The position numbers were made by a program, and so were the translations under genes. From assembly GCA_036365515.1 (NCBI GenBank), contig CM070876.1:40798195-40862194 (forward strand): a DNA stretch of 64,000 nucleotides. The letters are read 5' to 3'. The notes beneath the pieces are model-generated. The model had not been told where the DNA came from and did no database searches. It worked only from the letters and a program-made list of their open reading frames with translations. Numbering within the stretch: the stretch's first letter is position 1; every line of letters begins with the position of its first letter. The DNA is from Torymus aiolomorphi. Lineage: Eukaryota; Arthropoda; Insecta; Hymenoptera; Torymidae. Positions 1 to 64,000 of the stretch are shown here, piece after piece.

Positions 1-1216
1 GCAACTATACATAGTGCAAGACTTTTCTTCAGCTCATTTTAAAGCTTTTATAATATAATTTAAAAAGTGTCCTTATTTCTTATCGTACAATACATTTTAG
101 TTACTTATTTTTTTATCATACAGTTTTGTAAATTTTGATAATTTTTATGGTTTAAGTTAACCTCTTGAAATTCTGCGAGAAATTGAAGTAGTCTTATAAA
201 ACTAAAGCCATTGTAAAGAAGATCTCTAGAGACTTAAAATTTGTTTTTGAAAGTTATTGTGACTAAAATTTTAACGGAATTATGAGTATTTCTACAATAA
301 AATTGCGTTGTTGAAAAATATTTGTGTAAAAAAATATATATTGTACGAAAAAATGTTATAGAAAAAATGATTCTTTCAATGAATAATAAATAAAAAAAAT
401 TTTTGATCCTTTCTAGAAAAAATATTTCAAATTTGTTTGAAAATATTAATTTAAACTTACCTTTACTTTATGTCACGGCCATATGTTAAATTCAACTAGC
501 TTTATACATATATATTATCAAGTGAGCATCAAAATTAAAATTCGTGTCGTAATATAATATAAGTATTATCAGATTAACCCTTTATAATGAGCACATTAAA
601 TCAAAATATTGGCAATATCGTTTCAAAATAATAGGCAAAGTTTCAAAGAGATTATATCTGTAGTTCCAAGGAAGGAAAAAAATGTCAAATGTCTCTCGAG
701 CGCATAGTTAAGAACAGAGGTGAACAACAAAGTCACGCGCGTTTGTAAACACTTCATATATTAAGTATACTATGGAAATGCAGTCCCAGTATCCGCAACT
801 ACATAAAAAACTTGTCTTAAAGCAATACATCTAATTTTGAAATTTATAATTATTAAAATCGTTATATTGAATGTTTATTTCATTTATAAACGTAATAAAA
901 ATATGTATTAAATGTTCTTTTGTTCATTATTGAGCAAAAGTTTATAAATTATGAGACCACAAAAGTTATACTAACGCTCGGATAAAGCAAGTAAAATGCC
1001 GAGTTAATGCATGATCGATATACAGTTTTCAAAGAGCGTTTATTATTCTTTCTTTTAAATTCATAACTTTTTGAAATCAAAATAAATCATGTAATTGAAT
1101 AAATTAGAACTTTAAAATGATTGAAATATTTTTACTTTAAGATTTAACTTCATATGTATTAGATTTTAATAGTTTTTATTACAGTCTCGGTGTAGGGCGC
1201 ACATTTTTCGTTGTCC
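1..1216. other. AT-rich intergenic DNA, no gene seen
   Basis: No ORF, RNA gene or clear repeat boundary is visible. The composition is strongly AT-rich with short poly-A/T runs. Confidence 0.6.
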
Positions 1217-1218
1217 TA

Positions 1219-1500
1219 CACTGAGAGAAGAATATTGTTATAGTTAACATATTTATCTATTTGATTGAAACTGCAATATTGTAACTGTTGCAATCAATAT
1301 TGTAACTGTTACAATATCCTATATTTGAATAGGGAAGATTTTGACGGTAAAACTGTATATAGTAACTATTACAATATCAATGTTTACCAGTAACATATTG
1401 TAAGTTAACTGTTACAATGCATATATTTGGACATATCTAAACATACGCATGTTAATAGTTACAATGCCATGTTAACAGTAACCAAATCCTTCTCTCAGTG
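1219..1500. mobile_element. MITE with CACTGAGAGAAG terminal inverted repeats and TA target duplication
   Basis: The left end reads CACTGAGAGAAG and the right end CTTCTCTCAGTG, its exact reverse complement. TA flanks both sides (1217-1218 and 1501-1502). The interior has repeated short words around GTTACAATA in both orientations and no ORF. The TA duplication suggests a Tc1/mariner-type mobiliser, by inference. A second element with related ends lies at 35893-36146. Confidence 0.8.
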
Positions 1501-1685
1501 TAGTAATGCCTATTTTACCTTATAATATAATACTGTATAATTTTATGTATTCTATAAACAGCAGTGTATTTTCAAAAAGAAATATATTTTGATACTATAA
1601 CTCAATTTATTTCTTGCCCCAATAATAAACAGTACAACAAAAAAATTATGAAAACTCAATTTAGCGATATTATGTATACGTAAGG

Positions 1686-1999
1686 TGTTTATTGTAGAAT
1701 GTGGATGGATCGTGGACTGGAGGTTCAAATAATTGAAGGCTTTCGTGTGGAGGTAAATGGCAACTTTATTGAAGTCTCCGTCGTGCCTCCTGGCGTACAC
1801 TTAGCCGCTGCTGTCTCTCTCGCCGTCGCGCGTGAACTGTCGCCGGCCGGCGCTGCGAGGTGCCGTCGGCGAGACTTTGTTGAGGAGGGGCGGTGAGAGA
1901 GGACCGCGTGGAGGGCGCTCATTGGCTGCGCACCGTATATTGCCTTTTAAGGCTTGGTGACGTCAGCGTCTCGCTGGTCGAGGCGCTGGATCGCCAACA
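1686..1999 (-). repeat. 3' LTR of the BEL/Pao element
   Basis: 314 bp, TGTT...AACA, with TAAGG immediately outside at 1681-1685. It lies 34 bp past the pol stop codon in the minus-strand direction. Confidence 0.93.
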
Positions 2000-2012
2000 T
2001 TCCGCCCACCTT
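2000..2012 (-). promoter_or_regulatory. Polypurine tract of the BEL/Pao element
   Basis: The minus strand reads AAGGTGGGCGGAA directly before the TGTT start of the 3' LTR. It is purine-rich apart from one T and one C, as expected for the plus-strand primer. Confidence 0.7.
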
Positions 2013-2032
2013 CGTCAACTGACGAACGGGCC

Positions 2033-5000
2033 TCATTCTTCCTCTGGTAAGAGGCGAACAATTTTGGCGATGGGGCGACGCAACGTAGTGGTGGCCGTGC
2101 GGACGTCGACCACGCGTGTGATTCCATCACTCCCTGGATGGACGGCGGTAACTCTGGCGAGGGGCCACTTGGCTGGAGGCGTGAGCTCGCTTCGAACGAG
2201 CACTATTTCGCCCACGGTTATTGGAGACGTTGGCTGTGTCCATTTCCTGCGAGATTGCAGAGCCGACAGGTACTCCGTAGACCACCTCTGCCAGAAGTGC
2301 TGGGCCAACTGGCTGATTAGGAGCCAGCGCTTCCCTGCTGGAACATGTTCGTTGGTGACATCTCCTTCCGGAACTATAAATGAAGATCGTTGAATGAGAA
2401 AATGTGATGGTGATAAAAAATCAAGGTCAGTCGGATCGTCAGTGAGTGCTGTTAATGGTCTAGAATTTAGGCACGCTTCAATTCGACACATGAGTGTGGC
2501 GAGTTCAGAATACGTGAGAACTTGCTCTCCAATGACTCGGCGCATATGATGTTTCGCCGATTTAACTGCGGCTTCCCAAATGCCACCAAAATGGGGTGCG
2601 CTTGGAGGGTTGAAAATCCAAGACGTACCTTCTTTTGCGAGAAAATTTATAATTTGAGTAGAATATGAAGCCGACGAACTAACCATCTGTTTTAACAGAG
2701 CATCTGCACCTACGAAATTTGTGCCTTGATCAGAATAGAGTGCCTTACAATGGCCTCGACGAGCCGTGAAGCGGTGAAAGGCAGCGATGAACGCCTCACT
2801 TGTGTAGTCTTCGACTACTTCGATGTGCACGGCGCGGGTAGCCATGCAAATGAAAATTGCGATGTATCCCTTCATCGTGCCCTTTCCTCTGGATTTAGTT
2901 AGACGCAGATTAATGGGGCCGGCATAATCAACTCCAGCTCGTTCAAAGGTTGCAGAGTGACGTACTCGGGCTTTGGGCAAGTCACCCATCAATTGAGTGG
3001 GCACTCGAGCGGCGTAACGGGTGCAAACAATGCAAGATCGGATGACTTTCTTGACCGCGGCGCGACCTTTTACTATCCAGTACTGACGTCTGAGTGTTGC
3101 AAGGGTTAATTGAACACCACCATGAAGAGTGCGATGATGAGCATCCTGAATTAGTAACGTAGTGAAATGACACTTAGCAGGTAAAATAAGAGGATGCTTA
3201 GCATCTTCTTCGAGAAGAGAGTGAGAGAGTCGACCGCCCACCCTGAGCAAATGATTTTTTATCATGGGATTTAGTGATAACAAAGGGCTTTTAGTCGAAA
3301 GTTTACCTGTTCTACATAATTGTTGAAATTCTGACTTAAAATATGCAGTTTGGACTAAATATATCAGACAAAGTCTGGTGTTCTCAATCTCACTAGCAAT
3401 AACCTGAATGGAAGAAAAATGACTATCTCTAAACCACTCGAGAGTGAGAATAGAAGATAGGTACAAGTTTCTTCGGCTTAGACATGACGATGTCGTGCGC
3501 TCTATTTTCGAGCTGACTCGATTAATGAATCTGAAGCAGTACGACGCCATCCTTAACAACTTATCTAATGAAGAGTGCTTTTCAAAGAGACTCCAAATTT
3601 CTGGAGTATTCTCGACAGGAACTGGAGTGTTCTTACTAGCGACTAGAGTGTGACTAGATTGGAGATTGAGACTATTTACGTTGAAATTGAGCTCATCATG
3701 TGACCTAGGCCATGGTTCGACGCTCTCAGAAAGCCAAACGGGGCCTTGCCACCATAAGCGATGAGAAGCCAACTTTGATGGTTCTATGCCTCGTGATATA
3801 ACATCAGCGGGGTTATCAGCTGACCGCACGTGATGCCAATATGCATCAGGTAGCAGGGTGTGAATCTCTGAACACCTATTAGCGACAAAGACTCCCCATC
3901 TAGAGGGATGGTCCTTTAACCAGAAAAGTACATCCGCTGAGTCTGACCATAGATGGAGGCTATCAATTTTTGATGGGAAAGACTCGATAAACGTATGGCT
4001 CAATCTTGCAAGTAGCAACGCGGCGCAAAGTTCTAAGCGAGGGATACTTAGAGTTTTAAGTGGCGCTACTCGCGTTTTGGCCACTTGAAGTGTGACTAGA
4101 ACTTTATTGTTTTGGATTAGGCGCAGATAGATTACCGCACCATATGCGAATTTGGATGCATCCGCAAACCCATGAACTTCAGTAAGTTCACGATTTCGAG
4201 TGTATCCACTCCATCGAGGGATTTTAATCTCAGAAATAAAAGGGAGGTCTAGCAACCAGTTTTTCCAGCGATTAGAAATCTCGCAAGGAAGATTTTCATC
4301 CCATCCTATCTTAAGAATCCACAATGCCTGCATAATAATTTTTGCAGTTATCACAACAGGAGCTAACCATCCCATAGGATCAAAAATGCGTGCAATTCTG
4401 GACAGAACTGCACGTTTGGTAAATGGCAGTTCAAGAGAGGTATCCTCAATGTGAAAACTAAAATAGTCTGTATTAGGTTGCCAATCTATGCCTAAAATTG
4501 GTACAGATGTTTCTGAGGCAAATAATGAAATGGAATCTGAAGCTAACATATTCGAGGGTAAATAAGAAAGAACTTCAGCATTATTTGAGGTCCATTTTCG
4601 GAGGTTGAGATTACCTTGTTTAAAGAGTTGAATTAACTCTTCTTGTTTCTTCAAAGCTTCATCAAACGAATGTGCTTCTGAAAGCACATTGTCTGAATAC
4701 ATTTCCGATCGAACAGATTCAGCTGCAATTGGATAAGTGTTGCCATAGTCTTCGGCTAGTTTCAAAAGCGTGCGTATAGCGAGAAAGGGTGAACAGGCCA
4801 AACCATACGTCACTGTAGTTAATCGATAAATTTGTATGGGTTCGCTCTTGTCAAAACGCCATAGAATCGACTGAAAAGGTTGATCACATTGTTCGACACC
4901 AATTTGTCTGAACATTTTCTCCACGTCAGCTGAAAGGGCGATCTTGTACCTACGCCAAGCACAGATCAAAGCAACGGGATTCTGAAGAAGATTAGGTCCT

Positions 5001-5443
5001 ATGTGAAGAAGATCATTGAGCGAAACACCTGATTTTGTTTTACTCGAGCCATTGAACACAGTACGTAATTTGGTTGTCGTACTTGTTTCTTTCCACACAC
5101 CGTGATGTGGTAAGAAGGCTTGGGAACAGTTAGCTAACGAGTCAGCATTCGAAGAGAGTGACATATGACCTAAGTCAATGTACTCTTGCATGAACTCCGT
5201 ATAAGCTAATTTGAGTTTCTCGTCCTTAGCGAAGTTTGCTTCAAGGCGAGTGAGTGCGCGTAATGCGGCAGAGTAAGAGTTCTCGAGATGAGCAGAGCTC
5301 AACTGGTCTCGATTTTTCCAGGGTAGGCTTACTATGTACCGACCCGACTCATCCTGTCGAGTGGTTTTTTGATAGAAGTGCTCGCAAGCTTGTTCGTCAG
5401 GCGAGTAAGATTTTTGTCGACGGGTATTTCCTCCGCCCTCCAA
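2033..5443 (-). CDS. BEL/Pao pol: reverse transcriptase, RNase H, integrase
   Basis: 1136 residues. RT: the first catalytic block is LSADVEKMFRQI (about residue 170). The second block, usually Tyr-Val-Asp-Asp, reads Tyr-Ser-Asp-Asn at 4688-4699, so the second Asp of the catalytic pair is lost. RNase H follows with HGFADASKFAYGAVIY, LWSDSADVLFWL and RSADNPADVISRG. Integrase has the HHCC zinc finger (HHRTLHGG ... CIVCTRY), core blocks VDYAGPI and LYSDQGTNFVGA, and the catalytic Glu in GGIWEAAVKSAKHHM. A DUF5641 tail ends the protein. The listed ATG lies inside the gag overlap and is probably not a true start; homology begins at about YSPDEQACEHFY. Apart from the RT site the frame is open throughout. 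Confidence 0.92.
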   Translation of the reverse strand: MEGGGNTRRQKSYSPDEQACEHFYQKTTRQDESGRYIVSLPWKNRDQLSSAHLENSYSAALRALTRLEANFAKDEKLKLAYTEFMQEYIDLGHMSLSSNADSLANCSQAFLPHHGVWKETSTTTKLRTVFNGSSKTKSGVSLNDLLHIGPNLLQNPVALICAWRRYKIALSADVEKMFRQIGVEQCDQPFQSILWRFDKSEPIQIYRLTTVTYGLACSPFLAIRTLLKLAEDYGNTYPIAAESVRSEMYSDNVLSEAHSFDEALKKQEELIQLFKQGNLNLRKWTSNNAEVLSYLPSNMLASDSISLFASETSVPILGIDWQPNTDYFSFHIEDTSLELPFTKRAVLSRIARIFDPMGWLAPVVITAKIIMQALWILKIGWDENLPCEISNRWKNWLLDLPFISEIKIPRWSGYTRNRELTEVHGFADASKFAYGAVIYLRLIQNNKVLVTLQVAKTRVAPLKTLSIPRLELCAALLLARLSHTFIESFPSKIDSLHLWSDSADVLFWLKDHPSRWGVFVANRCSEIHTLLPDAYWHHVRSADNPADVISRGIEPSKLASHRLWWQGPVWLSESVEPWPRSHDELNFNVNSLNLQSSHTLVASKNTPVPVENTPEIWSLFEKHSSLDKLLRMASYCFRFINRVSSKIERTTSSCLSRRNLYLSSILTLEWFRDSHFSSIQVIASEIENTRLCLIYLVQTAYFKSEFQQLCRTGKLSTKSPLLSLNPMIKNHLLRVGGRLSHSLLEEDAKHPLILPAKCHFTTLLIQDAHHRTLHGGVQLTLATLRRQYWIVKGRAAVKKVIRSCIVCTRYAARVPTQLMGDLPKARVRHSATFERAGVDYAGPINLRLTKSRGKGTMKGYIAIFICMATRAVHIEVVEDYTSEAFIAAFHRFTARRGHCKALYSDQGTNFVGADALLKQMVSSSASYSTQIINFLAKEGTSWIFNPPSAPHFGGIWEAAVKSAKHHMRRVIGEQVLTYSELATLMCRIEACLNSRPLTALTDDPTDLDFLSPSHFLIQRSSFIVPEGDVTNEHVPAGKRWLLISQLAQHFWQRWSTEYLSALQSRRKWTQPTSPITVGEIVLVRSELTPPAKWPLARVTAVHPGSDGITRVVDVRTATTTLRRPIAKIVRLLPEEE

Positions 5444-7434
5444 AAATCTTGTACGAGCTCCAATAGTTTGGCTTCATGCTCGCAGGTATTTGAGCAATGA
5501 AGAGAGATTGGCTCTAGCCCAATTTCTGGAGTTATGGATGGGAGATTACCTGTCAAGAGCCATCCAAGTTTGGAATTCAGAGCTATAGGTTGAAGCTTCT
5601 GACCCTTAATTATCTGGCTTTCAATGATTTGCGCATAAACGCTAGCACCGAGTAGAATATCGATACGTGAGGGATCGAGATACTTGGGGTCTGCTAGTTG
5701 CAGCCCTCGTAAGTATTCGAAATTTGTATTACCTCTTACAACGGGAGGCTTATACGACGAGAGTTTTGGCAAAACAATGCCATCAACTTCCAAGGAGAAA
5801 GCTGAGTCAAAATGCGGTTGTATAGTAAGACAAGCAACTTTAGAAGAAACAGCCGCTGTCCTTTCACCTATACCTTGGATGTGCGTGTGACTGGTTCTAC
5901 AGTTTAGAGAAAGCAAGTTACACATAGCTTGTGTAACAAGTGAGATTTGAGAACCAGGATCAATCAGCGCACGAACTAGAATTTTGGTTCCGTTAGGACC
6001 AAGGGCGTTAACCCTAGCGGTAGCTAAAAGTACGCCTGTACAATTAGTACTTTCTCCACTATTGAGGGAGACTGCTTGAGAAGCAGGTTTATCATCAACT
6101 TTTGTGATGACGAAATTGCCACAGTTGGGGCTAGAGGTGCTGGTCGCTGAGTCAATCTGATCAGTCTGCAACGGACTGATTGCTTGATTGTTGTCAGAGT
6201 GCACCATGGTATGATGCTTAGCTTTACAAAGAAAGCATCGGTAGTTGGAAGTACAATTTTTAACGTTGTGCGTCCCTAAACAATTGTAACAAAGGTTTGA
6301 AGATTTAATTAATCCCTTTCGTTCAGGAACCGTTTTATTGAGAAACCGTTCACATCGATTTGTAAAATGTGATTGATTACAAAATGAACATTTCTTTTTT
6401 GAGGGATTCGTCGGAGAAGTCTGATGAGAATAAACCGACTGAGCATTATCTTGCTCTGATTTACGAGGTTTTGAATTAGATGACTGAGTTTTTGAATTAT
6501 TTGTTGAGGTTCTAGTACCTGCTTCGATAGCCTCTAGAGTCAGGGTTTGACTTCGAAGAAAGGCTTGAAGTTGTTCCATGGTTGGTGGGTCTACACTGTC
6601 ACCGAGGTGTCTTTCCCATTCTTTACGTGTATTTAAATCGAGTCGATTTATCGCAAAGTGAACGATTAAATCACTACCTAATGAGGCGGCTCGATCAAGA
6701 GAGGTTAAACTAGCGATGGGATTGAAAATTTCCCTATAAATTCGTTTGATTTCTGATGAAATATCTGACTTCATAGATTTGACTGCAAAGATTTCCGAAA
6801 TGTGAGAACTAACAATGCGACGTTGATTTTCGTAATACTCGGTTAGAGTTGTCCATGCACGTTCATAATTGTCACCAGAAATGGGAAGAGATTTGATTTT
6901 CTCAAGTGCCTCACCTGTAAGGTGAGTGCGAAGATAATGCAATTTTAGAACAGGCGTTAAGTCTTCGCGACGATGTATGACTGAACGAAAGACGTCTCTA
7001 AAATTTTCCCAATCAGAGAATTTTCCTGAAAATTTAGGTAAATCTACCTTCGGTAAAGATTGAAACGAAACGTTAGTTACATGAGCAGGACTAGTAGCAA
7101 CTGGGGCATCATTCGAATGGCAGGAGCCTTGATTGGCATCTCTTGATCTAATAGTTTTTAAAAAATCAAGAAAATCTCCTTTTCGGTCATAAAAGCTATC
7201 CTCAACTAGGTCACAGAGATTAGAAGTAAAATAGGTATTATCTCTATCGAGATCCTCAACGCGCATGAGTTTCTCGTGATTTTCCTGAAAGCACTTATAA
7301 TTTGCTTCAAGTCCGGTTAGACGCGCTTCTGCATAACCTTCCGTCATGTTATCTTTACCCTTAGATTTGAAATTTTTAAAGGAGTTTGCAATTTTAACTT
7401 GGAGTGACAACTGCTTTTGAAGGTATTCCTCCAT
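5332..7434 (-). CDS. BEL/Pao gag plus retropepsin-like protease
   Basis: 700 residues from the ATG at 7434. The N-terminus is helical and charged. Residues of about 120-260 match the DUF1759 gag domain (LPKVDLPKFSGKFSDWENF, then the YLRTHL region). About residues 345-410 hold Cys-His knuckles: CSFCNQSHFTNRC, then CYNCLGTHNVKNC and CFLCKAKHH. A DUF1758 protease follows, with active site ALIDPGSQISLV; the Asp is present, with Pro in place of the usual Ser/Thr before Gly. The ORF overlaps pol by 112 bp in another frame. In the family gag and pol are normally one polyprotein, so the break near 5400 is either a frameshift mutation or a programmed shift. Capsid function is known of the family; activity here is unproven. 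Confidence 0.92.
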   Translation of the reverse strand: MEEYLQKQLSLQVKIANSFKNFKSKGKDNMTEGYAEARLTGLEANYKCFQENHEKLMRVEDLDRDNTYFTSNLCDLVEDSFYDRKGDFLDFLKTIRSRDANQGSCHSNDAPVATSPAHVTNVSFQSLPKVDLPKFSGKFSDWENFRDVFRSVIHRREDLTPVLKLHYLRTHLTGEALEKIKSLPISGDNYERAWTTLTEYYENQRRIVSSHISEIFAVKSMKSDISSEIKRIYREIFNPIASLTSLDRAASLGSDLIVHFAINRLDLNTRKEWERHLGDSVDPPTMEQLQAFLRSQTLTLEAIEAGTRTSTNNSKTQSSNSKPRKSEQDNAQSVYSHQTSPTNPSKKKCSFCNQSHFTNRCERFLNKTVPERKGLIKSSNLCYNCLGTHNVKNCTSNYRCFLCKAKHHTMVHSDNNQAISPLQTDQIDSATSTSSPNCGNFVITKVDDKPASQAVSLNSGESTNCTGVLLATARVNALGPNGTKILVRALIDPGSQISLVTQAMCNLLSLNCRTSHTHIQGIGERTAAVSSKVACLTIQPHFDSAFSLEVDGIVLPKLSSYKPPVVRGNTNFEYLRGLQLADPKYLDPSRIDILLGASVYAQIIESQIIKGQKLQPIALNSKLGWLLTGNLPSITPEIGLEPISLHCSNTCEHEAKLLELVQDFWRAEEIPVDKNLTRLTNKLASTSIKKPLDRMSRVGT

Positions 7435-9048
7435 TTTGAAATCAAGTTAATTAGACTAGTAACGAATTTGACTATTTGAGCTTAGGTTTAAGTAAACTAC
7501 TCTTACCCACTCGAGAGTAAAGTAAGAAGTAGTGAGAGTAATTACATCTAAGTCTTAACCTAGGTTATAATACTTATGCTACAGTGAAGTTGAGAGGCGC
7601 TTGACGACGCGACGTTGATTGCGTCTGCTTTCGTTCCCACGATGAATCAGCTGATTATCCGTAACGTTGATGTGAAGAACTTGAAGTGAAGTTACTGCAG
7701 TCGTTGTGATTGCAGCTAGCTCCGCAACGTAGTCAGCTGTTGAAGATGCGTCCAGGTGCGGGTCAACAGTCGAAGTTGCAGTCCAAATTTGAATCAACAG
7801 GCAGCAGTATAACTGCAAGGTCCAAATTATAAGTATTTGCTAGGTCGAAATTGCATTCAATTTCTCAAGACTAGTTAAATATTACAAATTAAATTTAAAT
7901 AAACTCAAACTCAATCAAATTGTATTAATCTCAAATTAAATTTAAATTTTCATTAAATGAAAAAAAACACTAATTTGACTAGACAACAGTTGAAAAGTAT
8001 TTTTAAATAAACAAATTGGAACGATACGTGTGTCCAAGTATTAGGACGAAGTATCCGAGCGCAATAGGATCGGCGTTGGGTGCGAAGAAGATGGACTCGT
8101 CCGAATACAGCTTCGATCCGTTGATGCGCGCCCCCTGTGGCGAAGATGGACTCATCCGCCTCCTAATCCTCCTGGCGATGACGTATGCGATTTCCCGGAC
8201 GTAGCGCGTCCTGATTGTCGTCTTCTTGTAGACGACCCTCCTTCCCTCGTGGAAAGCTCACTATATATACGGCGAGTACGAGCTCGATGCAGTGAAAGCG
8301 AGCCAGCTCCACGTGGGTAGTCCTTGTTTCGATGTGTGTGAGCCCCGTAGCGTGTACGCTGCACGCGGGTACTCCTTGGCTTGGCTTGTGTGAGCCCCGT
8401 AGCGCGCCGACACGTGGGTGACTCCTGGCTTGACTTGCGTGAGCCCCGTAGCGTGTAGGCTCCACGCGGGTACTCCTTTGCTTGAGTGATGTGGACCCCG
8501 TGCGTGTACAATGCACGCTGGTTGTCCGTTTTAGAAAAGCTGTGGACCCCGAGCGTGTACAATGCACGCTGGTTGTCCAGGTCTTGATATGTGCCGGTCA
8601 CCGTACGAACGCGGTGGCTCGAGAGCTGGCTTTACAGCGCACGCTCTTGGCTACAAGACAAGATGGCTGCCGGTCAACGTACGAGCGCGATGACTCTAGA
8701 GCTGGCTTTACAGCGCACGCTCTTGGCAACGTCTTGGAGTCGATAGCGACGCACTCCAAGGCGTTTTCAGAAATGGGGAAAATAGCAATTGAATGTGCTA
8801 TTTCCCCTAGGAAGCCTTAGAAGGTGGCTTCCGAGTACACACGACGGCGAATTAACGAGAGAGAGAGACAGCAACGTACGCGCGAAGTCGGCATGCTAGA
8901 GCACGCGACTGTTACGGCACTCACGACCACGAACACTTTGATGCGTACCTGAAAGAAGAGTTGCTATCTCTACGCCACTCGAGAGTGGACGTAGAAGATA
9001 GGAGATGTTTCTTCTTCTGGTGTGGCCATGACGATGTCCTCCCACGAT
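7435..9048 (-). other. Repeat-rich leader of the BEL/Pao element
   Basis: About 1.6 kb between the primer binding site and the gag ATG, unusually long. At 8290-8590 a unit of roughly 60-65 bp containing GTGAGCCCCGTAGCGTGTA and CACGCGGGTACTCCTT, degrading to GTGGACCCCGAGCGTGTA, repeats about six times. At 8590-8740 a second duplication carries GCTGGCTTTACAGCGCACGC twice, about 85 bp apart. ORFs in this GC-rich tandem array are repeat artefacts. 8945-9045 holds a fragment derived from pol (separate entry). Confidence 0.7.
8945..9045 (-). repeat. Copy of a pol segment inside the BEL leader
   Basis: The stretch with CACTCGAGAGTG, GTAGAAGATAGG, TTTCTTC and CATGACGATGTC matches 3395-3495 inside pol with the same order and spacing. 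Translated on the minus strand it resembles pol (LSSTSTLEWRRDS against LSSILTLEWFRDS). It is therefore an internal duplication of coding sequence into the leader next to the primer binding site. Confidence 0.7.
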
Positions 9049-9064
9049 CCGGCTCGAAGGACCA
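9049..9064 (-). promoter_or_regulatory. Primer binding site of the BEL/Pao element
   Basis: One base inside the 5' LTR the minus strand reads TGGTCCTTCGAGCCGG. It starts with TGG, the complement of the CCA end of a tRNA, as a minus-strand primer site should. I did not assign the tRNA species. Confidence 0.8.
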
Positions 9065-9065
9065 A

Positions 9066-9373
9066 TGTTTAGTGTAGAAAGGATGGATCGTGGACTGGAG
9101 GTTCAAATATAGACGGCTTTCGTGTGGAGAAAAGTAACTTTATTTGTAGAGTCCGTCGTTCCTCTCGGCGTACAGGTGTTGCTGCTCTCTCTCTTGCCGT
9201 CGCGCGTGAACTGTCGCCGGCCGGCGCTGCGAGGTGCCGTCGGCGAGACTTTGTTGAGGAGGGGCGGTGAGAGAGGACCGCGTGGAGGGCGCTCATTGGC
9301 TGCGCACCGTATATTGCCTTTTAAGGCTTGGTGACGTCAGCGTCTCGCTGGTCGAGGCGCTGGATCGCCAACA
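9066..9373 (-). repeat. 5' LTR of the BEL/Pao element
   Basis: 308 bp, TGTT...AACA. It matches 1686-1999 over its whole length apart from small differences near 9075-9190. It lies upstream of gag in transcriptional orientation, so it is the 5' LTR. The flanking TAAGG is at 9374-9378. Confidence 0.93.
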
Positions 9374-9390
9374 TAAGGTCACTCCCAAAA

Positions 9391-9737
9391 ATTAGTTTTT
9401 CACGTTAAAACTGCGATAAATAATTATATAAAGGAAATGATTAATTTTTAGTTATCGCGATCAATGTATGAATGCAATTGGAATATTATAAGCTTTAAAA
9501 ATCAGAAATCAAAGCAAAATTGTAAACTCAGCACTGTATTTTAAATTGTCGAAATGCACTAATTTAAACGTAATGACGATTTTAAAAAAATTAGTGTCGA
9601 GTTTACGATTTCGCTTTGATTTCTGATTTTTAAAGCTTATAATATTCCAATTACATTCATACATTGATCGCGAGAACTAAAAATTGATCAATTGCTTTAC
9701 ATAATTATTTATTGCAGTTTTAACATGAAAAATTAAC
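9391..9737. repeat. Foldback element, arms of about 120 bp
   Basis: The left arm (from ATTAGTTTTTCACGTTAAAA) and right arm (reverse complement GTTAATTTTTCATGTTAAAA) pair over about 120 bp up to the words AGAAATCAAAGC and GCTTTGATTTCT. The spacer is about 100 bp. No ORF. It lies 17 bp from the BEL insertion site. Confidence 0.75.
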
Positions 9738-9918
9738 TTTCGGCTGAGACTTTACGTCCTATACAACCTTAAAGGGAGGGACTACTTTTTTTAGAGCATT
9801 TAAGATGTCTATGTCTATGTCTATGTGTTGAGGCGGGCGAGCGGCTCTTTTCCGAGACGTGCTGCCCAGCACTCAGGCTTACGCCCATTGTGCTGTACCT
9901 CTTGGCTTCAATTTTTTC

Positions 9919-11084
9919 CTAATTATCACTGCGCTGAAGCCTTCGGTCCATCCGCTCTGTAGCTTGGCAGATGGACTGAAGGCTCTGTTCTCTTAAAGTT
10001 TCAGGCTGAAGGAAGCCTTCCCCCCATATCCCCCGCCTAGTACCCACAAAGGCCGGGCACCGGCAGAGGAGATGGAAGGTTGACTCCTCCGGCCCTCCAC
10101 ACCATCTGCAGTTTCCCTCGTTTACAATCGTGCGTTTGTAGAGGTAGTATCTGACCCACCAGTGATCTGTGAGCCAGCCCACTACCCTTCTTAGTCTAGG
10201 CTTATTCAGCCTGCTTATGTCTTGAAGCCATCGTTCTGGCGGGGAGTCACTTAGGATTCTTTTGGCTTGCCTTAAACCTGGTGACTCCCGCCATTTCTTG
10301 AGTATTTCCTCCCTCATTAAGAGTGAGGTTCTTTTCTTAATTTCACTCGGCGGAACGCCTACCGAGCACTGAGTCGCTCTGACCCGGCGAGCGCCTCTTC
10401 CCGCCAGCCGATCCGCCTTCTCATTGCCCCTGATCCCCACATGCCCCGGCACCCAAATCAGGGTGATCGCGTTATTGCAGGTCAGGGCCGTGAGGATCTC
10501 TATGCAATGTAATACTTCCTTGGAGTAAATGCTAGTGCAGCTGGGGGCCATCAGTGCAGCTCTGCTGTCTGAGCAGATGTGATGGGGCAACCCCGGTTGT
10601 CCCTAGTTAGCTGCACTGCGGCACACTCCGCTATGGCTCTTACTTCTGCCTGGAACACCGATGCGTGAGAGTCAAGTGTGTACACCAACTCCATAGAGCT
10701 GCCTTGCTCCCAGGCACCCGCTTCCACGCCATTCTCATTTTTGGAGCCATCTGTGAACCACACTACGCCCGATTGGGTGTAGGGGTGGGTACCATTGGCC
10801 CACTCTTCTCTGTCGGATATGTGAACTTTGTAGGGTTTCCGGAATATAATCCTTCGCCCTATTTTGTCACACCCCGATGCTTCGATATCCGCGGGTAAGA
10901 CCTGACCAAGTTCTTGGTCAAGCCCTCCCCCTGTCCCAATGACTTCTCTAATGCGCCACCATGTCTTGCTTGCTTCGCCTTTGATAACAGCTAGCAGTGG
11001 TGGTATTCCTAGTATTAATTCAAGGGCTGCAAGGGGCGTAGTGCTCGGAGAGCCCGTTATGCCCCCTATTGCCAGTCTTTGCAC
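9919..11084 (-). pseudogene. LINE ORF2, RNase H and C-terminal part (broken)
   Basis: Two frames (11084-10551 and 10590-9919). The first carries VVWFTDGSKNENGVEAGAW and FQAEVRAIAECA (RNase H Asp and Glu). The second carries SDSRAALMA (third acidic residue), ITLIWVPGHVGIRGNEKAD (His/Asp block) and a Cys-rich end CRWCGGPEESTFHLLCRC. The frameshift lies near 10570. Confidence 0.85.
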
Positions 11085-11110
11085 TTTGTCTACAGAGCTC
11101 TGGTGAGTTT

Positions 11111-12666
11111 TTAGTGAGCATTTCTGCCACCAACCAGCGCTCCGTACGTTAATCTGGGCCTGATGATAGCTTCATACATCCACCTTACGTTGTCCGGTGA
11201 CAGACCCCAGGTGTTGCCAAAAGCTCTCCAGCAGGCCCAGAAAGTATTGATAGCCTTCTCGCATATGTACTTTATGTGTTTTCCCCAATTAAGTTTGGAA
11301 TCTAACGTCACTCCCAGATACTTAGCTTCATTTACCAGTTTCAGGGGTTTGCCACCCAGATGCACTCCCCCGATAGATTTGACCTTGTATCTGGTAGTGA
11401 ACAATATCATGTTAACTTTATCTGGATTCACTGACAGCCTGACAGACTCACACCAAGCTTGCACTATGCCTAACGCATGTTGCATTAGTCCTGCAAGTGT
11501 GTGCTCGTCGTCGGCTTTCACTAGTATAAGGATGTCGTCCACATAGGCTTGGGTAAAGAAGCCTGCCTCATTCAGTAGTCTGATGAGTTCATCAATCACC
11601 AAGCACCACATCGTAGGAGACAGTACTCCTCCTTGCGGACAGCCCTTTCCTACTTTTCTTTCTTCTGAGTGCGAGCCCCAGTGGGCCTTCACTCTTCTGC
11701 AGCTAAGCATGCGCCAAAGCCATCTGCTAACCGTATTGGGTACGAGATGGTCCTCGGCGCCCTTCACAATGCTTTCTTTCGTGGTGTGATTAAAGGCACC
11801 GTCCACGTCCAGTAGACTAGCCAAAACCAATCCTTTGTTCTTCATCCCCTTTTTCACGAGAGTCACCGCCTCAGCCAGAGCGGTATCCACCGATTTGCCT
11901 GTCTGATATGCGTACTGACTATCATGCAGGGGATGAGCTGCTAGTGGTTCTTCCCTAATGTATCTGTCCACCAGTCTCTCCATTGTTTTGAGGACAAAGG
12001 ATGTCAGACTGATGGGTCTGTAGTCTTTCGTCTTTAGTGCTGCGCGATGCCGGGTTTTGGCATGAATACCACTTTGGCCACTTGACAACATTCGGGTATG
12101 TACCCAAACGTTATGCAAGCTCGAAAAAGTTTTACTAAGATGGGGGCGAGTAAGTCAAGCCCTTTCTGTAGCAGCGCCGGGAAGATGCCATCTGTTCCCG
12201 GTGCCTTGAAAGGGTCAAAAGTACTCACCGCCCATCTAACTCGGTCCTCGGCGCAGATTCGTCGCGCTAGCTCCCAATCCACGCCGTTGGCCCTTAGTTC
12301 ATAATGTTCTATCACGACTGTATCGTGCTGGTGAAAGTGCGTGTCCAAGAGGCAGTCTAGTTCCGTCCTCTCATCTTCCGCCCATTCCCCCGTGTCAAGT
12401 TTTATAAGATTTGGCCCTTGCGTTTTCGATTGTCTTAGTAGTTTGAGCAATCTTGCTGTATCAGAGACACTGCTCATGTTCTCGCAAAAGTTCTTCCAGC
12501 CGTTGCTTTTGGCTCTTTCGATTTCCTTTTTGTACTCTCTTTGAGCGTCCCTAAAAGCTTCTCTATCTGCTGAATCGTTCGTTTTCTTAGACCTATTATA
12601 AAGTCTTCTCGTCTTTTTCTTCAACGTCTCCAGTGTGGGATTCCACCAAGGTGCTCCCTTTTGCAC
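11111..12666 (-). pseudogene. LINE ORF2, reverse transcriptase part (broken)
   Basis: Two overlapping frames cover it. 12666-12034 holds the pre-RT region (WWNPTLETLKKKTRRLYNR, KAPGTDGIFPALLQ) and ends near FMPKPG. 12118-11111 holds YRPISLTSFVLKTMERL, LLDVDGAFN (first catalytic Asp), GCPQGGVLSPTMW and AYVDDILIL (catalytic Asp-Asp), then the thumb region with KYLGVTLDSKLNW. A frameshift near 12040 separates them. The catalytic residues are intact, so decay is recent or limited to indels. Confidence 0.85.
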
Positions 12667-13095
12667 TGGCTAATTCGGACGTAGTCTGCAATTGTTTTCG
12701 TAAGCACTAACGATGATGTTCTTTAGAACCTCCCCGCAGTGATCGAGTTCCATCTGATTGCTTTAACCACCCGGGAACGACTTGAGCTTTGCCCCTAGTT
12801 CTTCAACGTAGGTGGCCCAGTCTGTCTTCCTCGGGTTTCTGTAGAGTCTAGATTCTGTGCTGCGACCTTTGATTTCGAAAACTGTGTGGTTACGATCCGA
12901 CATAGAGATCTCGTCGGAGACCCTCCAGCCCGTAATCGCATTCCTCATGTTTTTCGAAGCCAAGGTGATGTCAATGACCTCCTCTCTATTATGATTTTGG
13001 AAAGTAGGCTTACAGCCTCTGTTCAGGAAGTCAAGGTTGGTGGTGGAGAGGAACTGCAGGAGCTTCTCTCCTCTGTTGTTCGTGTCCGAGCTGCC

Positions 13096-13542
13096 CTACG
13101 CCAGATGGTGTGCGTTAGCATCGCACCCCAACAACAGATCCAACCCCTTAACCTCACAGAATTTAATTAGTTCTATGACCTCCGCCGTAGGGCAAAGGTT
13201 CGATTCGTAGGGGAAGTAGGCTGATGCGACAACCACTTTCCGCATGCCGCCTTTATCGTCTTTGTACCAAAACTTAGCCGTCGCTAGGTCGCGTAAGCAG
13301 TACTTGGGTATGGCTTCCACTCTTAGGCCCTTAACCAATAGGCATGCTCTAGAGTTGTCCACCCTCCCGCATATCAGCTGACCGCAACCACTCAAGCCAG
13401 TAATCTTTGTTTTATATAACCAAGGCTCTTGGACGAGCGATATGCATGTGTGCATCCTTGCCATGCGTCTGGCTAGTACCACCGAGGCGCTTTTGCAGTG
13501 ATGCAAGTTTATTTGCGTGAAGGTTACCTTAGGACCTGCCAT
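13096..13542 (-). pseudogene. LINE ORF2, endonuclease part (broken)
   Basis: Starts MAGPKVTFTQINLHHCK, the typical start of R1/LOA endonucleases, followed by LVQEPWLY (catalytic Glu) and LLLGCDANAHH (catalytic Asp-x-Asn). The frame stops just after this; endonuclease homology resumes in another frame near 12763-12963, which contains SDRNHTVFEI (catalytic SDH region). The enzyme would nick the target DNA for target-primed reverse transcription. Confidence 0.8.
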
Positions 13543-13546
13543 CTCG

Positions 13547-14743
13547 TCACAGATCCGTTAGGTTATCCTCCTTGGGGGTCGTGGGCCTTTCTTTGTTATC
13601 GGAAGGCCCGCCGTCCCTGTCCTGCCTTTCTTCCTTGTCGGAGGCAGGGGTGTCCACTTCCATGTTGTCGGTGGTACCCCCGTCCTTTACTCCTTCTTTA
13701 TCCTTCCATACCAGGCAGTGCGCTCTGAAGCCACCACAGTATGGTAGGAAGTCGATGCGTTTTAGCGCCTCGACCTCCGTTGGTTCCATGGTGACGCGCA
13801 CCGCCGTTTCAACTCCTAAGTCGCTTTTCTTTGTGGGGACCTCCCTGGAACCCTTGACCTGCCAGGTATCCACCTTCAGGCCCGGGTTCTGCCGGGACAG
13901 CCTTTTCAGGACCGTCCCTGCATCGTGCTTGCCAGGGACATAAATTGTGACCCTGGGCAGCTTTGGGAGGTCCCCCATCTCTACTGCCTTGAGGCTAGCA
14001 CCCGTCCAGGGTACACAGCCTCCTACTTTATCCTTCAGCCACCTCGCGTCCTCCTGCGTTCTGCAGTGGAACACACGTACTCCCCTCCAGAACCAGTTGT
14101 TCAAGAAGGACGGGAAGTAGCTGTCCTCTGGTGCCTCGTCCATGGCGTTTTCCACGGACGATAGCACCAGCTTACCTTGCTCTTCGCTGAGGCGGTCCTC
14201 CGGATAGGATTGCGGGATAACCGCAATCCTAAGGGGAGTGGCGACCGATTCACTATAGGTCGGACGCCCCGCCTCAGTAGTTCTTTTCTTGATCTCTCTT
14301 GGGGTGGAGCTGTCCGAGTCGCGGTTCCTTTTGGCAGGGGTCAGCTTGGCACCGTCCCCCGACCCACCAGACCCGCTGATCCCGATCAGCCCCATTCCAG
14401 TGAGACTTTTTTCGCTTGGAGCGGATCCACCGAGAGCCGATGAGCCAGCGGCAGGGATCAGCGATCCACTATCTCCCTTCTGCTTGGCCAACAGCCTCCT
14501 CTGTCTCTCCGCCCCGCAGGGTTTCTTTCCTTTATTCTTTTTCTTTTTGTTGGTTACAGTCCCCTCAGTATCGCGGACCTTTTGGCCCACGTCCTGCGGG
14601 GTGCTGTTCCCACTTTTATCTGTGCTAGCAGTGTTGCGGTTCGTAGGAACCACGTCCTGCTGTGAATTCACTAAGAAGGAGCTAGGGAGCTCAACATTTG
14701 TAGGCGCTTTTAAAACTACTTCCTTTATTTTTTCCATTTCCAT
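13547..14743 (-). CDS. LINE ORF1 protein, DUF4780-like
   Basis: 398 residues, with a Lys-rich basic stretch (KKKKNKGKKPCGAERQRRLL) near residues 65-85 and a Ser/Gly/Thr-rich linker. From about residue 185 to 345 a domain contains FLNNWFWRGVRVFHC, LPRVTIYVPG and VLKRLSRQNPGLKVDTWQV, the pattern of DUF4780 nucleic-acid-binding ORF1 proteins. The acidic tail is rich in Asp/Lys. No CCHC knuckle is seen. The frame is open. The stop is 4 bp before the ORF2 ATG, a spacing that would suit termination-reinitiation. Confidence 0.8.
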   Translation of the reverse strand: MEMEKIKEVVLKAPTNVELPSSFLVNSQQDVVPTNRNTASTDKSGNSTPQDVGQKVRDTEGTVTNKKKKNKGKKPCGAERQRRLLAKQKGDSGSLIPAAGSSALGGSAPSEKSLTGMGLIGISGSGGSGDGAKLTPAKRNRDSDSSTPREIKKRTTEAGRPTYSESVATPLRIAVIPQSYPEDRLSEEQGKLVLSSVENAMDEAPEDSYFPSFLNNWFWRGVRVFHCRTQEDARWLKDKVGGCVPWTGASLKAVEMGDLPKLPRVTIYVPGKHDAGTVLKRLSRQNPGLKVDTWQVKGSREVPTKKSDLGVETAVRVTMEPTEVEALKRIDFLPYCGGFRAHCLVWKDKEGVKDGGTTDNMEVDTPASDKEERQDRDGGPSDNKERPTTPKEDNLTDL

Positions 14744-15719
14744 GTGTTTTTAAGAGCGGGTGTATTTGTGTTAGTGGTCGGGTAGTACTTTGACTCTCAG
14801 ATTACCCCTATCCGAAGACGAAGGCGCAGTTTCCCCCCCCCCCCCCCCCAACCGGTGGCCTCGATAGAGCCCTCCTCCCTGGATAGCACTACTACCCAGA
14901 AAGAGATTATGCGCCAGCTGGTGGGGCAGCCAGGAGTTGGACGGTACTCCTTCCCGGGCCCCTGTACTATCTGGCGGCCTGGGAGCGCCGAACAACCCAG
15001 TTTTTAAATTGTACCCTCCAGTAAGAGGAGAGATGTCCCTTGCCAGACGACCCAGATCGGGGAATTGAGAGCCTCCATAATCTATCCCGCATTGTGTAAG
15101 TGTGATGTTTAGGTGAGTCACTAGTGTCTATTGCGTGTGGGTGTGTGGAGTATTTCCTGACGAGCACTACCGCATTCGCCACGTCAGGAGATTGCTCTTC
15201 GTTACTGCTCGAGCCGTAAAGACTTTCTCGTTCCCCACTCCTCTATGCGAGGGTTGGGGTCCGAGACGTGCCCGGCCCGAGAGTCCAGCGCCGGACATTC
15301 CTTACGGAGAGCGGCGCTTTCCTCCTGCCATCCATCACTTTCATACTCAGAACCAAGGAAGAGCCCTTTTTACGGGGAACCCACATTCATACTGAGAGCC
15401 CTTTTTAGGGGGGTCCCATTCACGCTGCATGCATACCCATCCGAGGGAGAGCCCTTTTTACGGGAAACCCTTTCACCTGCTTGTGGAGAGCCCGTTTTAC
15501 GGGGATCCGTCAATCATGCTCCATTCACGCTTCAGGACGGGCACGCATCGTTCGTACTCTTGCCGTAAGGCCCCCCCACCGGCCCAGGTCAGATAACTAA
15601 CCAGGCATACGGCAAGGTGGCAATCCTTCGAGGCGGGAGCATTTAAGATACTATCCTCAAATTTTTCCCTGTTCATTCTACCATAAAAACATACATTTAC
15701 ACCAAATTTCAACTCATTT

Positions 15720-16100
15720 CATCAAGCGGTTCAAGACCTTGTCTACTTCGTTGTCCTCTAAACCAAAAAAAAATTTTGAAGGTCATATTTTTCTTTCTTT
15801 TTGATAGAGCTACAAGGTTAACTAATTACTTTTCAGAAAATAATGGTGTAATTATGGTAAAATAGGAAAAACAGCATTTTTTGTCGTAAAATTGGAACTT
15901 TGACCTTCGATTTGAAGGTCAAAAATTAATGTCTAATGAATCGGAACATTTTTCCTTTACTCAGAATTACATGAACTTTAAAATGCCACTTGATTTATTT
16001 GTCTATGTTTTTTAGGTCGCGCGATATTTGATTTCGTTCAAATTCGTTTAAAAATTCCTATAGTGCGCCATGTAATGGGGTGGATACGGAGGAGAAGAGT
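15720..16100. other. No gene seen
   Basis: AT-rich DNA with GAAGGTCA-type words in both orientations (for example near 15780 and 15905). No ORF or clear element boundary. Confidence 0.4.
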
Positions 16101-16108
16101 AAAAAATA

Positions 16109-16190
16109 CGCGCCGGCATCGAGAATCGAACCCGAGCCGTGCAGACCGGAGGCGAGTGTCTCTACCGCGAGACTAAACCGCAGGTGCCAG
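16109..16190 (-). repeat. tRNA-derived SINE-like sequence
   Basis: On the minus strand TAGTCTCGCGGTAGAGACA resembles an A box and GGGTTCGATTCTC matches a B box, about 30 bp apart. No clean cloverleaf or anticodon arm forms, so this is a tRNA-derived SINE head or tRNA pseudogene rather than a working tRNA. Confidence 0.55.
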
Positions 16191-16501
16191 TAACACAGGG
16201 CCCTACTCTTGCGCCGGCTAGCGCTGTATCACACCTCGTTATAGTGTATACATTGCATATATTTATTAAATATGTTTATATATATTCAAAAACTAATTTC
16301 ACAATATAAAATATACGAAATAATAGTATAAAATAAATGAGAAATTGTTTACATGATAGTAGATGAGCTATGGGGATTCGGGACCACGTGGGGATTCGGG
16401 ACCATGTGGGGATTCGAGACTATGGGAGGGGGGGGGGGGGAGGGGCGGCTCATGGAGCATCATAAGCACGAACAATTTGTTCCATTGTTTAAATATTTGG
16501 T

Positions 16502-16517
16502 CGCCCTGAAAAGGGCG
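16502..16517 (-). terminator. Histone-type 3' stem-loop after the Gln-rich gene
   Basis: The minus strand reads AATC then CGCCCTTTTCAGGGCG then ACCAAATATTTAAAC. It has a 6-bp stem, a UUUC loop and the CCCTTTTCAGGG core of metazoan replication-dependent histone mRNAs. It begins 23 bp after the stop codon. No AATAAA precedes it. Predicted role: SLBP binding and U7-directed cleavage without polyadenylation. Confidence 0.85.
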
Positions 16518-16539
16518 GATTAATGAAAAAAAAAAAAAA

Positions 16540-16980
16540 CTAAAAAAGTTGACGCGCAACCTTAGTCGCCTGGGGCCTGTAGAAGCCGATACATAATATT
16601 TCCGGTGAATCAGGTGATTCGAGACAAATCACTTCAGGCGACCGCTGCTGCTGTTGTCGTTGTTTCTGCAGTTGTTCTTGTTGATGCGGCGGTTCTTGCT
16701 GCTGCTGCTGCTGCGGTTGTTGTTTTTGCTGTTGCTGAGGTTCTGGTTGGCGGTGCTGCTGTTGTTGACGCTGCTGTTGTCGCTGGGACTGCGCTCCCCG
16801 AGGTTTCTCAATATACCGCCCAGCCTCCACATCATATACCAATACATGGTCCGGAGAATCCGGACCATGTGTTGGCATACAGCGAGACGTTTGAGGCGGC
16901 GATCGAGGTGGCTCCGGCTCAAGCATTTCTTGGAGGGCTACTGCAGCAGCTGCACACAGAAGATCCAACGGCGAACTCAT
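16540..16980 (-). CDS. Small Gln-rich protein of the stem-loop gene family, copy 1
   Basis: 146 residues from the ATG at 16980, chosen because the TATA box lies only 38 bp upstream and the longer in-frame ATG at 17184 would lie upstream of the TATA. The N-terminus is helical (MSSPLDLLCAAAAVALQEML), followed by EPEPPRSPPQTS, then the family motif SPDHVLVYDVEAGRYIEKP (about residues 41-59), a Gln-rich tract of roughly 50 residues, VICLESPDSPEILC and a C-terminus ending ARQLF. There are Ser-Pro sites. It is divergent from the hairpin-array transcript at 17325. The end Arg-Gln-Leu-Phe resembles a cyclin-docking RxLF motif, by inference. The function is unknown; I do not recognise the protein. Confidence 0.75.
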   Translation of the reverse strand: MSSPLDLLCAAAAVALQEMLEPEPPRSPPQTSRCMPTHGPDSPDHVLVYDVEAGRYIEKPRGAQSQRQQQRQQQQHRQPEPQQQQKQQPQQQQQQEPPHQQEQLQKQRQQQQRSPEVICLESPDSPEILCIGFYRPQATKVARQLF

Positions 16981-17017
16981 CTTGAGAAGTGATAGCGAAC
17001 TTCCGAAAGCATCCCAG

Positions 17018-17299
17018 TTATATACACAAAGCGCGGACCTGCTCGCGGCCGCATGAGAGCCGCCGCGGCCGCCGCCGCTCGAGCAAATGCTGTGATTGGA
17101 GCGGAGCAGCTCCTCGCCGCCACCGCCGCTCGAGCAAACGATGTGATTGGTACGGAGCAGCTCTTCGCCGCCGCCGCTCGGCATTGGCGCGGAGAAGATG
17201 CGGTCGCGCGCCGATTGATGCCGAATAGCTCTACGCCGCGACCGCCGCCGCTGCCGCTCATTGATTCGCGGCGGAGCAGCTTCGACGATCCTTATAAAT
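17018..17299. promoter_or_regulatory. Bidirectional promoter: Gln-rich gene (-) and hairpin-array RNA (+)
   Basis: TATATAA on the minus strand at 17018-17024 serves the Gln-rich gene; TATAAAT on the plus strand at 17293-17299 serves the array. Between them are three ATTGG (inverted CCAAT) boxes at 17095, 17146 and 17183 and GC-rich repeats of GATTGGAGCGGAGCAG and GCCGCCGCTCGAGCAAA. GATTGGAGCGGAGCAG also occurs in the bidirectional promoter at 24936-25211, implying shared regulation. Both expected start regions carry CACTTCTC. Confidence 0.75.
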
Positions 17300-18072
17300 G
17301 AGACGCGCCCGGCTGCAACAACACTTCTCTCGCGCGAGTGCCCGAGTGCGGGTCGCTGCGCGAGCCCTCGCTACTCTTCAAACAGCAGTAAGGTGTTTTA
17401 ACCGACTGCATATTTGGGAATGCGAGGGAAAACGAGGCTCTTCTCGTGCGCGTCTTACTCGCGTAAATCCTCTCTGCATGCTATTTCAACGTTTTCAAAC
17501 AGCAGTTAGGTGTTCTAACCGACTGCATATTTGTGAACACAAAACTCTTTTCGCGCGCGTCTTCATAACCTTCGCGTGCATGTTATTTAGACGTTTTCTC
17601 ACACGCGTTTTCAAATCGCAGTTAGGTGTATTAACCGACTGCATATTTGAGAATGTGATAGAAAGCGAGACTTTTCGCGCGCGTCTTCGTAACCTTCGCG
17701 TGTATGCTATTTTAATGTTTACAAATAGCAGTTAGGTGTTCTAACCGACTGCATATTTGTGAGCGCGAGATTCTTTTCGCACGCGTCTTTACAACCTTCA
17801 CGTACATGTAGTTTCGACGTTTTCAAATCGCAGTTAGGTGTAGTAACCGACTGCATGTTTTGAGAATGCGAGACTCTTTCGCGCGCGTTTTCGTAACCTT
17901 CGCATACATGTAATTTCGACGTTTTCAAATAACAGTTTGGTGTATTAACCGACTGCATATTTGAGAATTGCATGCGTCAAAACGCTGGAAGGCTCAAACT
18001 TTTTCATGAATCTTTACAATCTCTCTCGTTTTACTCACAAATGTTTATACCTTTCTCAGGACCAACTCAATC

Positions 18073-18088
18073 GGTTCTTCTCAGGACC
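18073..18088 (+). terminator. Histone-type stem-loop (variant) in the hairpin transcript
   Basis: AATC-GGTTCTTCTCAGGACC-TACAAATC. Six-bp stem with one G-T pair; loop TCTC instead of TTTC. The other arm has the perfectly paired version at 39484-39499. Confidence 0.6.
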
Positions 18089-18178
18089 TACAAATCTCAA
18101 CAAACAAACTTATTCATTATTTCAAGGACCCTGTTATTTTCAACAAAATTTATTATATGAAATGGTTTTATGTATATC

Positions 18179-18194
18179 GGTCCTTTTCAGGACC
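18179..18194 (+). terminator. Histone-type stem-loop, perfect
   Basis: ATCGGTCCTTTTCAGGACCTGCAAATTTC. The six-bp stem is perfect with a TTTC loop, and it is essentially the form seen in insect histone genes. It is the downstream member of the pair ending the hairpin transcript. Confidence 0.75.
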
Positions 18195-18759
18195 TGCAAA
18201 TTTCAACAACAAACTTATTTATTGTTTCAAGCGTAAAGAGCCTTACGATTTTCGGCAAATTTATTATATGAAATCGTTTATATAGAAAGAAATAGTGATG
18301 AAAGTCTTATTATGAAACGCTATTTTCTTACACTCTCTCATAACACGCTTTCCTATTATGAAACATTTTTTCTTTATTAGCGGTAATTTCAGTATAAATT
18401 TAGTTGAAAACTATAAAGAAAATCTGAAACGAATATGAATTCTTTCATAAGTACTTACAACATGCGTGGTTGTAATGTGCGTCGATTGCGTCTAACTATT
18501 TTAATTCAAAAACATCATGAATAAACCTATTTTATATTTATTTCTATGCAAATATAGCCGTTTAATCTATATTAGTAGCTCTGATGTACAGTATTGGTAG
18601 GTTTAGACACGATTTACAGGTTTATGTACAAATGATGTAAAGTTTAAAAGCACAAATAATTTAAAAATGTATATATTTAAACTGTATTGTAAATGAGATT
18701 CGAAATAAAAGCTCTTTTATACTGTTTCGTAATAGAGACCTGCAGTTCGTTGCATACAT

Positions 18760-19676
18760 CGACGCACCAGAAGAAGAACATTAATAAAAATTTGTCTTAT
18801 TGAAAAATATGAATACAAATTTGTCTTACTGAAAAATATTAATAAAAATATGTACTACTGAAAAATATGAATAAAAATTTGTCTTATTGAAAAATATGAA
18901 TACAAATTTGTCTTACTGAAAAATATGAATAAAAATTTGTCTGGCTGAAAAATATGAATACAAATTTGTCTTACTGAAAAATATGACTAAAAATTTGTCT
19001 TGCTGAAAAATATGAAAACAAATTTGTCTGGCTGAAAAACATAAATCACAAATTTAGCTTTTTGAGAAACATAAATAAATGTTTTTTCGTGCGGCGAATA
19101 ACATGAATAAAAATGTTTCGTTGACGAAAAACATTAACAAAAATGATTAGTCGACGAAGAAGATACGGAACGCGAATAGAGTTTCTGTACCGTACGAAAT
19201 ACGCATGGAGTTTCTGTACCGTACGAAATACGCATGGAGTTTCTATACCGCACGGAACACGAATGGAGTTTCGAATCTATGTTAATGTTTATCTTTAGTA
19301 AAAAAATTTTATTTATTTTTTTCCATGGCGAAATTTTTTTTTCCACATTTTTCGTCCGATAAATATTTATTCATATTTTTCATCAGCCAATTATTTTTTA
19401 ATATTATTCAGCACGACAAATTTGTTTTCATATTTTTCAGCCAGACAAATTTTTATTCATGTTTTTCAGTAAGACAAATTTTTATTCATATTTTTCAATA
19501 GGACATATTTTTATTAATATTTTTCAGTAAGACAAATTTGTATTCATATTTTTCAATAAGACAAATTTTTATTCATATTTTTCAATAAGACAAATCTTTA
19601 TTCACATTTTTCAATAAGACTAATTTTTATTCAGATTTTTCAGAAAGACAAATTTTTATTTTCTTCTGGTGCGTCG
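18760..19676. mobile_element. Foldback element inserted in the left duplication arm
   Basis: Ends are CGACGCACCAGAAGAA and its reverse complement. ACAT is duplicated on both sides (18756-18759 and 19677-19680). The other arm near 38900-38925 retains the unfilled site GCATACATATAG, proving an insertion after the duplication. Both arms consist of roughly 29-31-bp tandem units (AAAAATATGAATACAAATTTGTCTTACTG) in opposite orientation around a centre near 19250. No coding capacity. Confidence 0.88.
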
Positions 19677-19917
19677 ACATATAGTGAAACAGCTAATAAA
19701 AATCAGTGAATTAGTATATAATATTAGATGTATATAAACATTTGAAAAATGACTATAAATGCAAACAGGAACAGGTTCGGTTCAAAGGGCAATCGATTTG
19801 TATGTCAATAGGTTTCTGGCCCGTGGAGGACCAGCTGGGAAGTGTCTTCACTATCCCTCTATAAAAAATGCATTCTTGGCATGGTCGACGCCATGTTGCG
19901 ACGCCATGTTGATTTTT

Positions 19918-20150
19918 TCTCGAATATCTCGAATATCTCGAATATCTCGAAATCACGAATTTTTTGGCGCATGCGCAAATGCCCTATAGGGAGTCTCTAC
20001 AACCGTGCAGCGCGCGTGTGTGCGCTCGCCGTGTATACGGTATACCTATATATAGGAGAGCGCTATATATAGGTATACCTTACAGGAGAGCACTATATAT
20101 AGGTATACTTTATACACGGGCATATGCACGCGCAAAGTTATAGAGACACC
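19918..20150. repeat. Short tandem and palindromic repeats
   Basis: TCTCGAATA repeats about three times near 19918, and TATATATAGGTATAC with GGAGAGC repeats between 20038 and 20115. No gene. Confidence 0.5.
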
Positions 20151-20271
20151 CTTAGAGTTATGGTGGAATGGTATAGAGATAGCGCATGTGTTGTGAGCGG
20201 GAAAATATGATATATATTAATTGATAGAAATTGATAATCAATTGATAAATCGATGAAAAACTTTTATTTAA

Positions 20272-20690
20272 AATAGTATATTACATACCTTGTCAACCTG
20301 ATCGGCTTCGCCTCGGCCGACAATTACGTGTGATCTGAGACATTTCTTATTTATTGGCCAAGGTGTGTATACTATTTTTCTGCTCGACGGTGCCGGAAAG
20401 CGGCAACTTCGTTTCGCGCAGCGGCCGGGAAGTTGGCGCTTTCCGACCGGAGGGCAGAAAAATAGTATATTATGCACCTAGGGAGTAAAAGTAAAGAATG
20501 TCCAAGATCGCATGGAAATTGTCACCCGAGCCGAAGGCGAGGGTGACAAATATGCGATCTGAGGCATTCTTTATTTGCTCCCGAGGTGCATATACGATTT
20601 TTTTGCCTGGCGAGGCCGAAAATATAACCTTCGCGATCGGGTGCCGGGAGCAAAAGTGGTACTTTTGGCCCGCCAGGCAAAAAAAAATAT
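20272..20690. repeat. GC-rich hairpin cluster, MITE-like
   Basis: Nested inverted repeats: TATACTATTTTTCTG (20367) pairs with CAGAAAAATAGTATA (20456); TTTTTTTGCCTGGCG (20600) pairs with CGCCAGGCAAAAAAA (20671). It contains GAGCCGAAGGCGAG, also present at 48798-48830, so it belongs to a dispersed family. Confidence 0.5.
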
Positions 20691-21023
20691 TTATTCATTA
20701 CTCGATCAAAAAAGTAATATTGGTAAATTTTGAATTAATTTTCTACGTTATATTTGTACATATATATTTTTTATATAGGGAATGTTTTTTTTTTAATGGT
20801 TTTAGAGGAACTTTTATAGATAAATAGAGTTATGTTTATATTAACTTTTATTTTATTGTTTTTAGTAGAAATGTAAATTTATATCTATTTTGATTCCCCT
20901 TAGAGGAAGCTTTGCAACAAAAATTGACAAATTTTGTCGGTGACAAAAATTTTCGAGAAAAAAATGTTCAAAAAGATAGTTTAAGGCGATAATGTTGAAA
21001 TTTGTCAATTTTGAGAAAATTTC

Positions 21024-21058
<35 letters not shown>

Positions 21059-21059
21059 G

Positions 21060-21148
<89 letters not shown>
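21024..21148. repeat. TG microsatellite
   Basis: Nearly pure GT repeat with short GGTGGGTGGG interruptions. Cys-Val ORFs across it are artefacts. Confidence 0.95.
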
Positions 21149-21151
<3 letters not shown>

Positions 21152-21159
21152 CACTCGAT

Positions 21160-22860
21160 ATCTCGAAAACCATTTCACCTATTTTCGTCGGACAAAGCGT
21201 ATTATTCTCTTGGTCCCGAAAAAATACTCGGTTTTAATTTTTTATCAATTTTCTTTTTTTTATAACCAAAAATCTTTAAACTATCTACGATTTCTGTTTT
21301 TAATTTTCAAATTATCTTTAGTATGTCATGGAAAATGTTCTTATAATTCATAAATTAATTTTTCAAAAAATATTTGATTATCGACTCAAAATTTTATTTA
21401 CTTATTACGCTTATTGAAGATAATATTTGGTATAAATTTCAAGAGATTATCTTCATTTGTTTTTGAGAAAAAAATTATTTAAAAAAAGCGCGTTTTCACT
21501 GACACACATGACCAGAATAAAAACCAATTAATCGTCCTGAAATTTGGTATAGAGGATATAGATTTTTTATATCTTCAAACTGTTCATTGCGCAAAAAAAT
21601 CGAACTGTCACGACCAAAGATATTTGAGGTTGAAAATTTTTTAAAAATATTTTCGAATAGCGTTTTTCAGACAATATTTGATAGATAGAGAAACTTTTGT
21701 ATAATACAATTAATTATTGTCATATAAAAAATTAAAAAGAGGAATAAATACATTAGTTTGAGGAAGCTTAGTGTCAATGTATATTGGGAGCGGTTTTTTA
21801 TTAGTGATGATGGTCGGATTAGTGTAAGGATCTTTTTATTTATTTAAAATTAAAAACATGGTTTTCTCAATATAAAAATATTCATCTTGAATTTTATACT
21901 TTCACTTTGCCTTTTTATATGTTTAACATTATTAAACACAGAAAACAGATATTTTCATAATTATGTTATTGTTTATCTATCTTAGTGGCAATTTTACTTA
22001 TTGGACAAAATCACAACATGAAAAAAGCTTATTTAAATGAAATTGAACTTGATTAATCTTTATCATTGTAGTGATATTCTGATAATATAGAATTGAATGA
22101 ACCTTTAAATTTGTTAAAGCAGGAAACTATGGAATGGAATGAATCACTAGAACTAAATTCAAAAGATAAAGACAAATCATATATTAAAATAACAAATACT
22201 TCTTCATACATACATTTTGTAGTCAATAAAACTATAACATAACTTGATGAAAAACATCATAATGTTTAAATGAATTCAAAATAAGTGCATTAAGGTTGTA
22301 TTGGCCGTAAGGTCTCATTTAAAAATTTAAGACAAATATTTTGGTCGTATAATTCGTCGAAAACACTAATATTCTACAGTACTAAGAGTAAACAAATATG
22401 TAAAATGTTTTTTAGAACTATGAAAAAAACTTTACATCGGTTTTAGAACATTGTATTGCTCATTTCTTTCACTTTTTAGTATGACTGTACGCCTTATTAC
22501 CTAACTCGCAAAAGCAATTCATTTCAATTGCAATCGATTACAAAGGTTTTCTTTTACGTATACACAATTTTACAAGAACTAAACACTATTTTTTCAACTT
22601 AATTTTTTCAATAACTACGACGAGTCTAGCCATATTCAGAGAATCTCCATAAGAACCCACGTTAATTTTAAACTACAATATCTCGAAAACTATCTCGCAA
22701 ATCATATTCAAATTTGGCAGAGACGTTTATAATGATATTATTGACCTACTGACGAAACTTTATTGATCTGACATTATTTTTTACATATAGCCCATACAAC
22801 CTTAACATTTCTCTTGTAAATAAAAAAGAAACCGTTCATTAATTATACAGCTTCTTTTGT
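21160..22860. other. AT-rich intergenic DNA, no gene seen
   Basis: No supported ORF. Contains words such as ATCTCGAAAAC and AAAGATATTTGAGGTTGAAAATT shared with 46.4-47.1 kb and 51.4 kb, so it is likely old dispersed repeat. Confidence 0.5.
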
Positions 22861-22938
22861 AACTTAAAAAAAAAAATCAGCGCGCGAAGCGCGCGTGTCG
22901 AACTCTAGTAATTAAAAATAGTTTGCTCAGCGTATATA

Positions 22939-23343
22939 TTATCTGGTGGAAACGCGACAGCGCACCACGTTTAGGCTCTTCGAAAGTTCTTCATCATCAA
23001 TAATCAGCACATTAATTTTATCACTTTTCATCTCAGCGATCGGTATCTCATAATAAAGTTCTTCTTCCGGATTGTAGAACATCACATAGCCTGGTGAAAC
23101 TGGCGGCGGCTGAGTTGATGATGTAGGAGGCTCAACACTACTCTCACGCTCTGGAGGTGAACATACCGGCGGTGAGAGTAGTGGAGGTTGTGACAGCGGA
23201 GAAGACTCGTGAGCCAACAACTCCTGCAATGGTGAGGGCGGCGGTGACTCCGAAAATAATGAAGAAGTTTCATCAGCCTCTTCCATATTTGCGAGATTAA
23301 CTACGAATTCTTTGTAGAGTTGTTTCCAACGCTCCTCGCACAT
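22939..23343 (-). CDS. Small Ser/Pro-rich protein of the family, without stem-loop
   Basis: 134 residues from the ATG at 23343. The N-terminal helix is ERWKQLYKEFVVNLANMEEA, followed by a Pro/Ser-rich middle with many Ser-Pro sites. The family motif SPGYVMFYNPEEELYYEIPI is near residues 84-103, followed by KINVLIIDDEEL. TATAAAA lies on the minus strand at 23377-23383 and an inverted CCAAT at 23424. The leader (GTGCTTTCACGACATCGGCA) resembles that of the gene at 24396-24935, supporting common descent. Downstream there is no histone-type stem-loop, only a GC-rich palindrome (22879-22896), so its 3' end may differ from the rest of the family. Confidence 0.72.
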   Translation of the reverse strand: MCEERWKQLYKEFVVNLANMEEADETSSLFSESPPPSPLQELLAHESSPLSQPPLLSPPVCSPPERESSVEPPTSSTQPPPVSPGYVMFYNPEEELYYEIPIAEMKSDKINVLIIDDEELSKSLNVVRCRVSTR

Positions 23344-23376
23344 GACGAGTGTGCCGATGTCGTGAAAGCACGTTTC

Positions 23377-23383
23377 TTTTATA
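23377..23383 (-). promoter_or_regulatory. TATA box of the Ser/Pro-rich gene at 22939
   Basis: TATAAAA 34 bp before the ATG leaves a leader of only a few bases. CCAAT (ATTGG on the plus strand) is at about 23424-23428. Confidence 0.65.
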
Positions 23384-23399
23384 CTCTTTCAAGCCGCTC

Positions 23400-24350
23400 T
23401 ACCCCTTCCAGTGCTGTTCGCTGATTGGTCCGGATTGATGCATGAAAACGTATAAAATAACTGGTATACATTTGAAAAGCATCACCTTCCAACTGCACGA
23501 TGAAAGGGAAGGAGCCAAAACTTTTAAGGGAATGCCAAGTTATACTCCAGTGAGAACCCTCGAACAAGCAATTTTAGCAAAAACATTATCTCAACTCTTC
23601 TAAAGCGATAGTTGTAACTAACGCAAATTAGCACTTTTCAGAGCTACCACATGAGTTGAACGTAGAACAAAAATTATTCAAATTTCATCAAACATTAAAT
23701 ATAAAAATAATATAATAGTTATAGTATATTGTAATGTACTGCACAGTTATTTAAGTTATAAACATAAATATATTAGCTATAAAGTAAAATTTGGAAATAA
23801 AACAATAGGATAATATTTAATTAACTGGAGTAGAGTAAATTTTAAAAACTTATTCAGCATGCTTTGTCAAAGCGATACATTAAAAATAACTTAACTTATT
23901 TTAATATAAACCTTTGAAATGTAAAGTTTAAATGTAACCGTTCATTTAAACAGACTAATTATTTACTAGAATATTTCTAAGATTTTCTTTGATATTATTG
24001 TTTAATTATAATCATTCAATGGGCAGCGAAAATTTGAAATAATTTTATTTTTAAACAAATAGGAGTGATGGCAATTATACTTATGATTACTAGTAATAAT
24101 AAACATGTGCATATATATTCATTTAGGTAAAAAAACCTTTACACATTTATTCTGCGTTGGTTAAATGTTGAGTATTGATGTTTACATAGTCGGTTTATAG
24201 TCCTCCAATGAATACACCAATAAATTTTAGTTCGAATATGCATTTACACTCTCTTCTCTCTTTTCTCTACAAAAAAAAAGAAACATATACGAGAAAAAAC
24301 TATTAGAAAGTAAGCTTTCTCTTGAGAAAATAGATTTTAATACGTTTAAA
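23400..24350. other. AT-rich intergenic DNA, no gene seen
   Basis: Only scattered short ORFs; nothing beyond the upstream CCAAT region of the preceding gene. Confidence 0.5.
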
Positions 24351-24358
24351 AATATGAT

Positions 24359-24374
24359 CGCCCTGAAAAGGGCG
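24359..24374 (-). terminator. Histone-type 3' stem-loop after the Arg/Ser/Pro-rich gene
   Basis: The minus strand reads CAATC then CGCCCTTTTCAGGGCG then ATCATATTTTTAAACG. It is identical in stem and loop to that at 16502-16517. It begins 22 bp after the stop. Confidence 0.85.
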
Positions 24375-24395
24375 GATTGATAAAAGACCGAAAAA

Positions 24396-24935
24396 CTAAA
24401 ATAGATGACGACGACGACGAGTTTCATTCAAATTCTGACAGCGGCGACGCCGTTGATACCTTCTGTATGGAGTTATTTCAGCATCCTCTGAGCTTGAAGA
24501 CGAATGCCTCTGTGGAGATAAACGCGGAAGCGATGGCGACGGTTGAGACAGCGGATGCAACGGCGGAACTGAAGGCGGCGGTGAGTGCAACTCAGGAGCC
24601 GAGGCTAACGACGATGCCGGTTGAATTGGAGACTCTCGACCTGAAGATGTCTGCGGAGGTGGTGAGAGCGGTGGCTCTGGTGATGATGGTTGTGATTCAA
24701 AGTCGTCACTCGCTAGCCACTCATGATATGAGTGTAATGAAGGTGGTGCTGGTGGCGAAATATCATCCAAGGCGCGAAGCCGTCTCATCATATCATCACG
24801 CATTTTCGCCAACTTCCCAGTCAAATCATCATCGCTATCTGACGAGGAAAATTGCTCCGACTCAATGCCCATGTCCTCTTCCAAGGCCTGCAGATAGCGG
24901 TTAGTCTCATCATGAACTTGCTCATCGTTCCACAT
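24396..24935 (-). CDS. Ser/Pro-rich protein of the family, Arg-rich C-terminus
   Basis: 179 residues from the ATG at 24935; the TATAAAA at 24972-24978 rules out the upstream in-frame ATG at 25028. An acidic helical N-terminus (DETNRYLQALEEDMG, SSSDSDDDLTGKLAKMRDDM) is followed by a Pro/Ser linker with many Ser-Pro sites, including SSPEPPLSPPPQTSSG, which resembles the linker of the Gln-rich gene. The C-terminus is strongly basic (TPYRRYQRRRRC ... RRRRHLF) and ends Arg-His-Leu-Phe, matching the RxLF end of the Gln-rich protein. It lacks the Tyr-Asp motif. It is divergently paired with the gene at 25212. The basic tail could be a nuclear localisation signal, by inference. Function unknown. Confidence 0.75.
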   Translation of the reverse strand: MWNDEQVHDETNRYLQALEEDMGIESEQFSSSDSDDDLTGKLAKMRDDMMRRLRALDDISPPAPPSLHSYHEWLASDDFESQPSSPEPPLSPPPQTSSGRESPIQPASSLASAPELHSPPPSVPPLHPLSQPSPSLPRLSPQRHSSSSSEDAEITPYRRYQRRRRCQNLNETRRRRHLF

Positions 24936-25211
24936 CTTGACGAGTATGCCAAACTCACGAAAGCGCCCCAGTTTTATACACAAAGCGCGGACCTGCTCGC
25001 CCCTGCGCGAGTGCCACCGCTTGAGCAAACGTGCTGATTGGAGCGGAGCAGCTCTTTGCCGCCGTCACCGCTCATGTAACGCGTTGATTGGAGCGGAGCA
25101 GATGCGATCGCATTCTGATTGGAGCAGATATTCACGGCCCACTGCTACCCACCGCTTATGCAGCATATAAATATAACGTCGTGTCGTAATTTTAACACAT
25201 TCAGCAGAATA
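24936..25211. promoter_or_regulatory. Bidirectional promoter of two Ser/Pro-rich genes
   Basis: TATAAAA (minus, 24972-24978) and TATAAAT (plus, 25166-25172) face outward. ATTGG boxes at 25037, 25087 and 25118 sit within repeats of GATTGGAGCGGAGCAG, the word also found in the promoter at 17018-17299. The minus side shares GCAGGTCCGCGCTTTGTGTATA with that promoter, extending through the TATA box. The layout resembles divergent histone gene promoters. Confidence 0.78.
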
Positions 25212-25709
25212 ATGGAGTCGATGTCTCATCACTCAATTCTCGAAATTATTGAGAGAGAGGCTTCTAATCTGCACCAGCTAGTACTCAATTGTATCATGGA
25301 GCTGGAGAAGAGGGCCAGCGTCTCACCTACGATGGTTTTTCCCGAGGAAATGGAGCTGCCTCAGTGGACGCCCGATTTACCACCATACCTAACGCCACCT
25401 TTCGGAGCCTATTCACCATCATCATCAACACCCACGCTTCTACAGATGGAACAATCGCTGTCACCTGAGCCGTCCTACACATCGCCATCAATGATGACTT
25501 CAACTCCATCAACAACTATAAATAAAGTTTATGATGTTACGGAGAAACGATACATACAGATACCGAAGAGGACTCTCTCACCTCCAGAGTACATCACAGT
25601 GTATGATGCAGCGGATGAAAAGTATTATAAAATACTAAAATTTGCTGCTGAAGAGGAGACACCTCGAAAGAGAATATGTCTCGATAGCGCGCGCCATCGT
25701 TTATTTTAA
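25212..25709 (+). CDS. Ser/Pro-rich protein of the family with two Tyr-Asp motifs
   Basis: 165 residues from the ATG at 25212, 46 bp after the TATA; the earlier ATG at 25119 lies upstream of the TATA. The N-terminal helix is ILEIIEREASNLHQLVLNC. The middle is rich in Pro/Ser/Thr (LSPEPSYTSPSM). Two tandem versions of the family motif follow: NKVYDVTEKRYIQIPK (about 103-118) and PPEYITVYDAADEKYYKIL (about 124-142). The end is CLDSARHRLF; CLDS aligns with CLES of the Gln-rich protein and the RxxLF end with its RxLF. The two motif copies suggest internal duplication. Function unknown. Confidence 0.77.
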   Translation: MESMSHHSILEIIEREASNLHQLVLNCIMELEKRASVSPTMVFPEEMELPQWTPDLPPYLTPPFGAYSPSSSTPTLLQMEQSLSPEPSYTSPSMMTSTPSTTINKVYDVTEKRYIQIPKRTLSPPEYITVYDAADEKYYKILKFAAEEETPRKRICLDSARHRLF

Positions 25710-25799
25710 TTTTAAGTTGATTAGATTTGAATTTTTATACTTTATAATTTTCAATATTTTGTATTTTATGTATTGTATTTTTATAATTAAATATTAATC

Positions 25800-25815
25800 G
25801 GCTCTTTTAAGGGCC
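25800..25815 (+). terminator. Histone-type stem-loop (variant) after the gene at 25212
   Basis: AATC-GGCTCTTTTAAGGGCC followed by an A-run and ATATATTTAAACGTTG. The stem has one G-T pair and the loop is TTTA. It starts 90 bp after the stop. Confidence 0.65.
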
Positions 25816-25868
25816 AAAAAAAAAAATATATATTTAAACGTTGAAACCAATTTTACATTATATTAAAC

Positions 25869-25884
25869 CGTCCTTTTAAGGATG
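25869..25884 (+). terminator. Second, weaker histone-type stem-loop
   Basis: CGTCCTTTTAAGGATG: six pairs including one G-T, loop TTTA. It lies 53 bp beyond the first, as with the two stem-loops of the hairpin transcript. It may be a degenerate back-up site. Confidence 0.45.
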
Positions 25885-26119
25885 AATAATATTTGATCGA
25901 GGAATAAACATTGTTTTAATAATTTTTACAGAATGAAAACGGAGCATATGCACATCAGCGTATACTTATACTTATATTTATAGCGCACGTTGTATTTATA
26001 TAGATATATTTTTATACGAGCATATCAGTACATGTTTTGGAGGTATATATTCTTTTTTTTGCACGTGCACACTGGTTATATTATTTTTTTATTTTTTAAC
26101 TTTTTAAACTTTTATCAGA

Positions 26120-28345
26120 CATCTTTTTATGTCATAGAGTGACGTGTTTTTTTATGTCATAGAGTGATACCTTTTATAGAATGACCTGTTTTTTTATGTC
26201 ATAGAGTGACGTATTTTTTGTGTCATAGAGTAACACCTTTTTTTGTAATAGAGTGACGTGTTTTTTATGTCATAGAGTGACACCTTTTATAGAGTGACCT
26301 GTTTTTTATGTCATAGAGTGACAGGTTTTTTATGTCATAGAGTGACGTGTTTTTTTTGTCATAGAGTAACACCTTTTTATGTCCCAGAGTGACACCTTTT
26401 TATAGAGTAACACCTTTTTTATGTCATAGAGTGACACCTTTTTATAGAGTAACACCTTTTTATAGAGTAACACCGTTTTATAGAGCAACACCTTTTATGT
26501 CATAGAGTGATACCTTTTATAGAATGACCTGTTTTTTTATGTCATAGAGTGACGTATTTTTTGTGTCATAGAGTAACACCTTTTTTTGTAATAGAGTGAC
26601 GTGTTTTTTATGTCATAGAGTGACACCTTTTATAGAGTGACCTGTTTTTTATGTCATAGAGTGACAGGTTTTTTATGTCACAGAGTGACGTGTTTTATGT
26701 CATAGAGTAACACCTTTTTTATGTCATAGAGTAACACCTTTTTATAGAGCAACACCTTTTTATGTCATAGAGTGACACCTTTTATAGAGTGACCTGTTTT
26801 TTATGTCTTAGAGTGACAGGTTTTTTATGTCATAGAGTAACACCTTTTGTATGTCATAGAGTGACACCTTTTTATAGAGTAACACCTTTTTTATGTCATA
26901 GAGTAACACCTTCTTATAGAGTAACAACTTTTTTATGTCATAGAGTGACACCTTTTATAGAGTGACCTGTTTTTATGTCATAGAGAGACTGGTTTTTATG
27001 TCATAGAGTGACGTGCTTTTTTTGTCATAGAGTAACACCTTTTTATGTCCCAGAGTGACACCTTTTTATAGAGTAACACCTTTTTTATGTCATAGAGTGA
27101 CACCTTTTTATAGAGTAACACCTTTTTATAGAGTAACACCGTTTTATAGAGCAACACCTTTTTTATGTCATAGAGTGACACCTTTTATAGAGTGACCTGT
27201 TTTTTATGTCATAGGGTGACGTGTTTTTATGTCATAGAGTAACACCTTTTTTATATCATAGAGTGACACCTTTTTATAGAGTAACACCTTCTTATAGAGT
27301 AACAACTTTTTTATGTCATAGAGTGACACCTTTTATAGAGTGACCTGTTTTTTATGTCATAGAGAGACTGGTTTTTATGTCATAGAGTGACGTGTTTTTT
27401 TATGTCATAGAGTAACACCTTTTTATGTCCCAGAGTGACACCTTTTTATAGAGTAACACCTTTTTTATGTCATAGAGTGACACCTTTTTTATGTCATAGA
27501 GTGACACCTTTTTATAGAGTAACACCTTTTTATAGAGCAACACCTTTTTTATGTCATAGAGTGACACCTTTTATAGAGTGACCTGTTTTTTATGTCATAG
27601 GGTGACGTGTTTTTATGTCATAGAATAACACCTTTTTTATGTCATAGAGTGACACCTTTTTGTAGAGTAACACCTTTTTTATGTCATAGAGTAACACCTT
27701 CTTATAGAGTAACAACTTTTTTATGTCATAGAGTGACACCTTTTATAGAGTGACCTGTTTTTTATGTCATAGAGAGACAGGTTTTTATGTCATAGAGTGA
27801 CGTGTTTTTTTTATGTCATAGAGTGTCGTGTTTTTATGTCATAGATTAACACCTTTTTTATGTGCCAGAGTAACACCTTTTTTATGTCATAGAGTGACAC
27901 CTTTTTATAGAGTAACACTTTTTTTATGTCATAGAGTGACGCCTTTTTATAGAGTCACACCTTTTTATATAGTAACACCTTTTTTATGTCATAGAGTGAC
28001 ATGTTTTTTATGTCATAGAGTAACACCTTTTTTATGTCATAGAGTGACACCTTTTTATAGAGTAACACCTTTTTTATGTCATAGAGTGACACCTTTTTAT
28101 AGAGTAACACCTTTTTTATGTCATAGAGTAACACCTTTTTATAGAGTAACACCTTTTTTATGTCATAGAGTGACACCTTTTTATAGAGTAACACCTTTTT
28201 TATGTCATAGAGTGACACCTTTTTATAGAGTAACACCTTTTTTATGTCATAGAGTAACACCTTTTTTATGTCATAGAGTGACATGTTTTTTATGTTATAG
28301 AGTAACACCTTTTTTATGTCATAGAGTAACACCTTTTTTATATTA
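26120..28345. repeat. 2.2-kb minisatellite (TCATAGAGTGACACC family)
   Basis: Alternating units of about 23 bp (TTTTTATGTCATAGAGTGAC) and about 17-18 bp (TTTTTATAGAGTAACACC). Higher-order blocks recur: the run starting GTGATACCTTTTATAGAATG at about 26163 returns at about 26506. Leu-Tyr-Lys or Pro-Phe-Leu ORFs over it are repeat artefacts. Confidence 0.93.
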
Positions 28346-28349
28346 TTTT

Positions 28350-29090
28350 AATAATTTTACAGATAAAAAGGTTATCATATCATACATCAACTATATTGAA
28401 TTAGAAAGTCTATACTTTTACTCATTTATGAAATATTAATTTTTAACCTCACTATACAATGCATTAGAATACTTAGACTATTTTCTATTAATCCTTAGCA
28501 CATATTTCACAAGTAATAGCCTATACTTATTTATATATTTCTTAAAGCAATACAAAGTTATGTTAATAGATTTAAACATTCATTAACTACCATTAATTAG
28601 AATAGCTCACTTATTAGTTCTATACATTATTTCTTACTATGAGGTCCATAAAGTAATACGTAAGACATGTTTAAGTTATTAACTTTAGTCTTTATTTATT
28701 CATTATATATACATTGGAATATAATAACTTATACTTTTACTAATTTCTTAATAGTTCTTAACAAATAATACAAATAATAATTCTTAATAATAATATAACT
28801 AAATATAAGTTCAAATACTCCACTTATTTCTATATACATTTGTTCTTGATGCGCATTTCATTAGTATTACATGACAATATGATTGAGATATTCAATTTTC
28901 ATTATACATTAACTATATAATAGTTGCACTTTACTAATCTCTAAAACTTTAACTTATATAAATAATACATATACCTCCCTCAAAGCTGTATACTTAAAAT
29001 ATTCGTTAACTATAGTTGAATGTAGGTGCTTGTCCCAATCCTCGAAATCATGCGATAGGAAGAGATCCGCAAGTAATAATTTTCATTCGT
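28350..29090. other. AT-rich DNA, no gene seen
   Basis: Very AT-rich with frequent ATTA and TAATA words; no ORF. Confidence 0.5.
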
Positions 29091-30716
29091 ACTCTAGGAG
29101 CTTTTAAATTTCTTGTTGGGTGAATTGCTGTTTGTTTCGGAAGTTCTTTTAAGCGATTCGTCATCTTCGAACAGCTGTATAAGAGTAATCAGTTGTTGTT
29201 GCATATCACTAATATACTTCTGTATTGTTGACTGTTTGACTGCTGCAGCCGTCAGTTGGTTATTGTCTTCAGGCTTGACGTCGAGCTTATCCTCTTCATG
29301 TAAAGATGATACTGCAATATGCGGAAGCTCAACTACTTCATCAGCTGCCACTTTGTAATGACCCCATGGGAGAGTGTCTGTTTGGTCAGGCAGCAGATGG
29401 CGTTTGTCATCACGGGCACTGAGAGCGATCTTCCTTTCCTTTTCAGTGTGCAACACATGATGACGTGATCTAATGTTTCGCTGCTCTCGAGTTATTATTA
29501 TATTTTCCCGTAAGCATTGCATGTAGTCTTCAAAGTTAATGGTAGCCTTTACCACCGAACTTTTAACACCTTTAGCTTTTTTAATGGGTTTTTGACCTTG
29601 AATCCGAACACTATACATTTTACTTCTTAAACCTACAAATTCCAACATTATTTCACCGTTACATTCATCCTTCATTAGACCTACAATCTTTTTGTTTACA
29701 CGAGGCATATTGAAGGGATTGGTCTCTGGATAATCAGATGTATCAAATTCGTGAATGTCCTGGTGCATGATCTCATAAATGTTAACGTTCGTGATTTCAT
29801 AGATCAAGCTATCTGTATCAGTGTATAGAATTTTACAGTTGTTACCCACACGGGTTTTCATGTATTCATAATGGAATCTATACACAAGTGTTTTTGATAA
29901 ATCCAAAACACTGAGTCCTACATAAATAGGTTTTCTGATAGATATTTCAGTGCGTAGAAGTTGTATAGCCACAAGGTTCTTGTCAAACACGTCGCAGCTA
30001 TGAAAATTAGGTTTTGCGATGTATGCTTCAGCTCCATAGCGACCTTCCCATTTGTTTACTAACTTCACGTCAACTCGTTTTCTCTCGTTTTCCATAGTTT
30101 TTCCGTAAACGGCATTGTTAAAAAGTTTGAATAACATTTTTTCAAACTCATTTTTTGCTTCTTTTCTTTTAGCACTGTTTAAATCTATATACTTTTTAAG
30201 CCATGGACGTTGATTAAACTTTATGGCCCGATGAACTTTAGTCAATATTAAACCATGTTTCAACGCCTGTTTCAGTGCTCTATAGTGAAGCACATAACGT
30301 TCTTTGTCGTAAAGCGTCGTCATAAGTTTCTTCTGCTTTGAACCAGGAGGCGCCATGTGCTCAGCACAGAATGGCAGGTCTTTGTGAGCATCATGGAGTG
30401 TTTCGGGGTACTTCAAGTCCACTTCAATAAAGTATCCAAAGTCACAGTCGTTGGGGATGTCGAAGAAGTTTGGCTCATTCACATTCTTCACCCATTCAAA
30501 GCCACCATAGGGCAAGGATTCAGTCATTGCCCATCCATATAAATTGTTGACATCATAATACATTAGATATTTTTCTTCCTCGTCAACATTATAACCTTCG
30601 CTCATCTATGGATTATTCGCTTTGGCGTAGCGATTACAGCATTGACTAATTCCTCCCCGTATACCACGTTCGATGAACATCAGCATGTCAATATCTGTGA
30701 GAAGCTCTAGTTGTAC

Positions 30717-30961
<245 letters not shown>

Positions 30962-31632
30962 CTCAGTATACTTTAGCATTGCGTCCCACGTTAATCCAGG
31001 TGTCGTATAGTAATGAGCAGGATCCAAACCATAAGCCTGAAGACAGTTTTTTCTGAAACTTTCGAAAACTTCAGCCAACAGTATTACATCGGTCTTCATA
31101 TATAAGTCCGAATATTGTCCAAGATCTTGAATGTTGAACATCTGCCATACTTTTTCGACATGTACATAATCATCATCGCTGACATGACTTTGATACAAGC
31201 TACTGAAGAAATCATCTTTCGAAGGAAGATTGGTTTCTTTGAGTTTTTCGAATGATGAAACGTAATCATGGGAAAACTCCTTTCCTCTTCAGTAGCATAA
31301 TCTGTTCAATAGAGAATCCGTCATCTTGTTGAAAAGATTTTTCAAGAATAGGAAGATTCTCTAAATATGACGCTAATTTGTCCAAGGAAGAAGCCATAAA
31401 CCTGAATGAATCGATGAATCGCAGGTTTATGTCAGTACCTTCCACAAACTTAGTAAAAGATATATATCTTTCTTTATTTTGCGGTAACAAATAAACTCGA
31501 CCAGCAAAACAGGTTGCGACCTCTTTAATAAAGAGATGTGAGTCATGACCACTTAAATTGTGGAAAACTATGGGAATAGTTCTTGAATCTTGATAGCTAG
31601 TATTGCATGAGCTATGTGCAGGACCTCGGTAT

Positions 31633-31700
31633 CTGTAAATCATATAATTTATCAATATTTATTTATAACATTTTAGTAAAAAAAAAAATTAAATACTCAC
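31633..31700 (-). other. 68-bp intron in the polymerase gene
   Basis: GTGAGT donor, poly-T, TTTACAG acceptor. The reading frame is continuous across it, from CHFTGK into YRGPAHSSC, a zinc-finger-like block of the family. Confidence 0.8.
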
Positions 31701-33244
31701 TTTCCCGTGAAGTGGCAGTGATCACGAACTTTCTGGTCCGTTTCAGAAAATGATTTCTGACAAATATGACATAGTTGAGCAGTACTAAACTGGATTTTCT
31801 CCTCAAGCGTCATATCTTTCATAGGCTTTGGATACTTGTACATTTCTTCTAATTTTAGAGCCAGAGAGTGAAGGCTCATCACGAACCACTTAGCCGGAGA
31901 TTCGTCTTCTTCTTTTTCTCGCCTATAGCATTTATATTCCGACAAGCTGTCATCATAGCTACATTTTACAAAGAAGCCTACACTAAACGGCTCATGGTGC
32001 TGATAAGCACGTTCGTGATCATGGGCTTCCTTCAGTAAACACTCGAAATCTGCGTAAATAATCATTGGTACTTGATTCTTATTGGAAAAGTTCTTAAACT
32101 GTAATATATTATCCTTTTGTGAAGGAAGTAAAATTTTACATTCATTTATTTCTGAACAGTCAATTGCATGCTTCGTCAGCTTTTCATTTGACCAGAAAAA
32201 ATGCAAACATCGGTCACAGATATAGGATTTACTTTTATGAGAAGATATCTGACTTCGTACGAGTCTTGATAAATCTTTTATCTATACATAATGATTTCTA
32301 AATACTATGTCAGTGTCATCAAGAGGCTCGTCATCTTCCTCCTCGTCTACATAATGACTTTCCGCAAGAAGTAAATTAACATGCTTTTCTTTCTTATAAG
32401 ATGTCAAGTGTCGTGGTAAGACGTCAAAAATGTTTCCCTTTTTCTTCAAGTAATAGATATTTACCAAAACATCATTCTGTTTTTCAAATTTGTTAATTTG
32501 TTTAGGATCTACTGGAAATTCAATCCCATCGAAGTTGAGCTCATCTTTGTATGAACCGTAACATGACACACGATCTGTATGTTTACTAACGGGATGTAAT
32601 GCTGATAGAATAGCCCATTTAAAACATTCGTTATCATCGTTTTTAACGTTAATGCAAGCCTCTTTTTTCTTGATAAATGAAGGTAAATCTATATAAGTGC
32701 TTCCCCTCATTGGATTAAACTTACAAATATTTATCGTTAAGTTTAAAATAGATTTAAGTGACCAGCCTGATTCTCGTTCTTGGAATTCTTCCATGTGTGC
32801 GTCGATAGGGTGCTGCAAATTCACGACGAACCACTCATTTAAGTCAGTTGTTAAATATATCGGCGTTGTCTTTGTATTAAAGTACATGATGTCCGTAGTT
32901 TCTTCGTCATTTTTAATCAATCCATATTCAGCTGCCAAAACTGTGTTAACTTTTAGAGCAGAATGTTTCTCAAGAGCTTCATTTACTTTAAGAATAACCA
33001 GTTGTTTTGCTTCTAGCATGAAAGTTAATAAGTCAAGATGTCTTAAGTTGGTTATCACACCTATTCTTATTCTATTTTCAAAAACGGAATGAATATCATC
33101 CCACACAACATTATTTTCTTGTAACTCGCGGTCTACTCGACGATCACATAACAAGTGCCGAACAGTGTTAATGAGAGCAATAGCGGCTTGAAGTTTTTGT
33201 TTATCAGATATTTTTAAATTACTTAATGAATATTGAGTTGATTG

Positions 33245-34933
33245 TAGGGGTGGGCGATATTCACTGTAAATATCGATATTGTGATATCGATAATATCGGG
33301 ATGATGAAAATCGATACGAGAGATATCATGCATTTATAATATCGATACTTCAAATATCGATATCTAAATATCAAATTTATTTAAAGAAATGTATTAGGGA
33401 ATTACGTACACGTGCAACAAAAAGTAAGACAATTATTTAAACAATTTTTAAACCCAAGTAGGCGAGGGATATGAGGTCCGCGCATATAAGGGAGTCATGT
33501 AGACATGAAAAAATAAGCAAAACGATTATTTAAATAGATTTTAAACCCAAGTAGGTGGAGGACGCGACATCCACGCATGTTAAGGAATTACGCAGACGTG
33601 TAACAATAACCAAGACAATTGTTTAAACAATTTTTAAACCCAAGTAGGCGGAGGATGCGGTCCACGCATATAAGGGAGTCATGTAGACCTTTAAAACTAA
33701 GCCGAACGATTATTTAAATAATTTTTAAACCCAAGTAGGTAGGGGATATGAGGTCCACGCATATAAGGGAGTATTGTAGACATGAAAAAATGAGCAAAAC
33801 GATTATTTAAATAATTTTTAAACCCAAGTAGGTGGGGGACGACACGCGAGGTCCACGCATATTAGGGAATTACGCAGACGTGCAACAATAACCAAGACAA
33901 TTATTTAAATAATATTTAAACCTAAGTAGCCGGGGTATATGAGGTCCACGCATATAAGGGAGTCATGTAGACATTAAAAAATTAGCAAAACGATTATTTA
34001 AACAATTTTTAAACTCAAGTAGCCGGGTGACGCGAGGTCCACGCATATTAGGGAATATTCGTAGACGTGCAACAATAAGTAAGACGATTATTTAAACAAT
34101 TTTTAAACCATAGTACGCGGTGGATATGAGGTCCACGCATATAAGGGAGTTACGTAGACGTCCGACGTAAGCATGACTTTTATTTCAAAAATTTTTAACG
34201 TCTATAATTCAACTCCCTTATATGCGTGGACCTCGCGGCTCCGGCTACATGGGTTTAAAAATTATTTAAATAATCGTTTTGTATATTTTTTCATGTCTAC
34301 ATGACTCCCTTATATGGGTGGACCTCATATCCCCCGCCTACCTGGGTTTAAAAATTGTTCAAATAATCGTTTTGCTTATTTTTTCATGTCTACATGACTC
34401 TCTTATATGCGTGGACCACATATCCTCCACCTACTTGGATTTAAAAATTATTTAAATAATCGTTTGACTTATTTTTATGTCTACATGACTCCCTTATATG
34501 CGTGGACCACGTATCCTCCACCTACTTGGATTTAAAAATTATTTAAATAATCGTTTGACTTATTTTCATGTCTACATGACTCCCTTATATGCGTGGATCG
34601 GTGAACCTCATATCCCCCACCTACTTGAGTTTAAAAATTGTTTATATAATTGTCTTGCTTATTGTTGCAAGTCTATACGTAATTCCCTAATATCCGTGGA
34701 CCTTGTGGCCCCCGCCTACTTGGGTTTAAAAATTATTTAAGTAATCGCGTTGCAGTTCACGTAACTTTTTTTCTATCTTTTTTCTTTGTAAATTTTTCTC
34801 ATCAATATTCGATATTTCGTTCTCGGATATCGATATCCTAATATATCGCTTTTGAAAATATCGATTTAAATATCGATATATTTAAGAAGAAAATATCGAT
34901 AATGAAAATATCGATATATATCGCCCACCCCTA
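33245..34933. mobile_element. hAT-like non-autonomous element filled with satellite
   Basis: Ends TAGGGGTGGGCGATAT and its complement. The flanks GTTGATTG (33237-33244) and GTTAATTG (34934-34941) match at 7 of 8 positions, an 8-bp hAT-type duplication. Inside the ends are ATCGATAT-rich stretches, then roughly 90-110-bp satellite units (AAACCCAAGTAGGCGGGGGA, GGTCCACGCATATAAGGGAG) in one orientation to about 34190 and inverted after that. It splits the polymerase coding region; the frame reads through if it is removed. No transposase. Confidence 0.87.
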
Positions 34934-35335
34934 GTTAATTGTATAGCATTATAACAGTACTCCAACCAAATATCAATGTCGTTTTCATCGACGTCACGAG
35001 TCAAAGATGCTTGATATAACTTCCATAGCTTATTTTCAACTGCTTCGGATCACTCCAAGACACGAAATGAGTTTTGCAAGTCTCAGTACCTCCTTTTAAA
35101 GAGAAGATATCGATGTTGGCGAGAGGTGGCGTCACACGATATGTTTTTGAACTAGAATATTCGACTGCTGTGAGCAGTAAACTAATTCTTTTTTTCTTTC
35201 AAGTACAACTTCTTTATTTGTGAGTAGTAACGTGACGGCTGGTAATATGGTGAAAAAAAACCACTCGTGTAAACTTTACGATGTTGCTTCGACTGCTCAG
35301 AGCACCAAACTGACTTTTCCTCTCAAATGCATCTC

Positions 35336-35430
35336 CTTTTATATTAAAATGATGGGGGGGGGGGGGGGGGAGAAATCAATCGTGATTGGTTGTGAGCAGC
35401 ATGGCGGGAATAACTTAACTGAATATAAAA
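35336..35430. promoter_or_regulatory. Candidate bidirectional promoter next to the polymerase gene
   Basis: TATAAAAG on the minus strand (35336-35343) and TATAAAA on the plus strand (35424-35430) face outward around a G-run (35354-35370) and an ATTGG box at about 35384-35388. The layout resembles the other two bidirectional promoters. The minus side would lead towards the polymerase gene; the plus side leads into the CAG-rich repeat. Confidence 0.4.
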
Positions 35431-35483
35431 AGGTGAACGAAGCTCTAAGCCTCATTCGCTTCTTCGCTCTCGTTCGAGAACCA

Positions 35484-35585
35484 TCACAGCAGTTGCAGCA
35501 GTTGCAGCAGTTGCAGCGGTCGCAGCGGTTGCAGCAGTCGCAGCAGTCGCAGCGGTCGCAGTAGTTGCAGCGGTCGCAGCAGCAA
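35484..35585. repeat. CAG-rich tandem repeat
   Basis: Units CAGCAGTTG and CAGCGGTCG repeat about eleven times. In frame it would encode a Gln/Leu/Ser/Arg tract, but no ATG lies between the candidate TATA at 35424 and the repeat, so I do not call a gene. Confidence 0.7.
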
Positions 35586-35892
35586 TCTTTGAACCTCAAA
35601 GGCTTACAAAATCATCGTTGAAAGACGCAGCGCAGATTGGTTTTACGCAAAATATGTTTGATTGAGTACAAATATGGAATCGCATAACGCGTGAAAACCT
35701 TAACATAGATAGTATAGAAAGCGCTCATAATCAACCAACGGGAAAGATTTGCTGAGAAAGTAAACATATACAAACAGTTAAATGTATGTAACATTGCTCA
35801 GAAATTCTTTTATTCATGCTTACATATAGACATATGAGAATAAAATATTTTGAGGCAATTAAACAATAAATTAAAAATAACATGAACATATA

Positions 35893-36146
35893 CACTGAGA
35901 GAAAAGTTTTGGAAAAATTACTATACTGTCTCGTAAAGCTACCACAGACTGTAAAGACCCGAAAAATTACCATACTTTACAGTAAATTTTACAATAAAGT
36001 ATAGTAAATTTTCCTATATTTCTGGTAAAATTTCTTATAAAGTATGGTAATTTTTTGGGTTTTTACAGTCTGTGGTCGCGTTCCCTGCACAAGATGGTAA
36101 TTTTTATGGAACGTTTAGTACTTTTTCCTGTACTTTTTTTTCAGTG
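35893..36146. mobile_element. MITE with CACTGA ends and TA duplication
   Basis: CACTGAGAGAAAAGT at the left and ACTTTTTTTTCAGTG at the right, with TA on both flanks. Internal inverted repeats CAGACTGTAAAGACCC and GGGTTTTTACAGTCTG. Its ends are related to the element at 1219-1500. Confidence 0.8.
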
Positions 36147-36592
36147 TATTACACGCAAATAGCTTCTCTCATCAAATAATTTATCTGCCTATGAATTTAA
36201 CACAAGTTATACAATTTATTAGTATATTGAGAAAATAGTAATGGTTACTGAGCTGACTGAATATTATTAATTACTATAAACTTCAATGATTAACAAATCA
36301 AGATAGAAAACTTTATATGTTAGTAAGCGAAATATTGTTTAGACGTGTGCGGAAGCATAATACATATGCGCTCCAAAGCATAATACATTTGTATGTATTC
36401 AAGCATATTACATGTATATGCATATTTGAACTGCTCCGAAAGAGAGAGAGAGAGATTTTCTTTACTGACAGCGATGACGTGGTGCGAGTGATAGCGGGGA
36501 GGCACTCTCGTGAAATGACGAAGGCTGGCGCACGCTCGTTATATTTATAACTTTAATCGCTCTGCCCCCTCGCCCCCTCCACAAATTTTCGT

Positions 36593-36642
36593 CCAATCAG
36601 AGCTCGAGCGGCGACGCCTGCACGCGAACAGATCGTATAAAA
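36593..36642 (+). promoter_or_regulatory. CCAAT and TATA boxes of the gene at 36694
   Basis: CCAAT at 36593-36597 and TATAAAA at 36636-36642. An initiator-like TTCAGCAC near 36660 would give a leader of about 30 bases. Confidence 0.7.
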
Positions 36643-36693
36643 GTACGGAGCGTCCACGACTTCAGCACAGTCTGCAAAGACAATTACTCCAGT

Positions 36694-37212
36694 ATGGAAA
36701 AGACTTTCATAAGCAACGAGGAGCTGATCCAACGTCATTTGGCGGCGTTCGAGGATTGGGGTGTTGTGGAGGAGATTGACCTTAGTGGTTGGTCTCCTTC
36801 CTATTCCTCAGGACCATCACCGGAGCTTGTACCGGCTCCACCATCGGCATGGTTGGGTGCCAGGACGTTGTCACCGGAGCCATCGCAAACATCATCGAGC
36901 TCCCCGCTCAAATTTGATGCGTGGCTCATGAGTTTGGAATCGCCTAACAGCGTGACATCAACGTTCGCCCGCTCATCACCGCAACCGTCGCCAACACCAT
37001 CACCTCTTTCTTCGCCTAAAGCATCGCCACCTCTACCACCAGCCTCACCTGACTTTATACTGATCTACGACCCTGTAGAGCAGTTTTATTATGAAGTACC
37101 GGCGATAGATCTTCGGTTGGCTGATGGTGTAGTACCAGTGGACGTCAATGTCGGCGAATTCGAGGCAATGGACGCTGAGGCTATTGTGCTAGAGTCATCG
37201 CCTGACATATAA
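36694..37212 (+). CDS. Ser/Pro-rich protein of the family with Tyr-Asp motif
   Basis: 172 residues from the first ATG after the TATA box. The N-terminal helix is NEELIQRHLAAFEDWGVVEE. The middle has at least ten Ser-Pro or Thr-Pro pairs (LSPEPSQTSSSSPL resembles LSPEPSYTSPSM of the gene at 25212). The family motif SPDFILIYDPVEQFYYEVP is near residues 118-136. The acidic end is AIVLESSPDI, comparable with VICLESPDS of the Gln-rich protein; the RxLF end is absent. Single exon, followed by a perfect histone-type stem-loop. Unknown function. Confidence 0.78.
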   Translation: MEKTFISNEELIQRHLAAFEDWGVVEEIDLSGWSPSYSSGPSPELVPAPPSAWLGARTLSPEPSQTSSSSPLKFDAWLMSLESPNSVTSTFARSSPQPSPTPSPLSSPKASPPLPPASPDFILIYDPVEQFYYEVPAIDLRLADGVVPVDVNVGEFEAMDAEAIVLESSPDI

Positions 37213-37247
37213 ATGGAGACGTCTATTAAAAAAAAAAAAAAACAATC

Positions 37248-37263
37248 GGCCCTTTTCAGGGCC
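37248..37263 (+). terminator. Histone-type 3' stem-loop, perfect consensus
   Basis: CAATC-GGCCCTTTTCAGGGCC-ACAAATATTTCAAACG. It matches the metazoan histone consensus GGYYCTTTTCAGRRCC with the usual A-C after the stem, 36 bp past the stop. It is the clearest instance in the window. Confidence 0.9.
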
Positions 37264-37783
37264 ACAAATATTTCAAACGTTCGAATAATTATTTTCTTTG
37301 ATTAATATTAGTTTCATCAACATAAACCTAATACATGAACTTGATATAGTTAAATGAAAGGAATATAAATTTTAAAAAATTGTTTCTTTAATAGCGTTTG
37401 AAATAATTTTATTTAATACTACCTGAAACAGATTTCTTTCGATTACTTTGGTGATTGGGCATTTTAGTTAACTAGTGAGAACATATTTTTTTTTTAGAAT
37501 ATGATTAAAGGATGCAGACGTGCGCACCAGTAGTATGAGCCTCATGTAAACACGCGCGGTGAGAAAGGCACGCGCCAGCGAGGAGAGAGGGATACGCGCA
37601 CCAGCGGCGAGAGAAGGGCACGCGTGCCAGCAGTGAGAGGCGCATGTATACGAGTGACTAGAGGGGCGCAGGCGTCCGCGGCGGGAGGGGAGGGGGTTAT
37701 TCGCCAGCAACGAGAAGGGCGCGCGCGAAAAACGCGACGTATGGAAGAAATAGAGAGAGAGAGAGAATTTGATTGTTTATGTT

Positions 37784-37799
37784 AGCCCTGAAAAGGGCT
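37784..37799 (-). terminator. Histone-type 3' stem-loop after the proline-rich gene
   Basis: The minus strand reads AAATC-AGCCCTTTTCAGGGCT-AACATAAACAATC. Six-bp stem, TTTC loop, 18 bp after the stop. It faces the stem-loop at 37248, so the two genes are convergent. Confidence 0.85.
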
Positions 37800-37816
37800 G
37801 ATTTGACGGTAGCTTA

Positions 37817-38191
37817 CTACCTTTCGCGGGACCTCTCCGCTCGCCACTCGCGAAGCCGTTCCTTCACCTTCATCTCCACCACCTGCCTCAGCGCCATACG
37901 GGCCATACGTACTCGCTCCTCCGGTCTTATAGGGGCGAGAAAGGTCCGAAGCTCAGCGCTGAGTCGTGATGGTAGCTGAGGTGGTGGAGGTGGTTGTGGA
38001 GGTAGTGGAGAAGGTTGAGGTGAAGCAGGAAGAGGAGGTGAGGGAGGAAGAGGTGAAAGAAGAGGAGGTACTGAAGGAAATGTAGGGGGAGGAGATGAAA
38101 AGCGTAAGGTCTGAGGAGGAGGAGGAGGGGGAGGAGGAGGAGGAGATGGAGGAGGAGGAGGTCGGCCCGCTTTCGACATCATGTGCCGCAT
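37817..38191 (-). CDS. Proline-rich protein with charged C-terminus
   Basis: 124 residues from the ATG at 38191. About 65 residues are mostly Pro and Ser (runs of up to ten Pro), then a charged helical end LSAELRTFLAPIRPEERVRM ... LRQVVEMKVKERLREW. TATAAAAA is at 38337-38344. The first ATG after it (38291) opens a 20-codon frame that is not in phase, while the main frame is open back to 38413 and looks peptide-like (KKEDIALRRVAFGARKDW). So either translation starts at 38191 behind an upstream ORF, or a one-base indel has shifted the true start. It has the family's 3' stem-loop but not the Tyr-Asp motif, so membership rests on gene structure. Lower certainty on the start. Confidence 0.6.
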   Translation of the reverse strand: MRHMMSKAGRPPPPPSPPPPPPPPPPQTLRFSSPPPTFPSVPPLLSPLPPSPPLPASPQPSPLPPQPPPPPQLPSRLSAELRTFLAPIRPEERVRMARMALRQVVEMKVKERLREWRAERSRER

Positions 38192-38336
38192 CTCACCCCG
38201 AGTGATGCCCGGGATTTGTGACCAATCTTTACGTGCACCGAAGGCAACTCTTCTCAGAGCGATGTCTTCTTTTTTGCTTCGAAACGTCCATGACGTTTGA
38301 GAAAGGCAGAATGATAATGAGACACGGGCGCGAGCC

Positions 38337-38344
38337 TTTTTATA
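38337..38344 (-). promoter_or_regulatory. TATA box of the proline-rich gene
   Basis: TATAAAAA on the minus strand within a GC-rich region (GGCGCGCGCGTGCGCAATG upstream). No exact CCAAT box was found. Confidence 0.55.
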
Positions 38345-39483
38345 GGCTCGGGCGCGCGCGTGCGCAATGACGCATGCTTGCAGCGCCTCGAGTAGTAGGG
38401 GGGATGTACACATAGCGGTCTAGAGCGAGAGAAAAAGTAAACAGTGGCTCGATAGGCTCATGTTTTGTTTTGAATGGTCTTATAGACAAAATATGACCTA
38501 ATACAACCACTGAACGCGTATAAAGAAAAACATGACGTGTTTTATGTATCGCTCTAAGAGCCCTATTATGAGACGATTGAAAAGCTGCCCCTATTATGTA
38601 ATGGTTTAATAACCAATTAAGATAGAGGTGATTTGGGACCTTTAAATTTAATGAGAAAAAAATATTTATGTGTTACTTGTTTTTGCATATGCGCTAATAA
38701 ATAAATCGATTTTTTATGTATAGAACATGAACAAATTGTTTAGTCTCGTCGTTTCCAAGCTCTTATAAATCGATTGCTATTTGAATTGAAACTGTTCTGT
38801 GTGCAATATTTTCAAATGTTTAATCAATTTTGAACATAGGCATAAATTTCGATTATATACTAATTCACCGATTTCATTACTACTTTTTATCAACTATTTC
38901 ACTATATGTATGCAAACGAACTGCATGTCCCTATTATCAAATAGTATAAAAGAGTTTTTATTTTGAATCTCATTTACAATATAGTTTAAATATATAAATT
39001 TTTAAATTATTTGCACTTTTAACTAAAAATATTAATCATTTGTAAATAAACCTGTAAATCGTAGCTAAACCTACCAATACTGTACATCAGAACTACTAAT
39101 ATAGATTAAACGTTGATATATTTGCATAGAAATAAATATAAAATAGGTTTATTCATAACGTTTTGAATTAAAATAATTGAACTTTGTTAAGGAATCGACG
39201 TACCACGCATGTTGTAAGTAGTATGAAAATTTTTTTAAATTCATATACGTTCAGATTTTCTTCGTAGTTTCCAACTAAATTTATACTGAAATTACCACTA
39301 ATAAAGAATGTTTCATAATAGGGGAGCGAGAGGGGTATCTATAAGAAAATAGCATTTCATAATAGAGACTTTCATCATTATTTCTTTCTACATAACCGAT
39401 TTCATGGAATAAATTTATCGAAAATCGTTCCGTAAGGCTCTTTACGCTTGAAATAATAAATAAGTTTGTTGTTGAAATTTGTA

Positions 39484-39499
39484 GGTCCTGAGAAGGACC
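39484..39499 (-). terminator. Histone-type stem-loop ending hairpin transcript copy 2
   Basis: The minus strand reads CAATC-GGTCCTTCTCAGGACC-TACAAATTTC. Stem perfect; loop TTCTC-type with TCTC. It corresponds to 18073-18088, where one pair is G-T. Confidence 0.65.
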
Positions 39500-40155
39500 G
39501 ATTGAGTTGGTCCTGAGAATGGTATAAACATATATTAGCAAAACGTTATGAGATAGATGGGAAAGCATAAAAGATATATGCAGCCGGTTAGGACACCTAA
39601 CTGCTATTTAAAAACATAAGCGAGTAAAAGACGTATGCGAAAAGAGTCTTGTATTTTCAAAAATATGCAGCCAGTCAGACACCTAACTGCAATTGAAAAT
39701 ACAACTGAGAAAAAAATGCACGCGGCGAGTAAAAGACGTACGCGAAAAGAGTCTCGTATTCTCAAATGTGCAGCCGGTTATACACCTAACTGCTAATGAA
39801 AATACAAGTGAGAAAACATCCATGCGGCGAGTAAAAGACGTACGCGAAAAGAGTCTCCTTTCTCAAATGTGCAGCCGGTTATACACCTAATTGCGATTGA
39901 AAATACAAGTGAGAAAAAAAATGCACGCGGCGAGTAAAAGACGTACGCGAAAAGAGTCTCGTATTCTCAAATGTGCAGCCGGTTATACACCTAACTGCTA
40001 ATGAAAATACAAGTGAGAAAACATTCATGCGGAAAGGGGCCTAAACGTGTCGCGTTTCGCACGTCCAAATATGCAGTCGGCTAATACACCTAACTGCTAT
40101 TTGAAGAGTAGCGAGGGCCCGCGCAGCGACTCGCACTCGGGCACCCGCGCGAGAG
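39484..40155 (-). ncRNA. Tandem-hairpin transcript, copy 2
   Basis: Minus strand, behind TATAAAT at 40183-40189. Six hairpin cores near 40068, 39972, 39867, 39766, 39663 and 39575 read GCAGTTAGGTGT then a short loop and ACCGGCTGC or close variants. Relative to copy 1, CGACTGC is mostly CGGCTGC, which swaps a T-A pair for T-G and keeps the stem. Linkers carry GACTCTTTTCGCGTACGTC. The tail has the stem-loop GGTCCTTCTCAGGACC at 39484-39499. The array's ORFs differ from copy 1, supporting a non-coding role. Expression is not shown. Confidence 0.5.
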
Positions 40156-40182
40156 AAGTGTTTTTGCAGCCGGGCGCGTCTC

Positions 40183-40444
40183 ATTTATAAGGATCGTCGA
40201 AGCTGCTCCGCCGCGAATCAATGAGCGGCGGCGGCGGCGGTCGCGGCGTAGAGCTATTCGGCATCAATCGGCGCGCGACCGCATCTTCTCCGCGCCAATG
40301 CCGAGCGGCGGCGGCGAAGAGCTGCTCCGTACCAATCACATCGTTTGCTCGAGCGGCGGTGGCGGCGAGGAGTTGCTCCGCTCCAATCACAGCGTTTGCT
40401 CGAACGGCGGCGGCCGCGAGCAGGTCCGCGCTTTGTGTATATAA
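40183..40444. promoter_or_regulatory. Bidirectional promoter, copy 2
   Basis: TATAAAT (minus, 40183-40189) and TATATAA (plus, 40438-40444) with CCAAT boxes between them (for example CCAATCAC near 40334 and 40393). Nearly the same sequence as 17018-17299, inverted. Confidence 0.75.
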
Positions 40445-40481
40445 CTGGGATGCTTTCGGAAGTTCGCTATCACTTCTCAAG

Positions 40482-40883
40482 ATGAGTTCGCCGTTGGATC
40501 TTCTGTATGCAGCTGCTGCAGTAGCCCTCCAAGAAATGGTTGAGCCGGAGCCACCTCGATCGCCGCCTCAAACTTCTCGCTGTATGCCAACATATGGTCC
40601 GGATTCTCCGGACCATGTGTTGGTGTATGACGTGGAGGCTGGGCGGTATATTGAGGAACCTCGGGGAGCACAGTCCCAGCGACAACAGCAGCGTCAACAA
40701 CAGCAGCACCGCCAACCAGAACCTCAGCAACAGCAAAAACAACAACCGCAGCAGCAGTAGCAGCAAGAACCGCCGCATCAACAAGAACAACTGCAGAAAC
40801 AACGACAACAGCAGCAGCGGTCGTCTGAAGTGATTTGTCTCGAAGCACCTGATTCACCGGAAATATTATGTATCGGCTTCTAG
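40482..40883 (+). pseudogene. Gln-rich protein gene, copy 2, with premature stop
   Basis: ATG at 40482, 44 bp after the TATA start. The N-terminus (MSSPLDLLYAAAAVALQEM) and motif DHVLVYDVEAGRYIEEP match copy 1. A CAG codon in the Gln tract has become TAG at 40758-40760, giving 92 residues. Beyond it the frame stays open to a second TAG at 40881, where copy 1 has TAC. Both changes remove the C-terminal region, including the RxLF end. The promoter and 3' stem-loop are intact, so it may still make a truncated protein; I treat it as a decaying copy. Confidence 0.75.
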
Positions 40884-40940
40884 AGGCCCCAGGCGACTAA
40901 GGTTGCGCGTCAACTTTTTTAGTTTTTTTTTTCATTAATC

Positions 40941-40956
40941 CGCCCTTTTCAGGGCG
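40941..40956 (+). terminator. Histone-type 3' stem-loop, copy 2
   Basis: TAATC-CGCCCTTTTCAGGGCG-ACCAAATATTTAAAC, identical over this stretch to the site at 16502-16517 in the other arm, although the gene before it has a stop mutation. Confidence 0.85.
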
Positions 40957-41119
40957 ACCAAATATTTAAACAATGGAACAAATTGTTCGTGCTAATGATA
41001 CTCCATGAGCAGCCCCCCCCCTCCCATAGTCTCGAATCCCCACATGGACCCGAATCCCCACATGGTCCCGAATCCCCACGTGGTCCCGAATCCCCATAGC
41101 TCATCTACTCATGATGTTA

Positions 41120-41580
41120 CAAGAGATCTAAATCAGTAGCTAAATGTAATCGGTATACGAAATTTATTTAAGTTTCAGTTTGATACATAAAATAATAAAC
41201 ATAAAATAGAACAAAAGAATTTTAAATCAAACTTGATAACGTAAATATACTCTTATACATTCAAAATCCAAATTTCCCAATATAAAATATACGCAATACC
41301 AGAACAAAATAAAGGAGAAATTGTTCAAATGATGTTATAAGATCTTAATCGACGACTAAACGAAAATTGTACATGAAATTTATTTAAGTATGGATCAAAT
41401 CAAAATTTTTATCATGAATAATACTTTTATATTTTAAAAAACCGCTGCCAATTCATTGGCACGTAGCTTCCTCAAACTAATTTATCAATTCCTTTTTTTA
41501 TACTTTTATAAAATAATTTTTCTCAAAAACAAATGAAGAAAATGTATTGAAATTTTAACCAAATATAGTTTTTAGTAAGT
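41120..41580. other. AT-rich DNA, no gene seen
   Basis: Contains CAATATAAAATATACG near 41278, which also occurs near 16302 in the same orientation, outside the inverted arms. No ORF. Confidence 0.45.
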
Positions 41581-41584
41581 GTAT

Positions 41585-44500
41585 CCCTACTGAAAAATCT
41601 CAAGTGAGATCTCAGGTGAGATCTCATCTAATTTCTAGTGTCAATTTCTCATGTGACCATAGTAAAAAATATTTAAACTAACAACTCACGTGAGAATAAC
41701 ACGTGAGTTTTAGGAACTTGTATTTTTCACATTGGTTAAATTTTAAACTCGATTCAGATGAGAATACACCTGAGAATCTCAGGTGGGTTTTAGCAACTTG
41801 TATTTTTTTACTTTTGTAAAATTTTAACCTCGATTCAGATGAGAATACCCGTGATAATCTCACGTGAGTTTTAGGAACTTGTATTTTCTTACTTTTGTAT
41901 AATTTCAATCCCGATTCAGATGAGAATACACGTGAGAATCTCACGTGAGTTTCGGGAACTTGTATTTTCTTACTTTTGTTAAATTTTAAACTCGTTTAAG
42001 ATGAGAATACACCTGAAAATCTGAGGTGAGTTATAGCAACTTGTATTTTTCTACTTTTGTATAATTTCTAACTCGATTCAGATGACAATACGCGTGAGAA
42101 TCTCACGTGAGTTTGGGGAACTTTGTATTTTTTTACTTTTGTAAAATTTTAACCGCGATTCAGATACTTTTGGCAGTCTTGCTGTCGGACAAGTTAGGAA
42201 GAGGACGTGCAAAATATCAACGTTACCTAATGTTGTACGAAAGGCCGGCAGCGTCGAGAACCCTGCAACAACAGCAATCGGCAATCAGCAGCGCAGGCAA
42301 CGGCTCATGGCAGACGATGGCGGCGCATACACGACGTCCTCATCGAAGGTGAGATTTAATTCACCCATACGACTGGATATGAAACTCGTTCATTTAATTC
42401 TTATGTACACATTTCCATCGTCACCGTCGTCATCGTTGCTGCTGCTCTCATAAAAATAACATAGCATGTAGACCCTTATAAAAATATCCTATAGAAAATC
42501 CTGTAGGAAATGCTATAGAAAATCCTGTAGGCATTCCGTAGAAATCCTATAGGAATCCTATAGGATACTCTATAGGCAGTCCTATATGAAATTCTATATA
42601 GGAAGTTCTATAGGAAATCCTATAGGAAATTCTGTAGGTAATTCTGTAGGTAATTCTGTAGGAAAAACTGCAGACAATTTTAGATGGAAAATCCTGCAGG
42701 GAATTCTGGAGTATTTTCGTGAAAACAGTTTAAGAGGTTTAGCATTTTATTTAGCGCTGCAACATCGCACAGCAAAATCAGTGGCAAACAGTCCTAGGTA
42801 AGGAGTTGCACCTAGGGACTGCCGTGCACGACTGGCGGCGCTTACTGATTAAGCCCAATGAGCTCAGATATCAAAATCAAGGTAATCCTTGTCACATTGA
42901 CTTTCCGTAAAGTCGTTCAAACGGTTGAATCTCATGGCTTTACATACCCTCGCGGTTCCAATGTGTTTATGAGAGTCCCGACTGCTGCGCTGCGCTGCGG
43001 CATGCGGTAGAATCTTACTTCTCCAGCGCCTCGTTTATGTATGTTCGCTGCTATGCCGCTATGGGGCGCAGCAGTCGGGACTCTCATAAACACATTGGAA
43101 CCGCGAGGGTATGTAAAGCCATGAGATTCAACCGTTTGAACTACTTTAAGGAGAGTCAATGTGACAAGGATTACCTTGATTTTGATATCTGAGCTCATTG
43201 GGCTTAATCGGTAAGCGCCGGCAGTCGTGCACGGCAGTCCCTAGGTGCAACTCCTTACCTAGGACTGTTTGCCACTGATTTTGCTGTGCGATGTTACAGC
43301 GCTAAATAAGATGCTAAACCTCTATAAACTGTTTTCACGAAAATACTCCAGAATTCCCTGCAGGATTTTCCATCTAAAATTGTCTGCAGTTTTTCCTACA
43401 GAATTACCTACAGAATTTCCTATAGGATTTCCTATAGGATTTCCTACAGGAAAAGCGCGAAATTCACATAGGATTTCCTATAGAACTTGCTATATAGAAT
43501 TTCATATAGGTCTGCCTATAGAGTATCCTATAGGATTCCTATAGGATTTCTACGGAATGCCTACAGGATTTTCTATAGCATTTCCTACAGGATTTTCTAT
43601 AGGATATTTTTATAAGGGGATCGCTATCTAAGATAAAAAAATTATTACAAAGCATTTGATTTGAAAATAAGTGTTATATTTTTCGTAATAAAAATACTTA
43701 TCTGATCAAATCGCCTTCATTGCAGCTTCCCGTTTATACGCATCTTTCATTATATTTATCCCATTCTGCATTTACTCCGAAAAAGATTAGTATCCAATTT
43801 ATAACCCCTCTTGTTGTCGTGACATGAAAATATTTCTAAGTAATCCAAACTTTTGTCGGAGTTAATGCAGACAGGCTTAAATAATGGAATGGTGTAAATA
43901 ATGGTTGCGTATAAACGGGAAACGCAATAGAGGCGATTTTATCAGATAAGTATTTTTATTGCGAAACATATTAAATTTCTTTCGGAACAAAATGCTTTGT
44001 GATAATTTTTTTGTCTTAGCTGGCGATCTACATGATATGTTATATTTATGTGAGCAGCAATAACGATGACGACGGAGACGATGGAAAAGTGTCCACAAGA
44101 ATTAAATGCACAAGTTTCATATCCAGTCGTAAAGGTGATTTAAATTTCGCCTTCAGTGAGAACGTCGAATACGCGCCGCTCTCTATCGTGAAAAGGCCCA
44201 TAGCCTAACCAGAGGTGCAGAGCGATCATTTTCTACGCCGCTGCTCGGTCACTGCGCCGTTTTACAGCTTCCAGGACTCTCGTCATCCACTGGGCATCGT
44301 CTGCCATGCGCCCGCGCCGTTGCTTGCGCTGCTGGTTCCCGATTGCTGTTGATGGTTACTCGACATTGCCGGCCTTACGTACAACATTAGGTAACGTTGA
44401 CGTTTTGCGCGTCGTCTTCCTAACTTGTCCAACAGCAAGACAAATGTAAAGTTACGACAAAGTTTGGCTAAAGTTTGACCAAAGTTGGGACATTTATAAG

Positions 44501-45963
44501 AAAAAATTTGTCTGGGCAAAGTCTGGCATTTTCCCAGACCTTTCAAACGAATTTTTTTATAAGTCTGGGAAAATGTCTGGCACTTTTCCAAGACTTTTTT
44601 AACGAATAATTATATATCTCGCAAAGTGGCCGTTGCCAGACTCAAGTACTAGACTTCTGAAGCTAGATTTGTGCCAGACAATTACCAGACCACTCCCAGA
44701 CAAATTTTTTTACACGAGTTCTAAGGTCTATTCTCATCTGAATCGAGTTTAAAATTCTACAAAAGTTGAAAAATACAAGTTCCTAAAACTCATGTGAGAT
44801 TCTCACGTGTATTCTCATCTGAATCGAGATTAAAATTTTTCAAATGTAAGAAAATACTAGTTCTTAAAAATTGCGTGTGTTTCACAGGTGCATTGTCATC
44901 TGAAATGAGTTTAAAATTTTACAAAAGTAACAAAATACAAGTTATCAAAACTCACGTGAGATTCTCAGGTGTATTCTCATCTAAATTGAGTTTAAAATTT
45001 AGCAAAATTAAAAAAATACAAGTTCCCAAAACTCACGTGAGATTATCAGGTGTATTCTCATTGCACGTACTCTTCCTAAATTGTCCAACACCGAGACTGC
45101 CAAAAGTATCTGAATCGAGGTTAAAATTTTACAAAAGTAAAAAAATATAATTTCCTAAAACTCACGTGAGATTCTCACGCGTATTCTCATCTGAATCGAG
45201 ATTAAAATTTTTCAAAAGTAACAAAATACAAGTTTCAAAAACTCACGTGAGATTCTCACGTGAATTCTCATCTGAATCGAGTTTGAAATTATACAAAAGT
45301 AAAAAAATACAAGTTGCTAAAACTCACCTCAGATTCTCAGGTGTATTATCATCTTAAACGAGTTTAAAATTTAACAAAAGTAAGAAAATACTAGTTCCCG
45401 AAACTCACGTGAGATTCTCATGTGTATTCTCATCTGAATCGAGTTTGAAATGATACAAAAGTAAGAAAATACAAGTTCCTAAAATTCACGGGAGATTCTC
45501 ACGTGTATTCTGATCTGAATCGAGGTTAAAATTTTACAAAAGTAAAAAAATACAAGTTGCTAAAACCCACCTGAGATGTTCCCGAAACTCACGTGAGATT
45601 CTCACGTGTATTCTCATCTGAATCGGGTTTGAAATTATACAAAAGTAAGAAAATACAAGTTCCTAAAACTCACGTGAGATTCTCACGTGTATTCTCATCT
45701 GAATCGAGGTTAAAATTTTACAAAAGTAAAAAAATACAAGTTGCTAAAACCCACCTGAGATTCTCAGGTGTATTCTCATCTGAATCGAGTTTGAAATTTA
45801 ACAAATGTGAAAAATACAAGTTCTTAAAACTCACGTGATATTCTCACATGAGTTGTTAGTTTAAATTTTTTTACTAATGTCACATGAGAAATTGAGACCA
45901 GAAATTAGATGAGATCTCACCTGAGATCTCACCTGAGATCTCACTTAAGATTTTTCAGTAGGG
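41585..45963. mobile_element. Giant foldback element, about 4.4 kb
   Basis: Ends CCCTACTGAAAAATCT and complement. Outer arms are arrays of about 95-105-bp units (AACTCACGTGAGATTCTCAC, ATTCTCATCTGAATCGAG, ACAAAAGTAAAAAAATACAA) at 41660-42165 and, inverted, 44715-45850. Inner arms pair further (GACAAGTTAGGAAGAGGACG at 42189 with its partner near 44420; ATCGTCACCGTCGTCATCG near 42417 with its partner near 44070) to a centre near 43.82 kb. One arm is interrupted by a second foldback (42473-43618). No protein-coding gene is supported. Confidence 0.83.
42473..43618. mobile_element. Foldback of CCTATAGGAA-type repeats nested in the giant foldback
   Basis: Ends CCCTTATAAAAATATCC and complement. Arms of about 550 bp have outer parts with irregular CCTATAGGAAAT/CCTGTAGGAAAT units and inner unique parts around GAGTCCCGACTGCTGCGC, with a centre near 43043. 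The opposite arm of the host foldback (near 44025) keeps the uninterrupted text, showing insertion with GA repeated at the borders. Confidence 0.82.
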
Positions 45964-45969
45964 TAATAA

Positions 45970-47700
45970 GTGGTTAAAATTTTGAGTCGATTTATGAAAT
46001 ATTCTCTGAAAAACAAGTATTCGAAAATATTTTAAAATAATTAGTTCTTTAAGAAATAACAAACATCTGTATTATTTTAATAAATTGTTTATTTTCATAA
46101 TCTTATCTGCTTTCATAATGATTGTCTTTAGTTATTCATAAAAAAATACATGTTTTTTGAGTGATCGACAATTTCATTAACCCACCTTCATTATACCTCG
46201 TTGCAATATTTTTAAATAATGAACCTAATAGCTTATTAAATTAGAAAAAGCAAGTAAACAACACGCGTGCGTATCCCGCGTCATTTCCACTTTCTAGTAA
46301 CATATTGTTGACACATTATTAATTGCATCTAATGAATGATTTAAAGAAGCAATTAAGTCAATTTTACTTCCAAAATCGCTAGACACACAAAGCTCAATTT
46401 TTTCATTTATTAATTTCACTAAAAATATTTTAACCTCAAATATCTGAAATTTATGGACCAATCATTTTGCCCCAAGAAATCGACATAAAAATCTAAGAAA
46501 TACACCTCTACAAGAAATTTTGAAGCGAATAAGTCAATTTTATTCCAGCAATCGTTGCACATACAAAAATTCATTTTTTTTTATTTTTTCATTTTTCAAT
46601 GCTTACGTTTTTTTTTATAATAACAGAACACCCTATAAAAGAAATTTTTTTTTTTTAGAATATATAGCTATTTTAATTCTATTTCGAAAGCTACCCATTC
46701 CCTTCGAATACATAGAGCTATTCTCGAGAAATTACGATTTGAAAAAAGGTTAAAAATATTTTAACCTCAAATATCTCTTAAATCTATGGACCAATCATTT
46801 TGCCCAAATAACTCGACCGAAAACTATACAAAATCCACCTCTACGAGGAATTTTGAAGCGATTAAGTCAATTTTTACTCCCGCAATGGTTAGACATACCA
46901 AACTCATTTTTTTTCATTTTTCTATGTTTACGTTTTTATTAATAACAAAAGAACCGTGATAGCTAGAAAAATAATTTTTTTAGAAAATATAGGTATTTAA
47001 ATTCGCTTTCGAATGCCACCCATCCGATTCAGATACATAGAGCCGCTTTCGAGAAATTTCGATTTGAAAAAAAGGTTAAAAAAATTTTAAACTCAAATAT
47101 CTCAGAAATTTATGGACCGATCATGTAGCCCAAAGAACTTAGCCGAGATCTATCCAAAATCTACCTCTATAAGAAATTACAAAGCGATTAATCCAGGTTC
47201 TCCATAAAACGTGCGACATAGAGAACACATTTTTTCCATTTTTTAATTTTTTTCTCAAAAACTAACTAACAGAATGGATTAAAATTTTCACAGATTATAG
47301 CAATTTATATTCCGCATTATCGTGAATTTTCTCCAAAAAATTGACCGTTTAGTTTAGGAGTTATTAGCTTTTTTAAAAAAACACGTTTTTGTTAATAACA
47401 AGAGAACCGTGATAGCTAGATAATTTTTTTTTAATTATAAGTTTTTTTATGCTCTTTCGAATGCGACCCATCCCATTCAAAAATTTAAATCCGATCATTA
47501 AAAAAAATCAAAAATAAATTTTTCGAAAATCAAAAATTTGAAATAAAACAAAAACGAATCAGTAAAGCATCAAAAATTATTTTCTTCCCGAATTCGGAAT
47601 AAAAAAACAAAAAAAATGAGAACCCGATGGTTAAAATCGACCGCGTAGATCCGGAGATAAAGCGGTATACATACATACACACACAGACACATCCATACAG
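45970..47700. other. AT-rich DNA with a degenerate tandem repeat
   Basis: Three diverged units of about 330 bp (near 46440, 46780 and 47095) share AAATATCTNAAATTTATGGACC, CAATCATTTTGCCCAA and CCACCTCTACAAGAAATTTTGAAGCGA. No ORF. Probably an old repeat; similar words occur near 21.2-21.6 kb. Confidence 0.6.
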
Positions 47701-47823
47701 ACATTTTCTAAAATCATGTGAAACAAACTTCTAACACCTCTAATGATGTTTATAGAGAGTTTTAACGAAGTTGAAAATTTTACTATTACAAAGCTTCCTT
47801 TAGGAGGAAGCGAAAACTACATA

Positions 47824-47949
<126 letters not shown>

Positions 47950-48068
47950 TTTAAATACTTCTATTTTATATATATATATATAAAATAGAAGTATTTAAAT
48001 GATGTTATAAAATATATTATTCAATATCAAAATAAAAATTATATATGATATTTAAATGTGGATTAGGC

Positions 48069-48266
<198 letters not shown>

Positions 48267-48423
48267 ACTCGCTCACACACAGAAATGTAATTAAAATAAA
48301 ATACTTTATAAAAACAAACAGATTATCAATTTTAATTTAATACAATAAATAAAACATAAGGAAATAATGTTTACAGAATTATATTTTAAGTATAAAACTT
48401 GTGAGTCTTTGCAGATCTAGCTC

Positions 48424-48680
48424 CTATATGTATTTTTTTCCAGGGTGTAAAAGTTTGTTTATCTGGCCGGATGTAAAAATAGGTTTTAATATATCATATA
48501 TTTTATTTTGTATTTGCTTTGGCGCTAACTTTTCTTGTTTTCGAATTTTCCTATTGAGTTTTTGTACTTCTTGCTTTAATCATTTATTTTCTACGAGTAA
48601 ATTCAAATTTTTATTTTCGATTTTCAAATCATTGTTTTCCGCCCTTAATTTGTCGTTATCAAAATCACCTTGTAATCTAA
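48424..48680 (-). pseudogene. THAP/P-element-type transposase fragment
   Basis: The minus strand gives a coiled-coil segment (DKLRAENNDLKIENKNLNLL), an in-frame TGA, then KQEVQKLNRKIRKQEKLAPK and IYDILKPIFTSGQINKLLHP, the conserved text after the coiled coil in insect THAP/P-element transposases. It starts behind an acceptor-like TTTTGTTTTTAG near 48677 and ends at a TAG at 48424. The THAP finger and catalytic domain are missing. Confidence 0.72.
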
Positions 48681-48739
48681 AAACAAAAGTTTAAATATAG
48701 CTGTGTACATTAATCGAATCTTGTAATGAAATAGTATAT

Positions 48740-48900
48740 TGTGTACGAAGGGCGTAAAGTGGGCCTTTTTAGACCGAGTGGGAAGTTTGCAGTACGAGTC
48801 GAAGGCGAGCCGCACGAGCCGAAGGCAAGTGCGTCCGCGAGCCGTAGACGAGTACTGCAATCACACGAGGTCAAAAGGCTCACTAAGCCCTTGGTGCACA
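48740..48900. repeat. GC-rich GAGCCGAAGGC repeat
   Basis: Imperfect repeats of GAGTCGAAGGCGAGCCGCAC and GAGCCGAAGGCAAGTG, ending with CTTGGTGCACACCATA. Related to 20272-20690. ORFs here are incidental. Confidence 0.45.
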
Positions 48901-49085
48901 CCATATTTTTTGTGACACAGGTATTGATTTTCGCGTTTTTCCACTTAAGGGGACGCCGTAGTTAATGTATTATTATATGAAAGTACTGTAGTAAAAGACA
49001 GAAAATCACATTCATTAAAAAAAAGTTCACAGGATTATAGTAAATATATGAAAGTTGAAGTCTCAAACGTTCGTGGTGGAGGTAT

Positions 49086-49202
49086 TAGTTTAGTTTGAAA
49101 TCAATGATCAAGACGAACAAAGTTTCGTTGCAATTATTATATGGCAATAAATAATTGCAACGAAACTTTGTTCGTCTTGATCATTGATTTCAAACTAAAC
49201 TA
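49086..49202. repeat. Perfect 53-bp inverted repeat (hairpin)
   Basis: The left arm 49086-49138 and right arm 49150-49202 are exact reverse complements with an 11-bp loop. It starts TAGTTTAGTTTGAAATC. It could be a very young foldback or a hairpin RNA precursor. Confidence 0.85.
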
Positions 49203-49463
49203 GGATTATAGTAAATAAAAATTAAATGACGATGTCGGTATGGTAGGAATTTGTATGCACGTCCTTTTCATATTTCCTTTATTCCTGTCAAAAAAATTTT
49301 TATTATTCATTAATGATATTTTTAAATTAAGTAACTATATTAAATTTGATTATAATGTTATTATTACTCAATTATGTATCGATGAATAAAAAAAAGCAAT
49401 TGAATATAACACGTACATTGTAGTGTAGCTTATATATCAGTTTTGAAGAGGCAAACTGTAAGT

Positions 49464-49545
49464 CTTTTATAGATGAGTGGTTAGAGCGTTCGTCTGCCGG
49501 AGTCCGTGCCAAGAGTCTCGTGTTCGATTCCCATCGTCTGCAAAA
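49464..49545 (+). repeat. tRNA-derived SINE-like sequence
   Basis: GATGAGTGGTTAGAGCGTTCG resembles an A box and GTGTTCGATTCCCATC a B box, with CGTCTGCCGGAGTCC where an anticodon arm would be. The acceptor stem is imperfect and no CCA end is seen, so a SINE head or tRNA pseudogene is more likely than a working tRNA. Confidence 0.55.
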
Positions 49546-49734
49546 ATTTTTTAATTTCTAAATTTAATGTTTTTCTTGTATATTAGTGTAATACTCAAAT
49601 CTTAATTCGTGTATTGGTTAAATAAAAATAATAAATAATAATTTTACTGGAGCAATTTTTTATGTATCACGTGATTTTCACACGATTTTCACATGATATT
49701 CACGCGATTATCACGTGATTATTTTTGATAGGGC

Positions 49735-50480
49735 GGATCTGAATTCAGATTATGAAAATTCAAAATGGTGGATCGATGATGGCTGCCGAATATTGAACTA
49801 TTACTGGATCTTGCTGAAAAATGTATCTACGGAATTTCAGGATTCGCTGATTAGGAATCTGAACTCAGATTTTGAAAATTCAAAATAGTGAACCCAAGAT
49901 GGGGGCCAAAATTTGAAATTTTACGAGAATTTGCTAAAAATTGTACATTGTGGGTTTCCGGATTCGCTGATTAGGAATCTGAACTCAGATTTTGTAAATA
50001 CAAAATGGCGGCCGAAAATTGAAATATTACTGGATTTTGCTGAAAATTGTATATAGGGGGTATCTAGATTCGCTAATTACGAATCTGAACTAATATTTTG
50101 CCAATTCAAAATGGCGGCAAAATATTTCAATAACACTGGATTTTGCTAAAAATTGTATATAAGGGGTTCTGGATTCGCTGATTACGAATCTGAACTCAAA
50201 TTTTCAGAATTCAAAATGGCTGATCGAAGATGGAGGCCAAATATTCAAATATTACTGGATTTTGTTGAAAATTGTATATACGGAATTTCTGGATTCGCTG
50301 ATTAGGAATCTGAACTCAGATTTTGTAAATACAAAATGGCGGCCAAAAATCGAAATATTACTGGTTGTTGCCGAAAATTGTATATAGGAGGTTTCTGGAT
50401 TCGCTGATTACGAATCTGAACTCAGATTTTGAAAATTCAAAATGGCGAACAAGAATTGAAATATTACTGGATTTTGCTGA
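49735..50480. repeat. Tandem repeat of about 110-120 bp (AATTCAAAATGGCGG)
   Basis: About seven units, each with GGATTCGCTGATTAGGAATC, TGAACTCAGATTTTGAAAAT, TCAAAATGGCGGCC and ATTACTGGATTTTGCTGAAA. Two units carry longer ATGGCTGATCGAAGATGG variants. No ORF. Confidence 0.88.
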
Positions 50481-50489
50481 AAAATTATT

Positions 50490-51500
50490 TTATAATCAAT
50501 AAATAACAAATAATATCAGCGCTGACGTAATAAACTACATATATATCAAGGAGCGCGGGAGCGCTCCGAAGGCAAGCATAGAAGAAGCCTAAAGAAGCGA
50601 CCCGTGCTACATATACATTATGCATTATTTTGTTAAATATAAATATATACCTAATATTTTAAAAATTAATAAATGTTAAGAATAATTTTTTTAAAAAACA
50701 TTACAGAAAATTTAAAAGAAAAAAATGTTTCATGATATTATTTAATAGAGGGTTATCCTTATTCATTATTATCAATATTTATCTTCATATGAAATGCAAT
50801 CCGCAACTACAATTATAAGATTAATTTTAAATCACATTATTATATTTTTTAAAATAATCAATTTTTATATATAATTAAAACTTAAATAACTTTCCATATT
50901 TACTTGATCCAAATTTTTGTGATTATTCACTTGATCAAAATTTATAATAAAAAAACAATATGAATTTATTTTCTAAACGAAAATTAAGCTACATGAACAA
51001 TATACATAATGTATTCTTTTGTTATACCCTGGCGATTAAACTACGACTGTTTTCGGTCGTATTTCGGTCGTAGTACAATATATTTCATATTTGTAAAAAT
51101 TATATCAAATTGATGCTTATTTATAAAATATCATTTAAGGAATAAACTTAGAAGAGTGTGTGCGCGTGTATGCGTGCATGCGTGCGTGCGTGCGTGCATG
51201 CATGCGCGTGCGTGTGAGGGATATCTCCAGAGCGTGTCCACCGCCTTTAACCGAATACAGTTTATATTTTTGTATTTCTTTTCCGTTGTTGTACGATAAC
51301 TAGCGTAAAAATCTACCAATCTTCTTAACATTTGATACAGAAATAGCTTTTTTGTATCTTTGAACCGAGTTCGCTGCTTGAAAAAATTTAACAGTTTCAG
51401 ACCAAAGATATTTGAGGTTGTAAATTACAAATATTTTCGTGTAGTGATGATTCACTGAATATTTAATTAATAAATTTCAAATTTTAAGGACTTATTATAT
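50490..51500. other. AT-rich DNA, no gene seen
   Basis: Contains a small palindrome (GGAGCGCGGGAGCGCTCC, about 50552) and a GTGTGTGCGCGTGCATG-type simple repeat at 51157-51220. No ORF. Confidence 0.5.
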
Positions 51501-51543
51501 TCATTATAGACTAGGGTGATTTCACCAGTGAACGACCACTTAA

Positions 51544-52209
51544 GGTGGCTCCAGCGGTCTAGTAGACCTAAAGCTATGAACATTTTTTACAAAAATTCAT
51601 TTACACATTCCAATCTGAAAACTGATATGACAGGAAGCACAGTTCTTAACATAACGGATAATATTTTTGTTAGAAAATTTCCAATTTTGCAAAAGTATAT
51701 TTTGTCCACTAAAAAAAAATTCAATAAGAAATACAAATCTTTTTTGTTTTTCATTCAATTTTAATTTACAAGGTCTCATTTTCTTCCTTGTTAAATTTCA
51801 GGGGGAGTCAACGATATCAAAATTGAAATATTTTCAAAACCTGCAAAGTTATATGCAATTCTTTATAAAATTGAGTGACAAATCTACAAACAATTGCATA
51901 TAACTTTGCAGGTTTTGAAAATTTTTCAATTTTGATATCGTTGACTCTCCCTGAAATTTAACAAGGAAGAAAATGAGACCTTGCAAATTAAAATTGAATG
52001 AAAAACAAAAAAGATTTGTATTTCTTATTGAATTTTTTTTTTAATGGACAAAATATACTTTTGCAAAATTGGAAATTTTCTAACAAAAATATTTTCCGTT
52101 ATGTTAAGAACTGTGCTTCCTGTAATATTAGTTTTCAAATTGGAATGTCTAAATGAATTTTTATAAAAAATGTTCATAGCTTTAGGTCTACTAGACCGCT
52201 GGAGCCACC
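51544..52209. mobile_element. Foldback/MITE with TTAA duplication, piggyBac-like
   Basis: GGTGGCTCCAGCGGTCTAGT and complement form the ends, each flanked by TTAA (51540-51543 and 52210-52213). The arms pair over about 310 bp with a short centre near 51875. TTAA sites are typical of piggyBac targets. No ORF of substance. Confidence 0.85.
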
Positions 52210-52219
52210 TTAAGCCCAA

Positions 52220-52988
52220 TGAATGACCGGGTCACGTGACATTTTTAATCCTTTTTTTTTCTCTCTTAAAAAAGTGATGGCAGGATGTTGTGAAGCATTT
52301 AAAAAAGTAATGTGATTGGTTAATGATTAAATATCCGGCCTAAATAACGCAAAAATTCAAAATATTTACTAATATAAAATGAATATTTCTATATGAATTA
52401 ATAAAATGATTTAGACGTGAACGTTAATAGACCAATAAAATCAACAGTTAGTTATTGAATGCTTTAATTAAAATTTTTGTGTTTAGTAATTTTATTAGAA
52501 AATAAATACTGTTTTGATTTGTTTCCTAAGCTCCAAAATTAGAATTTGTTATAATCTGTTTGCTTTTTTAGTATAAATTTCGTGGATGCGTTCTGAGACA
52601 ATGCTAATTAAAAAAATGTATTCATGAAGTCAAAATTATGTTGAGCGCGCGCATCGCTCTGGATATAGCTAGTTACTTAAATAAAATCATGCGTAGCATT
52701 AAATATAATTATAAAAATTTTTTGTAAGTTTTTAATTCCGGAAAGATGATTGACGAAACCAGAAACATGAATAAAGTATTTTACTTATTATGTTTTTTTA
52801 AAAATGGTCATTCAATAATTCATAACAAAGCTTAATTTGATATTTTATTTTTTACAAGCAATAAATAAAGATATTTTGTAATTATATTTTTTATCAGTTT
52901 TAAAAATTCGAAGTATTTATTATATACATTTGTTACAAGTTGTTATAAAATTTTATATAAAACTTTAAAATTTTATATATATGTGTGT

Positions 52989-53020
<32 letters not shown>

Positions 53021-53070
53021 ATTAATCATTATCCCAGCGATTTGGGAGTCTAGAAATATACGTTTGACCA
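52220..53070. other. AT-rich DNA, no gene seen
   Basis: Includes a TG/CG simple repeat at 52980-53020. No ORF. Confidence 0.5.
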
Positions 53071-53080
53071 CATGGTTGTA

Positions 53081-53671
53081 TCAAACTCCTGGAGTTATAA
53101 TATTATTTTGCGACACAAACACTAAATCTTCCGATTCTTCGACAATGTACATATAAGTTGTACTAAATGCTGGTTCGATAATGTTAAATCCAGTACCAAA
53201 TACTCCCTGCTTTCTATTACCATCATGTTGCCAAGGTACTATTGAACGAATGGTAATAAATTGAACCTCTTCATTACGATATCGTGCATTCACATAAGCA
53301 ATTGAATTATTATATTTTGTTATTCTTGCAGTCCACGATTGATATTTAACACCGTCCACAGAAATTTTTTTATGTGAAAGGATTTACAGTTCTGGATTAA
53401 TATTTTCGAAACCAGCCTCTCTTAGAGCGCCAAGTTCGCGATCGTCAAAAATTCTTGGAATACCATTTTGGTCAATTCAAGCAAATCTTTCAGTAGCAAT
53501 ATTAGGTGATTCTTCCCATGTTTCTTTTCCAATGAGCTCTCGCAACAAATTTTCTACTTCGGGCCTAAGTGGCCTGTTCATAAACTTTTCAACCATTTGT
53601 CCCAACAGCATACGGCAAGCAACTTGCCACGCTCGATCAGTTGGACTAGTTGAATAATTTATCACTGTCAA
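53081..53671 (-). pseudogene. Unrecognised broken ORF
   Basis: The minus strand reads about 64 residues (AWQVACRMLLGQMVEKFMNR, ELIGKETWEESPNIATERFA), an in-frame TGA, then a further open stretch (PRIFDDRELGALREAGFENI) ending at a stop near 53387. A second ORF (53359-53081) begins MDGVKYQSWTARITKYNN and includes ITIRSIVPWQHDGNRKQG. Composition and amino-acid use look protein-like, not repeat-like. I do not recognise the family; a viral or mobile-element remnant is possible. Confidence 0.4.
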
Positions 53672-54023
53672 TCTCGATTTAAAGATTCAAACCAAAATCC
53701 ATAAAGGACCTAATTATTTTATTTTTGATTATAATTATTTTTATCATACATTAGCATGATTTTTTGTAAGCAGTTGATTAAGTATTTTCGAAGTTATGAT
53801 CATTTAAAATAAAAACAATTGAAAAAAAGAAGCATAATATAGGTATTTTTATCCTCTTCAAAATTCATCTTCTCCGATTTCAATATCTGAATTCGATCAT
53901 TAAAAAGAACTCAAATGAAATTCTCGAAAATCGAAAATTCGCAATAGAAAAAACCGTCAAAAAACAAAGAAAATGATCTTTGGGCCGGTCGAGATTGGAC
54001 CAATAGTTTCCAAAACAAAGCGG

Positions 54024-54069
54024 TATACACACACACACAGACACATACACACACGCGCGCGCGCGCGCG

Positions 54070-54100
<31 letters not shown>

Positions 54101-54101
54101 C
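54024..54101. repeat. CA/CG simple repeat
   Basis: CACACACACAGACACATACACACACGCGCGCG followed by more CA units. Confidence 0.95.
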
Positions 54102-54104
54102 TAT

Positions 54105-54750
54105 ACATTTTCCAAAAACATTGTTTTTGATTTCTGTGACCACAAAACAAACTTCTATCATATTTTTAGCAAAACTAAAATTTAGCAGAAGAAGCTAGCA
54201 GAAGCTAAATTAACCAGTTCTTTTCACAATTTTTTTATTCTTTAGTAAAGGGCCTAGCAGGGTAAGATGGTAAAAAATGCCCCCAAGCCTTGAACTATTA
54301 GACCAAGAGAATCTTTTTTCTTATGATTAAAGAAACCTTTTCCCACTTGTGTTATGCCCCTACCCCCAAACAGGCCCCTTTGCCCCTTTTTGTTATTTTA
54401 AGTATTTTTACGATATCTTGGCAAATTTTTGATCTTTTTAAATCGGGTTTGCGGCAAATTAAAGAAAAAATTAAAATATATAAGGGTGAATTTTTTCAAA
54501 ATTTTTTGGCGCGAAATTCAAAATTTTTTAAGCGTTCGAAATATTCAAATTGCTGTATTTTAAATTTTACGATAGACGATGTCTTGAAAAAAATATATAT
54601 TATATATTTTGTGTCAAATAATTAGAAAAAAAAATTTTCCGATTTTTCAAATTGGTGCACAGAGGTTAAAAAAATTAAAAACCCGTTTTTTCCCTTTTTT
54701 TCGGTATTTTTACTCATTGTATGACGTGAAATTCGCCTAAAAAGGTTTGT
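54105..54750. other. AT-rich DNA, no gene seen
   Basis: No supported ORF or repeat boundary. Confidence 0.4.
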
Positions 54751-54755
54751 ATTGG

Positions 54756-55025
54756 CTACAAACTAATAATAATAACGAAACTAAGAATAATAACGAATAA
54801 TTCATTAACTGTCTTTTCAAATTCTTCGAAAAATAACGCTGAATCACTGTAGTTTGCTAATCTTATTTTTTCTAGTCGATTTCTGCACACAATTTGCAGT
54901 GCTGTAGACTCCTTCAAATACACACTGTCTAACTTTCTTATTATTTTGTAAGCCGTTTCCTCTTCACTCACAAATTGTAATTTTTTATCCGATACGGCAC
55001 TATAAATTATATTTATTGCCTTCAA
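54756..55025 (-). pseudogene. Copia-type gag fragment
   Basis: 89 residues resembling the UBN2/gag-polypeptide domain of Ty1/copia elements: AINIIYSAVSDKKLQFV, TAYKIIRKLDSVYLKEST, LQIVCRNRLEKIRLANYSDS and FFEEFEKTVNEL in the usual order. No zinc knuckle, protease or pol follows; an isolated fragment. Confidence 0.75.
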
Positions 55026-55410
55026 ATCATTAGTTTTCTGAATTAATCGTTTGTGGGATATCAGAATAAAAAATTGAGGAGACCAGGACTAGTTAGCTCA
55101 GTTTTTACATTTTTTGTCAAGAAAGTATTCATTAATTAATAATACTATTTCAATCTTCAAGAAGTACTACTATATACAGGGAATATTCATGATTTTTTTT
55201 TCAAACTTGTAGATTGATATAAAAAAAAGTTAGACTTAATTTAACTGCATAATTTATGGTCAAGTTGCATAAGCGAGGTAGGATGGCCATGTATATGTGT
55301 TAAGTTCACTGATAATAAATGTTTGAGTATACAAGATTTTTTTAAATTGTACAATTTTCACCGACACGTGAGGAAATCTTTAGTCTTATCTAATTTATAC
55401 AACACGTGAT

Positions 55411-58400
55411 CAGGCCCGGACTGGCCATCGGGAATTTGGGAGAGCTCCCGGTGGACCGCGTAGCCTTAGGGCCACAGGGCCGCGTGGCCAAAGCTGCGGA
55501 ACCGGCCGAAATTATTAACATTATTTCTAAACTCAAGTAGTCGGGGAATGCGAGATCCACACATATTACGGAATTACGTAGACATGAAACAATAAACAAG
55601 ACAATTATTTAAACAATGTTTAAACCCAAGTAGGCGGGGGATATGAGGTTCACGCATGTAAGGGAATCATGCAGACATAAAAAAATAAGCAAAACCATTA
55701 TTTAAATAATTTTTAAATCCAAGTAGCCGGGGGACGCGAGTTCCAAGCATATAACGGAGTTACGTACACGTCCGACGTAAGCAAGACGATTATTTGAATA
55801 ATTTTTAAATCCAAGTAGCCGGGGGACGCGAGGTCCTCGAATACGAAGGAGTCATGAAAACATGAAAAAATAAGCAAAACGATTATGTAAATAATTTTTA
55901 AACCCAAGTAGCCGGGGGATATGAGGATCACGCATATTAGGGAATTACGTAGACGTGCAACAATAAGCAAGACAATTATTTAAACAATTTGTAAACGCAA
56001 GTAGGCGAGGGATATGGGGTCCACGCATGCAAAGGAGTCATCTAAACATAAAAAAATAAACAAAACGATTATTGAAATAATTTTTAAACCCAAGTAGCCG
56101 GGGGATGTGAGGATCACGCATATTAGGGAATTACGTAGACGTGCAACAATAAGCAAGACAATTATTTAAACAATTTGTAAACGCAAGTAGGCGGGGGATA
56201 TGGGGTCCACGCATGCAAAGGAGTCATGAAAACATGAAAAAATAAGGAAAACGATTACGTAAATAATTTTTAAACCCAAGTAGCCGGGGGATATGAGGAT
56301 CACGCATATTAGGGATTTACGTAGACGTGCAACAATAAGCAAGACAATTATTTAAACAATTTGTAAACGCAAGTAGGCGGGGGATATGGGGTCCACGCAT
56401 GCAAAGGAGTCATCTAAACATAAAAAAAATAAGCAAAACGATTATTGAAATAATTTTTAAACCCAAGTAGCCGAGGGACGCGAGGTCCACGCATATAACG
56501 AAGTTACGTAGACGTGCGACGTAAGCAAGACTTTTATTTCCAAAATTCTTAACCTCTATAACTCGACTCTCTTATATGCGTGGACCTCGCGGCCCCGGCT
56601 ACGTGGATTTAAAAGTTATTTAAATAATCGTCTTGCTTAATTTTGCATGTCTACGTAATTCCCTATTATGCGTAGACCTCGTATCCCCCGTGTACTTGGG
56701 TTTAAAAATTGTTTAAATAATCGTTTTGCTTATGTTTTCATGTCTACGTAATTCCCTAATATGCGTGGACCTTGCGTACCCCGGCTACATGGGTTTAAAA
56801 ATTATTTAAATAATCGTTTTGCTTATGTTTTCATCTCTACATGACTCACTTACATGCGTGGATATCATATCCCCCGCCTACTTAAGTTTAAAAATTGTTT
56901 AAATAATTGTCTTGCTTATTGTTGCACGTCTACGTAATTCCCTCCCTATTAAAAATAATCACGTGAGGTTTTCGACCATATTTTCACGTGAGTACTCACG
57001 TGAGTACTCACGGTAGAAGTGAAAAAAATAGTTTAAAAAAAATTAGTAATCAATGTTTTTTTTTACTGAACTATTACATAAATATTTTAACTTTAATTTT
57101 TGCGTATACCTTTCAATCCTTAAATAGTATAGGGAGATATCAAAAGCGAGGCAAGCCTCGTAATTAGAACTCTTTTAAAAGAGTCGCGATATTGACTAAG
57201 TCTTATGGCTTTATGTATTCTCGCCGGTGTTCATTTGCCTATGGAAATCGAGAAAGGGGTTGCCGCCTGGCGGTCACCGGCGGAACTGATAGGACCCGTC
57301 TGAACTCCACGTCTAGTAACTCTTTTAACCGCCAGGCGGCAACCCCTTTCTCGATTTCCATAGGCAAATGAACACCGGCGAGAATACATAAAGCCATAAG
57401 ACTTAGTCAATACCGCGACTCTTTTAAAAGAGTTGTAATTACGAGGCTTGCCTCGCTTTTGATATCTTCCTATACTATTTAAGGATTGAAAGGTATATGC
57501 AAAAATTAAAGTTAAAATATTTATGTAATAGTTTAGTAAAAAAAACATTGATTACTAATTTTTTTTAAACCATTTTTTTTTACTTCTCACGTGAGTATTC
57601 ACGTGAGTACTCACGTGAATACTCACGTGATTATTTTTAATAGGGCTAACCTGCGTGCACTTCATATCCCCCGCCTACTTGGGTTTACAAATTATTTAAA
57701 TAATCGTTTTGTTTATTGTTTCATGTCTTGATGACTCCTTCATATTCGTTGACCTCGCGTCCCCCGGCTACTTGGCTTTAAAAATTATTCAAATACTCGT
57801 CTTGCTTACGTCGCACGTCTACGTAACTCCGTTATATGCTTGGAACTCGCGTCCTCCGACTACTTGGTTTTAAAAATTATTTAAATAATAGTCTTGTTTA
57901 TTAATATATGTCTACGTAACTTCCTAATATGCGTGGACCTCGTATCCCCCGCCTACTTGGACTTAAAAATTGTTTAAATAATTGTATTGCTTATTGTTGC
58001 ACGTCTACGTAATTCCCTAATATGCGTACACCTCGTATCCCCCGCCTACTTGGGTTTAAAAATTATTTAAATAATTGTTTTGCTTATGTTTTCATGTCTA
58101 CATAACTCCTTTATATGCGAGGACATCATATCCCCAACCTACTTGGGTTTAAAAATTGTTTAAACAATTGTCTTGCTTATTGTTGCACGTCTACGTAATT
58201 CTCTAACACGCGTGGATCTCATATCTCCCGCCTACTTGGGTTTAAAAATTATTTAAATAATTGTTTTGATTTTTTTCATATCTACATGACTTCCTTACAT
58301 GCGTGGACCTCATATTCCCGCCTTCTTGGGTTTAAAAATTGTTTACACCACTCTAACCTCAAAATCATAACTTTAATATGATAATTCGGCTCTCGTGGTA

Positions 58401-58609
58401 TAAAATACGGTACGACACTGGTGCGTAAGGTGATTTGTACCACATTTGACTTTTCGAATGTCTCCTGCGGTAAATAATCACACCCGTATCGTAATGTACT
58501 ATTAAATAATTTTGTAATTGTCCATTGCCTGACACTATACATATTAGATATTTTAAGGGCCGCAGGCTCCAAATATCCCAGGCCGTCTTGGTGGCCCAGT
58601 CCGTCCCTG
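55411..58609. mobile_element. hAT-like non-autonomous element filled with satellite, 3.2 kb
   Basis: Ends CAGGCCCGGACTGGCCATC and, at the right, the complement of CAGGGACGGACTGGGCCACC. An exact 8-bp duplication, CACGTGAT, flanks it (55403-55410 and 58610-58617). The interior is about 95-110-bp satellite units (AAACCCAAGTAGCCGGGGGA, TATGAGGATCACGCATATTA) in one orientation to about 56530 and inverted after that, plus the nested foldback at 56944-57645. No transposase gene. ORFs at 58282-58658 are incidental. Confidence 0.88.
56944..57645. mobile_element. Foldback nested in the hAT-like element
   Basis: Ends CCCTATTAAAAATAATCACG and complement, with CT at both borders. Arms of about 330 bp pair with few mismatches (GCGAGGCAAGCCTCGTAATT; GCCGCCTGGCGG) around a centre near 57295. 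Sub-terminal CACGTGAGTACTCACGTGAG palindromes. Similar end sequence, CACGTGATTATTTTTGATAGGG, occurs alone near 49711-49733. Confidence 0.83.
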
Positions 58610-58619
58610 CACGTGATGC

Positions 58620-60400
58620 TTCTTGAGTGAACATTAAATAGAATATTTCCCATTGCATTTTACATTACTGACATCAACAGTATTTTTACCTCTGTTGCTT
58701 CAATAACGAGTTATTAGTATTTGGTCAACCTACCCCGTATGCCAACTAGCCCCGGTCTCGCCAATTGATATTGTTATGAGGGCGGTCCCATAAAATATTT
58801 TATAATGGACAGGACTCTGGTTTAAACCGAATTTATCGATTTGCGAATTCAGTGCATCTCGGCTTGATGCGTATTTATTGTAATCAGACGCCTTGCTTAT
58901 ATTTCATTGTCATTTTCGTGCGTGTATTAAAAATATTACAAATGAGATAAAGTAACATAATGAATATTTAAGATACATTTCATATTACTAAAATTGTCAA
59001 ATTGATAATCAGTCAGCGCCATCTAACGTTAGACTATAGGTAATGCAATAACCTATACGACATTTCTGTTTATAACATTAAAACTTATCATACTTAATTA
59101 TATAACAATATTATTGACTTCTTGTGTTATAATAAAATACGAAAAAATATTTTAACACTGTTTTATAACTTTTCCATGTCTATTTAGCCATATTTTGGTA
59201 TTTTTCATCAACGACCCAACTACGACTTAGAAAAGTCGTATTTCGGTTGTATTTTGATCGCCAGGATATGTGAATATATTTAATAATTTAATGAATATTA
59301 CAGTATATCTAACAAATTTAGAAAAAACCCATTTTTTTCACACGTAGTTGTTGCACTCAAAGTCAGCTGAGAAATTGCAACACATGAAAAAGCAAATTGT
59401 AACTTCCCAACATATTTATACCTCGAGGTTGCATGACTTTTCGGTCTCGAGATTAATTATGTGTTTATTTCCAACTTCATTTTTAATGTACAACCTATTT
59501 AGAGCAATCTGTTTCGAGCATATATCTGGCAAATTTAGAAAAAGACTTTTTTTTAACAGAGAAAACAATCATAAATATTTCTAGATTTAAAAAACAAAAT
59601 TCAGTTTACACATATTTTAGAAAACGATTTCCAGTTGTATTAGCTTTTGCTATAATATTTTTTTTTAACAATTTATATATGTGGGGCATTCTCTGTCAAC
59701 GCGACACCCCCTCTGCCCAGAACAATTTTGATCCAAATGAGGTCTACCTAGGCTCAAATGAAAGCTCTTGACTTCTACTTTCGAACGCCGTCTGGCGATT
59801 CCGAAAATTCAAAATGGCGGATCCAATGTGGCGGCTGAAAGTCTCGGAATGATGGAAAAACAAGTTTTTCTTCACTCTAATAGCGAATCTGATACGAAAA
59901 TTGTTATTTCTTGCCACTAATATGAAGTCTGCGACATATTTTCTTACTACTACCGTTCAAAGCGAGCGATTAAAATTATATTTCAAGGTCATTTTGAAGG
60001 TCAAAAGTTATTTTCTGGATTTTCGGACTAGTATTCCACGAAACTAGTAGAAAACTTGATTACGATCATAACTGCAGTTATGTCCATGGACTTGACCTTG
60101 GATCATTTTTCAAGGTCATGATTTCTGTCTCTGCATAATTAATGTTTTGTTGAACGTAACCTCCTATGGGACATTTGTTCCTTTGTGCATATCGTGGGAC
60201 CGGCGATCTAAAAATTTCATGTATAAAATCCTTAGAGAAGATAAAGTTCCACAATAGAACTATCAAGTAGTTTTAGCATAACCCATTCTGAACCACGTGG
60301 AGGTACTACTTCTCTCAGAACATAAAAAAAATAAAAAAAAAAGGAGGATAAAAAATACAAAAACTTGAATATTATAAAAAAAATTCAGTATATTTTCCCA
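58620..60400. other. AT-rich DNA, no gene seen
   Basis: Contains a remnant of the AATTCAAAATGGCGGATC-type repeat near 59800 and TCAAGGTCAT words near 59985 and 60105. No supported ORF. Confidence 0.5.
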
Positions 60401-60407
60401 TTGAAAA

Positions 60408-62294
60408 TTAAAGTAGAACAGATACAGACTTAGCAGCATTCGAGTACCTTTTCATGATAACTTTCCCGTCACTTGATAATTGAAAAGAATGATGTTTAAC
60501 AATCTGTGGGACAGGTAATGCATCTTGAAACCTACGATTGAGTTTCCTTTTGAATTTATCATGTTTAGTCTGCGTAAAATAAAAAATCCTTATATTTTCA
60601 AAATGATTTTTAGCCCACTTCACAAGAGATGTGTGCGTCAGAATAGCATCTTTCGGTTTCGCCTTCAAGCTAGCTCTATAAGCTTCTCTTTTAAATATTG
60701 CACCAAGACCATCATAACAGCATTTACCATGAGCAGTGGCGCAAAAATGCCACTCTGCCTCAATACCAAAATCCTTCTCATGATGAAGAAGATTTGCTAT
60801 CTGAAAGCGGTTCCTGAAATGCTGTTTTGCTCCGTCTGTCACGTAAATAATCTTTTTAAGTTTTTTTTACTTTTCTGTTGATTTCTGGAATCAATAAATT
60901 CTGAATAGTATAGAAGAAGTGCCATGCTTCAAACTATTCGACAAGAATACACAACTTTCATGCTTCAGCTCTGAATCTTCTTTATAATAGTGAATAGCTG
61001 GAAAAACAGTGCACTGGTCATTATTAAAATGGAAGGCTTGAGATGCATCTTGAACTGCAAAAGAGTAATTCTCAGAATAGTCGAACATTACCAGAACTTC
61101 TCCATTAGCTAGATTACTTTTTGTTTGAGCAATGAAATTACCTTGTTCTTTGGCAATATATGAGTGGGGTTTGAGTATCGCCAATTTGGCATATAATTCA
61201 TCAACAAATTCTTCAACTGGTAGAGTTAAATTCTGCAAAGTTGATCTATCCGTTCCTGACCACGCACAGTACTCAATTTGTGAGATATTTGCCCCATCCA
61301 ATATTTCAAGTAAACGAGACGTAAGATTTTCAGAACCAGGGCACTTCGAACATTCATCCAAGTGACAGTCAGGTGTAGGATTCTTACACATAATTTGCTG
61401 TAAACAATCTTTATAACTACAAATGGGTTCTTCTTGATTTTTCGTGAGCTTCTGAATATCAATTGCATCCAACATCAATTTACAATTTTGATGAATGGTG
61501 CAAACGCAGACGCTATGCGTTCCTCTAGCACCAGCAAGAACACAATGTTTTGGTCGTAATTTCGCGAAAGTACTGAATCCTACTTGCACTGTTGGTTCTG
61601 CTATCTTGAATAATTCGTAAAGTTCTCGTAAATCGAAATATAAAAGACGTTTCTGCACCTGAGTCCGCTTTCCATCAATAATAACAGAGACAGTATCTTT
61701 TCGACCCGGCATCATCCGACTGTGCAGATCGTTATTATAACATTCAACAATGACTTCTATCACTGCCTTTGACAAAGTTTTACCATGTTTAGCCGTTGTT
61801 GTAGCTAAAATACCTCCATCGGCTTTGAGTTTTTTCGACTTTCTTACTAAATGTCTTGATGTATTGAATTCACGGGAAATTCGACTAATATTCCAAGTTG
61901 ATGGGGCGATTGTAAGTATAGTTAGTTTCAAAGGGTCATTAACTGCTAATCTAGAAAACTTTCCTTTTAATTCTGAAAACATGTCTTCCAATTCGATTTC
62001 TCTAGCTGATCGTGTAGCTTCTTGAACAGATTTATCAATACCAGTGTTTTCTGATGTCGTCTCTATATCCATGTTTTCATATTCGTTGTTGCCTTCGTTA
62101 TCTCTTGTACCAATAGATGAAATGGGAGATCCACATAACTTTCTACACTTACTACAAATTTTTGAATTATCTGGCAAATCTGGAAATCTTCGTTTTAAGT
62201 TGTTCGACAACAAGCGTAAATCATTACCTATGTGACCCTTACCATTGAGAGGGTTGATACAACGATCGGACCGTGCTACAGTAGACATATTCAA
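60408..62294 (-). pseudogene. Transposase-like gene of an unnamed insect family, broken
   Basis: The main ORF (62294-60891, 467 residues) has a Cys-pair finger near the start (CSKCRKLC), an HTH-like region (TWNISRISREFNTSRHLVRK), a Cys/His block ARGTHSVCVCTIHQNCKLML with CHLDECSKCPG, and VLVMFDYSENYSF, which could be the first acidic residue of a DDE fold. A second frame (60842-60408) begins TDGAKQHFRNR and holds EAEWHFCATAHGKCCYDG, plausibly the remaining acidic residues. The two are separated by about 50 bp with frame breaks around A-runs (60843-60905). I recall uncharacterised proteins with these blocks from ants and other animals but cannot name the superfamily. Confidence 0.6.
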
Positions 62295-62299
62295 TCCAT

Positions 62300-63160
62300 C
62301 TAAGTAAGTGATAATACTCGAATATAATAACGTAGGACTGTTAGAACAGGTGCTGTGGAAAATGTCTTCGAATTAATTTGAATCCTCTCGAAAATCGATG
62401 GGAACTATATGTACGAAACGTTTAGAAAAGATAATGCACGAAATATAGAACCACAGATACACCAAAGAGTTAGAGTAACAGCCGCACTAAACTTTTAGAG
62501 AAGCATCGGTACTTAAAGAGTTTCGAAAGAGGAATAAAAAAGTTAGAGAGATTTTAGAAATGTTCTATTGTAAAGTTTAATTACAGGGTTATCAAAAAGT
62601 ATGGGACCCCCGTATTTTCCCAGAAACGATATTTTTTTAAAAAGCTAAGGTCATACCGTAAGTAATTTTCAACGAGGATTTGTCTGGTCTGATGACCTTG
62701 AATCTGACCTCGTCGTTGACCCTCAAAGTCAATTAAAAATTGCAAAATTCAAAAATTTTGCAATTTTTGATCGCATTGTATACGTGTATAGTCACACGGT
62801 CTTACACCAACTATAGCATCCACGGCGTCACGTCGGTTTTTTTCTCTCAGTGCGTATACTGCACGATTTTTGTGCAGGAGGAGCACCAAATCAAAAAAGC
62901 AGTAGCAGCACAAATGTGTTGTACCATTGCCACACTTTTTAGTGCTTCTTCTGCCCTAAACTTTTGTACTCCTGAAGAACGATGAAATAGATTAAATGCG
63001 GAACAATTTTTGTGCAACATTTGCTCTAAAATGGGAGAGTAAAGGACTTAATGTTTAGTTACGAAACAATTCTTGCATTTGGTACTGATACTCTACGCTA
63101 ACGTGTATCTTCTCCACCAAACTTTCAAGGTATATAACAACTGGGAATTCAATTTCTTAT
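62300..63160. other. No gene seen
   Basis: AT-rich DNA. The segment from 62585 (GTTATCAAAAAGTATGGGAC) to about 62990 has the look of a repeat remnant, but I see no boundaries. Confidence 0.4.
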
Positions 63161-63162
63161 TT

Positions 63163-63952
63163 CACCAACCATGGATGGAATACATTTGTAATGTATTCAT
63201 AAAACGTTTCACTAGTCATCCACCCGTTGTCTGATATACCAATGCCCCATCCTTTTGGAGTATTTTCCACTATTTTCTTTGGTACTTCTTCCTTATAAGC
63301 GTACATTAACATAGGTGGGGCACGTTAACCACTCGCACTGTACATGAATAGTACTGTTAAACCTTCCTTTCCAGCATCGACTATTTGGTACACAGAACGA
63401 GAGCCTTTTGGAGTCAAAACTTTTTCAGACTCTGGACATAAAACCACATTTGTTTCATCACAGTTATATATTCTAGTTGGAGAAATATTTAGTAGATCTT
63501 TCTTTTTCAAAATCTCTTCTACATCTTCAAACCATTCCTTGAGATCCTCCCTTGTGACACTTGCACGGCTTAAATTTAAGTGTTGTGGTTTCCTGATCGA
63601 TAGCTGGGGGTTGCGCTTCCTGAAACCTTCATACCAGTGTCGACTTGGACGATTGTCTGTGAATGGAGTGGGTTTGTTCAGAGATTTCACATATACTTGA
63701 ACAGAGTCAAGTAGTTCAGTCTTAGTAACTGGCGAACCATGCTCCGCTCTGTAAAAAATCCAGTTAACATTGCTTGTTCTTCAGACTCAGATAAAATCGT
63801 GTGTGGTCCTGGTTTCGCCTTGAGTTTGGACTATTTTTCTTTCTAACTAGAGTGGTGAATGGTACTCCATACGCAGCAGCAGCCTTGCGAAGTGAAGAAC
63901 CATTTTTCAATGCTGTAAGAGCATGATCAACATCATCTGAAGGATAATTCAA
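63163..63952 (-). pseudogene. Pogo-type DDE transposase, broken
   Basis: Minus strand. A psq-type helix-turn-helix (DDVDHALTALKNGSSLRKAA, AYGVPFTTLVRK) comes first, then a frameshift near 63820, then a CENP-B-like region (SRHWYEGFRKRNPQLSIRKP) and the DDE core with the first Asp in IYNCDETNVV and the second in GIGISDNGWM. An in-frame TAA at 63325-63327 interrupts the core, and a stop follows near 63163 before the last acidic residue is reached. The 5' part lies close to the window edge and may extend beyond it. Confidence 0.82.
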
Positions 63953-64000
63953 TCTTTTATTTTTCTTCTTTTTTGAAGTATTTGTGCAATTGCCGACTAA

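Follow-up and report, generated by a model that had tools for sequence, protein, structure and literature searches.

A virus-like mobile element of Torymus aiolomorphi appears to end its small-gene mRNAs with a histone-type hairpin

For the mRNAs of its own small genes, a 24,752-bp virus-like mobile element of Torymus aiolomorphi appears, from its sequence, to use as their ending the 3′ hairpin of histone mRNAs, a signal that, to our knowledge, is considered almost confined to histone mRNAs in animals. The element lies in a 64-kb stretch of DNA (the window), and the hairpin-gene cluster is cargo of this element, not a host gene family. The features are listed below; bit scores and E values refer to a covariance model built solely from this genome's own histone-gene 3′ ends, 18 in number (the host-histone model).

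16352–16357 and 41110–41115: target-site duplication CATGAT (6 bp), flanking the element
16358–41109: whole mobile element, 24,752 bp, 5′-AG...CT-3′, from the terminus pattern (C4:40814552+ / 40839303-), flanks and copies
16358–18759: left terminal inverted repeat, containing gene A and the array RNA; same extent in copies
16502–16517 (-): hairpin of gene A, 51.6 bits
16540–16980 (-): gene A (146 aa, C-terminal VARQLF), with CCAAT boxes and a TATA-like box at -44
17293–18194 (+): array RNA, an inferred divergent transcript with a TATA-like box and with repeats that contain a GCAGTTAGGTG...AACCGACTGC hairpin
18073–18088 (+): array RNA hairpin 1, 22.6 bits
18179–18194 (+): array RNA hairpin 2, 21.3 bits
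22939–23343 (-): gene B, 134 aa, without a hairpin in the window copy
23532–23603 (+): possible gene of 23 aa, MPSYTPVRTLEQAILAKTLSQLF, in divergent orientation to B, with a TATA-like box at -81
23625–23677 (+): imperfect histone-type 3′ end past the ORF of 23 codons, 32.4 bits, E 1e-4
24359–24374 (-): hairpin of gene C, 54.6 bits
24396–24935 (-): gene C (179 aa, C-terminal RRRHLF), with a TATA-like box at -43
25212–25709 (+): gene D (165 aa, C-terminal ARHRLF), in divergent orientation to C, with a TATA-like box at -46
25800–25815 (+): hairpin of gene D, 36.8 bits
29094–35100 (-): DNA polymerase B gene, from DNA_pol_B_2 and copies; introns placed by eye, upstream end approximate
36694–37212 (+): gene E, 172 aa, motif SPDFILIYDPVEQFYYEVP
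37248–37263 (+): hairpin of gene E, AATC before, ACAAAT then AAACGTT after, 63.5 bits, E 2e-12
37784–37799 (-): hairpin of gene F, 30.1 bits
37817–38191 (-): gene F, proline-rich, start uncertain
38764–41109: right terminal inverted repeat, from repeat comparison and copies
39484–39499 (-): hairpin of the right array RNA, 28.6 bits
40482–40919 (+): second copy of gene A, two in-frame stops
40941–40956 (+): hairpin of the second A copy, 51.6 bits

Seven hairpins had been reported in the initial annotation, and each lies exactly where it was placed; two more perfect ones, at 18073–18088 (+) and 39484–39499 (-), make nine in the window, a perfect site having a 6-bp stem, a UHUH loop and G at stem position 2. 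This number exceeds what a random-model scan yields: 150 dinucleotide-keeping shuffles in 2-kb blocks gave a mean of 0.15 (maximum 2) under the stricter rule and of 0.73 (maximum 3) under a looser one. AATC, described as preceding most hairpins, stands before eight of the nine, the exception being 18179, preceded by TATC. The hairpins had also been placed after stop codons of small ORFs or at the end of an array, which is correct for genes A, C, D, E and F (22, 21, 90, 35 and 17 nt past the stop, respectively); the A copy before the hairpin at 40941 carries two in-frame stops, and no ORF shown as coding lies upstream of the three array hairpins. In the same five genes AATAAA is absent between stop and hairpin, as had been noted, and ATTAAA occurs there in D and E. 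In A, C, D and F, AATAAA follows 193–403 nt downstream of the stop, which makes polyadenylated read-through possible. The hairpin of gene D deviates, with a UUUA loop in place of UUUC and a U-G pair, and a second, weaker hairpin lies at 25869–25884. Copies of gene B in three other loci (L009, L022 and L037) have a hairpin 21 nt past the stop. The statement that no histone is encoded here also held: tblastn with the four core histones found none in the window or in loci L001–L048, and Pfam detected no histone domains in proteins A–F.

Among the host's own histone genes (19 hairpins, 18 of them aligned), the 3′ end has the form AATC-GGCCCTTTTCAGGGCC-A(C)CAAA and is followed in most cases by AACGT or a sequence close to it. 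The top ten window sites of the host-histone model all lie inside the element (E 2e-12 to 0.06), its tenth site being the imperfect one at 23625–23677 (+), and the eleventh-ranked site (E 0.13) lies outside. The match to host-histone flanks and downstream element is strongest for A, C and E and weak for the array RNA. Rfam RF00032 (Histone3), run over the whole 64 kb in evalue mode (E up to 10), found the same nine sites and no others; its best window score was 32.2 against a gathering score of 34, and the default search gave 0 matches. The gathering score was reached in 5 of the 12 loci searched (L044, L010, which is gene E of copy 1, L015, L046 and L006). An Rfam search for U7 returned 11 matches, none over the cut-off, and 12 of 14 control genomes match too.

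Genome-wide, the hairpin core occurs 2502 times versus 264 for the pattern read backwards, a count that is not a gene count because it mixes histones, elements and transposon copies. One separate, Tc1-like transposon (L047) carries a hairpin inside its terminal repeats. Loci L001–L048 were taken from the first 100 zero-mismatch matches listed, all on C1 between 1.0 and 97.9 Mb, and comprise only some of the 100; they therefore reveal the kinds of context present and not how common each is. Of 62 AATC-N5-TTTTCA-N5 sites, picked by this anchor with no requirement for pairing, 53 are fully paired, and 11 of these 53 lack the core sequence used to fetch the loci, the changed pairs being AU for GC. 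AAACGT follows downstream in 13 of 52 context groups, compared with 0.31 in shuffles. These comparisons support the reading of the hairpins as histone-type 3′-end signals on non-histone genes. The element genes resemble animal replication-dependent histone genes, by comparison with histone ends of the same genome, in AATC, the 6-bp stem, the UUUC loop, ACAAA, the downstream AAACGT and short intronless ORFs. Histone genes also stand in divergent pairs with TATA and CCAAT motifs, and the element genes appear alike in this. They differ from histone genes in encoding no histone and in the several tandem hairpins that some genes of relatives carry (L044, L045).

The hairpins might be histone-type by origin only, captured with the end of a histone gene and now inert passengers on mRNAs that are polyadenylated downstream. 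Copies do share their ends by descent, AATAAA is found further downstream in four genes, and gene B of the window has no hairpin. We nevertheless consider this improbable, as pairing of the hairpin persists in many different contexts in which pair types have changed, AATC and the AAACGT element frequently remain alongside it, and its position is 17–90 nt past the stop in different window genes and similar in elements of other types. It is still less probable that the hairpins serve replication or integration of the element's DNA and not RNA processing: they occur inside terminal repeats too, also in those of the Tc1-like transposon, but interior genes carry them as well, and they come after stop codons, on the coding strand, and are flanked to either side by histone-type sequence.

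The initial annotation had proposed a non-histone family with a histone-type processing signal. The histone-type ends on non-histone genes are borne out by the host-histone comparison, whereas an ordinary gene family is not supported, the cluster being cargo of an element with terminal inverted repeats, target-site duplications, a DNA polymerase B and dozens of copies. The repeats are ~2.4 kb long and 90–97% identical in blocks. We found 103 element termini versus 0 in the control, with 35 convergent and 0 divergent pairs of neighbours, and about 35 two-ended copies. Exact 6-bp duplications flank 17 of 20 newly tested terminus pairs (0.84 expected by shuffled pairing), as well as the window copy and copy 1; in copy 2, five of the six bases agree. 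The same gene order, with the polymerase, recurs between shared termini. A host gene family with S-phase expression, next to which polymerase and repeats are accidental neighbours, is thus already contradicted by the insertion marks at many sites and the recurring gene order, and is very improbable even though purifying selection acts on most of the proteins and relatives exist in other assemblies.

The polymerase gene matches DNA_pol_B_2 over the cut-off (E 3e-17) and Endonuclease_7 below it; a PDB search with the polymerase gave no match. The gene is interrupted at 33246–34933 by sequence missing from both other copies, in which the polymerase is 89–97% identical in blocks (dN/dS 0.13–0.17) and the last exon contains one stop each. 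The integrase (rve) of locus L032 had no match in the window, L009, L030, L010 or L031, and the capsid proteins, packaging ATPase and protease of L032 had none in the window or copy 1, a comparison that distant relatives could escape. A sister element combines inverted ends, hairpin genes and the same polymerase (69–80% identical) with an integrase and a protease-like gene, the latter from a protease match, and with capsid- and ATPase-like frames judged by eye. By this gene content, the sister element is a Maverick/adintovirus-like provirus. The window copy reads as a 24.75-kb derivative that keeps the polymerase and long terminal inverted repeats, with no integrase or capsid detected. Integrase, PolB and the protease-like gene link the sister element to Mavericks/Polintons and adintoviruses; the window element shares with this group PolB, long terminal inverted repeats, 6-bp duplications and 5′-AG ends, the last two being Polinton traits, and differs in having no detected integrase, capsid, protease or ATPase. 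We know of no description of histone-type 3′ ends in Mavericks, Polintons or adintoviruses. In the open-licence literature we found no paper joining Polinton-side and histone-type-end terms, and, among the matches listed, none that describes histone hairpins on mobile elements or on genes other than histone genes.

The small proteins are short, SP/TP-rich and probably disordered. SP/TP sites exceed the shuffle mean in all 13 proteins and a C-terminal [RK]xLF is present in 6 of the 13 (versus 0.018), some of the 13 being relatives of each other. RxLF, a cyclin-docking motif, is absent from B, E and F, and its strict form from D too. A Pfam search with proteins A–F gave nothing over the cut-off. 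Relatives in other assemblies were found for E (P0001–P0003), D (P0004–P0006) and C (P0008, 73% identical); in IMG/VR, 251 pattern stretches for E and 34 for D yielded 0 confirmed relatives each. Judged by dN/dS, most of the small proteins are under purifying selection, with 0.16–0.34 for gene A in 13 of 14 comparisons (dS saturated in one; stop-bearing copies left out), 0.22–0.32 for gene F (four comparisons) and 0.42–0.99 for gene B. Several copies of A, C and F carry one or more stops, which, together with those in the second A copy and the last polymerase exons, indicates that many copies have decayed. Adintoviruses carry LxCxE oncoids. 'Oncoid', in a preprint (PMC11071296), denotes oncogene-like accessory genes of small DNA viruses. 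The window-type proteins resemble these in being small accessory products with a possible effect on the cell cycle, and differ in lacking LxCxE (0 of 13) and in the RxLF ends found instead.

Given the observed sequence, copies, insertion marks, selection and match to histone ends, we consider it highly probable that these are accessory genes of a Maverick/adintovirus-like element with histone-pathway mRNA ends, giving S-phase, non-polyadenylated mRNAs and cyclin-CDK-directed products. TATA- and CCAAT-like promoter motifs precede the small genes, many of which form divergent pairs, and the 3′ ends of the best of these genes match host replication-dependent histone genes within and beyond the hairpin; the mRNAs would most likely be transcribed and processed via the histone pathway, SLBP binding the hairpin, the U7 snRNP pairing with the downstream AAACGT element and cleavage occurring just past the hairpin, without poly(A). 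Such mRNAs would consequently accumulate in S phase and later decay, and their products, several with a C-terminal RxLF, would probably engage cyclin-CDK and aid replication of the element alongside the host genome. With somewhat less confidence, though still as the likelier case, we suggest that an integrating Maverick/adintovirus-like lineage took over the replication-dependent histone mRNA pathway for a whole set of accessory genes with cyclin-docking products and for an array RNA that is non-coding, so that they come on together with host S phase. These would be SLBP/U7 clients of a new class, spread in many copies and kept even by derivatives lacking virion genes. If so, histone-type ends would tie the element's genes to the time of host DNA copying, and one RNA element would let an integrating DNA element time its expression to host replication. 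A large set of mobile-element genes with this signal would offer a natural test of its role apart from histone supply. The habit of taking such hairpins as histone genes would be upset, and poly(A)-selected RNA-seq would miss the element's genes.

Two smaller features accompany the genes. The array RNA region at 17320–18200 has a folding z of -7.9, and the 23-aa ORF is near-identical in L037 and L038, where its frame is open further upstream.

All seven histone-type 3′ hairpins reported in the initial annotation are present, and two more bring the perfect hairpins in the window to nine, versus an average of 0.15 in shuffles in 2-kb blocks; AATC, said there to precede most of them, lies directly 5′ of the stem in eight of the nine. 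An Rfam search of all 64 kb in evalue mode matched Histone3 at the same nine places and nowhere else (best E 9e-6), with none of the nine reaching the gathering score.

A Pfam search of the 1.08-Gb genome containing the window listed 150 histone matches (150 of 239 candidates scored), most of them clustered on contig C4. The 17 host histone stretches fetched contained 19 hairpins, which with single exceptions read AATC-GGCCCTTTTCAGGGCC-A(C)CAAA and mostly have AACGT or a near variant 12–18 nt downstream; in L053, one of the H3 stretches, the stem contains a mismatch. A solitary H3 gene on a different contig (L055), which is probably a replacement variant, shows no hairpin in 241 bases. In a covariance model built from 18 aligned host histone ends (one cut-off end omitted), with the stem supplied by hand, the ten best window matches all fell inside the 24.75-kb mobile element (16358–41109), and the best match outside it reached 19.9 bits (E 0.13).

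Best matches of the host-histone model in the window, in rank order
37243, + strand, rank 1 (63.5 bits, E 2e-12)
24328, − strand, rank 2
16471, − strand, rank 3
40936, + strand, rank 4
25795, + strand, rank 5
23625, + strand, rank 6
37765, − strand, rank 7
39452, − strand, rank 8
18068, + strand, rank 9
18174, + strand, rank 10 (21.3 bits, E 0.06)

Applied to 28 loci, the model matched 59 times with E ≤1; the flanks L029, L032 and L035, as well as L021 and L055, had no match. The best reading of these sequences is that SLBP and U7 snRNP would process the 3′ ends of the element mRNAs, whose genes would be expressed in S phase. An Rfam search for U7 snRNA in the host genome gave no match over the cut-off. 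AATAAA sites occur farther 3′, so polyadenylated read-through is also possible.

The element's small genes A–F are short ORFs, partly in divergent pairs (A/array RNA, B/23-codon ORF, C/D). TATA-like boxes lie 40–58 nt 5′ of the start codons of A, B, C, D, E and the second A copy, with CCAAT or its reverse nearby, and a motif like SPxxILIYDPxExxYYE is common to A, B, D and E (alignment judged by eye). All 13 proteins tested have more SP/TP sites than the mean of their shuffles, and six of the 13 carry a C-terminal [RK]xLF, known as a cyclin-docking motif. Relatives in other assemblies show 57–89% identity across the aligned region, excluding a hit whose alignment spans 6%; those of C and D probably lie together, because their longest contigs have the same length, 4700. 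Where computable, dN/dS was 0.16–0.64, apart from B (0.42–0.99). The putative array RNA in the terminal repeats (17320–18070) consists of GCAGTTAGGTG...AACCGACTGC hairpin repeats with a strong fold (z −7.9).

The order A-array-B-C-D-PolB-E-F-array-A recurs in two further copies, with 89–97% identity in blocks across the PolB region of all three. PolB matches DNA_pol_B_2 and, below the cut-off, Endonuclease_7, and its gene seems by eye to have introns. The element ends in AGTAGATGANCTATGGGGATTCGGGACC, and its flanks vary from copy to copy. This terminus occurs 103 times at ≤2 mismatches (control, 0); the 100 places listed include 35 neighbouring convergent pairs <80 kb apart (median 19.9 kb) and no divergent or same-strand neighbours. 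Target duplications were tested in 20 of the 35 pairs plus the window, copy 1 and copy 2 (23 of 35): in the 20 pairs, 17 were exact at 6 bp, two matched at 5/6 and one at 3/6, with no 7-bp duplication, and the 6-bp duplication was exact in the window and copy 1 and 5/6 in copy 2. Many copies are decayed. A CATAGAGTGACACCTTTTT-like minisatellite lies inside the element (26120–28340) and in L033 and L034; the parts of copy 2 that were examined, on either side of a 43-kb interval, include about 13 kb of it. By its ORFs, judged by eye, a Bel/Pao-like retrotransposon occupies 2033–7434.

Copy 2 sits inserted in a Maverick-like element. The left part of that element (L032) encodes an rve integrase with a chromodomain, both over the cut-off, and has weaker matches to a protease and an ATPase that stay under it; the right part (L035) has a PolB match, likewise under the cut-off. 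A sister element at C1:8.506–8.525 Mb, its polymerase 69–80% identical to that of the window, is bounded by a 323-bp inverted repeat (98.8%; L049:3124–3445 / L111:1899–2220). Between the repeats lie an integrase, a protease match, ATPase- and capsid-like frames (by eye) and hairpin genes (L015), so a fuller, integrase-bearing relative also carries such genes. By its gene content, the element in the window appears to be a derived form from which the virion part has been lost.

Other mobile elements carry the hairpin too. In five of six loci (L003, L004, L008, L013, L017, L025) a DUF4817/Tc1-like transposase ORF stops 29 nt before AATC-GGCCCTTTTCAGGGCC, the frame ending earlier in L003; these transposon copies are 97–98% identical and lack the AAACGT element. 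In a related transposon (L047:1567–2095), both terminal inverted repeats contain the hairpin. The host-histone model scored 30.8 bits on L003 and 35.8 bits on L047. In the L005/L006 group, the hairpin lies downstream of a gene family resembling one of the L032 Maverick. At L044:1358–1845, seven histone-type hairpins stand in tandem 3′ of one small ORF.
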